Shown in pieces: positions 1-64,000 of a DNA stretch of 64,000 bases. The position numbers and the translations under genes are program-made. The DNA is taken from assembly GCF_007556815.1 (NCBI RefSeq), contig NZ_CP041743.1:1798001-1862000 (forward strand), given 5' to 3'. The notes beneath the pieces are model-generated. The model made no database searches. It was not told where the DNA came from and was given only the letters and a program-made list of their open reading frames with translations. This DNA comes from Paraburkholderia megapolitana. GTDB taxonomy: Bacteria; Pseudomonadota; Gammaproteobacteria; Burkholderiales; Burkholderiaceae. Position 1 is the first letter of the stretch, and each line of letters begins with the position of its first letter.

Positions 1-255
1 GTGCTGGGCGAACCGGTTGCGTCGGCGTGGCTGCCGAAGCTCGCCGATCCGCGCATCCTGATCGACCCGGCGCTGCGCGACGCGTTGCTTGCCGAACTGG
101 CGCGGGCACGGCTCGACGGTCCAGCGCTCGTCGAAGCGGCCCGGCAGGTGCTGGTGCAATCGATACACATCGGTGTGCTGCTGACAGGCGTTGCCGCGCT
201 GGCGGCGGCGCTGATGGTGCGCCGGATTGCCAGCATTACGTTTCGGCGGCAGTGA
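1..255 (+). CDS. MFS transporter, C-terminal fragment (cut by window edge)
   Basis: Only the last 84 codons lie in the window; the reading frame is open at base 1, so the true start is upstream. The fragment has a helical loop followed by one clear membrane segment (residues about 52-72) and a short basic tail ending in FRRQ. This resembles the last helix of drug:H+ antiporters of the DHA2 (EmrB/QacA) type. The family call rests on a short piece and is tentative. The gene ends 108 bases before the end of the convergently transcribed AHL synthase gene. Confidence 0.5.
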   Translation: MLGEPVASAWLPKLADPRILIDPALRDALLAELARARLDGPALVEAARQVLVQSIHIGVLLTGVAALAAALMVRRIASITFRRQ

Positions 256-363
256 GGCTGGGGAGCGAAGCGGGGTGAACCGCAACGTGTCTTTTGCGCG
301 TGGATTGCTTCTGATGGCGCTGACTGGCTTGAATGTTTTTTCGCATTGCCGCCAGCGAATGAA

Positions 364-957
364 TCAGGCCGCAATCGCCATGGGTCCGAACAGTGCCGTC
401 AACGTTTGAGCGCTGACCGCCACGTCCAGAGCCACCGCGCGCTCGATACCGATCTGCAAAGGCGGCCCAATACGGCACAACTCGATGCCGGTGCGGCGGA
501 TTAACCTCTCGACGGATGTTGTGGTGACAGTCACATAACGCGAGATGCCCATTCGCTGGGCGAAAGTCATGATGCTCTGGATCGCGTGGATCGTCAGATC
601 GGCGAAGCCGAAAGTCTGTTCTTCACCCTCCGTATCGATTGCCCATCGGCTCAGTTCCCAGATATGCCGTCCCGCCGGCGCCGCCGTGCCGTGTAATAGC
701 TGCGGGAAGGTGTCGCGCAGCATGTTGGGGCCTTCTGTCGGCATCAACCGCCAACAGCCCCGAACACGACCCGTTTCATCCTGAATCAACATGTAGTAGG
801 GATCGAGCGCATCGAAATCGTCAATCTCCATGCCGGCGGTGGTTGGAATATCCCAACCGAGGCGCCCCTTGAAGACACGCGCACGTAACCGGTGCATCTG
901 GTTGATGTGCTCGTTATCGAAATCTTTCCTGGTTCCAATCCGAATCGTGGTTTGCAT
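364..957 (-). CDS. Acyl-homoserine-lactone synthase (LuxI family)
   Basis: This 197-residue protein makes an N-acyl-homoserine lactone from S-adenosylmethionine and an acyl-ACP. It has the family's N-terminal block with R-A-R-V-F and G-W-D (residues about 25-36), the acidic E-I-D-D-F-D stretch, and the W-E-L-S-R-W motif near residue 120. Length is typical. It is transcribed away from rsaL, and both face a lux-box-like inverted repeat at 1023-1044. The order luxI-rsaL-luxR, with rsaL convergent on luxR, matches lasI/rsaL/lasR of Pseudomonas and the braI/rsaL/braR system of Paraburkholderia. The exact acyl chain cannot be read from sequence; a 3-oxo long-chain product is the guess by analogy. 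Confidence 0.93.
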   Translation of the reverse strand: MQTTIRIGTRKDFDNEHINQMHRLRARVFKGRLGWDIPTTAGMEIDDFDALDPYYMLIQDETGRVRGCWRLMPTEGPNMLRDTFPQLLHGTAAPAGRHIWELSRWAIDTEGEEQTFGFADLTIHAIQSIMTFAQRMGISRYVTVTTTSVERLIRRTGIELCRIGPPLQIGIERAVALDVAVSAQTLTALFGPMAIAA

Positions 958-1022
958 GGCGTTCTCCTGAACGTGTGGGTCGTCCGATACGGGGGAAACG
1001 TATGCACTTCGGATAGGGCGCG

Positions 1023-1044
1023 CACCTATCTACATGGGTAGGTG
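1023..1044. promoter_or_regulatory. lux-box-like operator between luxI and rsaL
   Basis: A 22-bp imperfect inverted repeat has arms CACCTATC and GGTAGGTG, with 7 of 8 positions complementary around a 6-base centre. It lies 66 bases upstream of the AHL synthase start and 93 bases upstream of rsaL, the usual place for a LuxR-family binding site and, in rsaL systems, for the RsaL site. The palindrome is seen directly; the bound protein is inferred. Confidence 0.6.
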
Positions 1045-1137
1045 TCACCGACGACGCACTCCAGCAAAATTGAGACAAATAGCAAACAGATAGTTGAACA
1101 GCAAACAGTAGCAAACTCAACCACAGCGAGATACACC

Positions 1138-1449
1138 ATGGAACTTTTGGAAAATCATTGGCAAGCGGGCATTCAAGAACGGTCGCCGGAGGTGTCGTCT
1201 GCTGTTGACCGCGTGCTGATCATTGCATACAGAAAGAAGAAAAAAGAAAGCCAGCGTCGTTTCTGGGCGCGCTTTGGCGTTACCCAGTCGCGCGGTAGCC
1301 GATTCGAATCGGGCGCTGAAATTCCGGCACCGGTTTCGATCCTGCTTGGACTGTATTTTACGAAAACTATCTCCGACGGAGATCTGGGGCGAGCTGAGCG
1401 CGTGCTCTACAGCCAGGAATCCAGGTCCCTGATCAGCCTGGGTCAATAA
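1138..1449 (+). CDS. rsaL: RsaL-family quorum-sensing repressor
   Basis: This is a 103-residue DNA-binding protein that in homologous systems represses the AHL synthase gene and gives signal homeostasis. The C-terminal half carries the RsaL signature R-R-F-W-A-R-F-G-V-T-Q-S-R-G-S-R-F-E-S-G, a helix-turn-helix resembling the lambda-repressor fold. The ATG at 1138, preceded by GCGAGA, is preferred to a longer in-frame start at 1042 that would run through the lux box. Its 3' end overlaps the 3' end of the luxR gene by 17 bases on opposite strands, so the two transcripts are antisense at their ends. Confidence 0.88.
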   Translation: MELLENHWQAGIQERSPEVSSAVDRVLIIAYRKKKKESQRRFWARFGVTQSRGSRFESGAEIPAPVSILLGLYFTKTISDGDLGRAERVLYSQESRSLISLGQ

Positions 1450-2176
1450 GTCCCAGCTGCGTTGCGATCACGGCGGCTGCCCGCCGTGAATTGACGCCGA
1501 ACTTGGCCCGGATATTCTTGACGTGGAAGTTCACGACAGCTTCCGAGCAGTTGAGAATATGTGAGATTTCCCACGTGGACTTCCCTTGGGCGGTCCATGC
1601 CAGACATTCGCGTTCCCGTGGCGTCAACTGCGGGATCAGCGGTTGCGCATGTGCGGTCAGGTGATGCTGGCTGCTATCCAGCACCAGATCGCGCAGCAGC
1701 ACGAGATTCGGTAGCACGTTGTCGACGTGACGGCAGAAATCGCCGGCTGGGTTGGAGTCGTTGACAAAGCACAGCATGCCCCACTCCTGTTTGGGGCCGT
1801 GAATGGGCAATGTCACGCCCGCACGCAGTCCATACGCACTTGCTTCTTCATACATCGTTTGCGCCGGGCCAGCGAAAAGCTCGGGGGTCCAGAGGAGCGG
1901 TGCCGAGCGTGTCACGCTATGGGTCACGGTCGGGGCGATGTTCACCAGCCCTCGCTTTTCATAGGCGTCGCGCCACGACGGCGCGTATGTGCTGCGTATG
2001 AACGCGTCTTCGATCCGGATAGTCGGTCGCGGCAGGATTCCAAGCAGAATCTTGTCGAAGCCCCACTGTTCGGAGAGCTTGGCCAGGGCACCGAACCACG
2101 TCGATTCGTCCGGGGCACTGAGCATCGGCGAGACCTGCTCGATAAATTTTAGCGACTGTAGCGACTGTATCGACAC
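1433..2176 (-). CDS. LuxR-family regulator with DNA-binding domain, altered AHL pocket
   Basis: This two-domain regulator has an N-terminal autoinducer-binding domain (residues about 10-165) and a C-terminal LuxR helix-turn-helix beginning L-T-P-R-E-R-E-C-L near residue 183. The start is taken at the GTG at 2176 because this GTG and its GAGAGAA ribosome site are conserved in the neighbouring duplicate; an ATG at 2197 in the same frame is also possible. The ligand-pocket residues W68, Y72, P82 and W96 are kept, but the near-invariant Asp of the D-P pair is Ala (A81, codon 1934-1936). The Asp normally bonds the AHL amide, so signal response may be changed or lost. It sits beside a paralogue with the reverse defect. 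Confidence 0.9.
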   Translation of the reverse strand: MSIQSLQSLKFIEQVSPMLSAPDESTWFGALAKLSEQWGFDKILLGILPRPTIRIEDAFIRSTYAPSWRDAYEKRGLVNIAPTVTHSVTRSAPLLWTPELFAGPAQTMYEEASAYGLRAGVTLPIHGPKQEWGMLCFVNDSNPAGDFCRHVDNVLPNLVLLRDLVLDSSQHHLTAHAQPLIPQLTPRERECLAWTAQGKSTWEISHILNCSEAVVNFHVKNIRAKFGVNSRRAAAVIATQLGLIDPG

Positions 2177-2270
2177 GTCAGTTCTCTCAGGTTGCATGGC
2201 CCGACTGCCGGTGACATTGGCGCGAAGATGCCGTCGAGCTTGTTGCGCGGGCAGAGTTCATCATCGATTC

Positions 2271-2873
2271 CTAATTCCGATTCCCGGCCGGATATCCGCG
2301 TTTATATGGCGTCGGCTGTGGAATCAGGGGTTGCGCATGCGCGTTCAGGTGACACTCGCCGGTATCGAGCACCAGGTCGCGTAGTAGCACGAGATTGGGC
2401 AACACGACGTTGACGTGACGCCAGAAATCGTCGGTCGGCGTACGGTCAGTGACGAAAGATATCCCGCCCCATTCCTGTTTAGGTCCATGGATCGGCAACG
2501 TCACGCCGACACGCAGGCCATGTGAGCGCGCTTCCTCGAAGAACGCTTGCTGCGGTGCAGGGGCGCTGTCGAACAGTTCTTGTGACCAGGCGATCGGCGT
2601 AGAACGTGTCGAGCAATGCGACACAATGGGATCGATATACGAGAGTTTCCTGTCGTCGTAGGCCTGGCGCCACGACGGCGCATACGTGCTGCGTATGAAC
2701 GCATCTTCGAACTGGCTGTCCGGTCGGGTCAGGATCGCGAGAAAAACCTGGTTGAAGCCCCATTTTTCGGCGAGATTGCTTATCGCATCGAACCATGTCG
2801 ATTCGTCCGGGGCGTCGAGTATCGGTGACATCTGTTCGATAAGGTTTCGCGACTGTAGCAACTCTAGCGACAC
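2271..2873 (-). CDS. Truncated LuxR paralogue: AHL-binding domain without HTH
   Basis: This tandem copy of the preceding luxR gene, including part of its upstream region, ends at about residue 200 just where the DNA-binding domain should begin. After A-H-A-Q-P-L-I-P-Q-P-T-P the frame reads through 12 unrelated residues to a stop, and the 73 bases to the next gene hold no helix-turn-helix remnant. The ligand pocket is complete: W68, Y72, D81, P82 and W96. The GTG at 2873 has GGGAG eight bases upstream; the frame is open further up to an upstream start at 2945. It may be a decaying pseudogene or a signal-binding antagonist or partner, like truncated TrlR in Agrobacterium. Confidence 0.75.
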   Translation of the reverse strand: MSLELLQSRNLIEQMSPILDAPDESTWFDAISNLAEKWGFNQVFLAILTRPDSQFEDAFIRSTYAPSWRQAYDDRKLSYIDPIVSHCSTRSTPIAWSQELFDSAPAPQQAFFEEARSHGLRVGVTLPIHGPKQEWGGISFVTDRTPTDDFWRHVNVVLPNLVLLRDLVLDTGECHLNAHAQPLIPQPTPYKRGYPAGNRN

Positions 2874-3342
2874 GTCAGTTTTCTCCCGTTGTGTGGCTCG
2901 ACCGTCGGTAATGCCGGGGCGAAAATTTCGGCCAGTCGTTAGCACGGGGAGAATTTATCATTGTTTTTTAATTCTGGTAATTGAAATTGGAATAAAGATC
3001 GCGTCTATTCCAATTGCGGCGGCGCGCAATAGCTTGAGAGAAAACAAACGAAAGCTTCTTGCGCGATTGATCGGGATAAGCACACTACCGCGCGCACACG
3101 GCGGTTGTCCGGCAACTGCCGTGCGGGACAAGGGCCGTTCTATGCGATTTCAATGTCACGGATTTAACACCAGTGATAAACCGTAATAGGAGCCACTTCT
3201 CCAATTGCGATTCAATTCCATCTAGACAGTCAAAAGGACACGTAAAGGCACAAGTGAGGTAGAAATGCCCGTCTGAATGTCTATTACTCAGTAAGAATGA
3301 GCATTCCCGGTTGTCATACCAAAACGGCTCAAAATTACTCAA
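2874..3342. other. Intergenic region upstream of truncated luxR and sugar-acid genes
   Basis: No convincing gene is seen. The left end contains the duplicated leader of the luxR copy. The middle is relatively AT-rich, with a T-tract near 2962 and a short inverted repeat GGAATA...TATTCC near 2988-3010. The right end leads into the promoter and operator of the DHDPS-family gene. Confidence 0.5.
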
Positions 3343-3394
3343 GTTGTTTGACAACATCGTGAACCCGGTGCTAACTTGTCGGTTGTCTGACCGA
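3343..3394 (+). promoter_or_regulatory. Promoter with two palindromes, GntR/FadR-like operator
   Basis: A perfect -35 hexamer TTGACA (3348-3353) is followed 18 bases later by TAACTT (3372-3377), a weak -10. The -35 lies inside the palindrome GTTGTTTGACAAC (3343-3355), which fits the TNGTNNNACNA pattern of FadR-subfamily GntR regulators. A second palindrome, TCGGT-6-ACCGA, spans 3379-3394 and contains TTGTCTGAC. A repressor binding here would block the promoter. No GntR gene is present in the window, so the regulator is unknown. Confidence 0.45.
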
Positions 3395-3411
3395 ACTTGC
3401 GCCGAGGCACC

Positions 3412-4353
3412 ATGAATGTTTCCCCGCTCCACGAAAGCGAATTTGCCGCCACGGTGATGGCGGTGCCGCCGCTTGCCCGCCGCGCCGACCTTTCCCTCGA
3501 CGCCGCACAGAACCAGAAACTGATCCGCCACATCGAAGCGGGCGGCGTGCGCACGCTGCTGTATGGCGGCAACGCCAATCTGTATCACGTGGCGGTGAGC
3601 GAGTATCGCGAGCTGCTCGAGCTGCTTGCCGTGTGCGCGGGTCCCGGGACACGCGTGATCCCGGCCATTGGTCCGGACTACGGCAAGATGCTCGACGAGG
3701 CGCGCATCCTCGCGCAAACCTCATACCGCACCGCGATGGTGCTCCCGCTGACCGGCTTCACGACATCGCAGGGGATCGAAGATGGTCTCTCGCGCATTGC
3801 CGAGACGGCCGGGATGCCCCTCACGCTCTATATAAAGAGTGAGGAATACGTGGATGTCGACACGCTTGCCCGACTCGTCGAGCGCGGTACGTTGATTGCT
3901 ATTAAGTACGCGATCGTGCGTGAGCGGCCGGAGCACGATCCCTATCTGCGCCGCCTGCTGCAACACATCAGTCCGACCCAGATCATTTCGGGGATGGGGG
4001 AGCGTCCGGCGCTCGTGCATCTGCGCGACTTCGGGCTCGCGTCGTGGACGACCGGTTCCGGCTGCATTGCGCCGCATGCGGTGACGGCCTTGCTACATGC
4101 GGTGAAGGCCGCGCGCGCAGACGAGGCGCAGGCGCTCTACGATGCATTCATGCCGCTCGAAACGCTGCGCGACGGGATCTCGCTGATCCGTGTGCTGCAC
4201 GATGCCGTCACGTTCTCGAAGATTGCCGATATGGGGCCGCTGTTACCGCTACTGAGTTCGACGCCGCTCGAGCATCATGCGAAGATCGACGCTGAGACGC
4301 AGGCACTGCTCGCGTTCGAGCGTCATCTCGTCGAACGGTCCACAATCCGTTGA
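3412..4353 (+). CDS. Dihydrodipicolinate synthase-family dehydratase/aldolase (sugar-acid pathway)
   Basis: This is a 313-residue TIM-barrel class I lyase. The Schiff-base lysine is in I-A-I-K-Y-A (about residue 165) and the catalytic tyrosine in T-L-Y-I-K (about 137). Family members include DapA, KDG aldolase and L-2-keto-3-deoxyarabonate dehydratase. The next gene encodes a ketoglutarate-semialdehyde dehydrogenase and the cluster includes an IlvD/Edd dehydratase and a lactonase, so dehydration of a 2-keto-3-deoxypentonate to ketoglutarate semialdehyde is the best guess. The ATG at 3412 with GAGG just upstream is preferred over a TTG at 3397. It is the first gene behind a promoter with two palindromes. 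Confidence 0.82.
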   Translation: MNVSPLHESEFAATVMAVPPLARRADLSLDAAQNQKLIRHIEAGGVRTLLYGGNANLYHVAVSEYRELLELLAVCAGPGTRVIPAIGPDYGKMLDEARILAQTSYRTAMVLPLTGFTTSQGIEDGLSRIAETAGMPLTLYIKSEEYVDVDTLARLVERGTLIAIKYAIVRERPEHDPYLRRLLQHISPTQIISGMGERPALVHLRDFGLASWTTGSGCIAPHAVTALLHAVKAARADEAQALYDAFMPLETLRDGISLIRVLHDAVTFSKIADMGPLLPLLSSTPLEHHAKIDAETQALLAFERHLVERSTIR

Positions 4354-4433
4354 CGGCGTACTTCCCCATCTGACTTTGCGTTGCGCACTCCGGCGGTAGT
4401 CGAGGCGCCGCGGCGCCTCACAGGAGTAGCAAC

Positions 4434-6014
4434 ATGCAGATTACCGGAGACATGCTGATCGGCGGCTCGGCGGTGCGCGGCACCAGGGGCACGCTGCGCG
4501 CGTTCGACCCGGCCCGCAACGCGGAAATCGAGCCGACCTTCGGCGCAGGCGGCACGGCGGAAGTCGAGCGGGCCTGCGAACTGGCCGCGCGCGCATTCGA
4601 TCCGTACCGCGCCGCGCCGCTGGAAACGCGCGCCCGCTTTCTCGAAGCGATTGCCGACAATATCGTGGCGCTCGGCGATGCGTTGATCGAACGCGCGCAC
4701 GCCGAATCCGCTCTGCCGAAAGCGCGCCTCGAAGGTGAGCGCGGCCGCACGGTCGGTCAGTTGAAGCTGTTTGCTGCGCTGGTGCGCGAGGGTCGCTGGC
4801 TCACCGCCACGCTCGACTCCGCGTTGCCCGAACGCAAGCCGCAGCCGCGGCCGGATCTGCGCTTGCAGAAAATTCCGGTCGGGCCGGTCGCGGTGTTCGG
4901 TGCGAGCAATTTCCCGCTGGCGTTTTCGGTCGCGGGCGGCGATACCGCATCGGCGTTCGCCGCCGGTTGCCCGGTTGTCGCGAAGGCGCATCCGGCGCAC
5001 CTCGGTACGTCCGAACTGGTCGGCCGCGCGATCCAGAAAGCGGTCGTCGACTGCGATCTGCCGGAAGGCGTGTTCTCGCTACTGGTCGGCGCCGGGAACG
5101 AGATCGGCGAAGCGCTCGTCGCGCATCCGGCGATCAAGTCGGTTGGCTTTACAGGGTCGCGCCGTGGCGGCCTCGCACTCGTCGATATCGCGGCGAAGCG
5201 TCGCGAGCCGATTCCGGTGTTCGCCGAGATGAGCAGCGTCAATCCGTTTTTCCTGTTGCCAGGCGCGCTGAAAGCGCGCGGCGATGAAATCGCGGCCGGT
5301 TTCGTCGAGTCGGTGACGCTCGGCGTCGGGCAGTTCTGCACGAATCCGGGCCTTGTCATTACGCTCGATGGCGAAGAGACGCAGCGCTTCATCGACGCGG
5401 CGGCCCAGGCGCTCGCAAAGAAGGGCGCGCAGACCATGCTCACCGCCGGCATCGCGGCTGCCTATAAGGATGGTGTTCTGCAGCGCGGCGAGGAACGTGG
5501 CGTGACCACCGTCGCGCAGGGCATGGCCAGTGATGCGTCGTGTGCGGCGCTGCCGGCGCTCTTCACGACGAACGCGATGCATTTCCTCGCTACGCCGGAG
5601 CTCGAAGACGAGATCTTCGGGCCGACGTCGCTGATCGTCATCTGCCCGACCATCGAAGACATGCTGCAAGTGGCGCGTCATGTGGAAGGCCAGTTGACCG
5701 CGACGTTGCAACTCGAAGCCGAAGACTATCCGCTCGCGCGGCAACTGCTGCCGGTGCTCGAGCGCAAGGCCGGTCGCATCCTCGCAAACGGTTTCCCGAC
5801 CGGCGTCGAAGTGTCCTACGCGATGGTGCACGGCGGTCCATTCCCGGCTACATCGGACTCGCGCTCGACATCGGTCGGGGCGACCGCGATCGAGCGTTTC
5901 CTGCGCCCGGTCTGCTATCAGGATCTGCCCGCCGACCTGCTGCCCGAAGCGCTGCGCGACGAGAATCCGCTGAAGCTCTGGCGTCTGCGCGACGGCAAGC
6001 TCGGGCGGGAATAA
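4434..6014 (+). CDS. 2-Ketoglutarate semialdehyde dehydrogenase (NADP-type ALDH)
   Basis: This is a 526-residue aldehyde dehydrogenase. The catalytic Cys lies in G-Q-F-C-T-N-P-G (about residue 305) and the general-base Glu in F-A-E-M-S-S-V-N-P (about 264). The nucleotide-binding turn is V-G-F-T-G-S. The [15 protein letters not shown] block is typical of the KGSADH branch, which oxidises 2-oxoglutarate semialdehyde to 2-oxoglutarate as the last step of pentonate or hexarate catabolism. It lies 80 bases after the DHDPS-family gene and is probably co-transcribed. A strong GC hairpin follows at 6037-6058. Exact substrate is inferred from context. Confidence 0.9.
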
Positions 6015-6036
6015 GCCGCGCCTGAAAGTCCGGCAC

Positions 6037-6058
6037 GCCGGGCGCTCATGCGCCCGGC
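6037..6058 (+). terminator. GC-rich hairpin with pyrimidine tail after ALDH gene
   Basis: A perfect 9-bp stem (GCCGGGCGC / GCGCCCGGC) closes a TCAT loop and is followed by CCTTTCTCTTT. It resembles an intrinsic terminator or attenuator between the dehydrogenase and lactonase genes. The tail is not a pure T-run, so termination may be partial. An upstream in-frame ATG for the lactonase sits in the loop, which argues for the downstream start at 6084. Confidence 0.5.
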
Positions 6059-6083
6059 CCTTTCTCTTTCCATCTCCTGCGCC

Positions 6084-7022
6084 ATGACCGACGCCAGCCG
6101 ACGCTATCCCGACCTCTCTGTTCGCATTCTCGATCCGCGCTTCAATGCGCTGCGCCTTCCGCTCGCCTCGGTCGAGTGCCTGTACCAGGGCACGCGCTGG
6201 TCCGAAGGACCGGTATGGTTCGGCGACGGCCGCTATCTGTTGTGGAGCGACATCCCGAACAACCGCATGCTGCGATGGGACGAGGAGAGCGGCGCGGTGA
6301 CGCCGTTTCGCCGGCCGTCGAATAACGCGAACGGCAACACGCGCGACCGGGAGGGACGGCTCGTCACCTGCGAGCATCTGACGCGGCGTGTCACACGCAC
6401 CGAATACGATGGCTCGATCACCGTGCTCGCCGACCGCTATCTGGGCAAGCGCCTCAATTCGCCGAACGATGTCGTCGTGAAGTCCGACGGGTCGATCTGG
6501 TTCAGCGATCCGACCTTCGGCATCGAGGGCTATTACGAGGGCGAGAAGCAGGAGTCCGAGTTGTCGGCCTGCGTTTATCGCGTCGATGGACAGACCGGCG
6601 AGGTGAGCGTCGTTGCCGATACGGTGCTGGGTCCGAACGGACTCGCGTTTTCACCGGACGAGTCGGTGCTGTACATCGTCGAGTCGCGCGGCACGCCGCG
6701 CAAGATCCGCGCATTCGATGTCGCCGGCGATGGCCGCACGCTCACTGGCGACCGCGTGCTGATCGACGCGGGCCAGGGCACGCCCGATGGCTTTCGTGTC
6801 GATATCCACGGCAACCTGTGGTGCGGTTGGGGCATGGGCACCGACGAACTCGACGGCGTACGCGTGTTCACCGCGCAAGGCGAGGCGATCGGACATATCG
6901 CGCTGCCCGAGCGGTGCGCGAATCTGTGCTTCGGCGGGCGACATCGCAACCGTTTGTTCATGGCGGCGTCGCACGGGCTGTATTCGCTGTACGTGAATAC
7001 GCAGGGTGTGAAGGGCGGTTGA
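6084..7022 (+). CDS. SMP-30/gluconolactonase-family sugar lactonase
   Basis: This 312-residue six-bladed beta-propeller hydrolase has conserved metal-site regions: E-G-P-V-W-F near residue 37, N-S-P-N-D-V-V near 125, L-G-P-N-G-L-A-F-S near 180 and D-G-F-R-V-D near 230. Such enzymes open aldonolactones to the free sugar acid. In this cluster the likely substrate is a pentonolactone, whose product would feed the IlvD/Edd dehydratase at 11470. The start at 6084 is chosen because the longer frame begins inside a hairpin loop. Confidence 0.88.
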   Translation: MTDASRRYPDLSVRILDPRFNALRLPLASVECLYQGTRWSEGPVWFGDGRYLLWSDIPNNRMLRWDEESGAVTPFRRPSNNANGNTRDREGRLVTCEHLTRRVTRTEYDGSITVLADRYLGKRLNSPNDVVVKSDGSIWFSDPTFGIEGYYEGEKQESELSACVYRVDGQTGEVSVVADTVLGPNGLAFSPDESVLYIVESRGTPRKIRAFDVAGDGRTLTGDRVLIDAGQGTPDGFRVDIHGNLWCGWGMGTDELDGVRVFTAQGEAIGHIALPERCANLCFGGRHRNRLFMAASHGLYSLYVNTQGVKGG

Positions 7023-7182
7023 TGAGCGGTCGCGTCGTGCGGGGAAGTTGCTAAACAAGTTGAGGAAATAACCTGGCAGAGCAGTAACGCGGATCCCGAC
7101 ACAACCGGTAAAACCCTTATAAATAGCGGGTAAGCGGCGTAATTCCTCTTGCTCGAGCACACCATGTGTTTCTGAAATTTGC

Positions 7183-7212
7183 TTGACATCTGCGGGCCGC
7201 CTTCGCTATGTT
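7183..7212 (+). promoter_or_regulatory. Sigma-70 promoter of the PotD-type ABC operon
   Basis: TTGACA (7183-7188) and TATGTT (7207-7212) are separated by 18 bases. The predicted transcript would start near 7219, giving an untranslated leader of about 65 bases before the substrate-binding protein ATG, which has a GAGGAG ribosome site. The 262 bases between the lactonase and ABC genes hold no other gene. Confidence 0.6.
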
Positions 7213-7284
7213 CCACGAGGGGCGAGACACGGGGCGCTGCTACTGGACCGGTAGCGGACCCCCTACAAGAAGCGAGGAGATGCA

Positions 7285-8469
7285 ATGATTTTTTCGGGTA
7301 GCGGGTCAGCAAGGTACGTCGCGGCGTGCGCGACACTCACCGCCGCGGCGACACTGACAGCATTCGCGCCGCTCGCGCACGCAGCCGGTCCGGTCGCGCT
7401 CAACATCGTCGACGTAGCCGGCGACTTGCAACTGACACAAAAAGGTTTCGAAGCCTTCAAGGCGAAATACCCGAACCTCGTTTCGAACATCACCTACACG
7501 AATGCACCGGCTCCGCAGTTGCCCGGCAAGATCAAGGCGATGCAGGGAGCCGGGCGCTCCGATATCGATCTCGTGCTGACCGGCACCGACGCGCTCGCGG
7601 CCGGCATCCAGCAGAACCTGTGGATCAAGCTGCTGCCCGATCAAGCGGCTGCGTTTCCCGGCACGCTCGACCGCTACGCGCCCGGGCCGCGCAAGATGCA
7701 GGACCTTGCGCAGGGGTATGGGCTCGAGGTCGCGTATATGCCCGCTGGTCCGCTGCTCGAATACAACCCGGCGAAGGTCAGCGATCCGCCGCGAACACCC
7801 GCGCAACTGCTGCAATGGTGCAAGGCGCACCCGGACAAGCTGATCTACGCGCGGCCCGCCAATTCGGGTCCGGGCCGCACGTTTCTAATGGGCTTGCCGT
7901 ATGTACTCGGCGACAAGGATCCGCAGGATCCGGTCAATGGCTGGGACAAGACATGGGCTTTCCTGAAGCAGCTGAATGACTGCATTCCGTACTACCCGGG
8001 CGGCACGTCGGCGGTCATGAAGGAGCTCGGCGAGGGCACGCGCGACATGACGGTTACCGTCACCGGCTGGGACATCAATCCGCGCGCACTCGGCATCGTG
8101 CCGGCGGAGTTCCGCGTGCAGGCGTTCGACAACATGACATGGGTCAACGACGCGCACTACATGGTGATCCCGAAGGGCGTGCCGAAAGAGAAGCTCGACG
8201 TGCTCTACAAGTTGATGAACTTCATGCTGGAGCCTGCGCAGCAGGCGCTCACGTACGACGACGGTTACTTCTATCCCGGCCCCGCGATCAAGGGCGTCAC
8301 CGTCGATCAGGCGCCGGCGCACAGTCAGGACGTGCTGAAGCAGTACGGTCGTCCCGAGTACGCGAAGCTGCTGGCCGAACGTCCACACGTACTGCCGCTC
8401 AGTGCATCCGCGATGGTGGCGGCGTTCCAGAAATGGGACCGTGAAGTAGGCGCGCAGAAAACGAAGTAG
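7285..8469 (+). CDS. ABC transporter periplasmic binding protein (PotD-like, family 1)
   Basis: This is a 394-residue secreted solute-binding protein. The signal peptide covers about residues 1-34, ending in A-H-A before A-G-P-V-A-L-N-I-V. The body resembles family 1 extracellular binding proteins of the spermidine/putrescine/thiamine group. Four following genes complete a PotABCD-type importer. The genomic setting among sugar-acid enzymes suggests the ligand is a sugar acid or related carboxylate rather than a polyamine, but this is inference. The gene has its own strong promoter. Confidence 0.85.
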   Translation: MIFSGSGSARYVAACATLTAAATLTAFAPLAHAAGPVALNIVDVAGDLQLTQKGFEAFKAKYPNLVSNITYTNAPAPQLPGKIKAMQGAGRSDIDLVLTGTDALAAGIQQNLWIKLLPDQAAAFPGTLDRYAPGPRKMQDLAQGYGLEVAYMPAGPLLEYNPAKVSDPPRTPAQLLQWCKAHPDKLIYARPANSGPGRTFLMGLPYVLGDKDPQDPVNGWDKTWAFLKQLNDCIPYYPGGTSAVMKELGEGTRDMTVTVTGWDINPRALGIVPAEFRVQAFDNMTWVNDAHYMVIPKGVPKEKLDVLYKLMNFMLEPAQQALTYDDGYFYPGPAIKGVTVDQAPAHSQDVLKQYGRPEYAKLLAERPHVLPLSASAMVAAFQKWDREVGAQKTK

Positions 8470-8536
8470 CCAGCCGTGTTATGCGAGCGAACCGGACGGT
8501 GGCCCGCGATGCCGTCGTCCGCATCAGGACATCGTC

Positions 8537-9619
8537 ATGAAGCATCAGTTTGAGCAATTGCGGCTCGCAGCAGTGAGTCGCAGTTTCACGAGCGCCGACG
8601 GCCATCCGGTCGCGGCGCTTCAAGGACTCGATCTCGACATCCGGCGCGGCGAGTTCATCGCGTTGCTGGGGCCTTCGGGGTGCGGCAAGTCGACGGCGCT
8701 CAACTGCATCGCGGGCCTGCAACCGCTCACGTCCGGCGGCATCTGGCTCGACGAAACGCGCATCGACATACTGCCGCCCGAGAAGCGCGGCTTCGGTATG
8801 GTGTTTCAGAACTACGCGTTGTTTCCACACATGTCGGTACTCGACAACGTCGGCTTCGGCCTGAAGATGCGCGGCGTGTCGAAGAGCGAAACCGCGCGCC
8901 GCGCACGCGATGCGTTGCAACTCGTGCAACTGGTCGGCCACGAACGCAAGCTGCCTGGCCAGCTGTCGGGTGGGCAGCAGCAGCGCGTCGCGATTGCCCG
9001 CGCGATCGTGATCGAACCGCCGCTCGTGTTGATGGACGAACCGCTATCGAATCTCGATACGAAGCTGCGCATCGAAATGCGCGCGGAGATTCGCCGTATT
9101 CATAGCCAGCTCGAACGGGCGACGCTTTACGTGACGCACGATCAGGACGAGGCGCTGTCGATGGCCGATCGCATCGTCGTGATGAAAGAGGGCGTCGTAC
9201 AGCAGGTCGGGACGCCGAAGGAAGTCTATGGCCGGCCGAAGAATCTGCATGTCGCGCGTTTCATGGGCTATCGCAACGTGCTCGAGTTTGCGCTCGAAGG
9301 TCAGCAGGGCGATGGCGTCGCGGTGAACGCGAGTGGCGTGCGCCTGCTTGGTGTTGCGATGGACGGGTTCGACAGTCAACGCGTGTGCGTTGCGCTGCGA
9401 CCCGAAGATCTCGAACTGGCCGCGCCAGGAACCGACAATAGTTTCGACGCGGACGTCACGACAGTGGAGTACGGCGGTCACGATTCGCTGCTGCGTGTGC
9501 ATACGATGTTCGGCGATCTGTGGGCGCGCATCGCCGGTGAATTTGTTGTCGGTGAGCGTTTGCGCTTAAGGGTGCCGCCGGCGCGTACGCTCGTCTACGA
9601 CGGCAGCGAAGCACGATGA
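8537..9619 (+). CDS. ABC transporter ATPase (PotA/UgpC-type)
   Basis: This 360-residue ATPase has Walker [10 protein letters not shown] (about 49-57), the Q-loop [10 protein letters not shown], signature L-S-G-G-Q-Q-Q-R, Walker B L-V-L-M-D-E-P and the H-loop Y-V-T-H-D. A C-terminal TOBE domain follows after residue 240. It energises the importer encoded by the flanking genes. The stop overlaps the permease start in ATGA, so the two are translationally coupled. Confidence 0.93.
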
Positions 9620-10494
9620 ACACCGCAACCCTTGCGCCGCCCACCGCGCCACGCGATCCGAAAGCCTGGCTGGTTGCTCCAGCGCTGATCTTTATCCTCG
9701 CGCTGTTCGTCTACCCGTTCGTGTACGGTCTTGTCCTGTCGTTTCAACCGATGAACGGCGGCGGCGTGTGGGCGAACTACCGCACGTTCTTCACCGACAC
9801 GTCGATGTGGCCGACGGTCCTCGTCACGCTCAAGCTCGCCGTACCCGCGACGCTGATCAATGTCGGCGTATCGGTGCCGGTCGCATTCGCGCTGCGGCGC
9901 CATTCGCCGTACCAGAAGCTTGTTACGACACTGCTCGTCATTCCCGTCACGCTCGGCACCGTGCTGATCGCCGACGGCATGCTCACGTACTTCGGGCCGA
10001 ACGGCTGGTTTCCGCAGGTGCTGCGCGCGCTGCATCTGTACACGGACGAAGTACGGCTCACGCATAACTACTGGGGTGTGCTGATTTCGCTCGTGGTGTC
10101 GGGGTTTCCCTTCGCGTTCCTGCTGACGCTCTCGTACGTGACCGGCATCGACCCGACGCTGGCCAACGCGGCCGCGACGCTCGGCGCGAGCCCGTGGCAG
10201 CAGTTCCGGCAGATCTATCTGCCGCTGCTCGTGCCTGGGCTGACGATGGCTGCGTGTCTATCGTTCGTGCAGGCGTTCTCGGTGTTTCCGTCGGCGGTAC
10301 TGCTCGGTGCACCGGCCGGCCCGACTCGCGTGATGTCGATCGCCGCAGCGGAAGCGGCGTTCGAGAGCTACGACTACTCGCTTGCCTCGGCCATCGCGAT
10401 CGTGATGGGCTTCGTGCAGTTGATCGTCGTCGCGGGTATGCTCGGCGCCCGTCGCTTCTTCTATCGTGGGCCGGTCAGCGGAGGGAAGGGCTGA
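9616..10494 (+). CDS. ABC transporter permease (PotB-like)
   Basis: This 292-residue inner-membrane protein has about six transmembrane helices, the first at residues 18-40. The ATPase-coupling EAA-type loop is seen as A-A-A-T-L-G-A-S-P-W-Q-Q-F-R-Q-I-Y-L-P-L (about 190-210). It forms a heterodimeric channel with the next gene product. It overlaps the ATPase gene by four bases and the second permease by one base, giving a tightly coupled translational unit. Confidence 0.92.
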   Translation: MNTATLAPPTAPRDPKAWLVAPALIFILALFVYPFVYGLVLSFQPMNGGGVWANYRTFFTDTSMWPTVLVTLKLAVPATLINVGVSVPVAFALRRHSPYQKLVTTLLVIPVTLGTVLIADGMLTYFGPNGWFPQVLRALHLYTDEVRLTHNYWGVLISLVVSGFPFAFLLTLSYVTGIDPTLANAAATLGASPWQQFRQIYLPLLVPGLTMAACLSFVQAFSVFPSAVLLGAPAGPTRVMSIAAAEAAFESYDYSLASAIAIVMGFVQLIVVAGMLGARRFFYRGPVSGGKG

Positions 10495-11405
10495 TGACGA
10501 CCGATCGCCACGCCGTCTCGCTACCGCAGGCACCCGCCGTAGAAGATGCTCCGCCTGCACGCAATGGCAGCCGGCACAGAAGTCTTGCCAGCCGCGCGTG
10601 GACCGCGCTGGTATGGGGGACGATGCTGTTCTTCCTGCTGAACGTCGTGCTGTTGATCGCCACAGTCGCCGTCAATTCGCTCGCGACACGCTGGTTCGGC
10701 ACGTTGCTGCCGCAAGGTTTCACGCTGCGCTGGTACGCGCAGGCATGGGGCGACTTCCAGCTCGCGAGCGTACTCTGGGTCACGGTCGAAGTGGTCGGCG
10801 CGGTCGTGCTGCTGTCGGTCGCACTCGGCGTGCTGGCGGCCTACGCACTTGCGCGCGTGCAGTTTCGCGGCAAACGCATCGCGATGCTCGTTTTCCTGCT
10901 GCCGCTGATGGTGCCGCCCGTCACCTACGGTATTCCGATGGCGACCGCGATGTACAGCATCGGACTGGCCGGCACACTGGGCGGTGTGATCCTCGCGAAC
11001 CTCGTGCCGGCGCTACCGTTCGTGATTCTCGTCATGACGCCCTTCATCGAACAGATCGATCCGGCGCTGGAGTCCGCGGCGCGTATCTTCGGTGCGAACA
11101 CGTTCCGCTATTTCCGTTACGTGCTGCTGCCGCTGCTCGTGCCGGGTATGCTGGCCGCAGGGCTGCTGGTGCTCGTGCGTACCATCGGCATGTTCGAGCT
11201 GACGTTTTTCACGGCCGGCCCGGCGACGCAGACGCTCGTCGTCGCGCTGTACTACGCGGTGTTTTCGACCGGCGTGCGCGCGCCGCAATCGATCGATGCG
11301 ATGGCGATGATCTACATGGCGATCACCCTGGTGTGGGTGCTGATTGCGCTGCAGTTCGTGAGCCCCACGCAGATCGTCTCGCGCGTGAAGGAACAGCGCC
11401 GCTGA
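10494..11405 (+). CDS. ABC transporter permease (PotC-like)
   Basis: This 303-residue permease starts at the ATG overlapping the previous stop (TGATG). A polar N-terminal extension of about 35 residues precedes six membrane helices. The coupling loop reads [21 protein letters not shown] near residues 195-215. It completes the PotABCD-type importer. The IlvD/Edd dehydratase follows after 64 bases. Confidence 0.92.
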
Positions 11406-11469
11406 GCCGGTCCACTACCTGTCGGACGAACCGCGTTCGTCCGCGACCCGATCAAGCTGGGAGCTACAC

Positions 11470-13200
<1,731 letters not shown>

Positions 13201-13255
13201 CGCGGCGCTGCCGCTGTTTGAACGGTCAGTTGACGATCAGCCGACAGTCCGTCGT

Positions 13256-13861
13256 TCAGTAACCGATGCGATACACCCGACCCGTCTCCGCTCCCTCGAC
13301 GCTGCGCAGGTAACCTTGCGCAGCGCGTTGTGCGGTAACCGGTTCGAAGCCACGGAAGTAAGGCGCATACGCATCCATCGATTCGACCAGCACAGTCGGA
13401 CTCACCAGGTTGATGCGCAGGCCGCGCGGCAATTCGATCGCCGCGCCACGCACGAAGCCTGCGAGCGCGAGATTCACGGTCGTCGCGTTCGCGCCTTCGC
13501 GGATCGGTTCTTCGCCGACGATGCCGCTCGTCAGCGTGAACGAACCACCATCGTTCACATAACGCTGCGCGCCGAGCACGAAGTTGATCTGGCCCATCAG
13601 CTTGTCGCGCAGGCCAATCCAGAACTGCTCGACGGTCATGTTAGATAGCGGCCCGAAGTGCAGCTTACCGGTTGCCGTGACGATGCCGTCAACCTTGCCG
13701 ATTTCGCGAAACAACTGCTCGATGCTCGCGGGATCGGTGCCGTCGACGCGATGCGCGCCGCGTGTCGCCCCCACTTCGATCACTTCATGACGAGCCTTCA
13801 ACGCCGTGGCCACGGCCTGGCCCAGCGTACCCGTTGCACCGATGACGACAATCTTCTTCAT
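13256..13861 (-). CDS. Short-chain dehydrogenase-like protein (atypical SDR)
   Basis: This 201-residue protein has an N-terminal Rossmann fold with G-A-T-G-T-L-G (residues 8-14). It keeps the SDR central Ser region (F-T-L-T-S-G-I) and the I-N-L-V-S-P-T segment. At the expected Tyr-x3-Lys position it reads N-A-T-T-V-N-L-A, so the catalytic pair is missing. It may be a nucleotide-binding regulator or an SDR with a different mechanism. It converges on the dehydratase gene and is not clearly part of that operon. Confidence 0.8.
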   Translation of the reverse strand: MKKIVVIGATGTLGQAVATALKARHEVIEVGATRGAHRVDGTDPASIEQLFREIGKVDGIVTATGKLHFGPLSNMTVEQFWIGLRDKLMGQINFVLGAQRYVNDGGSFTLTSGIVGEEPIREGANATTVNLALAGFVRGAAIELPRGLRINLVSPTVLVESMDAYAPYFRGFEPVTAQRAAQGYLRSVEGAETGRVYRIGY

Positions 13862-14083
13862 GTTCTGCTCCCGCGAGTGGATGGTGAATCATTCCTGATT
13901 GTCGCGGACTGCCGCGGCGGGAAAAAGCCGTCGCGAAGCCGGGGTCCTGAAACCCCAGGTTTCGAATCGAATTCGAGTCGACGCGTTCTCGCTCAGTGCC
14001 GCATTGAAACGATGCACGCGCTGCGCATCCGCATGCGCGCGCCCGCTCGTCGATTGAATCAAACAGTGCGTTGCATCGCGCGA

Positions 14084-14527
14084 TTATTTAATCCGCTGAA
14101 ACTCGATCACGCGAGCCGGCCGCCGATGATTCAACGCGTAATGCTCGCGCCCGCGCGTTTCGTATCCGGATGGCAGATCCGGATTGTCGAAACCCTCATC
14201 GAACGCGTGTGGCGATTCAGGTTCGACCATGCCCCGGTCGATCACCGTGTAGCCTGGCGCGACCGCGAGCAGCAGATGGTTACCGCCCGTGCGACTGTCG
14301 AAACCGGCCATCCCGTCGCGCGCTTCGGGAACGCTGTTGTCGAGTGTCGCGTTGCTTTGTGTCACTTCGTCGGGACCGATCGTGCCGTGTCCGGCGAGCC
14401 GCGCCGCCTCGCGATTCTTGCCGTCGGTGTCGACCGTGCTGTCGTGCGTACGATCGTTGTGTAGCTCTGTACTGAGCCCGCGTGATACGGTATGTTTGTT
14501 CGTATCGTCGGTATCGGTTGTGTTCAT
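14084..14527 (-). CDS. Hypothetical polar protein
   Basis: This 147-residue hydrophilic protein has an N-terminal half rich in Thr, Asp and Asn, probably disordered, and a C-terminal half with G-N-H-L-L-L-A-V-A-P-G-Y-T-V-I. It has no signal peptide or membrane segment. The ATG at 14527 with TGAGGA upstream is preferred to a GTG at 14539. The function is not recognised. Flanks are non-coding on both sides. Confidence 0.55.
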   Translation of the reverse strand: MNTTDTDDTNKHTVSRGLSTELHNDRTHDSTVDTDGKNREAARLAGHGTIGPDEVTQSNATLDNSVPEARDGMAGFDSRTGGNHLLLAVAPGYTVIDRGMVEPESPHAFDEGFDNPDLPSGYETRGREHYALNHRRPARVIEFQRIK

Positions 14528-14539
14528 GGCGTTCCTCAC

Positions 14540-14869
14540 TCTGAAATATGCGGGCCTTGACGGCTGTCGCGGCCTTCATTGATGAGTGAGCAAAACCCGT
14601 TCCGGGTAAGCAACGCAAAACGCCGTAAAAAAGTGCGTTCGCTCTATGAACCAAATGTCAATTTTTACTTTTTTAATGGACGATACTTTACGACAGAGTA
14701 TTATCGTACTCCGACGAGCCGGCGCGCACCGAACACTCTGCAGGTCATCAGAAGCACCCACCGCAACAGCATTCTGCAACAGCGAAATTCGGGCTATTGC
14801 GGCGTGGAGGATGCACAGCGGCAGCGCGCCTTTCGAACCATCATACGAGGCAGTCAGGGCGGGTGACTC
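14540..14869. other. AT-rich intergenic region between divergent small genes
   Basis: These 330 bases separate two divergent hypotheticals. They include T-rich tracts at 14660-14678 and an imperfect stem with arms ACGATACT (14680-14687) and AGTATTATCGT (14697-14707). A 95-codon open frame crosses the stretch but looks non-coding. The region probably holds the two promoters. Confidence 0.4.
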
Positions 14870-15103
14870 ATGCACTTTGATGCTGCATTTACACATCGCG
14901 GCTACTTGCTGAATTGTGAGCCGGCACACGTGGGCGACGGCTCATGGCAACCCTATGTAGTGATCTCCCGTTCCAGCGACGGCGAGCTCGTTGCCAATCG
15001 TTTTTTTCCAACCGACCTTCGATTTCCCGACGAAGCCACCGCGATCGCGCATGCCCGCGACTGGGCAGTGCGATGGATCGACGCGAGTAGCGTGACGATC
15101 TGA
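14870..15103 (+). CDS. Small conserved-looking hypothetical protein
   Basis: This 77-residue soluble protein has the pattern R-G-Y-L-L-N-C-E-P, then W-Q-P-Y-V-V-I-S-R, then a C-terminal helix with A-I-A-H-A-R-D-W-A-V-R-W-I-D. It resembles the many small single-domain proteins of Burkholderiaceae with a beta-sheet and one amphipathic helix. No function is known to me. It starts with ATG soon after GGGCGGGTG. It lies 131 bases before the serine acetyltransferase gene on the same strand. Confidence 0.6.
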   Translation: MHFDAAFTHRGYLLNCEPAHVGDGSWQPYVVISRSSDGELVANRFFPTDLRFPDEATAIAHARDWAVRWIDASSVTI

Positions 15104-15234
15104 GCGGGCGCAGCGTAGCCTGTACAGTGCCTCCTGCCTGGTAGAGGCACGTTGCGCGGGGCGCCGCAAAACAAGGTAATCTCTCAGGACACTTCACTCT
15201 GAACCGTGCCCTGTCGCACGGCGCCGTGTCCACC

Positions 15235-16161
15235 ATGTCAAATGTGCCTTCCCACAACTGGGGCCTCGAGCAGATCGTCGCGGACTTGCGCGCGTCGCGC
15301 GAGCAACTACACCGTACCCGCCATCCGCTCGGCATCCGCGAACTACCGTCGCGTGACGCGGTGATCAATATTGTGGGCGGTTTGCGCGCGGCGCTGTTTC
15401 CAACTCACTACGGCGCGGCCGATCTGACCGACGAAAGCGTCGACTATTACGTCGGCCATACACTCGAAAGCACGTTGCGCCTGCTCTCCGAACAGATTCG
15501 CCGTGCGCTGCGCTTTCTTCCCGAACATGCACAAACCAGCGACGAAGCGCTGAGCATACGGGCGTTCGATGTCGCCCGCGAATTCGGCACGCAGTTGCCC
15601 GGTATTCGTGCGCTGCTGGTGAGCGATATCCAGGCCGCATTCGCCGGCGATCCGGCCGCGCAGCACATCACCGAAATCCTGCTTTGCTATCCGGGCGTGT
15701 GGGCGATGACGCACCATCGTCTCGCGCATGCGCTGCACCGGCTCGGCGTGCCGCTGCTCGCGCGCTTCATCAACGAGATCGCGCATTCGGCAACCGGCAT
15801 CGACATTCACCCGGGTGCGCAGATCGATTCGAGTTTTTTCATCGATCACGGTACCGGTGTCGTGATCGGAGAGACAGCGGTGATTGGCCAGCGCGTGCGC
15901 GTGTATCAGGCCGTGACGCTCGGCGCGAAGAGTTTTGCCGCCGACCTCGACGGTGCGCTCGTGAAAGGCAATGCGCGACATCCGATCGTCGAGGACGACG
16001 TCGTGATCTACGCGGGCGCGACGATTCTCGGTCGCGTGACGATTGGGCGTGGCTCGGTGATCGGCGGCAATGTGTGGCTCACGCATAGCGTGCCGCCGGG
16101 CAGTAGCGTATCGCAGGGCAAAGTCCGCGAAGGCGAGCGTACCGACGACGGGAAGCACTGA
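15235..16161 (+). CDS. Serine O-acetyltransferase (CysE/EpsC type)
   Basis: This 308-residue enzyme transfers acetyl from acetyl-CoA to serine for cysteine synthesis. It has an N-terminal helical domain of about 165 residues and then a left-handed beta-helix with hexapeptide repeats. Active-site blocks are I-H-P-G-A-Q-I and F-I-D-H-G-T-G-V-V-I-G-E-T. The C-terminal insert with K-G-N-A-R-H-P and the length fit the EpsC subgroup. The ATG at 15235 is chosen over a GTG at 15226. Its stop overlaps the AraC regulator start (TGATG). Confidence 0.9.
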   Translation: MSNVPSHNWGLEQIVADLRASREQLHRTRHPLGIRELPSRDAVINIVGGLRAALFPTHYGAADLTDESVDYYVGHTLESTLRLLSEQIRRALRFLPEHAQTSDEALSIRAFDVAREFGTQLPGIRALLVSDIQAAFAGDPAAQHITEILLCYPGVWAMTHHRLAHALHRLGVPLLARFINEIAHSATGIDIHPGAQIDSSFFIDHGTGVVIGETAVIGQRVRVYQAVTLGAKSFAADLDGALVKGNARHPIVEDDVVIYAGATILGRVTIGRGSVIGGNVWLTHSVPPGSSVSQGKVREGERTDDGKH

Positions 16162-17030
16162 TGGTTGCGCGCGGCGTTCGTAGTGCGGCAGTGGTGGGCG
16201 CCAGACAGCCCGGCGCTAGCGCACGCGTTCAGATGCCGCGCTGCGCACTGGCCGGTGTCGAAGCGACCGTCGCGCGCACTACTCAAACGTTTGCCCGCCA
16301 CACGCACGACCGCTTCGGTATCGGCGTGATTGCGCAAGGCGGCCAGCGATCGGCGAGCGGTCGCGGCCCGGTCGAGGCGCGTGCGAACGACGTGATCACT
16401 GTGAATCCCGGCGAGATTCACGACGGTAGCCCGCTCGACGAACGTGGCCGCGCGTGGCGCATGTTGTACTTCGAGCCGTCGTTGGTGTTCGACGCGGTGG
16501 GTGAACTGGCCGACGTACCTTCGCGTTCACTCGAACTCACGGTGCCGGTGGCCCGCGATGCGTTGTTGAAGGTTCTGTTCGAGCGTTTGTTTGCGGTATC
16601 GGTGGAAAGCGGATTAGCGGCTGACTCGCTCGCTTGCGAGGAAGCACTACTAGCGCTGTTTGCGCACGTTGGCAGACATCACACCACCGTTGCACTGTGT
16701 ACCGCACGGCAAGCGACTACACCTGTTGCGCGGGCGAAGGCGCGCATCGACGACGAGCCGTCCGCCATGGTCACACTCGCCGAACTGGCTGCCGATTCCG
16801 GCATGAGTCGTTTCCAGTTGCTGCGTGCGTTTGCGCGGGAAACGGGTTTGCCGCCACATGCATACCAGATGCAGCGGCGTGTGATGTTGGCGCGACGACT
16901 GATCGCGAGCCGCATGGGTCTCGCGAGTGTAGCCGCTGCGGCGGGTTTTGCTGATCAGAGCCATATGACGCGCGCGTTCGTGCGGCTCTTTGGTGTGACG
17001 CCGGCTGTGTATTCGGCGGCGGTTCGCTAG
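16161..17030 (+). CDS. AraC-family transcriptional regulator
   Basis: This 289-residue regulator has an N-terminal cupin-like domain with H-T-H-D-R-F-G-I-G-V and a G-E-I-H-D-G metal or ligand loop. Two C-terminal AraC helix-turn-helix motifs follow, the first in L-A-A-D-S-G-M-S-R-F-Q-L-L-R-A-F and the second in V-A-A-A-A-G-F-A-D-Q-S-H-M-T-R-A-F. It overlaps the serine acetyltransferase stop by one base and is followed by an EamA-family exporter, the common arrangement of an AraC regulator controlling a metabolite exporter. Confidence 0.9.
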   Translation: MVARGVRSAAVVGARQPGASARVQMPRCALAGVEATVARTTQTFARHTHDRFGIGVIAQGGQRSASGRGPVEARANDVITVNPGEIHDGSPLDERGRAWRMLYFEPSLVFDAVGELADVPSRSLELTVPVARDALLKVLFERLFAVSVESGLAADSLACEEALLALFAHVGRHHTTVALCTARQATTPVARAKARIDDEPSAMVTLAELAADSGMSRFQLLRAFARETGLPPHAYQMQRRVMLARRLIASRMGLASVAAAAGFADQSHMTRAFVRLFGVTPAVYSAAVR

Positions 17031-17033
17031 ATA

Positions 17034-17061
17034 CTTCCTGCTTCCTGCTTCCTGCTTCCTG
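17034..17061. repeat. Four perfect tandem copies of CTTCCTG
   Basis: The 7-bp unit CTTCCTG is repeated four times without mismatch just after the AraC stop codon, followed by a degenerate fifth copy (CTTGCCG). Such arrays can change length by slippage. It lies outside coding sequence, before the EamA gene, so copy number could affect only transcription or message spacing. Confidence 0.9.
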
Positions 17062-17166
17062 CTTGCCGCACACCGCGTGCGCGCGCGCTGCAATTTCGTT
17101 CAAGACCCACTGTCTGCGCGGACATTAATCTGCGTGCTCGTTCCATTGACGAAGGGAAGCACGAGC

Positions 17167-18075
17167 ATGAATTCGCGTTATGTCGGGTATCTGTTCTGCG
17201 GACTGGCGATGATAGGCGTCGGCAGCACTGTGGTTGTCAGCAAGGCGATCGCGGCGGGTTTGCCGCCGTTCTCGGCGACCGCGTTGCGGTTTGCGATTGC
17301 GTTTCCGGTCTTCATCGTCGTGATGCGTGTGCGACGCGTGCGCTGGCCCCGCCTGTCACGCCGCGATGCGTGGCTTGCCATCGCGCAGGCGGGTGCGGGT
17401 AGCGTCGGTTACACGGTGTTCCTGATCAGCGGTATGAAGCTCGCGTCGGCCGCCGATGCGGGCGTGATCGCCGGAACCTTGCCTGCGGTCTCGGCGGCGG
17501 TGGCGATGCTCGCGCTTGGCGAACGGCCCGCGCCCGCCTTGATCGGCGCGATCGCACTCGCGACGACTGGCGTGCTTGCGTGCACGATCCATTTCGACCA
17601 GTTGTCGAGTTCACGCGGCGCTGGCGCATTCACGGGCAACGCGCTCGTATTTGCGGCGGTTGTGTGCGAGGCACTTTTCATCCTGCTGAACCGCAAACTG
17701 AGCCGCCCCGTCGATGCCTTACCGCTATCCGCGCTGATGTCGGGCATTGGCCTGGCGGTCGCGATAGTGCCGGCCTGTTTCGAAAGACCGTGGACGTTGC
17801 CGTTCGACGCAAACGCGCTGCTCGGAGTCGTGTATTACGCCCTGGTGCCGACGGTCGCGGGCTTCGTACTGTGGTATGCGGGCGCTGCGCGCGTGAGCGG
17901 CGCGGAAGCTGGCCTGATGACGGCGCTCGTACCGGTATCGGCGGTGGCGTTGGCGGCGCTAGTACTGCACGAACCGGTGACGAGCTCGCAACTAGCGGGC
18001 GTTGCATGCGTGCTGGCAGCGGTATGGCTAGCAACGTTTGGCCGACGACTGCGTGCACCGAGCACAGCAGGTTGA
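17167..18075 (+). CDS. EamA/DMT-superfamily exporter
   Basis: This 302-residue inner-membrane protein has ten predicted helices in two repeats of the EamA domain. Typical features are the first helix with G-S-T-V-V-V-S-K-A, the A-L-R-F-A-I-A-F motif, and the second-repeat A-L-V-P-V-S-A-V-A-L-A-A-L-V-L-H-E-P. The ATG at 17167 follows AAGGGAAG; a longer frame upstream lacks such a site. Substrate is unknown. The preceding AraC-family gene and serine acetyltransferase make an amino acid or cysteine-pathway metabolite plausible. Confidence 0.9.
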   Translation: MNSRYVGYLFCGLAMIGVGSTVVVSKAIAAGLPPFSATALRFAIAFPVFIVVMRVRRVRWPRLSRRDAWLAIAQAGAGSVGYTVFLISGMKLASAADAGVIAGTLPAVSAAVAMLALGERPAPALIGAIALATTGVLACTIHFDQLSSSRGAGAFTGNALVFAAVVCEALFILLNRKLSRPVDALPLSALMSGIGLAVAIVPACFERPWTLPFDANALLGVVYYALVPTVAGFVLWYAGAARVSGAEAGLMTALVPVSAVALAALVLHEPVTSSQLAGVACVLAAVWLATFGRRLRAPSTAG

Positions 18076-18552
18076 ACATCGTGGTGGCGGGATGCGGGTT
18101 CAAGCTTTTGCAGCGAATGACATGCGCTTACTTGTCCATCTCAGCATCGACCTTTCTCAGATATTTTCTCCGCTGCGTTCGTCAACATCCTTCGCAGTCG
18201 CAATAGTTTCCCCATGTGGTCACCGGGCCGCGAGCACGTAGTGCGAGCGGGATGAATGACGGCCTTGTCACTAGTGTTGAGGGTGCGAGGGACGGTCTCG
18301 TTTCGGACCACTACGGTGTCAATGCGAGGACGACACTTAGATGCGGGCCACGAAGGCGACACACGGAAAGGACTAGGTAACGTCTCGAGCGGCTTTCTTT
18401 GCCTTCTTTCTTTGCCGCGGCAAAGAAAGAAGGTGCCGCCCCGCACAGGGGCAACGCCGGCGCCGCGAGGCGCTAAAAACAAGCCGCCTGCCCAGGCAAA
18501 AAAACCAGCCACGAGAGGCACCAACAAAAGGCCGCCGCCCGAGGCAAAAAGA
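18076..18552. other. Intergenic region with palindromic repeat element
   Basis: These 477 bases lie between the convergent exporter and folE genes. The right half holds a perfect 32-bp palindrome at 18402-18433, followed by GC-rich inverted segments (GCCCCGCACAGGGGC and GGCGCCGCGAGGCGC) and a purine-rich stretch with several A-runs. Open frames here have no coding character. The convergent position suggests a bidirectional transcription stop or a dispersed repeat. Confidence 0.55.
18402..18433. repeat. Perfect 32-bp palindrome (dispersed Burkholderia-type repeat)
   Basis: Each 16-base arm reads CCTTCTTTCTTTGCCG and its exact complement, with no spacer. As RNA it would form a long hairpin. 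The following GCCGCCCCGCACAGGGGC segment resembles sequence I recall as recurring in intergenic regions of Paraburkholderia genomes. The palindrome is seen directly; the repeat-family assignment is from memory. Confidence 0.8.
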
Positions 18553-19215
18553 TCAGGTATTAGCTATACCAACAGAAGGCGGACCATTAACAATAGCGAG
18601 AAACTCCCGCCTCGTAGAAGCATCACTCCGAAACGCCCCGAGCATCCGCGAGGTAACCATAGCGACACCGGCCTTATGCACACCGCGCGTAGACATACAC
18701 TGATGCGACGCCTCGAGAATTACTCCAACGCCTCGAGGCTGCAACACCTCGTTAAGCGTATCGGCGATCTGCGCAGTCATCTTCTCCTGAATCTGCAGCC
18801 GCTTGGCAAACGCATCCACCAGCCGCGCAAGCTTCGAAATACCCACCACCCGATGCTGCGGCAGATACGCAACGTGCGCGCGACCAATAATCGGCACCAT
18901 ATGATGTTCGCAATAACTCTCGAAGCGAATGTCCTTTAACACGATCATTTCGTCATAACCGTCGACCTCCGAGAACGTGCGCGCCAGAACGTCACGTGGA
19001 TCGACCGAATAACCCGCGAAGAATTCTTCATAGGAACGGACCACACGCGCCGGCGTATCGAGCAGCCCTTCGCGCTGCGGGTCGTCGCCGGCCCAGCGCA
19101 GCAGCGTACGAACGGCTGCTTCGGCTTCTTCACGAGTGGGGCGCACAGGAGTCTCGGCAGGCTTCGCCTTCGCGGTTGTGCGGATTGCGCGGACCTTGCC
19201 GGCTTTGCTGTTCAT
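18553..19215 (-). CDS. folE: GTP cyclohydrolase I
   Basis: This 220-residue enzyme converts GTP to 7,8-dihydroneopterin triphosphate, the first step of folate and tetrahydropterin synthesis. Zinc and active-site residues are seen in Y-C-E-H-H-M-V-P and [10 protein letters not shown]. The Q-E-K-M-T-A-Q-I-A block is also typical. An N-terminal basic tail of about 25 residues precedes the core. It is a single-gene unit transcribed towards the palindromic repeat. Confidence 0.95.
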
Positions 19216-19332
19216 TCTTTACTCCTGTCACGTCACCGGGGACACGCGGGTTGCACGATGCGGCCATTGTTCCATGTTTTGCAGTACGTGGCGCATCGCG
19301 ATGTCGCCGGTAGGGTCATGCATCCTTATCTA

Positions 19333-20256
19333 TCACTTCGGCCATTCATCCAGCGCATCGTTGAACAGTTCGGACACGACGCCCCGCAGCCAGTTCGTGC
19401 GCGGATCGTTGTGATACTTGCGATGCCAGTGCTGCCGCAAATCGAAACGCGGCAGGACGAGCGGCGGCTCGACGAGCGTGATCGACGCGTGCTCCGTCAC
19501 GTACGCGAAGCCGATCGCGTGCGGTACGGTCGCGATCAGGTCGGTGCGCGCGAGGATGAACGGCAGGCTCATGAAGTGCGGTGTTTCCAGCACCGCACGA
19601 CGACGGATGCGTTTCTTCTCGAGAAACTTCTCGAGCACTTCCTGGCTGCGTCCTTCCGCGCGGACTACCGCATGTCCCGCCGCAACGAACTGGGCGAGCG
19701 TAAGCGGCGCGCTTGCGAGCGGGTGGCCGCTGCGCATCATGCAGATGAAGCGATGCGAGAAGAGCCGCTGCTGGAAGAAGTTATTGCCCGACAGGTCCGG
19801 GAAGTAGCCGATCGCCAGATCGACGTCGCCGGATTCCAGGCCGCGCTCCACGTGTGCAGGCGGTAGCGATACGGAGCGCAGGTTCGCGTGCGGCGCGCGC
19901 TCGGCGAGCGTCTGCAGCAGGCGCGGCAGGAATACGATTTCGCCGACATCCGACAGCGCAATCGAAAACGTATAGGTGCTCGTAGCCGGCGCGAAATCCT
20001 GCGCGTCGAGCATGCCTTTTTCGATGCGCATCAGTGCGTCGCGCGCAGCGGGCAGCAGCGCGAGTGCACGCGGCGTAGGCTCCATGCCACGCGAGGTGCG
20101 CACGAAAAGCGGATCGCCAAAGTAATCGCGCAACCGGCCGAGCGCAGTGCTCACACGCGGCTGGCTCACACCCAGGTGCTCGGCGGCGCGGCTCACGTTG
20201 CGCGTGTCTTCCATCGCGACGAGGTAGGGAATCAGATTGAGATCGAGCTCTTGCAT
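19333..20256 (-). CDS. LysR-family transcriptional regulator
   Basis: This 307-residue regulator has an N-terminal winged helix (L-D-L-N-L-I-P-Y-L-V-A-M-E-D-T-R-N-V-S-R-A-A) and a C-terminal periplasmic-binding-like effector domain from about residue 90. It is transcribed divergently from pcaI, and the 278-base gap holds paired GTTC-n7-GAAY sites. Control of the pca genes is likely from position, with a beta-ketoadipate pathway intermediate as effector, but it could also act elsewhere. Confidence 0.9.
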   Translation of the reverse strand: MQELDLNLIPYLVAMEDTRNVSRAAEHLGVSQPRVSTALGRLRDYFGDPLFVRTSRGMEPTPRALALLPAARDALMRIEKGMLDAQDFAPATSTYTFSIALSDVGEIVFLPRLLQTLAERAPHANLRSVSLPPAHVERGLESGDVDLAIGYFPDLSGNNFFQQRLFSHRFICMMRSGHPLASAPLTLAQFVAAGHAVVRAEGRSQEVLEKFLEKKRIRRRAVLETPHFMSLPFILARTDLIATVPHAIGFAYVTEHASITLVEPPLVLPRFDLRQHWHRKYHNDPRTNWLRGVVSELFNDALDEWPK

Positions 20257-20408
20257 GGCCGGGTAGCCGGACAGTATCGCGGGCTGTATGGAGAAACCGT
20301 ATACACGCTAGCGGATAAATCGCGCTGGCATATAGTGGGAAGAGCAACCATGCCCGAGAAAGGCTGCCTTGACAAGCGTACGAAGCGCCACGGATAATGC
20401 CTCACGAT

Positions 20409-20442
20409 GTTCGTTAAACGAATGTGTGTTCTTTTAGCGAAC
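20409..20442. promoter_or_regulatory. Paired 15-bp operator-like sites upstream of pcaI
   Basis: Two 15-mers of the form GTTC-n7-GAAY begin 19 bases apart: one at 20409-20423 with the perfect core TTCGTTAAACGAA, and one at 20428-20442 (GTTC-TTTTAGC-GAAC). Repeated GTTCG half-sites of this type are known for IclR-family PcaU/PobR/PcaR operators. The adjacent regulator here is LysR-type, so either it or a distant IclR protein may bind. Confidence 0.45.
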
Positions 20443-20534
20443 ATTTCACCGGCCGTGAAGGTCGGCAGCAAGACGCGCAGATTGTCCGACCCATGAACGC
20501 AGGTTGGGCGACGCGTCGCTAGAGGACATTCGAC

Positions 20535-21248
20535 ATGATCAACAAGATTTTCGATTCCCTTCAGGCAGCGGTGGCCGATGTTCATGACGGCGCGACCGTG
20601 ATGATCGGCGGCTTTGGTACCGCGGGCATGCCGTCCGAACTGATCGACGCACTGATCGCGCAAGGCGCGCGCAACCTGACCATCGTCAACAATAACGCCG
20701 GCAATGGCGACGTTGGCCTTGCCGCGCTGCTGAAGGCGAAGCGCGTGCGCAAGATCATCTGTTCGTTTCCGCGTCAGACCGACTCGTATGTATTCGATGC
20801 GCTGTACCGTGCCGGCGAAATCGAGCTCGAGCTGGTGCCGCAGGGCAATCTTGCCGAACGCATCCGTGCGGCTGGCGCGGGTATCGGTGGCTTCTTCACG
20901 CCGACTGGCTATGGCACGAAGCTGGCTGAAGGTAAGGAGACGCGCCTGATCGACGGTCGTCACTATGTGCTGGAAGCACCGTTGCCGGCGGATTTCGCGT
21001 TGATCAAGGCGCATCGTGGCGATCGTTGGGGCAACCTGGTTTATCGCAAGACCGCGCGTAACTTCGGGCCGATCATGGCGAGTGCGGCGAAGGTCGCGAT
21101 CGCGCAGGTGTCGGAAGTCGTGCCGCTCGGTGCGCTCGATCCCGAAGTGATCGTCACGCCCGGAATTTTCGTGCAGCGTGTGATCGAAGTGCGGCAGGCC
21201 GCGCACGGTGAGGCACACGACGTGCAAGCCACCGGCCAGGCCGCCTGA
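20535..21248 (+). CDS. pcaI: 3-Oxoadipate CoA-transferase subunit A
   Basis: This 237-residue alpha subunit of a class I CoA-transferase moves CoA from succinyl-CoA to 3-oxoadipate. It has the G-G-F-G-T-A-G-M-P-S CoA-binding loop (about 29-38) and N-N-N-A-G. Subunits of acetoacetate transferase look alike, but the downstream pcaB, pcaD and pcaC genes make the 3-oxoadipate role likely. The gene is followed by pcaJ after 16 bases. Confidence 0.9.
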   Translation: MINKIFDSLQAAVADVHDGATVMIGGFGTAGMPSELIDALIAQGARNLTIVNNNAGNGDVGLAALLKAKRVRKIICSFPRQTDSYVFDALYRAGEIELELVPQGNLAERIRAAGAGIGGFFTPTGYGTKLAEGKETRLIDGRHYVLEAPLPADFALIKAHRGDRWGNLVYRKTARNFGPIMASAAKVAIAQVSEVVPLGALDPEVIVTPGIFVQRVIEVRQAAHGEAHDVQATGQAA

Positions 21249-21264
21249 GCACCGGAGATCCGAC

Positions 21265-21924
21265 ATGAAGAAACTGACCCGCGATGAAATGGCGCAACGC
21301 GTCGCCCAGGACATTCCTGAAGGCGCCTACGTCAATCTCGGCATCGGCGTGCCCACACTGGTGGCGAACCACCTCGATGCGAACAAGGAAATCTTCCTGC
21401 ACAGCGAGAACGGTTTGCTCGGCATGGGCCCGGCACCGGCGCCTGGCGAGGAAGACGACGAGCTGATCAACGCCGGCAAGCAGCACGTCACGCTTCTGAC
21501 CGGCGGGGCGTTCTTCCATCACGCAGATTCGTTTGCCATGATGCGCGGCGGCCATCTCGACTTTTGCGTGCTCGGCGCGTTCCAGGTCTCGGCCACCGGC
21601 GATCTCGCGAACTGGCACACCGGTGCACCGGACGCGATCCCCGCGGTAGGCGGTGCTATGGATCTCGCGATCGGCGCCAAACAGGTCTACGTGATGATGG
21701 AGCACCTGACCAAGCAGGGCGAGAGCAAGATCGTCGGCGAGTGCTCGTATCCGGTGACGGGTGTCGGTTGCGTCGATCGTATCTACACCGATCTCGCGGT
21801 GATCGATGTGACCGCGAGCGGGCTGGTTGTGCGCGAGATCGTCTCCGATCTCGGTTTCGATACGCTGCAAAAGTTGACCGGTATTGCGCTGATCGACGGT
21901 ACCCAGGCTGCGCGCGCCGCGTGA
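21265..21924 (+). CDS. pcaJ: 3-Oxoadipate CoA-transferase subunit B
   Basis: This 219-residue beta subunit carries the catalytic Glu in H-S-E-N-G (E48), which forms the CoA thioester. The N-L-G-I-G-V-P-T-L and G-G-A-M-D-L-A motifs are typical. The start at 21265 follows CGGAGATCC; a longer frame overlapping pcaI is less likely. It acts with PcaI in the cytoplasm. Confidence 0.93.
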   Translation: MKKLTRDEMAQRVAQDIPEGAYVNLGIGVPTLVANHLDANKEIFLHSENGLLGMGPAPAPGEEDDELINAGKQHVTLLTGGAFFHHADSFAMMRGGHLDFCVLGAFQVSATGDLANWHTGAPDAIPAVGGAMDLAIGAKQVYVMMEHLTKQGESKIVGECSYPVTGVGCVDRIYTDLAVIDVTASGLVVREIVSDLGFDTLQKLTGIALIDGTQAARAA

Positions 21925-22068
21925 CCTGTACGCGGGCTTCGGCGACAATGAAGCCGCAACTGGCCGCGGGTCGCGCGAACAGTCTTTCGTTCAGCCTGCA
22001 GAATCTGAGTGCATCCCGCTGGGCGGCATGCCGCTCCTTTAAGGCTTTCTCGTCCCGTCGAAGTCACC

Positions 22069-23448
22069 ATGCTCGAAGATAGCGCCCGTCTGACCGGTCT
22101 CATCTGCGGCACCCAACCGATGAACGACATCTGGTCGCCGCGCGCGACGCTGCAGCGGATGCTCGATGTCGAAGCGGCACTGGCTCGCGCATCGGCGGCA
22201 CATCGTGTGATTCCCCAGGCTGCCGTCGCGGCGATCGAGGCCGCGTGCCACGCCGATCAACTCGACGCCGATGCGCTTGTTCACGATGCGGCGCTGGGCG
22301 GCAACCTTGCGATTCCCCTCGTCAAGCAACTCACGGCCCGCGTAAAAGCCGCCGACCCGCAGGCCGCGAAATACGTGCACTGGGGCGCAACGAGCCAGGA
22401 CATCATCGATACCGCCACGGTGTTGCAGCTACGCAGCACGTTTGCTCTGCTCGATCGCGGGCTGCAGTCCACCTGCTCGACACTTGCCACGCTGGCTCGC
22501 ACGCATCGCGCGACGCCTGCGGTCGGTCGCACCTGGCTGCAACAGGCGCTGCCGATCACGCTCGGATTGAAGTTCGCACAGTGGCTCGATGCGCTGCTGC
22601 GGCATCGCGACCGGCTCGACGCTGTGCGTGCACGCACACTGGTGCTGCAGTTCGGCGGCGCGGCCGGCACGCTAGCCAGCCTGCGTGAAGCCGCGCTGGA
22701 CGTCACACACTCACTGGCAAAGGAACTCGATCTCGCCGAGCCCGCATTGCCGTGGCACACGCAGCGCGATCGCATCGCCGACGCCGCGTCGAGCTTCGGC
22801 ATGTTGATCGGCACGCTCGGCAAGATCGCCCGCGACATCTCCCTGCAGATGCAGACCGAAATCGGCGAACTCGCGGAGCCCGCGGCCGCAGGCAAGGGCG
22901 GTTCATCGACGATGCCGCATAAGCGCAACCCGGTGGGCTGCGCAGCGGTGCTCACCGCTGCGACGCGCGCGCCCGGCCTCGTCGCGACGGTGCTTGCCGG
23001 GATGGTGCAGGAGCATGAGCGCGCACTCGGCGGCTGGCAGGCCGAATGGGATGCGCTGCCGGATCTCGCGCGGCTCGCGGGTGGCGCACTGGCGAATATC
23101 GAACAGATTACCAGCGGCCTCGACGTGAACGTCGGGCGCCTTGCCGCGAATCTCCAGGTCACGCACGGACTGATACTCGGCGAAGCGGTGATGCTTGCGC
23201 TCGGCGACAGGATCGGTAGGCTCGATGCGCACCAGCGGGTCGAGCATGCATCGAAGACCGCAGTCAGTACCGGCCAGCCGCTGCTCGACGTGTTGTGCGC
23301 CGATGCCGAAGTCACTCAGCATCTGTCGGTAGACGAACTGAAGCGTCTGCTCGATCCCGCTCATTACGTCGGCTCCGCGCACGCGTATGTCGATGCGGTG
23401 CTCACCCTTCACGCTACGCGTGAGAGCCGCGCGCTTTCAAAGGAGTAA
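22069..23448 (+). CDS. pcaB: 3-Carboxy-cis,cis-muconate cycloisomerase
   Basis: This 459-residue member of the fumarase/aspartase superfamily lactonises 3-carboxymuconate to 4-carboxymuconolactone. The signature G-S-S-T-M-P-H-K-R-N-P lies near residues 280-290, with T-S-Q-D-I-I-D-T near 110. The ATG at 22069 is preferred to a longer frame from 22009. It begins 144 bases after pcaJ and ends 5 bases before pcaD. Confidence 0.94.
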   Translation: MLEDSARLTGLICGTQPMNDIWSPRATLQRMLDVEAALARASAAHRVIPQAAVAAIEAACHADQLDADALVHDAALGGNLAIPLVKQLTARVKAADPQAAKYVHWGATSQDIIDTATVLQLRSTFALLDRGLQSTCSTLATLARTHRATPAVGRTWLQQALPITLGLKFAQWLDALLRHRDRLDAVRARTLVLQFGGAAGTLASLREAALDVTHSLAKELDLAEPALPWHTQRDRIADAASSFGMLIGTLGKIARDISLQMQTEIGELAEPAAAGKGGSSTMPHKRNPVGCAAVLTAATRAPGLVATVLAGMVQEHERALGGWQAEWDALPDLARLAGGALANIEQITSGLDVNVGRLAANLQVTHGLILGEAVMLALGDRIGRLDAHQRVEHASKTAVSTGQPLLDVLCADAEVTQHLSVDELKRLLDPAHYVGSAHAYVDAVLTLHATRESRALSKE

Positions 23449-23453
23449 CGGGC

Positions 23454-24242
23454 ATGCCCTACGCCGCAGTCAACGGCACAGAGCTCCACTATCGGATCGA
23501 CGGAGATCGTCACGGTAGTGCGCCGTGGATCGTGCTGTCGAATTCGCTAGGCAGCGATCTGTCGATGTGGACACCGCAGGTCGAGCCGCTGTCGAAGCAG
23601 TTTCGCGTGCTGCGTTACGACACGCGCGGCCACGGTCATTCGGAAACGCCGAAGGGGCCCTACACGATCGATCAGCTCGCAGGCGACGTGCTTGGTCTGA
23701 TGGACACACTGAAGATTCGTCGAGCGCATTTCGCGGGCATATCGATGGGCGGACTGACTGGCATTGCGCTTGCCGCGCGCCACGGCGAGCGCATCGATCG
23801 CGTGGTGCTGTCGAATACGGCGGCGCGTATCGGTTCGCCGGAAGTTTGGGTGCCGCGTGCGGCGCGCGCACGCAACGAAGGTATGGTGGCGCTTGCAGAA
23901 GCCGTGTTGCCACGCTGGTTTACCGCTGAATTCATCGCGCGCGAGCCACTGGTGCTAGCGGCGATTCGCGATGTCTTCGCGCATACCGACAAGGAAGGCT
24001 ACGCGTTGAATTGCGAAGCAATCGATGCCACCGATCTGCGTCCCGAAGCGCCAGTTATCAAGGCGCCCGCACTCGTGATCGGCGGCACGCACGACCTCGC
24101 CGCGAAAGCCGAGCAGGGGCGCGAACTGGCCGCTGCAATTCCCGGTGCGCACTATCTCGAGCTGGACGCGTCGCACATTTCGAACATCGAGCGGGCCGAT
24201 GCATTTACGCAGGCCGTGCTCGATTTCCTCACGGAGCCATGA
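23454..24242 (+). CDS. pcaD: 3-Oxoadipate enol-lactonase
   Basis: This 262-residue alpha/beta hydrolase opens the enol-lactone to 3-oxoadipate. The nucleophile elbow is G-I-S-M-G-G (S97), the acid lies in G-G-T-H-D-L, and the His in D-A-S-H-I-S-N. The gene is flanked closely by pcaB (5-base gap) and pcaC (overlap), as in other pcaBDC operons. Confidence 0.94.
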   Translation: MPYAAVNGTELHYRIDGDRHGSAPWIVLSNSLGSDLSMWTPQVEPLSKQFRVLRYDTRGHGHSETPKGPYTIDQLAGDVLGLMDTLKIRRAHFAGISMGGLTGIALAARHGERIDRVVLSNTAARIGSPEVWVPRAARARNEGMVALAEAVLPRWFTAEFIAREPLVLAAIRDVFAHTDKEGYALNCEAIDATDLRPEAPVIKAPALVIGGTHDLAAKAEQGRELAAAIPGAHYLELDASHISNIERADAFTQAVLDFLTEP

Positions 24243-24631
24243 TGACTGAAGACGAGCGCTATGCAGCGGGACTGGAAGTGCGGCGTGCGGTGCTGGGCGA
24301 TGCGCATGTCGACCGGTCGCTGGCGAATCGCACTGAATTCACCGAAGAATTCCAGAACCTGATCACGCGACATGCGTGGGGCGAGATCTGGACACGCGAT
24401 GGTTTGCCGCGCCACACGCGCAGCCTGCTGACGATCGCGATGCTGGTCGCGTTGAATCGTAGCGAAGAACTCGCGCTGCATCTGCGGGCCGCGAAGAACA
24501 ATGGCGTGAGCCGCGATGAGATCAAGGAAGTGCTGCTGCAGGCGGCCATCTATTGCGGCGTGCCGGCGGGGAATGCGGCGTTTCATCTTGCCGACAAGCT
24601 GTTTCGCGAGGAAGACGCGGCGCAGGGTTGA
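24239..24631 (+). CDS. pcaC: 4-Carboxymuconolactone decarboxylase
   Basis: This 130-residue AhpD-like protein decarboxylates 4-carboxymuconolactone to the 3-oxoadipate enol-lactone. Conserved segments are L-A-N-R-T-E-F-T-E-E-F-Q, R-H-A-W-G-E-I-W-T-R and E-L-A-L-H-L-R-A-A-K-N-N-G. Two adjacent ATG codons (24239 and 24242) are possible starts, both overlapping the pcaD stop. No pcaGH, pcaF or transporter follows, so the upper branch and thiolase are encoded elsewhere. Confidence 0.94.
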   Translation: MMTEDERYAAGLEVRRAVLGDAHVDRSLANRTEFTEEFQNLITRHAWGEIWTRDGLPRHTRSLLTIAMLVALNRSEELALHLRAAKNNGVSRDEIKEVLLQAAIYCGVPAGNAAFHLADKLFREEDAAQG

Positions 24632-24668
24632 GAGCGGTTGCACATGCAACGCAACAGCATGCGTTTCT

Positions 24669-25376
24669 TCACGCTCCCGCTGTGTCGCCATCAGAAGGCA
24701 ACGATGACTCCACCGGCACGTTGAGCAACACCGCACGCAACACCGTCTCCTTGATTGTCTCGCGCCAGTGCGCGAGCGCGGCCTTGTCCATCAACGTTTC
24801 GCCAAGAAACGCGCTCAACGTGTACTGGTTCGCGTTATAGAAGTACCCAAGCGACGCGATCATGATGTACACATCGCGCGCAGCAATGTTCGAGCGGAAC
24901 ACCCCTTGCGCGCGGCCCGCATCGAGCAGGCGCTGCACGACTGAAATCGCAAACCCGGAAATTTCCCGCAGCTTCGACGACTTCTTCGCATGTTTGCCCT
25001 GATGCAGGTTCTCGCTCGACAGCAGCGTGACGAACTCCGGGTGATCGAGGTAGTACTGCCAGACAAACTCGACCATCTGCGAAAGCCCGTGGACGGGGTC
25101 TTCCAGGTCAAGGTCCAGCTTGCTTTCGGCTTCGTTGAACTGCGTGTAGATTGTTTCCAGCACTTCGATGAACAACTGTTCCTTGCTGCCGAAGTAGTAG
25201 TAGATCATCCGGTCGTGTGACCGTGCTGCCTTCGAGATGCTCTCCACACGGCCGCTCGCATAACCCTGCTTAGCAAACACCCGGATTGCCGCCTTCAGGA
25301 TCTTCGCGCGCGTGTCCTGTGCCTGTTTCGCACGGATGCCGGTAGCACCAGGTTTGCGGGCGGCAGTAGGACTCAT
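24669..25376 (-). CDS. TetR-family regulator, candidate regulator of the nicotinate genes
   Basis: This 235-residue repressor-type protein has an N-terminal helix-turn-helix (I-L-K-A-A-I-R-V-F-A-K-Q-G-Y ... I-Y-Y-Y-F-G-S-K-E-Q-L-F) and an all-helical ligand domain. It lies 92 bases downstream of the ferredoxin reductase gene on the same strand, so it may be the last gene of fdxA-fpr-tetR. A perfect inverted repeat at 27074-27091 between fdxA and hnr is a candidate binding site. It converges on pcaC, so a pca role is less likely. Confidence 0.88.
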   Translation of the reverse strand: MSPTAARKPGATGIRAKQAQDTRAKILKAAIRVFAKQGYASGRVESISKAARSHDRMIYYYFGSKEQLFIEVLETIYTQFNEAESKLDLDLEDPVHGLSQMVEFVWQYYLDHPEFVTLLSSENLHQGKHAKKSSKLREISGFAISVVQRLLDAGRAQGVFRSNIAARDVYIMIASLGYFYNANQYTLSAFLGETLMDKAALAHWRETIKETVLRAVLLNVPVESSLPSDGDTAGA

Positions 25377-25468
25377 GGGCGGCCTCTATTCACGGATCGG
25401 ATTCCTTGGATGAACAATGCGCCGACCGCGTTTGCGACCGGCGCGATGCCATCATAACCAGGCGCGCT

Positions 25469-26560
25469 TCAATCGAACACTGGCGTTTCGACGCCTAGCA
25501 CCTTGTGCAGCTTCGTGCTGGTCGTCGTGTACTGCATGTGGATCTTCTTGTCCGGGAAGATGTAGGGCGCCGCGCCGAACGCGGCGAGTGCCGCTTCATG
25601 AAAGCCCGACAGGATCAGTTTCTTCTTGCCCGGATAGGTATTGATATCGCCGACGGCGAAGATGCCCGGCACGTTCGTCTCGAACTTCTCGGTGTTGACG
25701 CCGATCTGTTTGCGCTCGATGCCAAGACCCCATTGCGCAATCGGGCCAAGCTGTGGCGACAGGCCGAAGAAAACCAGCAGGTGATCGAGTTCGAGCGTGC
25801 GTGTCACGCCATCGCCACCCGTTACCTTGAGCCGATGCAGCGCGTCGCCGCGATCTTCGAAACCGTTGACCTGGCCGATCAGGCATTGCATCGACATCTC
25901 GTCGCACAGCGCGCGCATCTTCGCCACCGAAGCAGGCGCCGCGCGGAAATCGTCGCGCCGGTGCACGAGCACGACGCTTTGCGCGACGTCGACCAGATTG
26001 AGTGCCCAGTCCAGCGCCGAATCGCCGCCGCCGCAGATTACGATGTCTTTGTCGCGAAAGAGTTCGGGGTCGCGTACCCGGTAAAACAGCTGCCGCCCAT
26101 GATGCCTGTCGATACCGGGCACTTTCAGCGTGCGCGGCTGGAATGAGCCGACGCCGGCGGCGATGAAGATGGTCTTCGTGATGAATTCGGTGTTTTTGCT
26201 CGTACGCACAAAGAAGCGTCCGTCGTCGAGACGCTCGACAGTCTGTACTTCCTGTCCAAGATGAAACGTCGCGCCGAACGGCTCGATCTGCTTCATCAGG
26301 TTGTCAGCGAGTTCCTGTCCAGTGCACATGGGCACGGCGGGAATGTCATAGATCGGTTTGTCCGGATACAACTCGACGCACTGACCACCGACCACCGGCA
26401 GCGAATCGATTACATGAGCGCGAATTTCCAGCAGGCCCAGTTCGAACACCTGGAAAAGGCCGACCGGCCCGGCACCGACGATCAATGCGTCGGTTTCGAT
26501 GGGCGTTGGCGGTTCGGCGCGGGTGACGGGCTGAGTCGGTTGATCGACGACCTCGTTCAT
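25469..26560 (-). CDS. Ferredoxin-NADP reductase, thioredoxin-reductase-like type
   Basis: This 363-residue flavoprotein has an FAD site G-A-G-P-V-G (29-34 region) and a nucleotide site [10 protein letters not shown]. The C-terminal FAD motif is [11 protein letters not shown]. It lacks the CxxC of thioredoxin reductase and so fits the YumC-type ferredoxin-NADP reductase family. It follows the ferredoxin gene by 71 bases on the same strand. The pair is divergent from the 6-hydroxynicotinate reductase gene and could deliver NADPH electrons to it; this partnership is inferred. Confidence 0.87.
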
Positions 26561-26631
26561 GGTTTCTCCTCAGAGGGGAAGGTTGAAGGAACAACAGCGA
26601 GAGAACACGCTGAAGCGTACGGCCGTGCGCT

Positions 26632-26955
26632 TCAGCGTTCCAGCATCGGCAGCTTGTCCGTCACGTCTTTCCACGCGTCGGCATCGGGCAGTGGCGGCAC
26701 GGCTTTAGTGATGACAGGAAAGACGGTTGCCAGCTCCGCGTTGAGCGCGACGAAAGCCTGCTGCCCTGCAGGCAGATCGTCTTCGGCGTAAATTGCATTG
26801 ACCGGACACTCCGGAATGCACACCGCACAGTCGATGCATTCGTCGGGGTCGATCACCAGCATGTTCGGCCCGGCGTGGAAGCAATCCACGGGGCACACAT
26901 CGACGCAATCGGTATAACGACAGCGAATGCAGGCCTCGGTTACGACATGAGTCAC
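26632..26955 (-). CDS. fdxA: 7Fe ferredoxin FdxA
   Basis: This 107-residue ferredoxin has nine cysteines in the N-terminal half (C9, C12, C17, C21, C25, C40, C43, C46, C50). This gives one [3Fe-4S] and one [4Fe-4S] site as in Azotobacter ferredoxin I, with a C-terminal tail of about 50 residues. It is a low-potential electron carrier in the cytoplasm. Its place between a ferredoxin reductase and a ring reductase suggests a dedicated electron chain. Confidence 0.92.
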   Translation of the reverse strand: MTHVVTEACIRCRYTDCVDVCPVDCFHAGPNMLVIDPDECIDCAVCIPECPVNAIYAEDDLPAGQQAFVALNAELATVFPVITKAVPPLPDADAWKDVTDKLPMLER

Positions 26956-27073
26956 GGCAAGACTCCTTCTGCACGGTGCGAGACGCGCGAAATGGCGCGG
27001 CGCAGCATCGCAACCGGGTGGGGAAAAGACGTTGCGCAGTCTATTTTGATCGAGTAGATTTCAAGCAAGTTTG

Positions 27074-27091
27074 GTGTAGCGGATACTACAC
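27074..27091. promoter_or_regulatory. Inverted repeat in the fdxA-hnr divergent region
   Basis: A perfect repeat with arms GTGTAG and CTACAC around a 6-base centre lies 118 bases upstream of fdxA and 128 bases upstream of hnr. It is the best palindrome in the 264-base divergent region and a candidate operator for the TetR protein encoded at 24669-25376. Confidence 0.45.
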
Positions 27092-27219
27092 GAACGGTGA
27101 GTGACCGCAACATTTTTCAAAATTGCAGATGCTGTGTTTTGCGAGAAAGTGTCCTGAAACAAGGTGCTTTCATTCGCTGTGCAGGACCTGATGTAATGTC
27201 GTCGTATGGAACCCCACCC

Positions 27220-28818
27220 ATGACTGAACATACGAAGGTCGATTTCGGTGCAGATCGTGTCGATGGCGCTACTGCCACGACGCCCGGTCCGACCGTGCTC
27301 GAAAAAGCCGCGCCGCGCAGCGAGCGGATGGCGGTGAACAAGATCGAATGCAATGCGTGCCCCGTGTTGTGCCAGATATCGGAAGGGCGCACCGGCGCCT
27401 GCGATCGCTATGCGAACGCGGATGGCCGGCTGATCCGCGTCGACCCGGTGTGTTTCGTGTCGCGCGCGACCGATGCGACTGAGCCGACGGCGATCGGTTT
27501 TAGCGCAGGTGCGGATGCGCAGGCGCAGACCAGTGCCGACAACAGCGCTCCGTTATTTGTAACCGGTGTTGGCGCATCGTCCACTTACCCCGACTACAAG
27601 CCCGCGCCGTTCATCGTGTCGTCGCAGCATGAGGGCGTCGATATGGTGACGGTCGTCACCGAAGGCATCTTCAGCTACTGCAGCTTCAAGGTGAAAATCG
27701 ACACCGACCGCTTTCTCGGGCCGGAACAATCGAATGTGCGTTGCCATGGTGAGATCGTCGGCCACGTGACGACCGCCGAATACGGCTCGCAGATGCTGAG
27801 CCTTGGCGGCGTGCACCACCTGACGGGCGGCAGCAAGAAAGAAGGGCGCGTGACCTGCGACATGATGCTCGCGCTTGGCAACAAGGAAGCGGTTGAACTG
27901 ACGATCGACGGCGGTGCGAGCCTCGTGATTCGCGCAGGCGCTGCGCCGGTTGTCGATGGTGTCGAAGAGCGGCGTATGCGGGTGGGTTGCGGTTCGGCCA
28001 CGATCGGCATCTTTGCCAAACAGTGGTTCGGTCATGTCGACGAAGTCGTCGTCGTCGACGATCACATTACCGGTGTGCTGACAGAGCATCAGGCAGGGCG
28101 CTGTCTCGGCATGACGCGCTCGGGTCTGAAAATCCGTGGCCGCAAATCGACACCGGGCCGCTACTTTCAGGTGGCAAACCCCGGCACCGGCTGGGGCGGC
28201 ACCGACATCCAGGACCCGCTCGCGATCGTCGAAGGATTTGATCCGGCAGTGGCACGTCCCGGCATGCGCATCTTGATGGTGTCGACGACCGGCGAACACG
28301 CGCAATGGTATGAACTCGACAGCGACCTGGTGCCGCGGCCCGCGCAGATGCCCGACACCGTACGTCAGACCGTCGAGCGGATCGGCGAGAACTGCGAGCC
28401 GTCGCTGGCCACCGTGCTGTTCATTGGCGGTGCGGGCGGCAGTCTGCGCGCGGGCGCGACCGAGAACCCGGTGCGTCTCACGCGTGCGATCAAGGAGCGT
28501 CTCGTCAACGTGACATGCGGCGGTGCGCCCGCCTATGTATGGCCCGGCGGTGGCATCACAGTCATGGTGGATGTGGCGCGGATGCCCGATCGTTCGTTTG
28601 GCACCGTGCCGACACCGGCGATCGTCGCCCCGATCGAATTCTCGATGACGCTCGATGCCTATCGCGAGCTCGGTGGTCACATGGATGCGATCAGACCGCT
28701 TGCAGACGTGCTTGCGCATGGGCCTGAGCATCTCGAAGGCGCGCCGCTCGCACGCCGCACGCTTGCTCGTCATCCCGACAACCCGTGGCCGCTCGGTATG
28801 CCACCGATGCTCGGATAA
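27220..28818 (+). CDS. hnr: 6-Hydroxynicotinate reductase-like Fe-S flavoprotein
   Basis: This 532-residue protein reduces 6-hydroxynicotinate to 6-oxo-1,4,5,6-tetrahydronicotinate in the reductive nicotinate pathway. The family call is my recognition of the overall sequence and is supported by the enamidase gene in the same operon. Cysteines C44, C47, C51 and C61 form a likely [4Fe-4S] site near the N-terminus. A segment S-L-R-A-G-A-T (T414, codon 28459-28461) resembles the G-A-T sites where ApbE enzymes attach FMN. The E. barkeri enzyme is known to carry covalent flavin. The ATG at 27220 is chosen; 27196 is possible. It is the first gene of an eleven-gene operon on the plus strand. Confidence 0.8.
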   Translation: MTEHTKVDFGADRVDGATATTPGPTVLEKAAPRSERMAVNKIECNACPVLCQISEGRTGACDRYANADGRLIRVDPVCFVSRATDATEPTAIGFSAGADAQAQTSADNSAPLFVTGVGASSTYPDYKPAPFIVSSQHEGVDMVTVVTEGIFSYCSFKVKIDTDRFLGPEQSNVRCHGEIVGHVTTAEYGSQMLSLGGVHHLTGGSKKEGRVTCDMMLALGNKEAVELTIDGGASLVIRAGAAPVVDGVEERRMRVGCGSATIGIFAKQWFGHVDEVVVVDDHITGVLTEHQAGRCLGMTRSGLKIRGRKSTPGRYFQVANPGTGWGGTDIQDPLAIVEGFDPAVARPGMRILMVSTTGEHAQWYELDSDLVPRPAQMPDTVRQTVERIGENCEPSLATVLFIGGAGGSLRAGATENPVRLTRAIKERLVNVTCGGAPAYVWPGGGITVMVDVARMPDRSFGTVPTPAIVAPIEFSMTLDAYRELGGHMDAIRPLADVLAHGPEHLEGAPLARRTLARHPDNPWPLGMPPMLG

Positions 28819-28823
28819 GCACG

Positions 28824-29867
28824 ATGTCCAATGTCACTGCCCGCACGCATGCGCACACCGCAACCGCAACCGAAACGGCTGCGAGCGGTGCGACGCGCAG
28901 GCGTCTCGACGATGGCCGCTGGCATCTGCAGCATGGACCGATCGATCTGATCGTCGGCGCCGATGGCGACGAGGCTGCGGTACTCGCCGCGCACGATGCT
29001 TGCTGGCAGCGCTTCACGGTCGTACTCGGCGAACTCGTTACAGAACTACCGCTGCTGCGTACACGAGTACCGCAAACGTCGACATACGAAGACAACCCAT
29101 GCCAGGGACCGATTGCACGACGCATGTGGTCCGCATGTCATCCGCATCGCGCAAACTACATCACGCCAATGGCAGCGGTAGCCGGCAGCGTTGCTGACGA
29201 GCTGATCCAGGCGTTCATGCGGCCCGGCGTCGCGCGCGCATTCGTGAACAACGGCGGCGACATCGCGCTGCATCTCACCGCTGGCCAGCATTACAGGATC
29301 GGTGTGTTCGCCGATCTCTCGGCATTTCTCGGCCCAAACCATCAAGCAGCACTCGACGGCAGCCTGACGCTCGACGCGACGATGGCTGTGCGCGGCATCG
29401 CAACGAGCGGCTGGCGCGGGCGCAGCTTCAGTCTCGGCATCGCCGACAGCGCCACCGTGCTGGCACGCACGGCGGCTGTTGCAGATGCGTCGGCGACGAT
29501 CGTTGCAAATGCAATCAACCTGGACGATGCGAGCATCGTCCGGCGCCCCGCGTCGTCACTGAAAGACGACAGCGATCTCGGCGATCTGGCCGTCACCGTC
29601 GATGTACCGCCGTTGCCTCAACCGTCGATCGATCTCGCCCTCACACGCGGCGCGCAAACAGCGCAGCAGTTGTGCGACGATGGCACGATCGAAGGCGCAG
29701 CGCTATTCCTGCAACATAGCGCGCGTACCGTAGGCTTTCCCGAACACGACGTTCGCCACGTCGCGTCACGATTCACCGAATCCATTTTCGCGCCGCCGGA
29801 CGCAGCAGGTCCGGGCCGCCATCCTCACTCACCGGAGGCATCGTGTTTGAAATACGCCGCGTGTTGA
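28824..29867 (+). CDS. UPF0280 (ApbE-like) protein, candidate flavin transferase
   Basis: This 347-residue protein is related to the ApbE flavin-transferase fold. Features are A-A-V-A-G-S-V-A-D-E-L and V-N-N-G-G-D-I-A-L-H-L in the centre, G-I-A-T-S-G-W-R-G-R-S-F-S-L-G-I-A-D-S-A-T-V and A-A-V-A-D-A-S-A-T-I-V-A-N in the second half. These match the A-x-G-S-x-A-D and N-x-G-G-D blocks of ApbE. The start is 5 bases after the reductase stop. A role in covalent flavinylation of that reductase fits both fold and position, but is unproved. The last 25 bases overlap the next gene. Confidence 0.78.
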   Translation: MSNVTARTHAHTATATETAASGATRRRLDDGRWHLQHGPIDLIVGADGDEAAVLAAHDACWQRFTVVLGELVTELPLLRTRVPQTSTYEDNPCQGPIARRMWSACHPHRANYITPMAAVAGSVADELIQAFMRPGVARAFVNNGGDIALHLTAGQHYRIGVFADLSAFLGPNHQAALDGSLTLDATMAVRGIATSGWRGRSFSLGIADSATVLARTAAVADASATIVANAINLDDASIVRRPASSLKDDSDLGDLAVTVDVPPLPQPSIDLALTRGAQTAQQLCDDGTIEGAALFLQHSARTVGFPEHDVRHVASRFTESIFAPPDAAGPGRHPHSPEASCLKYAAC

Positions 29868-30433
29868 CACACGTCGAAGACATTTTTCACGAGTTCGGTC
29901 CGCCGCCCGCGCATCCGCTTAGACGCGGCACGTTGGCCGCGGTGATGAAGAACCCGTTTGCCGGCCGCTACGAACCCGAGATCCAGCACGCGATGGAACT
30001 GCTGAAACCGATTGGCGTGACGCTCGCCGGCCAGTTGCTTGCGGCGATGGCGGTTCCGCACGCTGCGATCGAGGGCTATGGCAAGGGAGCCATCATCGGC
30101 GCGGCGGGCGAGCTCGAACACGGTGCGCTGTGGCACGTTCCCGGCGGCTATGCGATGCGCGAGCTGCTTGAGAAAAATGGCGTACCGACCAACGCAATCG
30201 TGCCATCCGCGAAGAAGGTTGGGGCGCCCTCAACGGCACTCGATGTACCCATGACCCACGTTAACGCGAGCTACGTGCGCAGCCACTTCGACGCAATCGA
30301 AGTGCGTGTGCCCGGCGCGCCCGCCGCGGACGAAATCGTCTATATCCTCGCGATGAGCACGGGGCAGCGCGTACATGCGCGTGTGGGCGGCCTGGCGAAA
30401 GAAGCGATCGCCGGCAAGGACGGGCTGCGCTGA
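29843..30433 (+). CDS. DUF1185 (amino-acid-synthesis family) protein, copy 1
   Basis: This 196-residue protein has the family motif G-Y-G-K-G-A-I-I-G-A-A-G-E-L-E-H (about 74-89) and P-S-A-K-K-V-G with V-N-A-S-Y-V-R-S-H-F-D-A downstream. No biochemical function is known to me. It begins with GTG at 29843 inside the end of the UPF0280 gene. A second copy follows after 66 bases. Two different paralogues in one operon suggest a heteromeric enzyme or two related steps in ring or side-product processing. Confidence 0.8.
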   Translation: MFEIRRVLTHVEDIFHEFGPPPAHPLRRGTLAAVMKNPFAGRYEPEIQHAMELLKPIGVTLAGQLLAAMAVPHAAIEGYGKGAIIGAAGELEHGALWHVPGGYAMRELLEKNGVPTNAIVPSAKKVGAPSTALDVPMTHVNASYVRSHFDAIEVRVPGAPAADEIVYILAMSTGQRVHARVGGLAKEAIAGKDGLR

Positions 30434-30499
30434 CCTGTTGTATGCACCGCATCGCCAGGACAGCCTCGTTATAGAACGAATCGATAGAAGGAGAGCAAT

Positions 30500-31084
30500 A
30501 TGGCAATCAAGCTTCGCAAGCTGATCGTGCAGGTGGACGAGACGCGCATCGAAATGGGCCAGACCATCGATCCACCGCTGCGTCGCGCGGTGGCGATCGC
30601 GGTGATCGACAATCCGTACGCGGGCCGCTATGTGCCGCAGCTCGATGCACTGATCGAAGCCGGCGAGGAACTCGGCGGCCTGCTCGGTCAGCGTTGTGTC
30701 GAAGCGCTCGGCATCGAACCGGGCGAGGCGCAGAGTTACGGCAAGGCAGCGATCGTCGGTGAAGCGGGCGAACTCGAACACGCCGCGGCGATCCTGCATC
30801 CGAAGCTCGGTGCACCGTTGCGCGCGGCTGTGCAGAAGGGCGCGGCGCTCGTGCCGTCGGCGAAGAAGATGGGTACGCTCGGCACCGCCATCGACGTGCC
30901 GCTCGGCCACAAGGATGCTGCATACGTGCGTAGCCATTTCGATGCGATCGAGGCACGCGTCGCCGATGCGCCGCGTGCGAACGAGATCGTCGTCGCAGTC
31001 GCAGTGACGGCGGGTGGCCGGCCGTTGGCGCGCATCGGTGGATTGCAGGCGAGCGAGATCAAGGGCGAAGACGGTTTGCGCTGA
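30500..31084 (+). CDS. DUF1185 (amino-acid-synthesis family) protein, copy 2
   Basis: This 194-residue paralogue of the previous protein shares S-Y-G-K-A-A-I-V-G-E-A-G-E-L-E-H, V-P-S-A-K-K-M-G and the A-A-Y-V-R-S-H-F-D-A-I-E-A-R-V block. The two copies are clearly divergent, so this is an old duplication kept in the operon. The start ATG has AAGGAGAG upstream. A function in nicotinate catabolism is suggested only by position. Confidence 0.82.
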   Translation: MAIKLRKLIVQVDETRIEMGQTIDPPLRRAVAIAVIDNPYAGRYVPQLDALIEAGEELGGLLGQRCVEALGIEPGEAQSYGKAAIVGEAGELEHAAAILHPKLGAPLRAAVQKGAALVPSAKKMGTLGTAIDVPLGHKDAAYVRSHFDAIEARVADAPRANEIVVAVAVTAGGRPLARIGGLQASEIKGEDGLR

Positions 31085-31155
31085 TTTATTTCGCTGGTAG
31101 TGTCCAGCCGTGTACGTGCGGTCGATGTGCCTTCCAGGAAGTCGTTGAGGACCCG

Positions 31156-33117
31156 ATGCTTTCGAATCTTCTGGTACAACTCGTCAACGGACTCGCCGAT
31201 GCGTCCGCGCTGTTTCTGGTCGCGGCGGGTCTGTCGCTGATTTTCGGCGTGACGCGCATTGTCAACTTTGCGCACGGCTCGTTCTATATGGTCGGCGTCT
31301 ATGTCGCGTACACGTTGACGAGCCGCTTCGGCGCGACGATGGGCGGGTTCTGGCTGTCGGTGCTCGGCGCCGCGCTCGCCGTGGCCATACTCGGCGCACT
31401 CGTCGAGTTCGTCGTGCTTCGACGCATCTACCAGGCGCCTGAACTGTTCCATCTGCTCGCGACGTTTGCGCTCGTGCTGATCTTCCGCGATGCGACGTTG
31501 TGGCTCTGGGGTCCGGAGGATCTGTTTGGGCCGCGCGCTCCGCATCTGGCCGGCGCGGTGAATCTGCTCGGGCACGCAGCGCCCACCTACGATCTGCTGC
31601 TGATCGTGATCGGACCTGTCGTGCTGTTGCTGCTCTGGTACGCACTGACGCGCACGCGCTGGGGCACGCTGGTGCGTGCCGCGACGCAGGATCGCGAGAT
31701 GCTTGGCGCGCTCGGCATCAATCAGGCGTGGCTCTTTACCGGTGTGTTCTTCGCCGGTGCGTTTCTCGCGGGGCTCGGCGGTGCATTGCAGGGGCCGCGC
31801 ATGTCCGCGAATCTCTCACTCGATCTGGATACGATCGGCAATGCGTTTGTCGTTGTCGTAGTCGGCGGGATGGGCTCGATTCCGGGCGCTTTTGTCGCGG
31901 CGCTGCTGATCGCGGAAATCAAGGCGCTCTGCATCGGTATTGGACATGTGTCGATCGGCGGAATCGATCTGTCGTTGAGCCGGTTCACACTCGTCGCTGA
32001 GTTTGTCGTGATGGCGATCGTGCTTGTCGTGCGGCCGTGGGGTTTGCTCGGTCGTGCCAGCGCTGCCGTTCGCGCGATGGCCGCGCCGGAAGCGCCGCTG
32101 CGGCCCGCGGGCCGACGCTTGCGCTGGCTTGCGGCGTTCGTAGCTTTAGTACTGGTGCTCGCACCGCTCGCGGCCAATGCGTTTCCGTATATGCCGGTGC
32201 TGCTCGTCGAAATACTGATTGCCGTGCTGTTCGCTGCGAGCCTGCATTTCATCATGGGGCCCGGCGGGATGCATTCGTTTGGACACGCAGCCTATTTTGG
32301 GCTCGGTGCTTATGGCGCTGCGTTGTTTCTGAAAGTGCTTGCTCTGCCGATGGAGGTCGCACTGCTGCTAGGTCCGTTGCTCGCGGCTGGCGGTGCAATC
32401 GTGTTCGGCTGGTTTTGCGTGCGGCTATCCGGCGTCTATCTGGCGATGCTGACGCTCGCGTTTGCGCAGATCGTGTGGTCGGTGGTGTTCCAGTGGGATG
32501 ACGTGACGGGGGGGAGCAATGGCTTGCTTGGTCTCTGGCCGTCGAACTGGCTGTCTTCGCCGGTTGCGTACTACTACCTGACGCTTGCATGCGTTGCGCT
32601 CGGCGTGTGGCTTTTGCGTCGAATGCTGTTCTCGCCGCTCGGCTACGCGATGCGTGCGTCGCGCGACTCGGTACTGCGTGCCGAAGCGATCGGTATCGAT
32701 GTGAAGCGCGTGCAATGGGCCGCGTTTGTGATCGCATCGCTGTTTTGCGGCCTTGCCGGTTCGCTGTATGCATTCTCGAAAGGAACGATCTCGCCGGAAG
32801 TGATCAGCGTGAGCCGCTCCGTCGACGGGCTCGTGATGGTGCTGCTCGGCGGTTTGCAAACGTTGACCGGTCCGGTGGTCGGCGCCGCGGTATTCACCTG
32901 GCTGCAGGACACGGTTGCGCGGCAAACCGACTACTGGCAGGCGTTGCTCGGGCTCGCCATTCTGTTGCTGGTGATCGCGTTTCCTCAGGGTATCGTCGGT
33001 TTTGTGCGCGAGCGGTTCGGCAACGATGACGTCGAGCCGAAGAATGGTGCCGCGCATCCTTCTTCTGAGGCCGGTGCAACTGCGTCGGCCGCAGCAGCGA
33101 TGAAGGAGGGCCTATGA
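31156..33117 (+). CDS. Fused Liv-type ABC permease (LivH-LivM)
   Basis: This 653-residue membrane protein combines two permeases normally encoded separately. Residues 1-300 are LivH-like (F-G-V-T-R-I-V-N-F-A-H-G-S-F-Y) and residues 320-630 are LivM-like (G-P-G-G-M-H-S-F-G-H-A-A-Y-F-G-L-G-A-Y). The pair forms the channel of a branched-chain amino acid-type importer. With livG, livF and the binding protein at 40186 it makes a full transporter. The operon context suggests nicotinate or a related heterocyclic acid as the solute. It overlaps livG by four bases. Confidence 0.9.
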   Translation: MLSNLLVQLVNGLADASALFLVAAGLSLIFGVTRIVNFAHGSFYMVGVYVAYTLTSRFGATMGGFWLSVLGAALAVAILGALVEFVVLRRIYQAPELFHLLATFALVLIFRDATLWLWGPEDLFGPRAPHLAGAVNLLGHAAPTYDLLLIVIGPVVLLLLWYALTRTRWGTLVRAATQDREMLGALGINQAWLFTGVFFAGAFLAGLGGALQGPRMSANLSLDLDTIGNAFVVVVVGGMGSIPGAFVAALLIAEIKALCIGIGHVSIGGIDLSLSRFTLVAEFVVMAIVLVVRPWGLLGRASAAVRAMAAPEAPLRPAGRRLRWLAAFVALVLVLAPLAANAFPYMPVLLVEILIAVLFAASLHFIMGPGGMHSFGHAAYFGLGAYGAALFLKVLALPMEVALLLGPLLAAGGAIVFGWFCVRLSGVYLAMLTLAFAQIVWSVVFQWDDVTGGSNGLLGLWPSNWLSSPVAYYYLTLACVALGVWLLRRMLFSPLGYAMRASRDSVLRAEAIGIDVKRVQWAAFVIASLFCGLAGSLYAFSKGTISPEVISVSRSVDGLVMVLLGGLQTLTGPVVGAAVFTWLQDTVARQTDYWQALLGLAILLLVIAFPQGIVGFVRERFGNDDVEPKNGAAHPSSEAGATASAAAAMKEGL

Positions 33118-33920
33118 GCCTGCTGCGCGTAACCGGGCTGTCGAAATCGTTCGGCGGATTGACGGCTGTCGACGGCGTGTCCTTCGATCTCGCCGCAGGC
33201 CAGCTGCTCGCGCTGCTGGGACCGAACGGCGCGGGCAAGTCGACCTGCTTCAACATGGTCAACGGACAACTGCGTCCTTCGGCGGGATCGATCCAGCTCG
33301 ACGGTCACGAACTGGTCGGTATGCGCCCTCGCGATATCTGGCGACTCGGCGTGGGCCGGACCTTCCAGATCGCGGCCACCTTCAACTCGATGACCGTGCT
33401 CGAAAACGTGCAGATGGCATTGGTGTCGTACGAACGCAAGTTGTTTGGCTTGTGGAAACCGGCACGCTCGTGGCATGCGGACGAAGCGTTCAGTTTGCTC
33501 GAACAGGTCGGCATGGCCGCGGATGCAAATCGTTCCTGCGGCGTGCTCGCTTATGGCGACGTGAAGCGCGTCGAACTCGCCATCGCGCTCGCAAACCGGC
33601 CGAAACTGCTATTGATGGACGAACCGACCGCAGGCATGGCACCGAAGGAGCGCAACGCATTGATGGCGCTTACGCGGCAACTGGTCACTGAGCGCAACAT
33701 CGGCGTGCTGTTCACCGAACACAGCATGGACGTGGTGTTCGCGTACGCCGACCGGATGATCGTGCTCGCGCGCGGCAAACTGATTGCCGAAGGTGACGCG
33801 GACACGATTCGCAACGATCCGCGCGTGCAGGAAGTGTATTTCGGCACGGGTAAGACGTTCCAGCCGCGTGCAGCGTTGAATCACGCGGCCGCGCCGACGA
33901 ACCAGGGAGCGCTGCAATGA
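33114..33920 (+). CDS. Liv-type ABC ATPase (LivG)
   Basis: This 268-residue ATPase has Walker A G-P-N-G-A-G-K-S-T (about 38-46) and Walker B L-L-L-M-D-E-P. The signature region reads L-A-Y-G-D-V-K-R-V-E, the usual degenerate form in LivG. It overlaps both neighbours in ATGA junctions, so LivHM, LivG and LivF are translationally coupled. Confidence 0.92.
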   Translation: MSLLRVTGLSKSFGGLTAVDGVSFDLAAGQLLALLGPNGAGKSTCFNMVNGQLRPSAGSIQLDGHELVGMRPRDIWRLGVGRTFQIAATFNSMTVLENVQMALVSYERKLFGLWKPARSWHADEAFSLLEQVGMAADANRSCGVLAYGDVKRVELAIALANRPKLLLMDEPTAGMAPKERNALMALTRQLVTERNIGVLFTEHSMDVVFAYADRMIVLARGKLIAEGDADTIRNDPRVQEVYFGTGKTFQPRAALNHAAAPTNQGALQ

Positions 33921-34630
33921 GCGAAGCGCTGCTGAAAGTATCCGGCCTTAATGCGTTCTACGGACGCGCGCATATCCTGTTCGACGTGAATCTCGAAGTC
34001 GGCCGAGGCGAAGTCGTCGCGCTGATGGGCCGCAACGGCGCTGGCAAATCGACCACGATGAAAGCGGTGATGGGTCTGCTGCCGCGGCGCCAGGGCCACG
34101 TCACGTTTCGCGGCACGGATATCGGTGCGCTGCCGCCGTACCGCATCTCGCGCATGGGTATGGGCTTCGTGCCGGAAGATCGGCGCGTGTTCGCCGATCT
34201 CACGGTGATGGAGAACCTCGATACCGGTCGTCAACCGCCGCGCGAAGGCGCACCGCAATGGACGCCCGACAAACTGTTCCGCCTGTTTCCGAATCTCGGC
34301 GAAATGCCGCAGCGTCCCGGCGGACAGATGAGCGGCGGCGAACAGCAGATGCTCACCGTATCGCGCACGCTAATGGGCAATCCCTATCTCGTGCTGCTCG
34401 ACGAGCCCTCGGAAGGCGTTGCTCCCGTAATCGTCGAGCAGATGGCGAACATGATTCTCGAACTCAAACGCGAGGGGCTCTCCATCCTGCTGTCGGAGCA
34501 GAACCTGCACTTCGCCGAACTCGTGAGCGACCGCGCGTATGTGCTCGAAAAAGGGCAGATCCGCTTCAGCGGGACGATCGACGAACTCGCAAAGAACGAA
34601 ACGGTCAGGCGCGCGTATCTGAGCGTCTGA
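33917..34630 (+). CDS. Liv-type ABC ATPase (LivF)
   Basis: This 237-residue ATPase has Walker A G-R-N-G-A-G-K-S-T, signature M-S-G-G-E-Q-Q-M and Walker B L-V-L-L-D-E-P-S-E-G. The V-P-E-D-R-R-V-F block is typical of LivF. It is the second ATPase of the importer. The enamidase gene follows after 54 bases with AAGGAGG at its ribosome site. Confidence 0.93.
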   Translation: MSEALLKVSGLNAFYGRAHILFDVNLEVGRGEVVALMGRNGAGKSTTMKAVMGLLPRRQGHVTFRGTDIGALPPYRISRMGMGFVPEDRRVFADLTVMENLDTGRQPPREGAPQWTPDKLFRLFPNLGEMPQRPGGQMSGGEQQMLTVSRTLMGNPYLVLLDEPSEGVAPVIVEQMANMILELKREGLSILLSEQNLHFAELVSDRAYVLEKGQIRFSGTIDELAKNETVRRAYLSV

Positions 34631-34684
34631 CGCCGGCAGCACGGTATTCCACACCGCGCTGCGTCGTCGCACAAGGAGGAACAG

Positions 34685-35884
34685 ATGGCAGTTGAGACGT
34701 TGGCAGGCACATCGGGCAAGGTCGTCGTGAAGCGCATCGGCCTCTTGCTGTCGGGCGATATCGATCACCCCGTACTCGATGCGGACACGCTCGTGATCGA
34801 CGACGGGGCGATTGTTGCAATCGGCCGCGAAAAGGATTGCGACACGGAAGGCGCGCTGACGACGATCGATTGCAAGGGCACAGCGGTGGCGCCTGGTCTG
34901 ATCGATTCACACGTGCACCCGGTGTTCGGCGACTGGACACCGCGACAGAATCAGATGGGCTGGATCGAGTCGAACCTGAACGGTGGCGTGACGACGATGA
35001 TCTCTGCGGGCGAGGTGCATTTGCCCGGCCGCCCGAAAGACATCGTCGGTGTGAAGGCGCTGGCGATTACCGCGCAACGTTCGTTCGAAGGGATGCGCGG
35101 GGCGGGCGTGGGCGGCGGCGTGAAAGTGCTGGCGGGTGCGCCGATCATCGAAAAAGGCATGGTCGAAGCCGACTTCAAGGAGCTTGCCGAGGCGGGCGTG
35201 AAGCTGCTCGGCGAAGTGGGACTCGGCAGCGTGAAAGCCGGTGAGGAAGCGGCGCAGATGGTTGCGTGGGCACGCAAGTACGGCATCCAGAGCACGATTC
35301 ACACGGGCGGTCCGTCGATTCCCGGCTCAGGCCTGATCGACAAGGACGTCGTGCTTGCCGCCGACGCCGACGTGATTGGCCACATCAACGGCGGCCATAC
35401 GTCGCTGTCATATCGTCATGTGTGCGACCTGTGCGAGCAATCGAGCCGCGCGCTCGAAATCGTCCACAACGGCAATGAACGCATTGCACTGCTTACAGCG
35501 CGTCACGCCATCGAACTGAAGTGCCCGCATCGCATCATCCTCGGTACCGACAGCCCGGCTGGCTCGGGCGTGCAACCGCTCGGCATCCTGCGGATGATCG
35601 CGCTGATCTCGAGCCTCGCCGACGTGCCCGCCGAAATCGCTTTCTGCTTTGCGACCGGCAACACCGCGCGCCAACGCAATCTGCGCCAGGGGTTGATCGA
35701 AGTGGGCCGTCCCGCCGATCTCGTGTTCATGGATCGCGCGCAGCACACCGCGGGCGCGACGCTGCTCCAAAGCGTGCAGCTCGGCGATATTCCGGGGGTG
35801 GGGATGGTGATGATCGACGGATTGATCCGCTGTCGTCGCAGCCGCAATACGCCGCCCGCGACCGAAGTACCGGTCGTCCTGTAG
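34685..35884 (+). CDS. ena: Enamidase (6-oxo-1,4,5,6-tetrahydronicotinate hydrolase)
   Basis: This 399-residue amidohydrolase opens 6-oxo-1,4,5,6-tetrahydronicotinate to 2-formylglutarate and ammonia in the known E. barkeri enzyme. Metal ligands are in D-S-H-V-H, H-T-G-G, G-H-I-N-G-G-H and G-T-D-S-P-A-G-S-G. Blocks I recognise from the E. barkeri enamidase include G-G-V-T-T-M-I-S-A-G, P-G-R-P-K-D-I-V-G-V-K-A-L-A-I-T, E-V-G-L-G and the C-terminal S-R-N-T-P-P-A. Together with hnr it defines the reductive route. Start ATG 34685 follows AAGGAGG. Confidence 0.88.
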   Translation: MAVETLAGTSGKVVVKRIGLLLSGDIDHPVLDADTLVIDDGAIVAIGREKDCDTEGALTTIDCKGTAVAPGLIDSHVHPVFGDWTPRQNQMGWIESNLNGGVTTMISAGEVHLPGRPKDIVGVKALAITAQRSFEGMRGAGVGGGVKVLAGAPIIEKGMVEADFKELAEAGVKLLGEVGLGSVKAGEEAAQMVAWARKYGIQSTIHTGGPSIPGSGLIDKDVVLAADADVIGHINGGHTSLSYRHVCDLCEQSSRALEIVHNGNERIALLTARHAIELKCPHRIILGTDSPAGSGVQPLGILRMIALISSLADVPAEIAFCFATGNTARQRNLRQGLIEVGRPADLVFMDRAQHTAGATLLQSVQLGDIPGVGMVMIDGLIRCRRSRNTPPATEVPVVL

Positions 35885-35918
35885 GCACGGCGCGCTTACG
35901 CCTACGCCGCCGCCCGCG

Positions 35919-36467
35919 ATGAACCGCACCGCTACCCTGACGCTCGATGTGAACGGTGCGTCGCACACGCTCGCCGCCGATCCCGATACACCTCTGCTGT
36001 ATTTGCTGCGTAACGATCTCGCGTTGAACGGGCCGAAGTTTGGCTGCGGGCTCGGCGAGTGCGGCGCGTGTACGGTGCTGCTCGACGGCATGCCGACGCG
36101 CTCGTGTGTGACGACGGCGCGGGTCGCACAGGGGCGTGCGATTACGACGCTCGAAGGGCTTGGTACACGCGCCGCGCCGCATCCGGTGCAGCAGGCATTC
36201 ATCGACGAACAGGCCGCGCAGTGCGGCTACTGCCTGAACGGCATGATCATGACCACGAAGGCGCTGCTCGACCGCGACCCGACACCTGCGCTCGACACGA
36301 TCCGGCGTGAGCTGTCGCGTAATCTGTGCCGCTGCGGTACGCACGTCGAGATCCTGCGCGCGGTGCAGCGTGCAGTGCAGTTGCTGGCCGAGGCACGCGA
36401 CAAGGCGCATCAAGCGGCGCTCGCAGACCAACGCCCGCCTGAGCACATCGCCGGAGATCGCTCGTGA
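35919..36467 (+). CDS. nicA: Nicotinate dehydrogenase small subunit ([2Fe-2S]) NicA
   Basis: This 182-residue protein has two [2Fe-2S] clusters. The plant-ferredoxin-type site is G-C-G-L-G-E-C-G-A-C-T-V and the second is C-G-Y-C-L-N-G ... C-R-C-G-T. It passes electrons from the molybdenum centre of the large subunit to its haems. A C-terminal tail of about 25 residues is longer than in the P. putida protein. It overlaps the next gene (GTGA). Confidence 0.9.
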   Translation: MNRTATLTLDVNGASHTLAADPDTPLLYLLRNDLALNGPKFGCGLGECGACTVLLDGMPTRSCVTTARVAQGRAITTLEGLGTRAAPHPVQQAFIDEQAAQCGYCLNGMIMTTKALLDRDPTPALDTIRRELSRNLCRCGTHVEILRAVQRAVQLLAEARDKAHQAALADQRPPEHIAGDRS

Positions 36468-39400
36468 CCGGCCCCGAATTCGGCGTACCGCGCGATCCAC
36501 AGCCTGGTTCAACTTCGCCGCAGCGGCTCGATTTCGCCTCGAACGTGCTGATCATCACGCGCATGCCGCAGGCACCGGTGCAGCCCGCGCCGGGTCAGCC
36601 CGGTTCGCGCTCGTCGTTTGTGCCGACGCAGACCGAGATGTTCGTCGTCGTACGCGGCGACGGTAGCGTTGTCGCGTTCAACGGCCACGTCGATCTCGGT
36701 ACCGGCATCGGCACAGCGCTTGCGCAGATCGTTGCCGAAGAACTCGACGTGCCGCTGACGCGCGTATCGATCGTGCTCGGCCATACGCGCGAGGCGCCGA
36801 ACCAGGGGCCAACCATTGCGAGCGCGACGATCCAGATTTCCGCTGTGCCGCTGCGCGCCGCCGCAGCGCAGGCACGCCGTTTTCTCGTCGCTGAGGCGGC
36901 GAAGCACTTTGCACTCGACACCGAAGCGCTGGCGGTGCGCGACGGCGTCGTCTATCCGCGCGACGCGGCACCCGCACAAGGCATCGGCTATGGCGAACTG
37001 ATCGCGGGGCGCCGCATCGAATTGCCACTGGTGCTCGATACGCCGGTGAAGTCGCCTGACGACTACCGGGTCGTCGGCCGTAGTACGCCGCGTATTGACA
37101 TCCCCGCGAAAGCTACCGGCGAGCCGGTGTTCGTGCACGACGTCCGCGTGCCCGGCATGCTGCATGGCCGCGTGGTGCGGCCGCCGTATGCGGGCGTCGC
37201 GCAGGGCGACTTCATCGGTCGGTCGTTGTTGCACGTGGACGAAGCATCGATCGCCGATCTGCCTGGTATCGTGAAGGTCGTCGTGATCCGCGATTTCGTC
37301 GGGATCGTCGCCGAGCGCGAAGAGATCGCGCAACAGGCGGCGCGCCGTCTGCACGTGCGCTGGAAACCCTACGACGAACTGCCGCCGCTAGAAACGAGCG
37401 AGCAGGTCGAAGCCGCGTTGCGCGCGAATCCGTCGAAGCGGCGCGACCTCGTGATCGAAGGCGACGTCGACGCGGCGCTTGGACAGACCGATGACACGTT
37501 GCAACGCACGTATGTCTGGCCGTTCCAGATGCACGCGTCGATCGGACCGTCGTGCGCGGTTGCCGACTATCGCGAAGGTTCACTGAAGGTCTGGTCCGGT
37601 ACGCAGAACCCGCACTCGATGCGTGCCGATCTCGCGCTGCTGCTCGCACTCGACGAAGCGCAGATCGAAGTCGTCCGCATGGACGCGTCCGGTTGCTATG
37701 GCCGCAACTGCGCGGACGATGTCGTGGCCGACGCGGCATTGCTGTCGCGTGCGGTCGGCGTACCGGTGCGCGTGCAACTATCACGTGAAGACGAACATGC
37801 GTGGGAGCCCAAAGGCGCGGCGCAATTGATGGACGTGCGCGGCGCACTCGATAGCGAAGGGCAGCTTGCCGGTTACGACTTCTCGACACGCTATCCGTCC
37901 AACGATGCACCGACGCTAGCCCTGCTGCTCACAGGCACGATCTCGCCGCAACCGCAGGTGTTCGAGATGGGCGACCGGACGGCGGTGCCGCCCTACGACT
38001 ACAAGACGATGCGTATCGTCTGCGACGACACGCCGCCGATCGTGCGTGCATCGTGGCTGCGCGGTGTGTCGGCATTGCCGAATACGTTTGCACACGAATC
38101 GTTCATCGACGAACTGGCTGTGCAGGCGGGGATCGATCCGGTGGCGTTTCGCTTGCAACATCTAACCGATCCGCGCGCCATCGATCTGGTGAAAGCAGTG
38201 GCCGAGCGGGCGGACTGGGTTCCGCGGCGCGCCGCGACATCGCCCGATGAAGCACGCGAAGCAGAAGCCGCCGATCAAGGCGACATTCTGCGCGGCCGCG
38301 GCTTTGCCTATGCACGCTACGTACACAGTAAGTTTCCCGGTTTCGGCGCCGCATGGTCCGCATGGGTCGCGGACGTCGAAGTGAACCGGCGCAGCGGCGA
38401 ACTGGCGGTGACGCGTGTCGTCGTCGGCCAGGATACCGGCATGATGGTGAACCCCGGCGGCGTACGTCACCAGATTCACGGCAACGTGATCCAGGCGACG
38501 AGCCGCGCGCTGAAAGAGCGTGTGACGTTCAGCGATAACGCGGTGACGAGCCAGGAGTGGGGCGCGTATCCGATCCTCACGTTTCGCGAGGTGCCGGTCA
38601 TCGACGTCGTGATGATGCCGCGCCACGGCGAGCCACCGATGGGCGCCGGCGAATCTGCGTCGCTGCCTGGCGCGGCGGCGATTGCGAATGCACTGTTCGA
38701 TGCGACCGGCGTGCGGTTTCGCCGGCCGCCATTTACGCCCGAAGTAATTCGCGCGGCACTTGCCGATGCGCAGGCCGAAGAGGCGAGGGCGCGCAGAAAG
38801 AAGCGCTGGCGTTTCGGCTTTTTCGGTGCGCTCGCGGCAGGTGCGGTGGGCTGGCTCGGTGCGTTGTCGCTCGCACCGCAACCGATTGCACCGATCGCCA
38901 CACCGCTAGCGAGTTCGTTCGCCCCTGAGCTGATCGCGCGCGGCAAACTGCTCGCCGCTGCCGGCGACTGTGCGGTGTGTCACACCGCGCGCAACGGCGT
39001 GCCGAACGCGGGCGGCCATCCGCTCGCGACACCGTTCGGCACGGTCTACAGCACCAACATCACACCCGATTCACAGACCGGCATCGGCAACTGGTCGCTC
39101 GAAGCATTTACGCGCGCGATGCGACAAGGCATCCATCGCGACGGACGGCACCTGTACCCTGCGTTTCCCTACACGTCGTTCCAGAACGTCTCCGACGACG
39201 ACATGAAAGCGCTCTACGCGTACCTGATGGCGCAGACGCCGGTACGTTCGCGACCGCCGCAAACATCGCTCGCGTTCCCATTTAATGTGAGACCGCTGAT
39301 GGCGGTGTGGAACAGCCTGTTCCTCACGCGTACAGCCGTCGCAAGCAATCCGGCGCAGAGCGCGCAGTGGAATCGCGGGGCGTATCTCGTGAACGGGCTC

Positions 39401-40099
39401 GGGCATTGCAGCGCGTGTCACTCGCCGCGCAACGCATTCGGTGCGGAGCGCACAGGTGCGGCGTTTCTCGGTGGCGGCACCGCGGACGGCTGGCAGGCAC
39501 CGGCTTTAACCGCGTTGTCCGACGCACCGATACCGTGGACCGAAGACGAACTGTTCAGCTATCTGCGCTTTGGTCACGCACCGCTGCACGGTGTGGCCGC
39601 GGGGCCGATGGGGCCGGTAGTGAGCGAACTTGCGGAACTGCCCGACAGCGATATTCGCGCGATGGCTACGTACCTAGCGTCGTTCACACCAGTGGAAGCG
39701 AACGCGAACCCGCATGCGCTTGCGCAAGAGTACGAGCAGGCGAGCAGCCAGATATCGACGGCGACGGGCCTCGGCGCGCGGCTCTTCGACGGCGCCTGCG
39801 CGGCCTGCCACCATACCGGCAGCGGACCGCAACTGTTCGGTGCGCATCCATCGCTTGCGCTCAATACGAACCTGCACGGCGCGGTGCCCGACAATCTGAT
39901 TCGCGTGATACTCGACGGTATCGGCTCGCCGGCGCGGCCCGAACTCGGTACGATGCCGGCTTACCGCGACAGCTTCAACGATGCGCAGGTCGCCGAACTC
40001 GTGTCGTACCTGCGGCAGCAGTTCGCGGGCGGCAAGCCCGCATGGCGGAACGTCGAAGCGACAGTCGCGCGAATCCGCGCCACGCCGCACGCCGACTAA
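36464..40099 (+). CDS. nicB: Nicotinate dehydrogenase large subunit (Mo domain plus three haem c) NicB
   Basis: This 1211-residue protein hydroxylates nicotinate to 6-hydroxynicotinate. Residues 1 to about 765 form the IorB/xanthine-dehydrogenase-like molybdopterin domain, including G-H-V-D-L-G-T-G-I-G-T-A-L-A-Q-I and G-A-G-E-S-A-S-L-P-G-A. A hydrophobic helix at about 784-805 is followed by three cytochrome c motifs: C836-A-V-C-H, C982-S-A-C-H and C1112-A-A-C-H. Length and layout match P. putida NicB (about 1190 residues), where electrons leave through cytochrome c to a terminal oxidase. No FAD subunit is needed. It starts with GTG overlapping the nicA stop. Confidence 0.9.
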   Translation: MTGPEFGVPRDPQPGSTSPQRLDFASNVLIITRMPQAPVQPAPGQPGSRSSFVPTQTEMFVVVRGDGSVVAFNGHVDLGTGIGTALAQIVAEELDVPLTRVSIVLGHTREAPNQGPTIASATIQISAVPLRAAAAQARRFLVAEAAKHFALDTEALAVRDGVVYPRDAAPAQGIGYGELIAGRRIELPLVLDTPVKSPDDYRVVGRSTPRIDIPAKATGEPVFVHDVRVPGMLHGRVVRPPYAGVAQGDFIGRSLLHVDEASIADLPGIVKVVVIRDFVGIVAEREEIAQQAARRLHVRWKPYDELPPLETSEQVEAALRANPSKRRDLVIEGDVDAALGQTDDTLQRTYVWPFQMHASIGPSCAVADYREGSLKVWSGTQNPHSMRADLALLLALDEAQIEVVRMDASGCYGRNCADDVVADAALLSRAVGVPVRVQLSREDEHAWEPKGAAQLMDVRGALDSEGQLAGYDFSTRYPSNDAPTLALLLTGTISPQPQVFEMGDRTAVPPYDYKTMRIVCDDTPPIVRASWLRGVSALPNTFAHESFIDELAVQAGIDPVAFRLQHLTDPRAIDLVKAVAERADWVPRRAATSPDEAREAEAADQGDILRGRGFAYARYVHSKFPGFGAAWSAWVADVEVNRRSGELAVTRVVVGQDTGMMVNPGGVRHQIHGNVIQATSRALKERVTFSDNAVTSQEWGAYPILTFREVPVIDVVMMPRHGEPPMGAGESASLPGAAAIANALFDATGVRFRRPPFTPEVIRAALADAQAEEARARRKKRWRFGFFGALAAGAVGWLGALSLAPQPIAPIATPLASSFAPELIARGKLLAAAGDCAVCHTARNGVPNAGGHPLATPFGTVYSTNITPDSQTGIGNWSLEAFTRAMRQGIHRDGRHLYPAFPYTSFQNVSDDDMKALYAYLMAQTPVRSRPPQTSLAFPFNVRPLMAVWNSLFLTRTAVASNPAQSAQWNRGAYLVNGLGHCSACHSPRNAFGAERTGAAFLGGGTADGWQAPALTALSDAPIPWTEDELFSYLRFGHAPLHGVAAGPMGPVVSELAELPDSDIRAMATYLASFTPVEANANPHALAQEYEQASSQISTATGLGARLFDGACAACHHTGSGPQLFGAHPSLALNTNLHGAVPDNLIRVILDGIGSPARPELGTMPAYRDSFNDAQVAELVSYLRQQFAGGKPAWRNVEATVARIRATPHAD

Positions 40100-40185
40100 G
40101 CCGCACCGCACGACGACGCTTCGCACCCGGTTTCAGCAGTCCGTATTCCTGTATTCCCGCATTTCCACCAATAACGGAGAAACGC

Positions 40186-41403
40186 ATGACCACGCGCGCA
40201 GGATGGATGACCCAACTCACTCGCTGCCTTGTTCCGTTGACGCTGTCGCTGGCCGCCACGGGCGCGTTTGCACAGCAGACGATCAAGATCGGCGAGATCA
40301 ACAGCTACAAGGCGCAGCCCGCCTTTCTCGGCCCCTACAAGAATGGCTGGAACCTCGCGCTCGACCAGGTGAACGCCGCGGGCGGGGTGCTCGGCAAGCA
40401 GCTCGAAGTCGTATCGCGGGACGATAACGGCAACCCTGGCGACACGATTCGCGTCGCGCAGGAGCTGATTGCGCGCGAACAGGTGCAACTGCTGTTCGGC
40501 GGCTTCCTGTCGAACACCGGGCTCGCGTTGACCGATTTCGCGAAGCAGCGCCACATCTTCTTCCTCGCTGCCGAGCCGCTGACCGACAAGATCGTCTGGG
40601 CCGACGGCAACAAATACACGTACCGTCTACGGCCATCCACCTACATGCAGGTCGCGATGCTCGTGCCCGAAGCGGCGAAGCTGCACAAGCAGCGCTGGGC
40701 GCTCGTCTATCCGAACTATGAGTACGGGCAGTCGGCAGTGGCGACGTTCAAGAAATTGTTGAAGGCCGCGCAACCCGATGTGCAGTTCGTCACGGAACAG
40801 GCGACGCCGCTCGGCAATCTCGACGCCGGCGCAGTCACCCAGGCGCTCGCGGACGCGAAGCCCGATGCGATCTTCAACGTGCTGTTCGGCGCGGACCTCG
40901 GCAAGTTCGTTCGCGAAGGCAATACGCGCGGGCTATTCAAGGATCGCAGTGTCGTATCGCTGCTGACTGGTGAGCCCGATTACCTCGACCCGTTGGGCGC
41001 AGAAGCGCCGACTGGCTGGATCGTGACGGGCTACCCGTGGTACTCGATCGACACTCCCGCGAACAAGACTTTCGTCGATGCGTACCGTGCGAAGTATCAC
41101 GACTATCCGCGGCTTGGATCGGTGGTGGGGTACTCGGCGCTGATGTCGATTGCGGACGGCCTGAAGAAAGCCGGCTCGACCGATCCGGACAAACTGGCGG
41201 CCGCGTTCAAGGGGCTTGACGTGGATACGCCGTTCGGACCGATCGTCTACCGCGCGCAGGACAATCAGTCGACGATGGGCGCGTATGTCGGCGTGACCGG
41301 GCTGAAGGACGGCAAGGGTGTGATGACGTCGTTCAGGTATGTAGACGGTGCGAGCGTGCAACCGCCCGATGCCGATGTGAAGAAGATGCGTCCGGCGGAC
41401 TGA
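40186..41403 (+). CDS. Liv-type ABC substrate-binding protein
   Basis: This 405-residue periplasmic protein has a signal peptide of about 29 residues ending in A-F-A. Its type I binding fold resembles LivK and urea/aromatic-acid binding proteins (I-K-I-G-E-I-N-S-Y at the mature start). It closes the operon whose permease and ATPases lie at 31156-34630, separated by ena and nicAB. That arrangement ties the importer to the nicotinate pathway. Start ATG 40186 follows CGGAG. Confidence 0.9.
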   Translation: MTTRAGWMTQLTRCLVPLTLSLAATGAFAQQTIKIGEINSYKAQPAFLGPYKNGWNLALDQVNAAGGVLGKQLEVVSRDDNGNPGDTIRVAQELIAREQVQLLFGGFLSNTGLALTDFAKQRHIFFLAAEPLTDKIVWADGNKYTYRLRPSTYMQVAMLVPEAAKLHKQRWALVYPNYEYGQSAVATFKKLLKAAQPDVQFVTEQATPLGNLDAGAVTQALADAKPDAIFNVLFGADLGKFVREGNTRGLFKDRSVVSLLTGEPDYLDPLGAEAPTGWIVTGYPWYSIDTPANKTFVDAYRAKYHDYPRLGSVVGYSALMSIADGLKKAGSTDPDKLAAAFKGLDVDTPFGPIVYRAQDNQSTMGAYVGVTGLKDGKGVMTSFRYVDGASVQPPDADVKKMRPAD

Positions 41404-41467
41404 GCGCGTCTGGAGCAGGTAGGGCCGCTTCGCTGATTTCGTTTGCGAGGCGGCCCGTTATACGACG

Positions 41468-42796
41468 TTACTGCACAGTCGCAAGCACGTTGCGCACGGT
41501 GCCGAAGATGTGCGCGATCTGCTCTTCGCTGACGATCAGCGGTGGCGAGAACGCGAGGATGTCGCCGGTAAAGCGCACCAGCACGCCTGCTTCGAAACAC
41601 TTGACGAACGCTTCGTACGCACGCGCGCCCGGTGCGCCGTCGCGCGGTTCGAGTTCGATACCCGCGACCAGGCCGAGATTGCGAACGTCCTTCACATGCT
41701 TCGCATCGCGCAGTGCGTGTGCCGCAGCTTCGAACGTCGGAGCAAGCGACGCGGCGCGGCCGAACAGATCGTCACGACGATACAGATCGAGCGTAGCGAC
41801 CGCGGCGGCGGCAGCGGCCGGATGTGCCGAATACGTATAGCCGTGAAACAGCTCGATTGCGCCAGGCGCGCCGCCGTTCACGACGGTGTCGTGAATCGTG
41901 CGACTCGCGGCGACCGCGCCCATCGGAATGGCGGCGTTGTTGATCGCCTTGGCCATCGTCAAAAGGTCCGGCGTGACGCCGAAATATTCGCTTGCCGTTG
42001 CCTTGCCGAGGCGGCCGAAACCGGTGATCACTTCATCGAAGATCAACAGGATGCCGTGCTTCGTGCAGATGTCGCGCAGCTTTTGCAGGTAGCCCTGCGG
42101 CGGCACCAGCACACCGGTCGAACCGGCAACCGGCTCGACGATGACAGCAGCGATCGTCGATGCGTCGTGCAGCGTGACAATGCGTTCGAGTTCGTCGGCA
42201 AGATGCGCGCCCCATGCCGGCTGCCCCTTCGAAAACGCGTTGTGCTCGAGGTTGTGTGTGTGCGGCAGATGATCGACGGCGGGGAGCAACGCGCCCGAAT
42301 AGGTCTTGCGATTCGGCGCAATCCCGCCGACCGAAATACCGCCGAACCCCACCCCGTGATAACCGCGTTCACGACCGATCAGCCGTGTGCGCTGACCTTC
42401 GCCGCGTGCACGGTGATAGGCGAGGGCGATCTTCAGCGCGGTATCGACCGACTCCGAACCCGAGTTCGTGAAGAAAATCCGGTCGAGTCCGGCCGGCATC
42501 AGTTCCGCGACTTTCGATGCCGCTTCGAACGCAAGCGGATGACCCATCTGGAAGGTCGGCGCGAAGTCGAGTGTGTTGAGCTGCTGCGTGATCGCCGCAA
42601 CGATCTCGTCGCGGCCGTGGCCCGCGTTGACGCACCACAGTCCCGCGCAGCCGTCGAGCACCTCGCGTCCATCGGTCGTGCGGTAGTACATGCCTTTCGC
42701 CGATTCCAGCAGGCGCGGTGCAGCCTTGAACTGGCGGTTGGCGGTAAACGGCATCCAGAAAGACGACAGATCGTCGATGACGGGGCGCGAAGTCAC
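41468..42796 (-). CDS. Class III aminotransferase (omega-amino acid:pyruvate type)
   Basis: This 442-residue PLP enzyme has F-F-T-N-S-G-S-E-S-V-D-T-A, the PLP-stacking G-Y-H-G-V region, the Asp in I-F-D-E-V-I-T-G-F-G-R-L-G and the Schiff-base Lys in M-A-K-A-I-N-N. The N-terminal W-M-P-F-T-A-N-R-Q-F is typical of beta-alanine/omega-amino acid:pyruvate transaminases. It is divergent from a MocR regulator and convergent with the nicotinate operon. It could handle an aldehyde acid from that pathway, but it may equally be an independent omega-amino acid unit. Confidence 0.88.
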   Translation of the reverse strand: MTSRPVIDDLSSFWMPFTANRQFKAAPRLLESAKGMYYRTTDGREVLDGCAGLWCVNAGHGRDEIVAAITQQLNTLDFAPTFQMGHPLAFEAASKVAELMPAGLDRIFFTNSGSESVDTALKIALAYHRARGEGQRTRLIGRERGYHGVGFGGISVGGIAPNRKTYSGALLPAVDHLPHTHNLEHNAFSKGQPAWGAHLADELERIVTLHDASTIAAVIVEPVAGSTGVLVPPQGYLQKLRDICTKHGILLIFDEVITGFGRLGKATASEYFGVTPDLLTMAKAINNAAIPMGAVAASRTIHDTVVNGGAPGAIELFHGYTYSAHPAAAAAAVATLDLYRRDDLFGRAASLAPTFEAAAHALRDAKHVKDVRNLGLVAGIELEPRDGAPGARAYEAFVKCFEAGVLVRFTGDILAFSPPLIVSEEQIAHIFGTVRNVLATVQ

Positions 42797-42905
42797 GGGT
42801 TATCTCCTCGAAGTGGTTTCCGCGGCGATTTCCATCAATAGACGGAAGTCCCCGCGGGACGGGCGTTGCGCAACTGTAGCGCCCGCGGTTAAATGGCGGA
42901 CATAA

Positions 42906-42956
42906 ACAGTTGACTCATTGTGCTGCCAGCTGTGCTGGTAGATTGGGGTCAACTGT
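42906..42956. promoter_or_regulatory. Long-range inverted repeat between aminotransferase and MocR genes
   Basis: Perfect 9-bp arms ACAGTTGAC (42906-42914) and GTCAACTGT (42948-42956) are separated by 33 bases in the 184-base divergent gap. Both arms contain TTGAC, which may also serve as -35 elements on opposite strands. They are candidate MocR-family binding sites. The centre has CTGCCAGCTGTGCTG, a further partial repeat. Confidence 0.45.
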
Positions 42957-42980
42957 ATTGTTCAATCGACACCTCCCGCC

Positions 42981-44390
42981 ATGATCGAACTCGAGCTGGA
43001 CCGCGACCGCCGCACGGCGCCGACCCTTGTGGAACAGCTGGTGCAAGGCTTTGCGCGGGCGATCGATGGGCATTCGCTGCGCGCCGGCGCGTTGCTGCCA
43101 TCGGTGCGGCAACTGGCCCAGACGCATCAGTTGAGCACCTTCACGGTCACTGAAGCCTATAACCGTCTTGTTTCGATGGGGCTCGTAGTCGCGCGTCGCG
43201 GTTCCGGCTACCGGGTCGCGCCCCGCGAGACCTCGCGGGCGAGCGCCGGGCAATGGCAGAACTGGCAACCACCTAGCCTGACCGCGACCTGGCTGCTGTC
43301 CGATGTGTTCGCGGACCAGTCGGTGCCGATCAAGGCGGGTGGCGGCTGGCTACCGAACGAATGGATCAACGAAACGGGACTGCAGCACACGCTGCGTGCG
43401 TTGAGCCGGGTGCCGGCGGCGCGGCTTGGCGACTATGGGCATCCCTATGGCTTCGCGCCGTTGCGCGAGCGGATCGTCGAGCAACTGGACCGGCGCGGAC
43501 TACCCGTCGATGTATCGAACGTGTTGCTCACGCAAGGCGCGACCCAGGCGCTCGATCTGATCGTGCGCACATTGCTGCGTGCCGGCGATGCGGTGATCGT
43601 CGAAGATCCCGGCTACTGCAACCTGCTGCAGATTCTCAAACTCGCCGGACTGGTCGTGCATGGCGTGCCGCGCACGCCGACTGGCATCGATACCGATGTG
43701 CTCGAAGCGCTCGTCGCCGCACACCAGCCGAAGGCGATCTTCGTCAACACGACGCTGCAGAATCCGACCGGTGCGAGTTTCAATATGGCGGCTGCGTTCC
43801 GTCTGTTGCAGATTGCCGAACGACATCGCATGTGGGTGATCGAGGATGATGTGAGCCGTGAACTCGCGCCGCCTGGGGCGCCGATGTTTGCGGCGCTCGA
43901 GGGTTTGCAGCGCGTGTTGTATGTCGGTGGGTTTTCGAAGACGGTGACACCGGCCTTGCGCTGCGGCTACGTGGTCGCCGAGCGCGACGTGCTGCGCGAA
44001 CTCGCGCGTACGAAGATGGCGGTTGGGTTGACGTCGTCGGAGGCGATCGAGCGGATGGTCGACAAGGTGCTCGTGGAGGGACGCTATGCGCGTCACGTCG
44101 AAGCGGTGAACGAGCGTCTGAAGGCTGCGCATCTGACCGTCGAGGCACGTCTCGATGCGCTCGGGCTCGAAGTGTTTCACCGGCCGCGCGCGGGCTTGTT
44201 TCTGTGGGTGAGGTTACCGGTCGAAGCCGAGCACGCGGCCGACATTGCGACCGCTGCGCTCGCGGACGGCATCTGGCTGGCACCGGGTTCGTACTTCCGT
44301 CCCGACGATGCGCAGAGTGCGTGGTTTCGTTTCAACGCGCCGTATTCGACCGATGACGCGCTGTGGCGATTCATCGAGCGGATTCGTTGA
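42981..44390 (+). CDS. MocR/GabR-like regulator (GntR HTH fused to aminotransferase fold)
   Basis: This 469-residue regulator has an N-terminal GntR winged helix (L-P-S-V-R-Q-L-A-Q-T-H-Q-L-S-T-F-T-V) and a C-terminal fold type I aminotransferase-like domain. The PLP lysine is in G-G-F-S-K-T-V-T-P-A-L-R. Such proteins sense PLP or amino substrates and often control a neighbouring aminotransferase, here the divergent class III enzyme. It converges on the LysE exporter gene with a 30-base gap. Confidence 0.92.
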   Translation: MIELELDRDRRTAPTLVEQLVQGFARAIDGHSLRAGALLPSVRQLAQTHQLSTFTVTEAYNRLVSMGLVVARRGSGYRVAPRETSRASAGQWQNWQPPSLTATWLLSDVFADQSVPIKAGGGWLPNEWINETGLQHTLRALSRVPAARLGDYGHPYGFAPLRERIVEQLDRRGLPVDVSNVLLTQGATQALDLIVRTLLRAGDAVIVEDPGYCNLLQILKLAGLVVHGVPRTPTGIDTDVLEALVAAHQPKAIFVNTTLQNPTGASFNMAAAFRLLQIAERHRMWVIEDDVSRELAPPGAPMFAALEGLQRVLYVGGFSKTVTPALRCGYVVAERDVLRELARTKMAVGLTSSEAIERMVDKVLVEGRYARHVEAVNERLKAAHLTVEARLDALGLEVFHRPRAGLFLWVRLPVEAEHAADIATAALADGIWLAPGSYFRPDDAQSAWFRFNAPYSTDDALWRFIERIR

Positions 44391-44420
44391 GGGCTTTCTT
44401 AGCGTTGCTTGCGTGTTTTC

Positions 44421-45038
44421 TCAGGCCATCATCTTCAGTGCGACCGGATACAGCGACAGCACGAGTAGCACGGCCATCCCGACGTTGAACACGCGCAACC
44501 ACACCGGGTTTGCTAGCAGATTCCGCAGCGCCATGCCGAACGCAGCCCACAGGCAGATGCACGGCAGACCGACCACATAGAACAGCACGGCCATCAGCGT
44601 GGCATTGAGGCCGAAGTCCGCGCTCAGATGAACGGTCGTGGCCGCGGTCAGCACCATCATCCATGCCTTCGGATTGATCCACTGGAACGCGATCGCTTCA
44701 TAAAAACGCATCGGTCTGCGTTCGCCTTTGCGTACCTGCACCTGGCCCGAAGTGCCGATCTTCCACGCGAGGTACAGCAGATACACGACGCTCGCGGTTT
44801 CCAGCACCGTGTACAGCAACGGCCAGCGACGGAATGCTTCGCCGAGCCCGAATCCAACCGCGAGCATCAGCAGGACGACGCCTGCACTAATGCCGAGGAT
44901 GTGCGGCAGCGTGCGGCGAAAACCGAAGTTCACGCCCGACGCGAGCAGCATCGTGTTGTTCGGACCGGGCGTGATCGTCGTGACGAGCGCGAACAGGATG
45001 CCGGCGGGCAGGGCGCTGAGGGTATCGATGGACAGCAT
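44421..45038 (-). CDS. LysE/RhtB-family amino acid exporter
   Basis: This 205-residue inner-membrane protein has six predicted helices. The family signature T-P-G-P-N-N-T-M-L-L-A-S-G is at about residues 23-35, and F-Q-W-I-N-P-K-A-W-M lies near 120. The start is the ATG at 45038 with GGAG upstream; a longer frame to 45512 has no support. A palindrome at 45082-45098 upstream may be its operator. Confidence 0.92.
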   Translation of the reverse strand: MLSIDTLSALPAGILFALVTTITPGPNNTMLLASGVNFGFRRTLPHILGISAGVVLLMLAVGFGLGEAFRRWPLLYTVLETASVVYLLYLAWKIGTSGQVQVRKGERRPMRFYEAIAFQWINPKAWMMVLTAATTVHLSADFGLNATLMAVLFYVVGLPCICLWAAFGMALRNLLANPVWLRVFNVGMAVLLVLSLYPVALKMMA

Positions 45039-45386
45039 GGGAGGCTCCAGGAGAGTCGTTGCATGCAGTCTAGCGAATGTGACCGGTACGGTACCGGTAC
45101 AGAATGATGGATGGTTTCCGGTACGGATGGGGCAAGGGAAAGTGCGCGCAGCCCCTGTATGTGTGGGCCATCGTTCCTGAGGGCGAACAAGGTTCGTGAT
45201 AGTGCTTTGCACGCGTAAACGCTTACCCTGTCCGATTCCGTACCGACTTCGACCCCCAGCGCGTGCACCGTCGTATCGTCGCCGTGGCCGCAAAGTCAAC
45301 GATTCTCGACTGGTTGCGCGACACACCAAACCGTTCAGGGTGAACAGCCGGGGCGGACTCTTCGTCCCAATCAAGGACACAACCCC
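45039..45386. promoter_or_regulatory. Divergent intergenic region with CCGTACCG motif copies
   Basis: These 348 bases separate the LysE gene from the stress island. They hold a 17-bp palindrome with arms ACCGGTAC and GTACCGGT (45082-45098), another CCGGTACGG at 45118-45126, and CCGTACCGAC at 45238-45247. The same 9- to 10-base motif recurs in three further intergenic gaps of the island. No gene is seen here. Confidence 0.5.
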
Positions 45387-45938
45387 ATGACTTCCCATGA
45401 CATCGTCATTGCCGTCTTCGACGATCATCGCGAAGCCGACGTCGCCGTGCGCAAGCTCATCGACGGACGCTTCCAGATGAAAAACTTCAGCGTGATTGGC
45501 AAGGGCTACCACACGGAAGAAAAGATCGTCGGCTTCTACACGATCGGTGACCGTATGAGGGTCTGGGGCCGGTACGGTGCTTTCTGGGGTGGCCTGTGGG
45601 GCCTGTTGATCGGCGGCGTCTTTCTGACGGTTCCGGTGCTCGGTTCAGTCGTGGTGCTCGGTCATCTGGCCGCGATGGTCGTCTCGGCGATCGAGGGAGC
45701 GGTGGTGGTCGGTAGTCTCAGCGCGCTTGGGGCGGCGCTCGTCAACGCTGGGCTGCCGAAAGAACACGTCGTCCACTACGAGGCGGCGATCAAGGCGGAC
45801 GGATTTCTGGTGATCGGGCACGGCTCGACGGGGGAGATGACGCGCGCAAAGTCCATCCTCGCTTCCCACAACCCGTCGCGCCTCGACTTGCACACCGGCG
45901 TGACACCCGTCGATCAACCTGCAGCCACGGCGATCTGA
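45387..45938 (+). CDS. YflT/DUF1269-type stress membrane protein
   Basis: This 183-residue protein has an N-terminal ferredoxin-like domain resembling general stress protein 17M (I-V-I-A-V-F-D-D-H-R-E-A-D-V-A-V). A glycine-rich hydrophobic region (about 62-118) with two helices follows, then a C-terminal segment A-D-G-F-L-V-I-G-H-G. The precise role is not known; relatives are induced by stress. It is the first gene of the low-oxygen/stress island and lies 50 bases before the NRAMP-like gene, probably in one operon. Confidence 0.8.
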   Translation: MTSHDIVIAVFDDHREADVAVRKLIDGRFQMKNFSVIGKGYHTEEKIVGFYTIGDRMRVWGRYGAFWGGLWGLLIGGVFLTVPVLGSVVVLGHLAAMVVSAIEGAVVVGSLSALGAALVNAGLPKEHVVHYEAAIKADGFLVIGHGSTGEMTRAKSILASHNPSRLDLHTGVTPVDQPAATAI

Positions 45939-45988
45939 TACGCACCGACGAGACAGCCCCGGCGCGTTCGACAGGCGCCAGGCACACG

Positions 45989-47278
45989 ATGAACACGCTC
46001 TCACGCGATCCAGTCAAACAGCCGCTTCGCCCGAAGCTGCTCCAGGTGATGGGGCCGGGCCTCATCACCGGCGCCTCCGACGACGACCCCAGCGGCATCG
46101 CCACCTATTCGCAGGTCGGCGCGCAGTTCGGCTACAGTCTTGGCTGGACCCTGTTGCTAAGCTATCCGCTGATGGCCGCGATCCAGGAGATCAGCGCGCG
46201 CATTGGCCGCGTCACCGGATACGGCATTGCCGGCAATCTTCGCCGGCACTACCCGGCATGGCTGTCCACCAGCATCGTCAGCCTGCTGCTGGTCGCGAAC
46301 ATCATCAACCTGGGCGCAGATCTCGGTGCAATGGGTGCCGCGCTCAAACTGCTGATCTCCGGCCCGGCGCTCCTGTACGTGTGTCTGTTCGGCGCGCTGT
46401 CGGTGGGGCTGGAAGTCTTTACCCGCTATGCGCGTTATGTCTCGGTGCTGAAATGGCTGTGCCTGTCGCTGTTCAGCTATGTGATCTGCGCGTTCGTCGT
46501 CAAGGTGCCCTGGGGCGAAGTCGGCCGTGCCGTCATCTGGCCGTCGCTTTCCGCGAGGTCCGATTACATCGTCGCCATCGTCGCGGTGATGGGCACGACG
46601 ATCAGCCCATATCTGTTTTTCTGGCAAGCCGAACAGGAAGTCGAGGACGAGAAGGAGCGACCCGGCGCACACGCGCTGACCCATGCCCCCTGGCAGGCGC
46701 GTACCGAGTTTTCCCGCATCCGGATCGACACATACGTCGGCATGGCACTGTCGAACATCATCGCGTTCTTCATCGTGACGACAACCGCGACGACCCTGCA
46801 CGCGCACGGCCTCACCAACATCCAGACCTCCGCGCAGGCGGCCGAAGCGCTGCGGGCCGTGGCAGGCCGCTTCACGTTTGTGGTGTTTGCCGCGGGCATT
46901 ATCGGTACCGGTCTTTTAACGCTGCCCGTGCTTGCCGGTTCGGCGGCGTACGCGGTCGGCGAACTACGCGCATGGAGGGTGGGGCTGGCAAGACTTCCAC
47001 GCCGCGCGAAAGCGTTTTACGGCGTCATCGTCGCAGCAACCGCAATCGGCGTCGGCCTGAACTTCACGGCGATCGATCCGGTGAAGGCGCTGTACTGGAG
47101 CGCGGTGCTCAACGGAGTAGTCGCCGTGCCAGTGATGATCGTGATGATGCATCTGTCGATGCGCCCGGCGATCATGTCGAAATTCACACTGCCGGCGCCA
47201 CTGCGCATCCTGGGCTGGATCTCTACGCTCGTGATGGCGGCGACCGTGGTGGCAATGGGCATCGCGTGGCTGGTGTGA
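45989..47278 (+). CDS. NRAMP-like divalent cation transporter with altered metal site
   Basis: This 429-residue protein has about eleven helices. The helix 1 motif, D-P-G-N in Mn/Fe transporters, reads D-D-P-S-G-I-A-T-Y-S. The helix 6 metal-binding A/C-M-P-H is replaced by T-T-I-S-P-Y-L-F-F-W. These changes put it among NRAMP-related proteins with other substrates, possibly Mg or none of the classical metals. It sits between two stress-linked membrane protein genes. Confidence 0.85.
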   Translation: MNTLSRDPVKQPLRPKLLQVMGPGLITGASDDDPSGIATYSQVGAQFGYSLGWTLLLSYPLMAAIQEISARIGRVTGYGIAGNLRRHYPAWLSTSIVSLLLVANIINLGADLGAMGAALKLLISGPALLYVCLFGALSVGLEVFTRYARYVSVLKWLCLSLFSYVICAFVVKVPWGEVGRAVIWPSLSARSDYIVAIVAVMGTTISPYLFFWQAEQEVEDEKERPGAHALTHAPWQARTEFSRIRIDTYVGMALSNIIAFFIVTTTATTLHAHGLTNIQTSAQAAEALRAVAGRFTFVVFAAGIIGTGLLTLPVLAGSAAYAVGELRAWRVGLARLPRRAKAFYGVIVAATAIGVGLNFTAIDPVKALYWSAVLNGVVAVPVMIVMMHLSMRPAIMSKFTLPAPLRILGWISTLVMAATVVAMGIAWLV

Positions 47279-47445
47279 AGCAACGCGATAAACGGACCGA
47301 TGCTCACAGACTCCGTACCGGCAGCTCTTCGGCCATCAGTCTGTTCGTACCGCTGCGGAACCGCTCAAGGAAAGCACGCCCGTGACTCGCGTTTGTGCTC
47401 AGTTCACTTTGATTACAGCTCCGGCGTCGGAGACTGCTCCGAGAC

Positions 47446-48549
47446 ATGACGACTCCCGCTACTCCGTCGGACTATCAACCGGTTGCAGGCGGCCAGCACG
47501 GCGCTGTTTCGCAGCTGGGAAATCCGCGGGTTCCCTTGATCGGAACCGGCCTGCTGAGGATTGCGCCGGGCTGGGCCAGCAAAGCATCACATCTGCGCTC
47601 GCTGATGTTCTGGGTGGTCGGTTTGATGGGGTTTCTCGCCGTCATTCTCGTCGTCCTGCACTTCGGTTCGCTGGAAAAAATGGTCGCGCTCGTGCGAACG
47701 GCACAACCGGCGTGGCTGCTTGCAGCGCTCGCCGTTCAGGCCGGCACGTACGTGAGCGCCGCCTTCGTGTGGCGTCAGGCGCTCGCGCAAGCCGGCCACT
47801 CGCTGCCGTTGCCCACACTTGTGCCCCTTGGTATCGCCAAGGTGTTTACCGATCAGGTCCTGCCAAGCGGAGGGATTAGCGGCACGATGCTGGTTGTCCG
47901 CGGCCTGATTCGACGACAGATTCCCGCGGAAATCGCAATGGGCGCGATGCTGCTGGGTCTGGTCTCCTACGACGCCGCCTATCTGCTAGTCGTGCTCAGC
48001 AGCGCGGGCATTCTGCTTTCACATCATCGCCTCAACCTTACCTTAAGGATCGGCGTCACGATCTTTGTTGTCGTGACCGTGGCGGCACCCGTCGCCGTGC
48101 TCGGACTCAAGCGATGGGGTCAGCGCGCGCCTGTTGCATGGTTGAGCCGGCTGCTCGGAATGACCGTGCTGCTTCGGGCGCTAACCGATGCACCCACCGG
48201 TCTTCTGCGCAGCCCGCGCCTGCTGATGCAAACCATCAGTCTCCAGCTGGCGATTTTCGTGCTCGATGCGTCGACGCTCTGGCTCGCATTCAATGCGCTC
48301 GGCAGTGTGCCGGCGCTGTGGGTCGTGTTCGTCAGTTTCGCGATCGCATCGATGGTCGCGACGATCGGCCCGATCCCGGTCGGCCTTGGAACCTTCGAGG
48401 CGACGTGCGTCGGCATGCTGGGCTTGCTCGGCGTACCGGTTGAGGTAGCGCTGGCGGGAACCCTCCTGTTCCGCGGACTGACCTTCTGGCTTCCGATGCT
48501 GCCTGGCGTCTGGCTGGCCCGGCGCGAGGTCAGTCATTCGCCGCCGTAG
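47446..48549 (+). CDS. UPF0104 / lysylphosphatidylglycerol-synthase TM-region protein
   Basis: This 367-residue membrane protein has seven to eight helices of the flippase-like domain found in the membrane part of MprF. Typical segments are F-T-D-Q-V-L-P-S-G-G-I-S-G (about 140-152) and the C-terminal G-P-I-P-V-G-L-G-T-F-E-A. There is no C-terminal aminoacyl-transferase domain, so it is not a complete MprF. It may move or bind lipids. The N-terminal 45 residues are polar. Confidence 0.85.
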   Translation: MTTPATPSDYQPVAGGQHGAVSQLGNPRVPLIGTGLLRIAPGWASKASHLRSLMFWVVGLMGFLAVILVVLHFGSLEKMVALVRTAQPAWLLAALAVQAGTYVSAAFVWRQALAQAGHSLPLPTLVPLGIAKVFTDQVLPSGGISGTMLVVRGLIRRQIPAEIAMGAMLLGLVSYDAAYLLVVLSSAGILLSHHRLNLTLRIGVTIFVVVTVAAPVAVLGLKRWGQRAPVAWLSRLLGMTVLLRALTDAPTGLLRSPRLLMQTISLQLAIFVLDASTLWLAFNALGSVPALWVVFVSFAIASMVATIGPIPVGLGTFEATCVGMLGLLGVPVEVALAGTLLFRGLTFWLPMLPGVWLARREVSHSPP

Positions 48550-48621
48550 GTCTGCGTGCCATCGCATTGGTTGACCATTCGACGCTTACAGACTCCGTAC
48601 CGACGGAAGCACCACTCGAGG

Positions 48622-48978
48622 TCATGCTCCCGGATGGAATTTGAAGCGCCTCCGCCCAGACACAAAGGTCGATCGACTGAGAAGCTGCGAACGCAATGCC
48701 GCGATTTCGTCCAGGAGATCGAGCGCAAGTGCAATGCCCGCCGCATTGATCTGAAAATCGCGAGTCAGGCGCTGAGCAGTCAGGACACGGTGCAAGGCAT
48801 CCCCACCGAAGCGCGTAGCGCGCGCATCGGTGGTTCGCACCTCCACGACCCCTTCGGCGACCCAGAGCGCCAGTTGCTCTTCCGACGCGCCGGTTGCCCG
48901 GCACAGCTCGACCAGTGTGAATTCGACCTGTTCCTCGATCACTTGGGCTTCGAGCCACGTTACACGAGATTCATTCAT
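48622..48978 (-). CDS. cbpM: Chaperone modulator CbpM
   Basis: This 118-residue MerR-like helical protein regulates the DnaJ homologue CbpA in E. coli. It has [17 protein letters not shown] and W-V-A-E-G-V, followed by a helix with [12 protein letters not shown]. Its ATG overlaps the cbpA stop (ATGA), as in the usual cbpA-cbpM operon. Confidence 0.9.
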
Positions 48979-49979
48979 GATTCGTCATCCGCAAAATGTG
49001 CACGCGGATCGAAGCTGAACGCGTGCCGCATGGCCTCGTAGCCAGCGCGGGCCCGATCGCTGTCGGCAGGTGGCAAAACGATGTTCAGGTTCGCGTACAG
49101 GTTGCCCGGCGTAACGCCAGGAATCCCTTTCCCCTTGAGCCGCAGGCGGCGGCCGCCGGCGGACCCGGCGGGTACCATTACTTCGACGGGGCCGTCCGGC
49201 GTCGGTATCGTGATGCATGCGCCGAGCGCGGCTTCCCACGGCGCCACCGGCACGTCGATCGATACGTCGCGACCGTCAACATGAAAGCGCGCGTGATCGC
49301 GAAAGCGGATCTCCAGGTACAGGTCTCCTGCAGGACCTTGTCCGAACCCGGCGCCGCCTTGCCCGATGAGTCGCAGGTGCTGTCCGCTGCGCACGCCTTT
49401 CGGAATCGTGATGTTCAGGGTGCGCGATTGCAGCGTGACGCGGCCGTCGGCATCGACGGCGGGTATTGCCAGCGAAATCGTGCGCTGTGCACCGTGATAG
49501 GCATCGCCCAGATCGATGATCGTCTTTGCGTGATGATCGCGGCCGGGGATCGAATAGGGTGTAGCACCTGCGTGGCCGTTCCGATCGGGTGTTGCCGTCC
49601 CACCGCGAGCGAAGCCCGCCGCACGCGAGCCTTCGCGACCGCCTCCGAATAGTGACTCGAAGAACTCGCTGAACTCAGTCGGGTCATTCGCCTCGCGACC
49701 TCGTCCGCTGAATTCGAAACCCTCATCCCATTCGGGCGGCGGTTCGAACTCCTGGTTGTCGCTCCATCGGTCGCCCATACGGTCATAGGCGGCGCGCTTT
49801 TCGGTGTCCTTCAGCACGTTGTAGGCTTCACCGACTTCCTTGAAGTGCGCCTCGGTGTCGCTCAGCTTGCTGAGGTCCGGGTGATATTTTCGGGCGAGCT
49901 TGCGATACGCGCGCTTGATCTCGTCCTGCGTCGCAGTACGCGGCAACCCCAGCGTTTCGTAATAGTCCTTGTATTTCAT
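48975..49979 (-). CDS. cbpA: Curved-DNA-binding/DnaJ-class chaperone CbpA
   Basis: This 334-residue co-chaperone has an N-terminal J domain with H-P-D at residues 33-35, a Gly/Phe-rich linker to about 120 and two C-terminal substrate-binding domains. It has no zinc finger, which separates it from DnaJ. The ATG at 49979 is chosen; the frame upstream is open but non-conserved. It is divergent from uspA. Confidence 0.92.
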
Positions 49980-50293
49980 TTCGAAGACCGGGAAGGCAAT
50001 CGCCTCAAAAGGTTCGTCCATAACCGCTACGACGCTGTTCGATGCCACAGCGAAACTCGTCGGATCTAGATCGAATCGAATTTTCGGAGCGCCAACGCTC
50101 CAATCCAATGTGCGCGAATGTAGCGATGAAGTCGGTACGGTCGCGTACCCGGGCGCCTTGCGTTTTTGGCCACTGCTACTGACGACAGCGTGGCGAGGAA
50201 TACGACGCGAGGCGAACGGTACGCCAGCGGACCGACGAAACGTGTGGCGAAACGTCAGGATGCTCACATTGACGTGTATCGAGGGAGCCCGGC
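49980..50293. promoter_or_regulatory. Divergent region between cbpA and uspA-N-ATPase operon
   Basis: These 314 bases must carry promoters for both directions. They include a hairpin GGAGCG-CCAA-CGCTCC (50086-50101), the palindrome GATCTAGATC (50063-50072) and one copy of the island motif in reverse orientation (GTCGGTACGG, 50131-50140). I see no convincing sigma-70 promoter or complete FNR box. Confidence 0.45.
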
Positions 50294-52817
<2,524 letters not shown>

Positions 52818-52826
52818 GGGGCGAAC

Positions 52827-53129
52827 GTGAGTGAGCCGAACGACGGCGACCGACTCGGGTATGTCACGAGGCAGGCCCGTTCCCGCGCTCGCGAGGCACG
52901 CGACGACCCCGAGCCGACGCCCGGCGGACGCCTTGCACAGATCGGCATTCTCGGCTGGTCGATCGTCGTCCCGACGCTGCTCGGTCTCGTCGCCGGTCAT
53001 TGGCTCGACCGGTACTTCGGCACGGGCGTCTTCTTTGCCGCTCCCTTGCTGATGATCGGCGCGGCGACCGGTCTGTGGTCGGCATGGAAGTGGATGCATC
53101 GGCAGATCCGGAGCCCGCATCGTGATTGA
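52827..53129 (+). CDS. atpQ: N-ATPase AtpQ (AtpI-like membrane protein)
   Basis: This 100-residue protein has a charged N-terminal 40 residues and two membrane helices (about 44-64 and 70-90) joined by W-L-D-R-Y-F-G-T-G. It belongs to the AtpI-like group encoded between epsilon and AtpR in N-ATPase operons and probably assists c-ring assembly. The start is GTG 52827 behind GGGGGCG. Confidence 0.85.
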   Translation: MSEPNDGDRLGYVTRQARSRAREARDDPEPTPGGRLAQIGILGWSIVVPTLLGLVAGHWLDRYFGTGVFFAAPLLMIGAATGLWSAWKWMHRQIRSPHRD

Positions 53130-53403
53130 ACCTCTGTCGTGGATCGCGCAAGTACCCACCGGGTTAATCGCTGGCATGGCGGCGGGACTGCTTCATTTCT
53201 CGACGTTGCACGAAAGCGTTCGCCTGCTCACGTCCGGGCGGATGTCCAGGGCATTTGCCGCGCAGGGTGCCCGTTTCGGCCTGCTGCTCGTGGTTCTGTT
53301 TGTACTGGCGAAACTCGGCCCCTGGACGCTGTTGTGCAGTGCCCCCGGTATGCTCGTTGGCCGGTCGATCGTGTTGCACCGGCTTCGGCAGGAAACGTCA
53401 TGA
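53122..53403 (+). CDS. atpR: N-ATPase AtpR membrane protein
   Basis: This 93-residue protein has three predicted helices. The R-M-S-R-A-F-A-A-Q-G-A-R-F region carries conserved Arg residues thought to face the c-ring carboxylates. It is found only in N-ATPase operons. The start is GTG 53122, inside the last codons of atpQ, and its stop overlaps atpB. Confidence 0.86.
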   Translation: MIEPLSWIAQVPTGLIAGMAAGLLHFSTLHESVRLLTSGRMSRAFAAQGARFGLLLVVLFVLAKLGPWTLLCSAPGMLVGRSIVLHRLRQETS

Positions 53404-54095
53404 TTCACTCCCCGCTTCTCAGCGTGCCGCTGTTTCACTTCGGCCCGGTGCCCGTCACAGCGGCAGTCGCGACGACATGGGTGATCATGGCAGTCCTCGT
53501 CGCGGCTGCTGCGCTGGGAACTCGCCGGCTGTCGCTGCGGCCTGCGAAGCTGCAGACCGTGCTCGAACTGCTGGTCACGACCATCGATGCGCAGATCGTC
53601 GACACCATGCAGACCCCTCCGTGCAAATACCGTTCGCTGATCGGCACGCTGTTCCTGTTCGTCCTGGTCAGTAACGTGTCATCGCTCCTTCCTGGAGTGG
53701 AACCGCCGACCGCTCATGTTGAAACCGATGCGGCACTCGCGCTCGTCGTCTTCTGCGCGACGATCTTTTACGGCATTCGCACACGTGGCCTGCTGCGCTA
53801 TCTAGCCACGTTTGCGCAGCCCAGCTGGATCATGATCCCACTCAACGTGGTCGAGCAGATCACGCGTACCTTCTCACTGACCGTGCGCCTCTTCGGCAAC
53901 GTCATGAGCGGCGTATTCGTCGTCGGTATCGTGCTGTCGCTTGCCGGGCTGCTGGTGCCGATTCCGCTGATGGCGCTCGATCTGCTCACGGGCGCAGTCC
54001 AGGCCTACATTTTCACGGTTCTGGCGATGGTCTTCATCGGTGCGGCGCTTGCCGACAGTCCTGAAGAGTCTTCGATAAAACAGGGGGCGTCATGA
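53400..54095 (+). CDS. atpB: N-type ATPase subunit a
   Basis: This 231-residue subunit provides the ion half-channels. The essential Arg is in T-V-R-L-F-G-N-V-M-S-G near residue 165, followed by the last helices with G-A-V-Q-A-Y-I-F-T-V-L. It has about five helices. Starts and stops overlap both neighbours in ATGA. Confidence 0.93.
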   Translation: MIHSPLLSVPLFHFGPVPVTAAVATTWVIMAVLVAAAALGTRRLSLRPAKLQTVLELLVTTIDAQIVDTMQTPPCKYRSLIGTLFLFVLVSNVSSLLPGVEPPTAHVETDAALALVVFCATIFYGIRTRGLLRYLATFAQPSWIMIPLNVVEQITRTFSLTVRLFGNVMSGVFVVGIVLSLAGLLVPIPLMALDLLTGAVQAYIFTVLAMVFIGAALADSPEESSIKQGAS

Positions 54096-54340
54096 ATAAT
54101 CTCATCCAGGCGATCAGCATTCTTGCAGCGGCGATCGCCGTTTCGTTCGGTGCCATCGGTCCTGCATTAGGGGAGGGCCGGGCTGTTGCCGCGGCAATGG
54201 ATGCGCTCGCGCGCCAGCCCGATTCGGCGGGCACCATCTCGCGGACGCTCTTCGTCGGTCTGGCGATGATCGAAACGATGGCGATCTACTGTCTCGTCAT
54301 CGCCTTGCTCGTGCTGTTCGCGAACCCCTTCGTCAAGTGA
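54092..54340 (+). CDS. atpE: N-type ATPase subunit c
   Basis: This 82-residue hairpin of two helices joined by A-R-Q-P is the rotor-ring subunit. The ion site has E61-T62 and Y66 in helix 2 and a second carboxylate, E28, in helix 1 where the Na-binding Ilyobacter protein has Gln. The double-carboxylate pattern is shared with the B. pseudomallei N-ATPase, reported as I recall to be proton-specific with a large c-ring. Confidence 0.93.
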   Translation: MNNLIQAISILAAAIAVSFGAIGPALGEGRAVAAAMDALARQPDSAGTISRTLFVGLAMIETMAIYCLVIALLVLFANPFVK

Positions 54341-54353
54341 GGCTAGAGCGATC

Positions 54354-55103
54354 ATGCACATCGACTGGTGGACACTCGGGTTGCAGACGATCAACGCGCT
54401 CGTGCTCGTCTGGTTGCTGGCGCGCTACCTGTTTCGCCCGGTCGCGAAGATCATCGCCGCGCGGCAGCAAGCGGCAACCGATCTCATAGCCGATGCCACT
54501 GGGGCAAGGGCGGCGGCAATTGCCGACCGACAACGGGCAGCAGACGAAGTCGTGTCTATCGCGCGACAGCGCAACGACATGCTCGTGACGACGACGGCGG
54601 AGGCAGAAAAGTTGAAGGCGTCGATCGAAAGTGCCGCTCATGTCGATGCGAACCGTTTGCGCTCGGCCGCGCAGGTCGATATCGAGAATGCGCAGCTGGC
54701 AGCAGCGGACGGCGATGCCGACGGGGCTTCGCGACTCGCGATCGATATTGCGGCAAAGCTGCTCGACCGGCTGCCGCAACAGGTACGGGTCGCCGGCTTC
54801 ATCGACGGCCTCGCGAGCGAACTCGCGAAGCTGCCCGATGAGTCCCGAACCGAACTGGGCCGCGACGGCGCGATGGTCCGCCTGATCGTTCCTCGTGCAC
54901 TGCAAACCGATGAACTTGCAGCCTGTCATGCCGCGCTTATCCGGGTGCTTGGTCATGACGCACAGCTGCTGGTCAGCATCGACGCAACTGTACTCGCGGG
55001 TCTCGAACTCGAAACGCCGCACGCGATCGTGCGCAACAGCTTTCGCGCCGACCTCGCCTATCTCCAGACCGAGCTGCTCACCCATGACGAAGACCACGCC
55101 TGA
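54354..55103 (+). CDS. atpF: N-type ATPase subunit b (with delta-like C-terminus)
   Basis: This 249-residue subunit has one membrane helix at about 8-28, a long coiled coil to about 110 and a C-terminal domain resembling the delta subunit (about 150-240). No separate delta gene exists in the operon, as usual for N-ATPases, so this protein likely serves both roles in the stator. Confidence 0.88.
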
Positions 55104-56670
55104 CGCCTCCGGTGATGCGTGGCTCGCGCGCAGCCGGGCCACGCTCGCACGTGCGCAGCCCGGCTCGCATGCCGACGCTGTGGGTCGCGTCGAGCACATC
55201 GCCGATGGTATTGCGCTCGTTTCGGGTCTACCCGACGTGCGCCTGAACGAGTTGCTGCGCTTTGACGGCGGCCGTTTCGGCTTCGCGCTCACGCTCGATG
55301 TCGATACCATCGGCACCGTGCTGCTGGACGACGGCGCGGCGATCTCGGCGGGCTCCGTCGTCACCGGTACGGGACAGGTCGTGGAGGTGCCCGTCGGACC
55401 CGGCCTGCTCGGACGCGTCGTCGATCCACTCGGCCGGCCACTCGACGACCTAGGCCCGATACAGGCCGAATCGCGGATGCCGATCGAACGGCCGGCGCCC
55501 AGCATCATCGAACGTGATCTGGTCGCTCAGCCGGTCGCGACCGGGATCCTCCTGATCGACGCGCTGTTCGCGATCGGGCGCGGACAACGCGAGTTGATCA
55601 TCGGTGATCGGGCGACGGGCAAGACCTCGATTGCGATCGACGCGATCGTCAATCAGAAGGACACCGACATGGTCTGCGTGTACGTGGCTATCGGCCAGCG
55701 TACTTCGGCAGTCGAGCGCGCGATTGCCGCGGTGCGGGAGCACGGCGCGCCCGAGCGTTGCGTGTTCGTGTTCGCGTCGGGGGCAGCGTCGGCTGGCCTG
55801 CAATGGATTGCGCCATTCAGCGCGATGACGATCGCCGAATACTTCCGCGACCGCGGGCAACACGCGCTCGTCGTAATCGACGATCTGACCCGACACGCAG
55901 CGACGCACCGCGAACTGGCACTCCTTACCCACGAGCCACCCGGGCGCGAAGCCTATCCGGGCGACATCTTCTATCTCCACGCGCGTCTTCTTGAACGGGT
56001 CGCGAAGCTCTCGCCAGAGCGCGGCGGCGGCTCGCTCACAGCTTTGCCGATCGCCGAGACCGATGCAGGCAACCTGTCTGCCTATATTCCGACCAATCTG
56101 ATCTCGATCACCGACGGTCAGATCGTCCTGAATACGAGTTTGTTCGCTGCAAACCAGCGACCCGCTATCGATGTCGGCCTGAGCGTCAGCCGGGTCGGTG
56201 GCAAGGCCCAGATGCCGGCCTTACGAAACGTGTCCGGGCGCCTGCGTCTCGACTATTCGCAATTCCTCGAGCTGGAAATGTTCTCGCGCTTCGGGGGGCT
56301 CACCGACGCGCGCGTGAAGGCTCAGGTTGTGCGTGGTTCGTGTATTCGTGCGCTCATCACGCAGCCGCGCTTTACACCGCTGCGGCCTGTCGACGAAGTC
56401 GCACTGCTCGCCGCGCTCGCCGAGGGCGTGTTCGATAGCCTCCCCGTCGACAGCATCCCGGCGATACGGGCCCGTCTTGCCGGGCATCTCGACACCGTCG
56501 GCAATAGTGCAGCAACGCTCCTGCGAGACACCGGAAAACTCGACGACGCAACATTGGCAATGCTCGTGGCCGCTGTACGTGATCTCGCTCAAGTGTGCGG
56601 TACGACGACATCAGCAGGAAAGACTCCGCCGGTACAACCGGTACCGGCCGTCCAGCCAGGCACATCATGA
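55084..56670 (+). CDS. atpA: N-type ATPase alpha subunit
   Basis: This 528-residue subunit has Walker A G-D-R-A-T-G-K-T (normally G-D-R-Q-T-G-K-T), V-I-D-D-L-T-R-H and the late [13 protein letters not shown] block. The ATG at 55084 lies 20 bases inside atpF; a much longer frame is ruled out. It carries the non-catalytic sites of the F1 head. Confidence 0.94.
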
Positions 56671-57560
56671 GCAACCGGCTCGGCGAGGTCCAGGCGCGCA
56701 TTGCAAGCGTGCACCAGCTCGAATCGGTGGTGAGCGCGATGCGTGGTATCGCGGCCGCCCGCTCGAGAGAAGCGCAAAGTCGTATCCCAGCAATCCACGC
56801 GTGCGCCGACATGATTGGTGCCGCCATCAGCAATGCGCTGATGCTCGACGGTCACGATGACGCAACCGCGCGTCCTGACGCCGCGCTCGATGCCGAGGTC
56901 GTGGTCATCCTGTGTGCGGAGCAGGGTTTTGTCGGCACGTTCAACGAACACCTGGTCGAAACCGCGACGCGCCGGGCGGCGTCGGCAGCGATCGAATACC
57001 TGCTGGCCGGTGATCGCGGCATTCCGACTGCTGCCGAACATGGCCTGACGATCGGCTGGTCCGCACCCATGGTCGCCCATGCAGATGAAGTTCCGGCCCT
57101 TGCCGACCGCATCACGGTCGCTCTGTACGAGCGCCTGAACGCAGGGCGCGCGACACGGGTGACGCTGCTGTACGCCGTGCCGAATCCATCGGAGGCAATC
57201 GAGGTCGTGCAAAGCGCCTTGTGGCCGTTCGATTTCAGGCGCTTCAAACCATCGAGCCGCGTCAATCCACCGCTCATTACGACGACCCCGCAGCGCCTGC
57301 TCGCGCGGCTCGCGCAGGAGTACATCTACACGCAGCTCTGCGAGGCCGTCATGCTGTCGTTCGCTGCAGAGAACGAAGCCCGCATGCACGCAATGATCGC
57401 CGCGCGCACCAACGTCCACAACACGGTCGATCGGCTGGCCGGAGAAGCTCGCAGCCTGAGGCAGGATGAGATCACATCGGAGATCGTCGAGCTTTCGTCG
57501 GTCAGGCTTGCCACTGCGCTGCCACGTCGAAAACGACCACGGCAGATGAAGAGCCCGTGA
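56667..57560 (+). CDS. atpG: N-type ATPase gamma subunit
   Basis: This 297-residue rotor shaft has an N-terminal coiled coil ([15 protein letters not shown]) and a C-terminal helix with [12 protein letters not shown]. The central Rossmann-like part is divergent from housekeeping gamma, as in other N-ATPases. It is the last gene of the operon and converges on gadC. Confidence 0.9.
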
Positions 57561-57594
57561 TGCCCCGATGCCTGGTCTGCCGTCACGACTGCAG

Positions 57595-59088
57595 TTAATT
57601 CACCGGACTCTTTGCCACCGGGATCAGCGGCACCCGCGGCAGGATCGGCGCAGTCGCCCAGCCGCTGCGGCGGACGTGGTGAATGATCAAGGGGATGCCT
57701 GCGAACAGCACGATGCCAGATATGACGAGTGCCGTGTAGAGCATGGGCGAGCCAACCGGTAACTGATCCGGCGGAAAGAACGCGACAATGAAGCTGAATG
57801 CCACACCCGCAAAGCCGACGCCCGCAGTCAGCCACATTCCCGCCATCCCGCCCGGCACCTTGAACGGACGTTGCAGCGTCGGCGCTGAATAACGCAGCTT
57901 GATTGCCGCGCCATACATCAGCATGTAGGCAATCAGGTAAAGCGCGATCGTCATCGCCGAGATCAGGAAAAAGGCCACCGATACATCGGGAATGACGAAG
58001 TAGAAGCAGGACATCGCGGTAACGATCACCCCCTGTACGAGCAGGATGTGCTTCGGCATGCCTTTGCTGTTCTTTGCTTGCAGGATTGGCGGTAGCTCAC
58101 CTTCGCGGGCCGTTTCGAGCAGGCCACGCGAAGGACTCCCGAGCCAGGCAAGCACGCCGCTGATCGCGCCAAGTGCCACTAGCAGCGACAACGCCGATAC
58201 CGCCCAACCCATATGCCAGATGTCGGTGATGATCGCACTGAACGTATCGAATACGCCCGATTGCAAAGAGATCTTTTCATACGGCAGGATCGCAGCGATG
58301 GGTAGCGCGCCGAGTGCGAATATGAGCACGGAGATGAGGGCGCCGAGACCGATAGCGGCCGGATACCCGCGGCTTGGGCTGCGCATCTCCATCACGTGCA
58401 CGGCCTGTACTTCGACGCCCGCGAACAGCAATACGATACCGGCAAGGAAAGCGATCGTGCCGAAACCATGAATCGCCGGCCAGAAGCGCGCGTGTCCGTC
58501 CTGTGACAGCGCCGCCACTTGCAGCTGCTCCCAGCCGATCGGGTGACCAGTGTTGACCCAATAGCCAAGCAACGCCAGCAGCACGATACCCGGTACGATG
58601 GTACCGATGACAAACGTCCAGTTGGCGATCTTCGAGAACACCTCGACGCCCTGCAATACGATCCACGTGGCGATCCAGTACGCAACGATGCAGAACGCGC
58701 CGACATAGTTGCCGTTGGTCGCGAGTCCCGGTTTCCCGATGGTGTAGGCGATCGCTGCCGCGCCGAACGTCAACGCCACCGGAAACCAGACGACGTTCTG
58801 GATCCACTGCAGCCAGATCGCGAGGAACCCCCAACGCGTCCCGAATGCTTCTGCGACCCACGTATAGATTCCCCCGCGCCGATCGGAGAACGCTCCACCC
58901 AGCTCGGCGGAGACGAGCGAAGCGGGAATCAGGTAAAAGACCACCGTGAAGGCGAGATAGACGAACATCGTCATCTCCTCCTTCGCCAGCAGGGGCAGTC
59001 CGCGAAGACTGGTGACGACGGCGGCCGCCGTCATTAACCCGATTGAAGTAACGCTCAGGTATTTGCCTCGCTCAATTGTCTTGTCCAT
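57595..59088 (-). CDS. gadC: Glutamate:GABA antiporter (GadC-type APC transporter)
   Basis: This 497-residue inner-membrane antiporter has twelve predicted helices and the APC helix 1 block. Family segments include G-G-I-Y-T-W-V-A-E-A-F-G and F-A-G-V-E-V-Q-A-V-H-V. It exchanges glutamate for GABA in acid resistance. The start is ATG 59088; a much longer frame upstream runs across gadB in another frame. It follows gadB by 32 bases. Confidence 0.92.
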   Translation of the reverse strand: MDKTIERGKYLSVTSIGLMTAAAVVTSLRGLPLLAKEEMTMFVYLAFTVVFYLIPASLVSAELGGAFSDRRGGIYTWVAEAFGTRWGFLAIWLQWIQNVVWFPVALTFGAAAIAYTIGKPGLATNGNYVGAFCIVAYWIATWIVLQGVEVFSKIANWTFVIGTIVPGIVLLALLGYWVNTGHPIGWEQLQVAALSQDGHARFWPAIHGFGTIAFLAGIVLLFAGVEVQAVHVMEMRSPSRGYPAAIGLGALISVLIFALGALPIAAILPYEKISLQSGVFDTFSAIITDIWHMGWAVSALSLLVALGAISGVLAWLGSPSRGLLETAREGELPPILQAKNSKGMPKHILLVQGVIVTAMSCFYFVIPDVSVAFFLISAMTIALYLIAYMLMYGAAIKLRYSAPTLQRPFKVPGGMAGMWLTAGVGFAGVAFSFIVAFFPPDQLPVGSPMLYTALVISGIVLFAGIPLIIHHVRRSGWATAPILPRVPLIPVAKSPVN

Positions 59089-59120
59089 TTCACATGCTCC
59101 TGTGGGTTTTCGGTATCGGG

Positions 59121-60506
59121 TCAATCGTGGTGAAAGCTCGGACCGGCTGTCGACTGCCGCACCGGGTTCTTTGCCAGATGCGCGACCGCGCGCCGGATGT
59201 CTTCGAGCAGCAACGCCGCCATGTCGCGCGTCACGCCACGCCGTATCAGAACACGCTGGACAATCGTTTCTTCGCGTCCCGCCGGAAGCTTGTACGAGGC
59301 AATCTGCCAGCCCCGCATGCGTACATGGTCCGACAGATCGAACAAGGTGAAACCCGCGGTAGCCGGGTACCTGAGCTTGTAGCAGACAGCCGGGAGTGCT
59401 CCGCGACCGTCGTAGATGAGTTCGAGCGCCTCGATCTTTGCAAGTCCATCGGCGAGTGCCTGTGCCGTGTCCGCGCATTCCTGCTGGATGTGTCGATACC
59501 CTTCGCGCCCGAGACGCAGCAGCATGTAGTACTGCGCGATGATCTGTCCGGCTGGGCGCGAGAAATTCAGCGCAAAGGTGGGCATGTCGCCACCCAGATA
59601 GTCGACACGAAAGATCAGGTCACTGGGTAGATCGGCGGTGCTGCGCCACACGACCCAGCCCACTCCTAACGGGGCGAGCCCGAATTTGTGCCCGGACGCG
59701 TTGATGGATTTGACACGCTCGACGCTGAAATCCCAGTCGAGATCCGGTTGAATGAACGGCGCAACGAATCCACCGCTTGCCGCATCGACGTGAATCGGGA
59801 TGTCGAGACCGACGTCGCGTTGCAATGCATCCAGCGCGTTCGCCAGCGCCTTGACGGGTTCATACACGCAAGTGAAGGTGATACCCAGCGTGGCGACGAC
59901 GCCGATGGTGTTCTCATCGCACCAGGCAGCCAGCTGTTCCGGCTGCAGGCCGAGTGAATTGCCATCAAGCGGAACCTGACGCATCTCGACATCGAAGTAA
60001 CGTGCGAATTTTTCCCAACAGACCTGAACCGGGCCGCAGACGAAGTTCGGCTTGTCTGTCGGCTTGCCTTGTGCCGCCATGCGCTGCTTCCACCGCCATT
60101 TGAGCGCAAGGCCGCCGAGCATGCAGGCTTCGCTGGACCCGGTCGTAGAACACCCCGTGGTCTTCCATGACCGGGGGGCGTGCCACAGATCGGCAAGCAT
60201 GTGCACGCAGCGCATCTCGATCTCGGCGGTCTGCGGGTATTCGTCCTTGTCGATCATGTTCTTGTCGATCGAAAGATCCATCAGACGACGGACCTCATCA
60301 TCGGCATAGGTCGTGCAGAACGTCGCTACGTTCTGGCGGGAATTGCCGTCCATGAACAGTTCGTCGCGTACCAGATCGAATACGGTGCGCCGGTCCGACG
60401 AGGTTTCGGGAATACGGTACTTCGGGAGGGACGACCCGGAAATCGTCGCCATGTAGTCATCGGCCACTGCGTCCGGTGTGGGCGGTGCGGACTTGAGAAA
60501 GGTCAT
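59121..60506 (-). CDS. gadB: Glutamate decarboxylase
   Basis: This 461-residue PLP enzyme makes GABA from glutamate, consuming a proton. The PLP lysine is in S-G-H-K-F-G-L-A-P-L-G and the PLP-binding Asp in H-V-D-A-A-S-G-G-F. The C-terminal I-V-Q-R-V-L-I-R and His-containing tail (S-F-H-H-D) resemble the pH-responsive tail of E. coli GadB. It forms an operon with gadC. Confidence 0.95.
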   Translation of the reverse strand: MTFLKSAPPTPDAVADDYMATISGSSLPKYRIPETSSDRRTVFDLVRDELFMDGNSRQNVATFCTTYADDEVRRLMDLSIDKNMIDKDEYPQTAEIEMRCVHMLADLWHAPRSWKTTGCSTTGSSEACMLGGLALKWRWKQRMAAQGKPTDKPNFVCGPVQVCWEKFARYFDVEMRQVPLDGNSLGLQPEQLAAWCDENTIGVVATLGITFTCVYEPVKALANALDALQRDVGLDIPIHVDAASGGFVAPFIQPDLDWDFSVERVKSINASGHKFGLAPLGVGWVVWRSTADLPSDLIFRVDYLGGDMPTFALNFSRPAGQIIAQYYMLLRLGREGYRHIQQECADTAQALADGLAKIEALELIYDGRGALPAVCYKLRYPATAGFTLFDLSDHVRMRGWQIASYKLPAGREETIVQRVLIRRGVTRDMAALLLEDIRRAVAHLAKNPVRQSTAGPSFHHD

Positions 60507-60664
60507 GATGTCTTGCCTCTTGCTTGAGAAAGGACTGCTATGAATGAGCCGTGCCGCACGGGATCGAATGGGCGCCACGGAGAGTCTTGCAATCGCAGCG
60601 CATCGTCGGGAAGCTGCACAACGCGCAGCACACCCGTATGGCTTGCGATGAAATGGCGGGCGAT

Positions 60665-61531
60665 CTACACCGCGTCGAGATGGACCTGCAGCGCGGCACG
60701 ACCTGCTATCGGTCGTTCCTCCAGCTCGACGCTTTGTTGCGGGGCAGGTACTTCGCAGCACCACCCCAGCGTTTCCGTGATCTGGCGGCGCAGCGCGTTG
60801 ACCGCGGAGGGTTCGCCGTGAGTGATAAAGGTGCGTGCCGGTGCGTCCGTCATTGAACCGAGCCAGCTAAGCGTGTCGCTGTAGTCCGCATGCACGGAAA
60901 GCGATGGAATCGATTCGACGACCAGATAATCGGCATGTATGGGCGCCGACGGCGCGCGGATGAGGGAGGCCTGCGGACGGCGCAGATCGCCCGAGAACGC
61001 GAGTATGGTCTGGCGCCAGCACAGTACGACGCTTGCAGCACTGAGAATGTGCCCTGCCGGTAAAAACCTGAAGCACATCGCGTCGTTAAGTGCGATGGGC
61101 GTGTCGAATTCGTGCGGCCTGAGAAGCTGCAGCGCGCGCTGCGCATCGTCGGGCGCATATAACGGCAGTGCGGGGCGTTGTTTCGAATCGCCGTGACGAC
61201 ACGCAAAACCGGTTTCCTCTTTGGAAAATGTTGCGTTGTCGTCCAGCATGATGCCGCACAGGTCGGCGGTGCCCGGCGTGCAATACACGGGGCCACGGTA
61301 TCCCTCGCGGACGAGCGCGGGCAGATACCCGCTATGGTCGATATGTGCATGCGTGAGGATGACTGCGTCGAGGCTGTCGACGGCTGTCGGAAAGGGCTTG
61401 CAGCTACGTGCGCGACGGTTTTCTGCTCCCTCGAAGAATCCGGAGTCGATCAGGATCCGCAAACCCGCTCCTTCGAGGAGGTATCGGGAACCGGTGACCG
61501 TTTCCGTTGCACCGAGAAAAGTAAGTTTCAT
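60665..61531 (-). CDS. Metallo-beta-lactamase-fold protein lacking the beta-CASP domain
   Basis: This 288-residue protein matches both ends of the beta-CASP RNase/CPSF-like family of about 450 residues. The metal site H-A-H-I-D-H is at 61-66, with H161, D182 and the C-terminal S-V-H-A-D-Y (H214) and T-H-G-E-P (H238). Between A-D-Y-L-V-V-E-S (to about 208) and S-V-H-A-D-Y, the roughly 150-residue beta-CASP domain is absent. The frame is intact. It may be a degenerate nuclease or a hydrolase of another kind. The ATG at 61531 is preferred to one at 61567. Confidence 0.82.
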   Translation of the reverse strand: MKLTFLGATETVTGSRYLLEGAGLRILIDSGFFEGAENRRARSCKPFPTAVDSLDAVILTHAHIDHSGYLPALVREGYRGPVYCTPGTADLCGIMLDDNATFSKEETGFACRHGDSKQRPALPLYAPDDAQRALQLLRPHEFDTPIALNDAMCFRFLPAGHILSAASVVLCWRQTILAFSGDLRRPQASLIRAPSAPIHADYLVVESIPSLSVHADYSDTLSWLGSMTDAPARTFITHGEPSAVNALRRQITETLGWCCEVPAPQQSVELEERPIAGRAALQVHLDAV

Positions 61532-61613
61532 GGAAACTCCCGTTGAACCTGATGAGACACCTGACATCGCAGGCGGTACAGACTCTATTCAAGCGCAACG
61601 GGTGTGGCGCGGC

Positions 61614-61627
61614 TTGACCTGGATCAT
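61614..61627 (+). promoter_or_regulatory. FNR/Anr-box-like site upstream of flavodoxin gene
   Basis: TTGACCTGGATCAT matches the TTGAT-N4-ATCAA consensus at 8 of 10 positions. The -10-like TATCTT at 61649-61654 is spaced as in class II FNR promoters, with the box centre about 41 bases before the expected start. It lies 77 bases upstream of the flavodoxin gene. Confidence 0.45.
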
Positions 61628-61703
61628 CGATCACAAAGATGCGAAGCCTATCTTTGTTCAAGTGCGCCCGCGGTTTGACGGAGCGCCGCAACGGAGACCA
61701 GCC

Positions 61704-62297
61704 ATGCCGGACGCGCCCAGATTTCTCGTCATCTACTATTCGCGCGAGGGGGTGACCAGCCGCCTCGCGGAGCGGCTCGCCGCCGAATTAGGCGCAGACA
61801 TCGAACCGATTCGCGAGTGCGTGCCACTGCGGCATCGTCCCGGTTTCATTGGCTACCTGGGCTCGCTGATCGACGCAGTTCAGCGCAAGCCCGCGTGTCT
61901 CGTCGCCACCCGGCACGACCCGGCCGCATACGACATCGTTGTCGTCGGCACACCGGTCTGGGCAGCCCGTGCCAGTGCGCCAGTGGCGACGTGGCTTGCC
62001 GCGCACAGGCAGCAGCTACTGCATGTCGCATTTTTCTGTAGCAAGGGGGAGCCGGATGCAGAAGCGGCGTTCGAACGGATGCGCGAAATCGTCGGCAAGG
62101 CGCCGGTCGCGACCTGCTCCATTTCCGCAAGCGCTATGCGTGACGGAGCAGCCCCCGACATACTCGGTACCTTCGCGAGGAAGATACGCAGTCGGCTGGC
62201 GATTATGGAGGCGGTGGATCGAGCGTCGGCCGTAGGTGCGCATGCAGGTCGAGGCTCGCGTCGCACAGTGCGCAGCATGTCGCTGCGCGGCAGCTAG
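61704..62297 (+). CDS. Flavodoxin-family protein
   Basis: This 197-residue protein has an FMN-binding phosphate loop Y-S-R-E-G-V-T-S-R-L (about 12-21) and a V-V-G-T-P-V-W-A-A-R loop (about 80-89). The C-terminal 40 residues are basic and probably flexible. The ATG at 61704 with CGGAGA upstream is chosen; a longer frame would overlap the FNR-like site. It is probably induced at low oxygen. Confidence 0.85.
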   Translation: MPDAPRFLVIYYSREGVTSRLAERLAAELGADIEPIRECVPLRHRPGFIGYLGSLIDAVQRKPACLVATRHDPAAYDIVVVGTPVWAARASAPVATWLAAHRQQLLHVAFFCSKGEPDAEAAFERMREIVGKAPVATCSISASAMRDGAAPDILGTFARKIRSRLAIMEAVDRASAVGAHAGRGSRRTVRSMSLRGS

Positions 62298-62379
62298 CCG
62301 GCGAGCGTTCGCGCTCCCTCCTGCCGGACGGCCGTGCCGCTGAGTGGCGCGCCCCGTTCCGACGTGCGAATGAGGCTGA

Positions 62380-62393
62380 TTGATGCACGTCAA
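62380..62393 (+). promoter_or_regulatory. FNR/Anr box upstream of HPF-like gene
   Basis: TTGATGCACGTCAA matches the FNR consensus at 9 of 10 positions. A -10-like GATGAT lies at 62415-62420 at class II spacing. The HPF-like gene starts 109 bases downstream. This is the best FNR site I found in the window. Confidence 0.6.
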
Positions 62394-62502
62394 CACCATT
62401 CTCCGGCAGTAGACGATGATTGTATCCAGGGCCTTTGGTGAGTGGGTCTACCGCGCCGCATCGGCCGATACCCCTGGCTGAATGGATTTCGGGAGAAGTG
62501 AA

Positions 62503-62826
62503 ATGGGAGTCGGCATGCATATCGTCTATCTGGGCTTCGCCGGTTCCATACCGATCGAGGCTGAGGCCGGCGTGCAGCTCGTGCGCCTCGAGCGCTTCGC
62601 AGGCGTACTGGCCGGGTGTCATCTGGCGATCGAAGCGTTGAAAACCCCGACAGGCCAGACACTGTACGACGCTCGTCTCGACCTGATGACCCGAGTGGAT
62701 GGTTTCACTCCGATCGGGCATTGCTCGAGTCCCGATCCCAGGGAGGCTGTGCGGCAGGCATTCGATGCGGCAGAACGACTTCTGGGTGATGCGAACAGGG
62801 AGCTGCGACGGTCCGCCACTGAATGA
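62503..62826 (+). CDS. HPF/RaiA-like ribosome hibernation factor
   Basis: This 107-residue protein has the S30AE pattern: C-H-L-A-I-E-A-L then Y-D-A-R-L-D-L and A-V-R-Q-A-F-D-A-A-E-R-L-L. Such proteins dimerise or silence ribosomes in non-growing cells. The ATG at 62503 has GGGAG seven bases upstream. It has its own FNR-type promoter and lies in the low-oxygen island, matching a role in anoxic persistence. Confidence 0.8.
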   Translation: MGVGMHIVYLGFAGSIPIEAEAGVQLVRLERFAGVLAGCHLAIEALKTPTGQTLYDARLDLMTRVDGFTPIGHCSSPDPREAVRQAFDAAERLLGDANRELRRSATE

Positions 62827-63009
62827 TTGCGGTGCGCTACGCCGACGACCAGGCGCCACGGCCACATGTTGTGACTCGATGGGGCGAGAATCGCGTAGCG
62901 AAGCGCAGTTTGCCGCAGAGGTTTTCGTGCGGATCGAGGACCATGCGCAGCGAGGCCCGGATCTTATGCGGGGAGCCGCCCCCTTTGTTATCGACGCTGT
63001 CGGCGCAAC

Positions 63010-63801
63010 TCATACCTGCTCGAGCCCCTCCAGATCGACGATGCGAATCTCTTTGCCGTGCGTGTCGATCAGGCGGTCACGCTGAAACTTCGAAAACATC
63101 CGGCTTACGGTTTCGAGCTTCATCCCGAGATAGCAGCCAATTTCTTCGCGCGTCATCCGCAGGTTGAATTCGGCGGCCGAGTAACCGCGCGCCCTGAAAC
63201 GTGCTGACAGATTAAGGAGGAAAGCGGCGACGCGTTGCCCGGCGGTCATCGTACCGAGTAGCATCATCAAGTCCGATTCGCGGACGATCTCGCCGCTCAT
63301 CATCCGGTGAACATGACGCTGCATCGAGCGCATTTCGCGGCAGATGGCTTCGAGCTGCGCATAGGGAATAATGCACACGACGCTGTCTTCCAGTGCAATC
63401 GCGTCGCCGTTGTGGCGATCACTGCAGACGCCGTCAAGTCCGAGCGTTTCGCCGGAAATCTGAAAACCCGTGACGTGCTCCTGGCCATCGCGGTGCATGA
63501 CCACCGTCTTGAACGATCCGGCCCGGACCGCATAGAGGCTCTGGAACGTGTCACCCGAGCGGAACAGTGCTTCGCCGCGCCGGATATGGCGAGACGAACA
63601 GATGATCGAGTCGAGGCGAGTGAGCTCGGCGGCTGTCAGATCGGGCGGCAGGCACACCGAGCGTATCGAGCAGGTCGAACAGGCACGTTTCGTCACGTCC
63701 ACGAACTCGAGCGGACGCGCGGCGTGATGGGCATCGAGGGGAAATGCCATGCCGATCGGTGCATGGGACGGGCGGACTTCACCTGCGGATACGGAAAGCA
63801 T
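63010..63801 (-). CDS. FNR/Anr-family oxygen-sensing regulator
   Basis: This 263-residue CRP/FNR protein has the N-terminal cluster cysteines C41, C44 and C50, plus C143 in V-V-C-I-I-P-Y. This is the full set for an oxygen-labile [4Fe-4S] cluster. The recognition helix reads E-T-V-S-R-M-F, giving the E-x2-S-R of FNR and so the TTGAT half-site. The ATG at 63801 with AGGAGT upstream is preferred to a start at 63849. It can be the regulator of the neighbouring island genes. Confidence 0.93.
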   Translation of the reverse strand: MLSVSAGEVRPSHAPIGMAFPLDAHHAARPLEFVDVTKRACSTCSIRSVCLPPDLTAAELTRLDSIICSSRHIRRGEALFRSGDTFQSLYAVRAGSFKTVVMHRDGQEHVTGFQISGETLGLDGVCSDRHNGDAIALEDSVVCIIPYAQLEAICREMRSMQRHVHRMMSGEIVRESDLMMLLGTMTAGQRVAAFLLNLSARFRARGYSAAEFNLRMTREEIGCYLGMKLETVSRMFSKFQRDRLIDTHGKEIRIVDLEGLEQV

Positions 63802-64000
63802 GCGCGACTCCTGTCTGTCCGGCGACGTGTCGCAATGATGCTGGCGCAATCGTCCGAAACCTGTGGCTCGTGGCGTTCCTGGTGAGAAACCCCGTCAAGG
63901 TAGCCGGTTACGCCGGCATCCATGAAGCACAGTATCGTGCTTGCCACGCAGGATAGAAATCGGCCGGCATTGAAGTTGAAGTAAGCCTGGCGGAAGGCGT
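63802..64000. other. Window end, upstream of FNR gene
   Basis: No complete gene is seen in the last 199 bases. No FNR box is found here. Confidence 0.4.

Follow-up and report, generated by a model that had tools for sequence, protein, structure and literature searches.

The window analysed here, 64,000 nucleotides of the Paraburkholderia megapolitana genome, holds a single conserved operon that runs from hnr through the gene for a substrate-binding protein (Table 1). Its order is hnr, UPF0280, two PF06684 genes, a liv-type ABC transporter, the enamidase gene, nicA, nicB and the binding-protein gene; genes for a ferredoxin, an FNR-like flavoprotein and a TetR-family protein diverge from it. 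Translation of hnr may begin at ATG 27196 (540 aa) or ATG 27220 (532 aa). An earlier sequence-only reading of this DNA had placed the operon's genes correctly, and their order is identical in the 13 intact same-genus loci compared, the ferredoxin/FNR pair excepted (for two of the 13 the sequence stretch stops short of the binding-protein gene), which puts the operon beyond chance. The ferredoxin gene is an addition to the earlier gene list. The TetR gene was found in 15 of 17 compared loci, all 15 from the same genus and neither of the two from other families. When 14 upstream regions from the genus are aligned, every column of the block holding the inverted repeat, except one in the spacer, is common to at least 85% of them. 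No match to a sigma-70 promoter or terminator was found in 26900-27260, nor any Rfam family in 24000-42500.

Table 1. Features of the hnr locus (positions in the window)
Feature	Position	Strand	Remarks
TetR-family regulator	24669..25376	-	Pfam TetR_N and TetR_C_29; probable regulator
fnr, thioredoxin-reductase-type flavoprotein, probable ferredoxin-NADP+ reductase	25469..26560	-	Pyr_redox_2
FdxA-type ferredoxin	26632..26955	-	107 aa, GTG start
Inverted repeat GTGTAG-CGGATA-CTACAC	27074..27091		5′ of hnr; candidate operator
Operon	27196/27220-41403	+	hnr through binding-protein gene
hnr, 6-hydroxynicotinate reductase	27196..28818	+	form without N-terminal ferredoxin module
UPF0280 protein, divergent ApbE relative	28824..29867	+	NF003322, 388 bits; proposed Hnr maturation (flavin attachment) factor
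PF06684 (AA_synth, DUF1185) paralogue 1	29843..30433	+	
PF06684 paralogue 2	30500..31084	+	closer match to anaerobe copies than paralogue 1
Fused LivH/LivM-type ABC permease	31156..33117	+	
LivG-type ABC ATPase	33114..33920	+	
LivF-type ABC ATPase	33917..34630	+	
ena, enamidase	34685..35884	+	
nicA, [2Fe-2S] subunit of nicotinate hydroxylase	35919..36467	+	
nicB, molybdopterin subunit	36464..40099	+	fused, beyond hydrophobic segment, to tri-haem cytochrome c domain
Periplasmic substrate-binding protein of ABC transporter	40186..41403	+	Peripla_BP_6

The two-subunit make-up of NicAB, a [2Fe-2S] protein together with a molybdenum subunit fused to a tri-haem cytochrome c, is matched here. NicB has molybdopterin and cytochrome c domains, a hydrophobic segment at residues 786-804 and CxxCH motifs at 836, 982 and 1112, bearing out the three haem c sites previously ascribed to nicAB. 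NicA is 66% identical to its counterpart in an oxidative nic-type cluster, and NicB, across 1197 aligned columns, is 56% identical to a NicB-like protein from such a cluster on a Pseudomonas plasmid; from this homology nicotinate is the predicted substrate. The enamidase matches the solved E. barkeri enamidase 2vun (E 3.5e-108 over residues 12-395, 48% identity) and keeps HxH, GEVG, HTGG, HINGG and a later Asp, presumably the metal ligands, in agreement with the E. barkeri-like enzyme that had been read from the sequence.

Many of the best relatives of the window Hnr carry the NCBI name 6-hydroxynicotinate reductase, and its homology held in a profile search, a check that the sequence-only reading had proposed. 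It is 38-45% identical to the Hnr of loci L009-L056, which judged by name are mostly from anaerobic lineages. The Hnr profile gave no match to solved structures below E 0.19, and Pfam has no family specific to Hnr, yielding Fer4-type matches only. Of 35 same-genus genomes, 15 carry hnr (broken in one of them); the gene also occurs in 19 of the 200 Burkholderiales genomes sampled, in alphaproteobacterial loci and on 26 plasmid records. An N-terminal ferredoxin module is present in 41 of the 43 Hnr from loci L009-L058, whereas none of the 33 from L059-L104, the clade of the window, has it; the N-terminus of the window Hnr lacks CxxCxxC and any Fer4 match. The Hnr of this clade is thus a form without the module.

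We assign a probability of about 0.8 to the reading of these genes as a nicotinate catabolic operon, providing import, hydroxylation by NicAB, ring reduction by a UPF0280-dependent Hnr and ring opening by the enamidase. The liv-type system would import nicotinate or a close relative. NicAB would convert nicotinate to 6-hydroxynicotinate, with the electrons entering the respiratory chain via its cytochrome c domain; counting against the pathway, the molybdenum domain of NicB has no recognised export signal and the haems are periplasmic. Hnr is expected to carry out a two-electron reduction of the ring, giving 6-oxo-1,4,5,6-tetrahydronicotinate, which the enamidase would open to 2-formylglutarate and ammonia. 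Homology and conserved gene order give good support to the respiratory hydroxylation, ring reduction and hydrolytic opening proposed earlier, though not the novelty then claimed for the gene set. The operon has no recognised gene for 2-formylglutarate, and conversion to glutarate or glutaryl-CoA may fall to enzymes encoded elsewhere: a succinate-glutarate CoA-transferase-like gene is present at 6 of the 40 module-less loci (one of which supplied the query) versus none of 42 module-bearing loci, and at 2 of 18 loci lacking a full Hnr match, and the P. megapolitana genome has a 52% relative.

The same chemistry might act on another N-heterocyclic acid, such as a substituted pyridine carboxylate. 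The module-less loci do differ in their hydroxylases (FAD-type subunit in 9/40, cytochrome c domain in 17/40), and a caprolactamase-like gene replaces that for enamidase at some Hnr loci (the four retrieved hnr loci without enamidase all have caprolactamase-like HyuA), so the Hnr family may serve several substrates. For this operon we nevertheless consider another substrate quite improbable, given the identities of NicA (66%) and NicB (56%) to the proteins of the oxidative nic-type cluster, that of the enamidase (48%) to a characterised enzyme, and the proposal that the related SG-6C cluster serves nicotinate (PMC3511419). Still harder to credit is that 6-hydroxynicotinate is mainly degraded oxidatively by NicC and NicX, leaving hnr and ena some other role. 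A NicC-like monooxygenase, 43% identical, is indeed encoded on another replicon, but the 18-kb stretch around its gene is matched by NicC alone among eight nic queries, and NicX, which the oxidative route requires, was not found in the genome with a query that works in three congeners and detects the protein in 4 of 59 related genomes.

Because the window Hnr is without the ferredoxin module that most other Hnr possess, its electrons would most likely come from NADPH through the divergently encoded FNR and ferredoxin. The flavoprotein is probably a ferredoxin-NADP reductase, as predicted from family assignment; its best NCBIfam match, TRX_reduct, scores far under the cut-off, and its own genome contains no other match above 30% identity. 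This gene was ruled out as a candidate for hnr itself, its product being a thioredoxin-reductase-type flavoprotein. Of 40 module-less loci, 13 have a gene for FNR or FdxA close to hnr, against none of 42 module-bearing loci (p 2.7e-5, Fisher test). With the four plasmid loci excluded, three of which had supplied the Fpr queries, the count is 10 of 36 (p 2.0e-4), and with Paraburkholderia also counted once it is 7 of 23 (p 3.5e-4). Neither gene was found within the retrieved stretch at 27 of the 40 module-less loci by these queries, which would overlook clostridial ferredoxins and other FNR kinds, and the pair adjoins hnr in only 5 of 15 same-genus loci; the pair is therefore not obligatory locally. 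That scarcity within the genus, along with a second FdxA copy elsewhere in the genome (75% identical), would also suit chance neighbours, with Hnr served by a housekeeping donor or another flavoprotein. We regard this as unlikely, since two FNR kinds without detectable similarity to each other, plus FdxA, turn up repeatedly close to module-less Hnr but were detected near none of the 42 module-bearing ones.

The ApbE domain of the UPF0280 protein (PF02424, 26.8 bits against a cut-off of 25.6) covers profile positions 127-238 of 266. Among 200 Burkholderiales genomes, 18 have both UPF0280 and Hnr, one UPF0280 alone, one Hnr alone and 180 neither. The Hnr of E. barkeri carries a covalent flavin, and UPF0280 may be required for active Hnr, most simply by attaching this flavin. 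ApbE flavin transferases recognise the target motif D-x-x-[ST]-G-A-[ST] and use a catalytic Ser-His-Asp (PMC12052999). In UPF0280, Asp146, Asp221 and Thr225 are kept in 66 of 66 aligned sequences, as is Ser195, with Arg200 in 65; a tentative equivalence of Ser195, Arg200 and Asp221 to the ApbE triad of that paper was judged by eye. The canonical motif occurs in none of 74 Hnr, and comparison across these ruled out GCGSAT as a canonical ApbE site. Its Thr, the nearest candidate, is A, V, M or S in nine sequences, all with UPF0280 at the locus. Both observations would fit UPF0280 as some other Hnr accessory (an Fe-S or folding factor, or a subunit), a possibility that we take seriously but place clearly below even odds, because the Pfam domain exceeds its cut-off, Asp146, Asp221 and Thr225 are invariant and the E. 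barkeri flavin is covalent. The PF06684 proteins may act in ring opening or the following step; compared with solved structures they matched two uncharacterised ones, and two weak matches of the profile (E 0.008 and 0.08) were taken for chance.

More broadly, and at slightly less than even odds, Hnr may represent an orphan ring-reductase family needing its own maturation enzyme, UPF0280, in whose aerobic branch a separate NADPH-FNR-ferredoxin chain replaces the built-in ferredoxin. Anaerobic-type, ferredoxin-driven dearomatisation would then proceed in respiring cells beside an oxidase-linked hydroxylation, the ring being opened by enamidase or an ATP-dependent lactamase. Hnr, a dearomatising reductase known chiefly from a fermenting anaerobe, is spread among Burkholderiales, alphaproteobacterial loci and plasmids. 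For the uncharacterised families UPF0280 and PF06684 the data suggest functions open to test, and for aerobic Hnr they suggest a candidate electron donor. In strain SG-6C, 6-chloronicotinate, a neonicotinoid breakdown product, joins the same route (PMC3511419), which makes the operon relevant to pesticide degradation.

Among known systems, the ApbE flavin transferases resemble UPF0280 through its weak domain match; from that family (PMC12052999) UPF0280 differs in being divergent and in having a proposed target, Hnr, without the canonical flavinylation motif. The Pseudomonas-type oxidative nic clusters share NicA and NicB, but the P. putida route proceeds by NicC oxidative decarboxylation and NicX ring cleavage (PMC10269826). 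The stretches of two such clusters (L116 and L117) have no hnr or enamidase annotated. Eubacterium barkeri has a gene cluster for nicotinate fermentation, compared here via relatives such as that of Acetobacterium bakii (L009), which share hnr, enamidase, UPF0280 and PF06684 with our operon. Clusters of this type (L009-L058) differ in the ferredoxin module of nearly all their Hnr, in an FAD-type hydroxylase subunit (present at 29 of the 42 loci whose Hnr has the module) and, for some, in Hgd-like, B12-mutase-like, aconitase-like and PrpF genes. Homology gives the nicotinate reading good support, but the gene set is not new, contrary to the earlier claim. In public records hnr is already named for Paraburkholderia and for a Comamonadaceae plasmid that has a nearly complete version of the set, and most of the set is in Azorhizobium doebereinerae (L081) and Afipia (L077, L085), whose locus stretches are partial; in L081 hnr and nicAB are on opposite strands, whereas here they share one. 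The set had already been described in Azorhizobium and Bradyrhizobiaceae, the hosts being A. caulinodans ORS571, B. japonicum USDA110, R. palustris HaA2 and strain SG-6C; the clusters were identified by BLAST from that of E. barkeri, and it is on this BLAST evidence that their part in the pathway rests (Shettigar 2012, PMC3511419). These clusters share with ours aerobic hosts and a reductive route through tetrahydro-oxonicotinate; compared by legend and text, ours differs in its betaproteobacterial host and in the thioredoxin-reductase-type FNR and FdxA genes divergent from hnr.

The genes that the sequence-only reading had placed together, nicAB, hnr (6-hydroxynicotinate reductase, Hnr) and an enamidase gene, are confirmed. 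The enamidase shares 48% identity with the E. barkeri enzyme of solved structure, and a Pseudomonas plasmid encodes relatives of NicA (66% identity) and NicB (56%). The hybrid pathway proposed from them, hydroxylation by NicAB followed by ring reduction by Hnr and opening by the enamidase, is probably right in outline. NicB carries three CxxCH motifs, with a hydrophobic segment preceding the cytochrome part. Translations with Pfam and NCBIfam scans give, from left to right on the minus strand, a TetR regulator, a thioredoxin-reductase-type flavoprotein and an FdxA-type ferredoxin, and on the plus strand hnr, UPF0280 (a divergent ApbE relative, model NF003322), two PF06684 genes, a fused liv-type permease, two ATPases, enamidase, nicA, nicB and a binding protein. 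Gaps in this plus-strand run are at most 86 bases, some negative, which makes a single operon probable. A candidate operator for the neighbouring TetR protein is an inverted repeat upstream of hnr, inside a block conserved across 14 aligned same-genus sequences, whether or not the locus has the ferredoxin pair; a search for a sigma-70 promoter upstream of hnr gave no match.

Features with coordinates in the window
Position	Strand	Feature	Remark
1433-2197		LuxR-type regulator	autoinducer-binding and GerE domains
2271-2945		224-aa protein	adjoins the LuxR-type gene; autoinducer-binding domain only
22009-24242		pcaB-type 3-carboxymuconate cycloisomerase (over cut-off) and alpha/beta hydrolase	just upstream; possibly part of a protocatechuate pathway
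25469-26560	-	thioredoxin-reductase-type flavoprotein, probable ferredoxin-NADP+ reductase (FNR)	
26632-26955	-	FdxA-type ferredoxin	divergent from hnr
27074-27091		inverted repeat	candidate TetR operator
41468-42796	opposite to operon	omega-aminotransferase (AptA model, over cut-off)	immediately past operon
50428-54095		ATP synthase alpha/beta-type protein (658 aa) and ATP synthase A chain	may form a second rotary ATPase operon

On the Pseudomonas plasmid the neighbours of NicA and NicB are a 2,5-dihydroxypyridine dioxygenase, an FAD-dependent monooxygenase, an alpha/beta hydrolase, an Asp/Glu racemase, an amidohydrolase and a MarR regulator, which we take to be nicX, C, D, E, F and R; Azospirillum lipoferum has the same arrangement. 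In the P. megapolitana genome (7.6 Mb in three contigs, the window on C1) no NicX was found with a query that succeeds in 4 of 59 related genomes, three of them congeners, of which one (G017) also has hnr. The oxidative nicC/nicX route is described for Burkholderia gladioli in PMC10269826.

hnr is present in 17 of the 59 related genomes, in 15 of 35 same-genus genomes (its own included, and one, G008, in two pieces) and in 19 of 200 Burkholderiales genomes. Seventeen loci, window included, were set side by side, 15 from the same genus and two from other families. Gene order is identical in the 14 intact same-genus loci except for the ferredoxin/FNR pair, which adjoins hnr in five; the arrangement differs in the two from other families. 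The G008 copy is broken, with one ATPase gene unmatched and others shortened besides the split hnr match.

For comparison, the enamidases of the window and of E. barkeri were used to scan GTDB species genomes, yielding at least 576 confirmed relatives, of which the best 80 were kept; lifestyles were judged from lineage names. Among these 80, Hnr, UPF0280, PF06684 and enamidase are co-located in Firmicutes, Desulfobacterota-type and proteobacterial loci; in the two archaeal loci (L036, L056) only PF06684 is without a match in the stretch, the other three being there. Loci L061, L065 and L072 (Aminobacter, Mesorhizobium) hold enamidase, PF06684 genes and an ABC transporter, and their 21 kb match neither Hnr nor UPF0280.

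The window Hnr lacks the N-terminal ferredoxin module, scored as CxxCxxC in the N-terminal stretch with the reading frame extended upstream to the preceding stop. The module occurs in 41 of 43 Hnr of loci L009-L058, mostly anaerobic lineages by name, versus 0 of 33 of L059-L104. Of the two exceptions L057 groups with the module-less clade, and L053 is a long branch placed with the module-bearing sequences. In an unrooted tree of 75 Hnr, the other 34 module-less sequences all lie to the same side of one branch (support 100/100); a single module change, be it loss or gain, that includes L053 has support of only 57/11. No Pfam family is specific to Hnr: the hits among 44 aligned members are to Fer4-type families (the commonest in 21), weakly to GCV_T_C in 16, plus one odd hit, and the window Hnr has none. 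Searches against solved structures found no Hnr relative.

Genes for thioredoxin-reductase-type FNR, Fpr-type FNR or FdxA accompany 13 of 40 module-less loci (14 of the 40 from one genus) versus 0 of 42 module-bearing loci, the queries being blind to clostridial ferredoxins. Four plasmid loci were hand-picked from 26 matches, and three supplied the Fpr queries and so match by construction; with all four removed the counts are 10/36 versus 0/42 (p 2.0e-4), and with the genus also counted once 7 of 23 module-less loci have FNR/FdxA (p 3.5e-4). Median stretch lengths are alike over all loci of the two ranges (20.1 and 20.7 kb). Among the 18 loci lacking a full Hnr match, one has an FNR gene (L084, where Hnr matches in part). 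The two FNR kinds share no significant similarity, which points to repeated recruitment.

UPF0280 and Hnr occur together in 18 of the 200 Burkholderiales genomes and each alone in one (G160, 78% complete with Hnr cut, and G118), matches spanning 11 genera (Fisher p 1.9e-23, ignoring kinship). The link is not only adjacency, since in G152 some 14 kb of a single contig separates the two genes, and in G063 and G191 they are on separate contigs. Among fetched loci UPF0280 is found in 40/40 module-less and 38/42 module-bearing Hnr loci, and in 2 of the 18 enamidase loci that lack a full Hnr match; of the four module-bearing loci missing it, L016, L042 and L045 lie close to the end of a contig, and the absence from L032 is genuine. 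The ApbE match suggests that UPF0280 attaches flavin. Against this, none of 74 Hnr sequences has the canonical ApbE flavinylation motif, and the candidate Thr of Hnr GCGSAT varies in nine sequences whose loci retain UPF0280.

Of the 19 Hnr genomes 16 have PF06684, as do 13 of the 14 with enamidase and 12 of the 181 without Hnr; it is also in 14 of the 18 fetched enamidase loci that lack a full Hnr match. Because of the last two counts it is not tied to Hnr alone, and it may act in ring opening or in the next step. At E 1e-70 enamidase was not found in 10 of the 19 Hnr genomes, and eight Hnr genomes have PF06684 without it. All four fetched Hnr loci without enamidase (L102, L103, L113 and L115, L113 being the query source) have HyuA, and three have HyuB. 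This HyuA scores best against the caprolactamase alpha model, below cut-off, which suggests that an ATP-dependent lactamase replaces enamidase in some Hnr loci.

Among the fetched loci, Hgd-like genes are found in 17/42 module-bearing, 0/40 module-less and 2/18 loci without a full Hnr match, and B12-mutase-like genes in 9/42, 0/40 and 1/18. An aldehyde dehydrogenase family (such as L054 4560-6047) is found in 12 of loci L009-L058; its best model is CoA-acylating methylmalonate-semialdehyde dehydrogenase, below cut-off, and it could convert 2-formylglutarate to glutaryl-CoA. A CoA-transferase gene (best NCBIfam model succinate-glutarate CoA-transferase, below cut-off) is in 6/40 module-less loci, one being the query source, 0/42 module-bearing and 2/18 others, consistent with the glutarate route given for Azorhizobium in PMC3511419.

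No published description of the operon in Burkholderiales was found among the matches listed, most subscription journals being outside the search. The novelty is smaller than claimed: PMC3511419 describes a conserved cluster in four Alphaproteobacteria, with a reductase in strain SG-6C 42% identical to its E. barkeri counterpart, and annotation of the gene set already exists in Paraburkholderia, the source of the nearest named Hnr. What is new is the absent ferredoxin module, the recurrent FNR/ferredoxin neighbors, the tight UPF0280 link and the suggested lactamase replacement.
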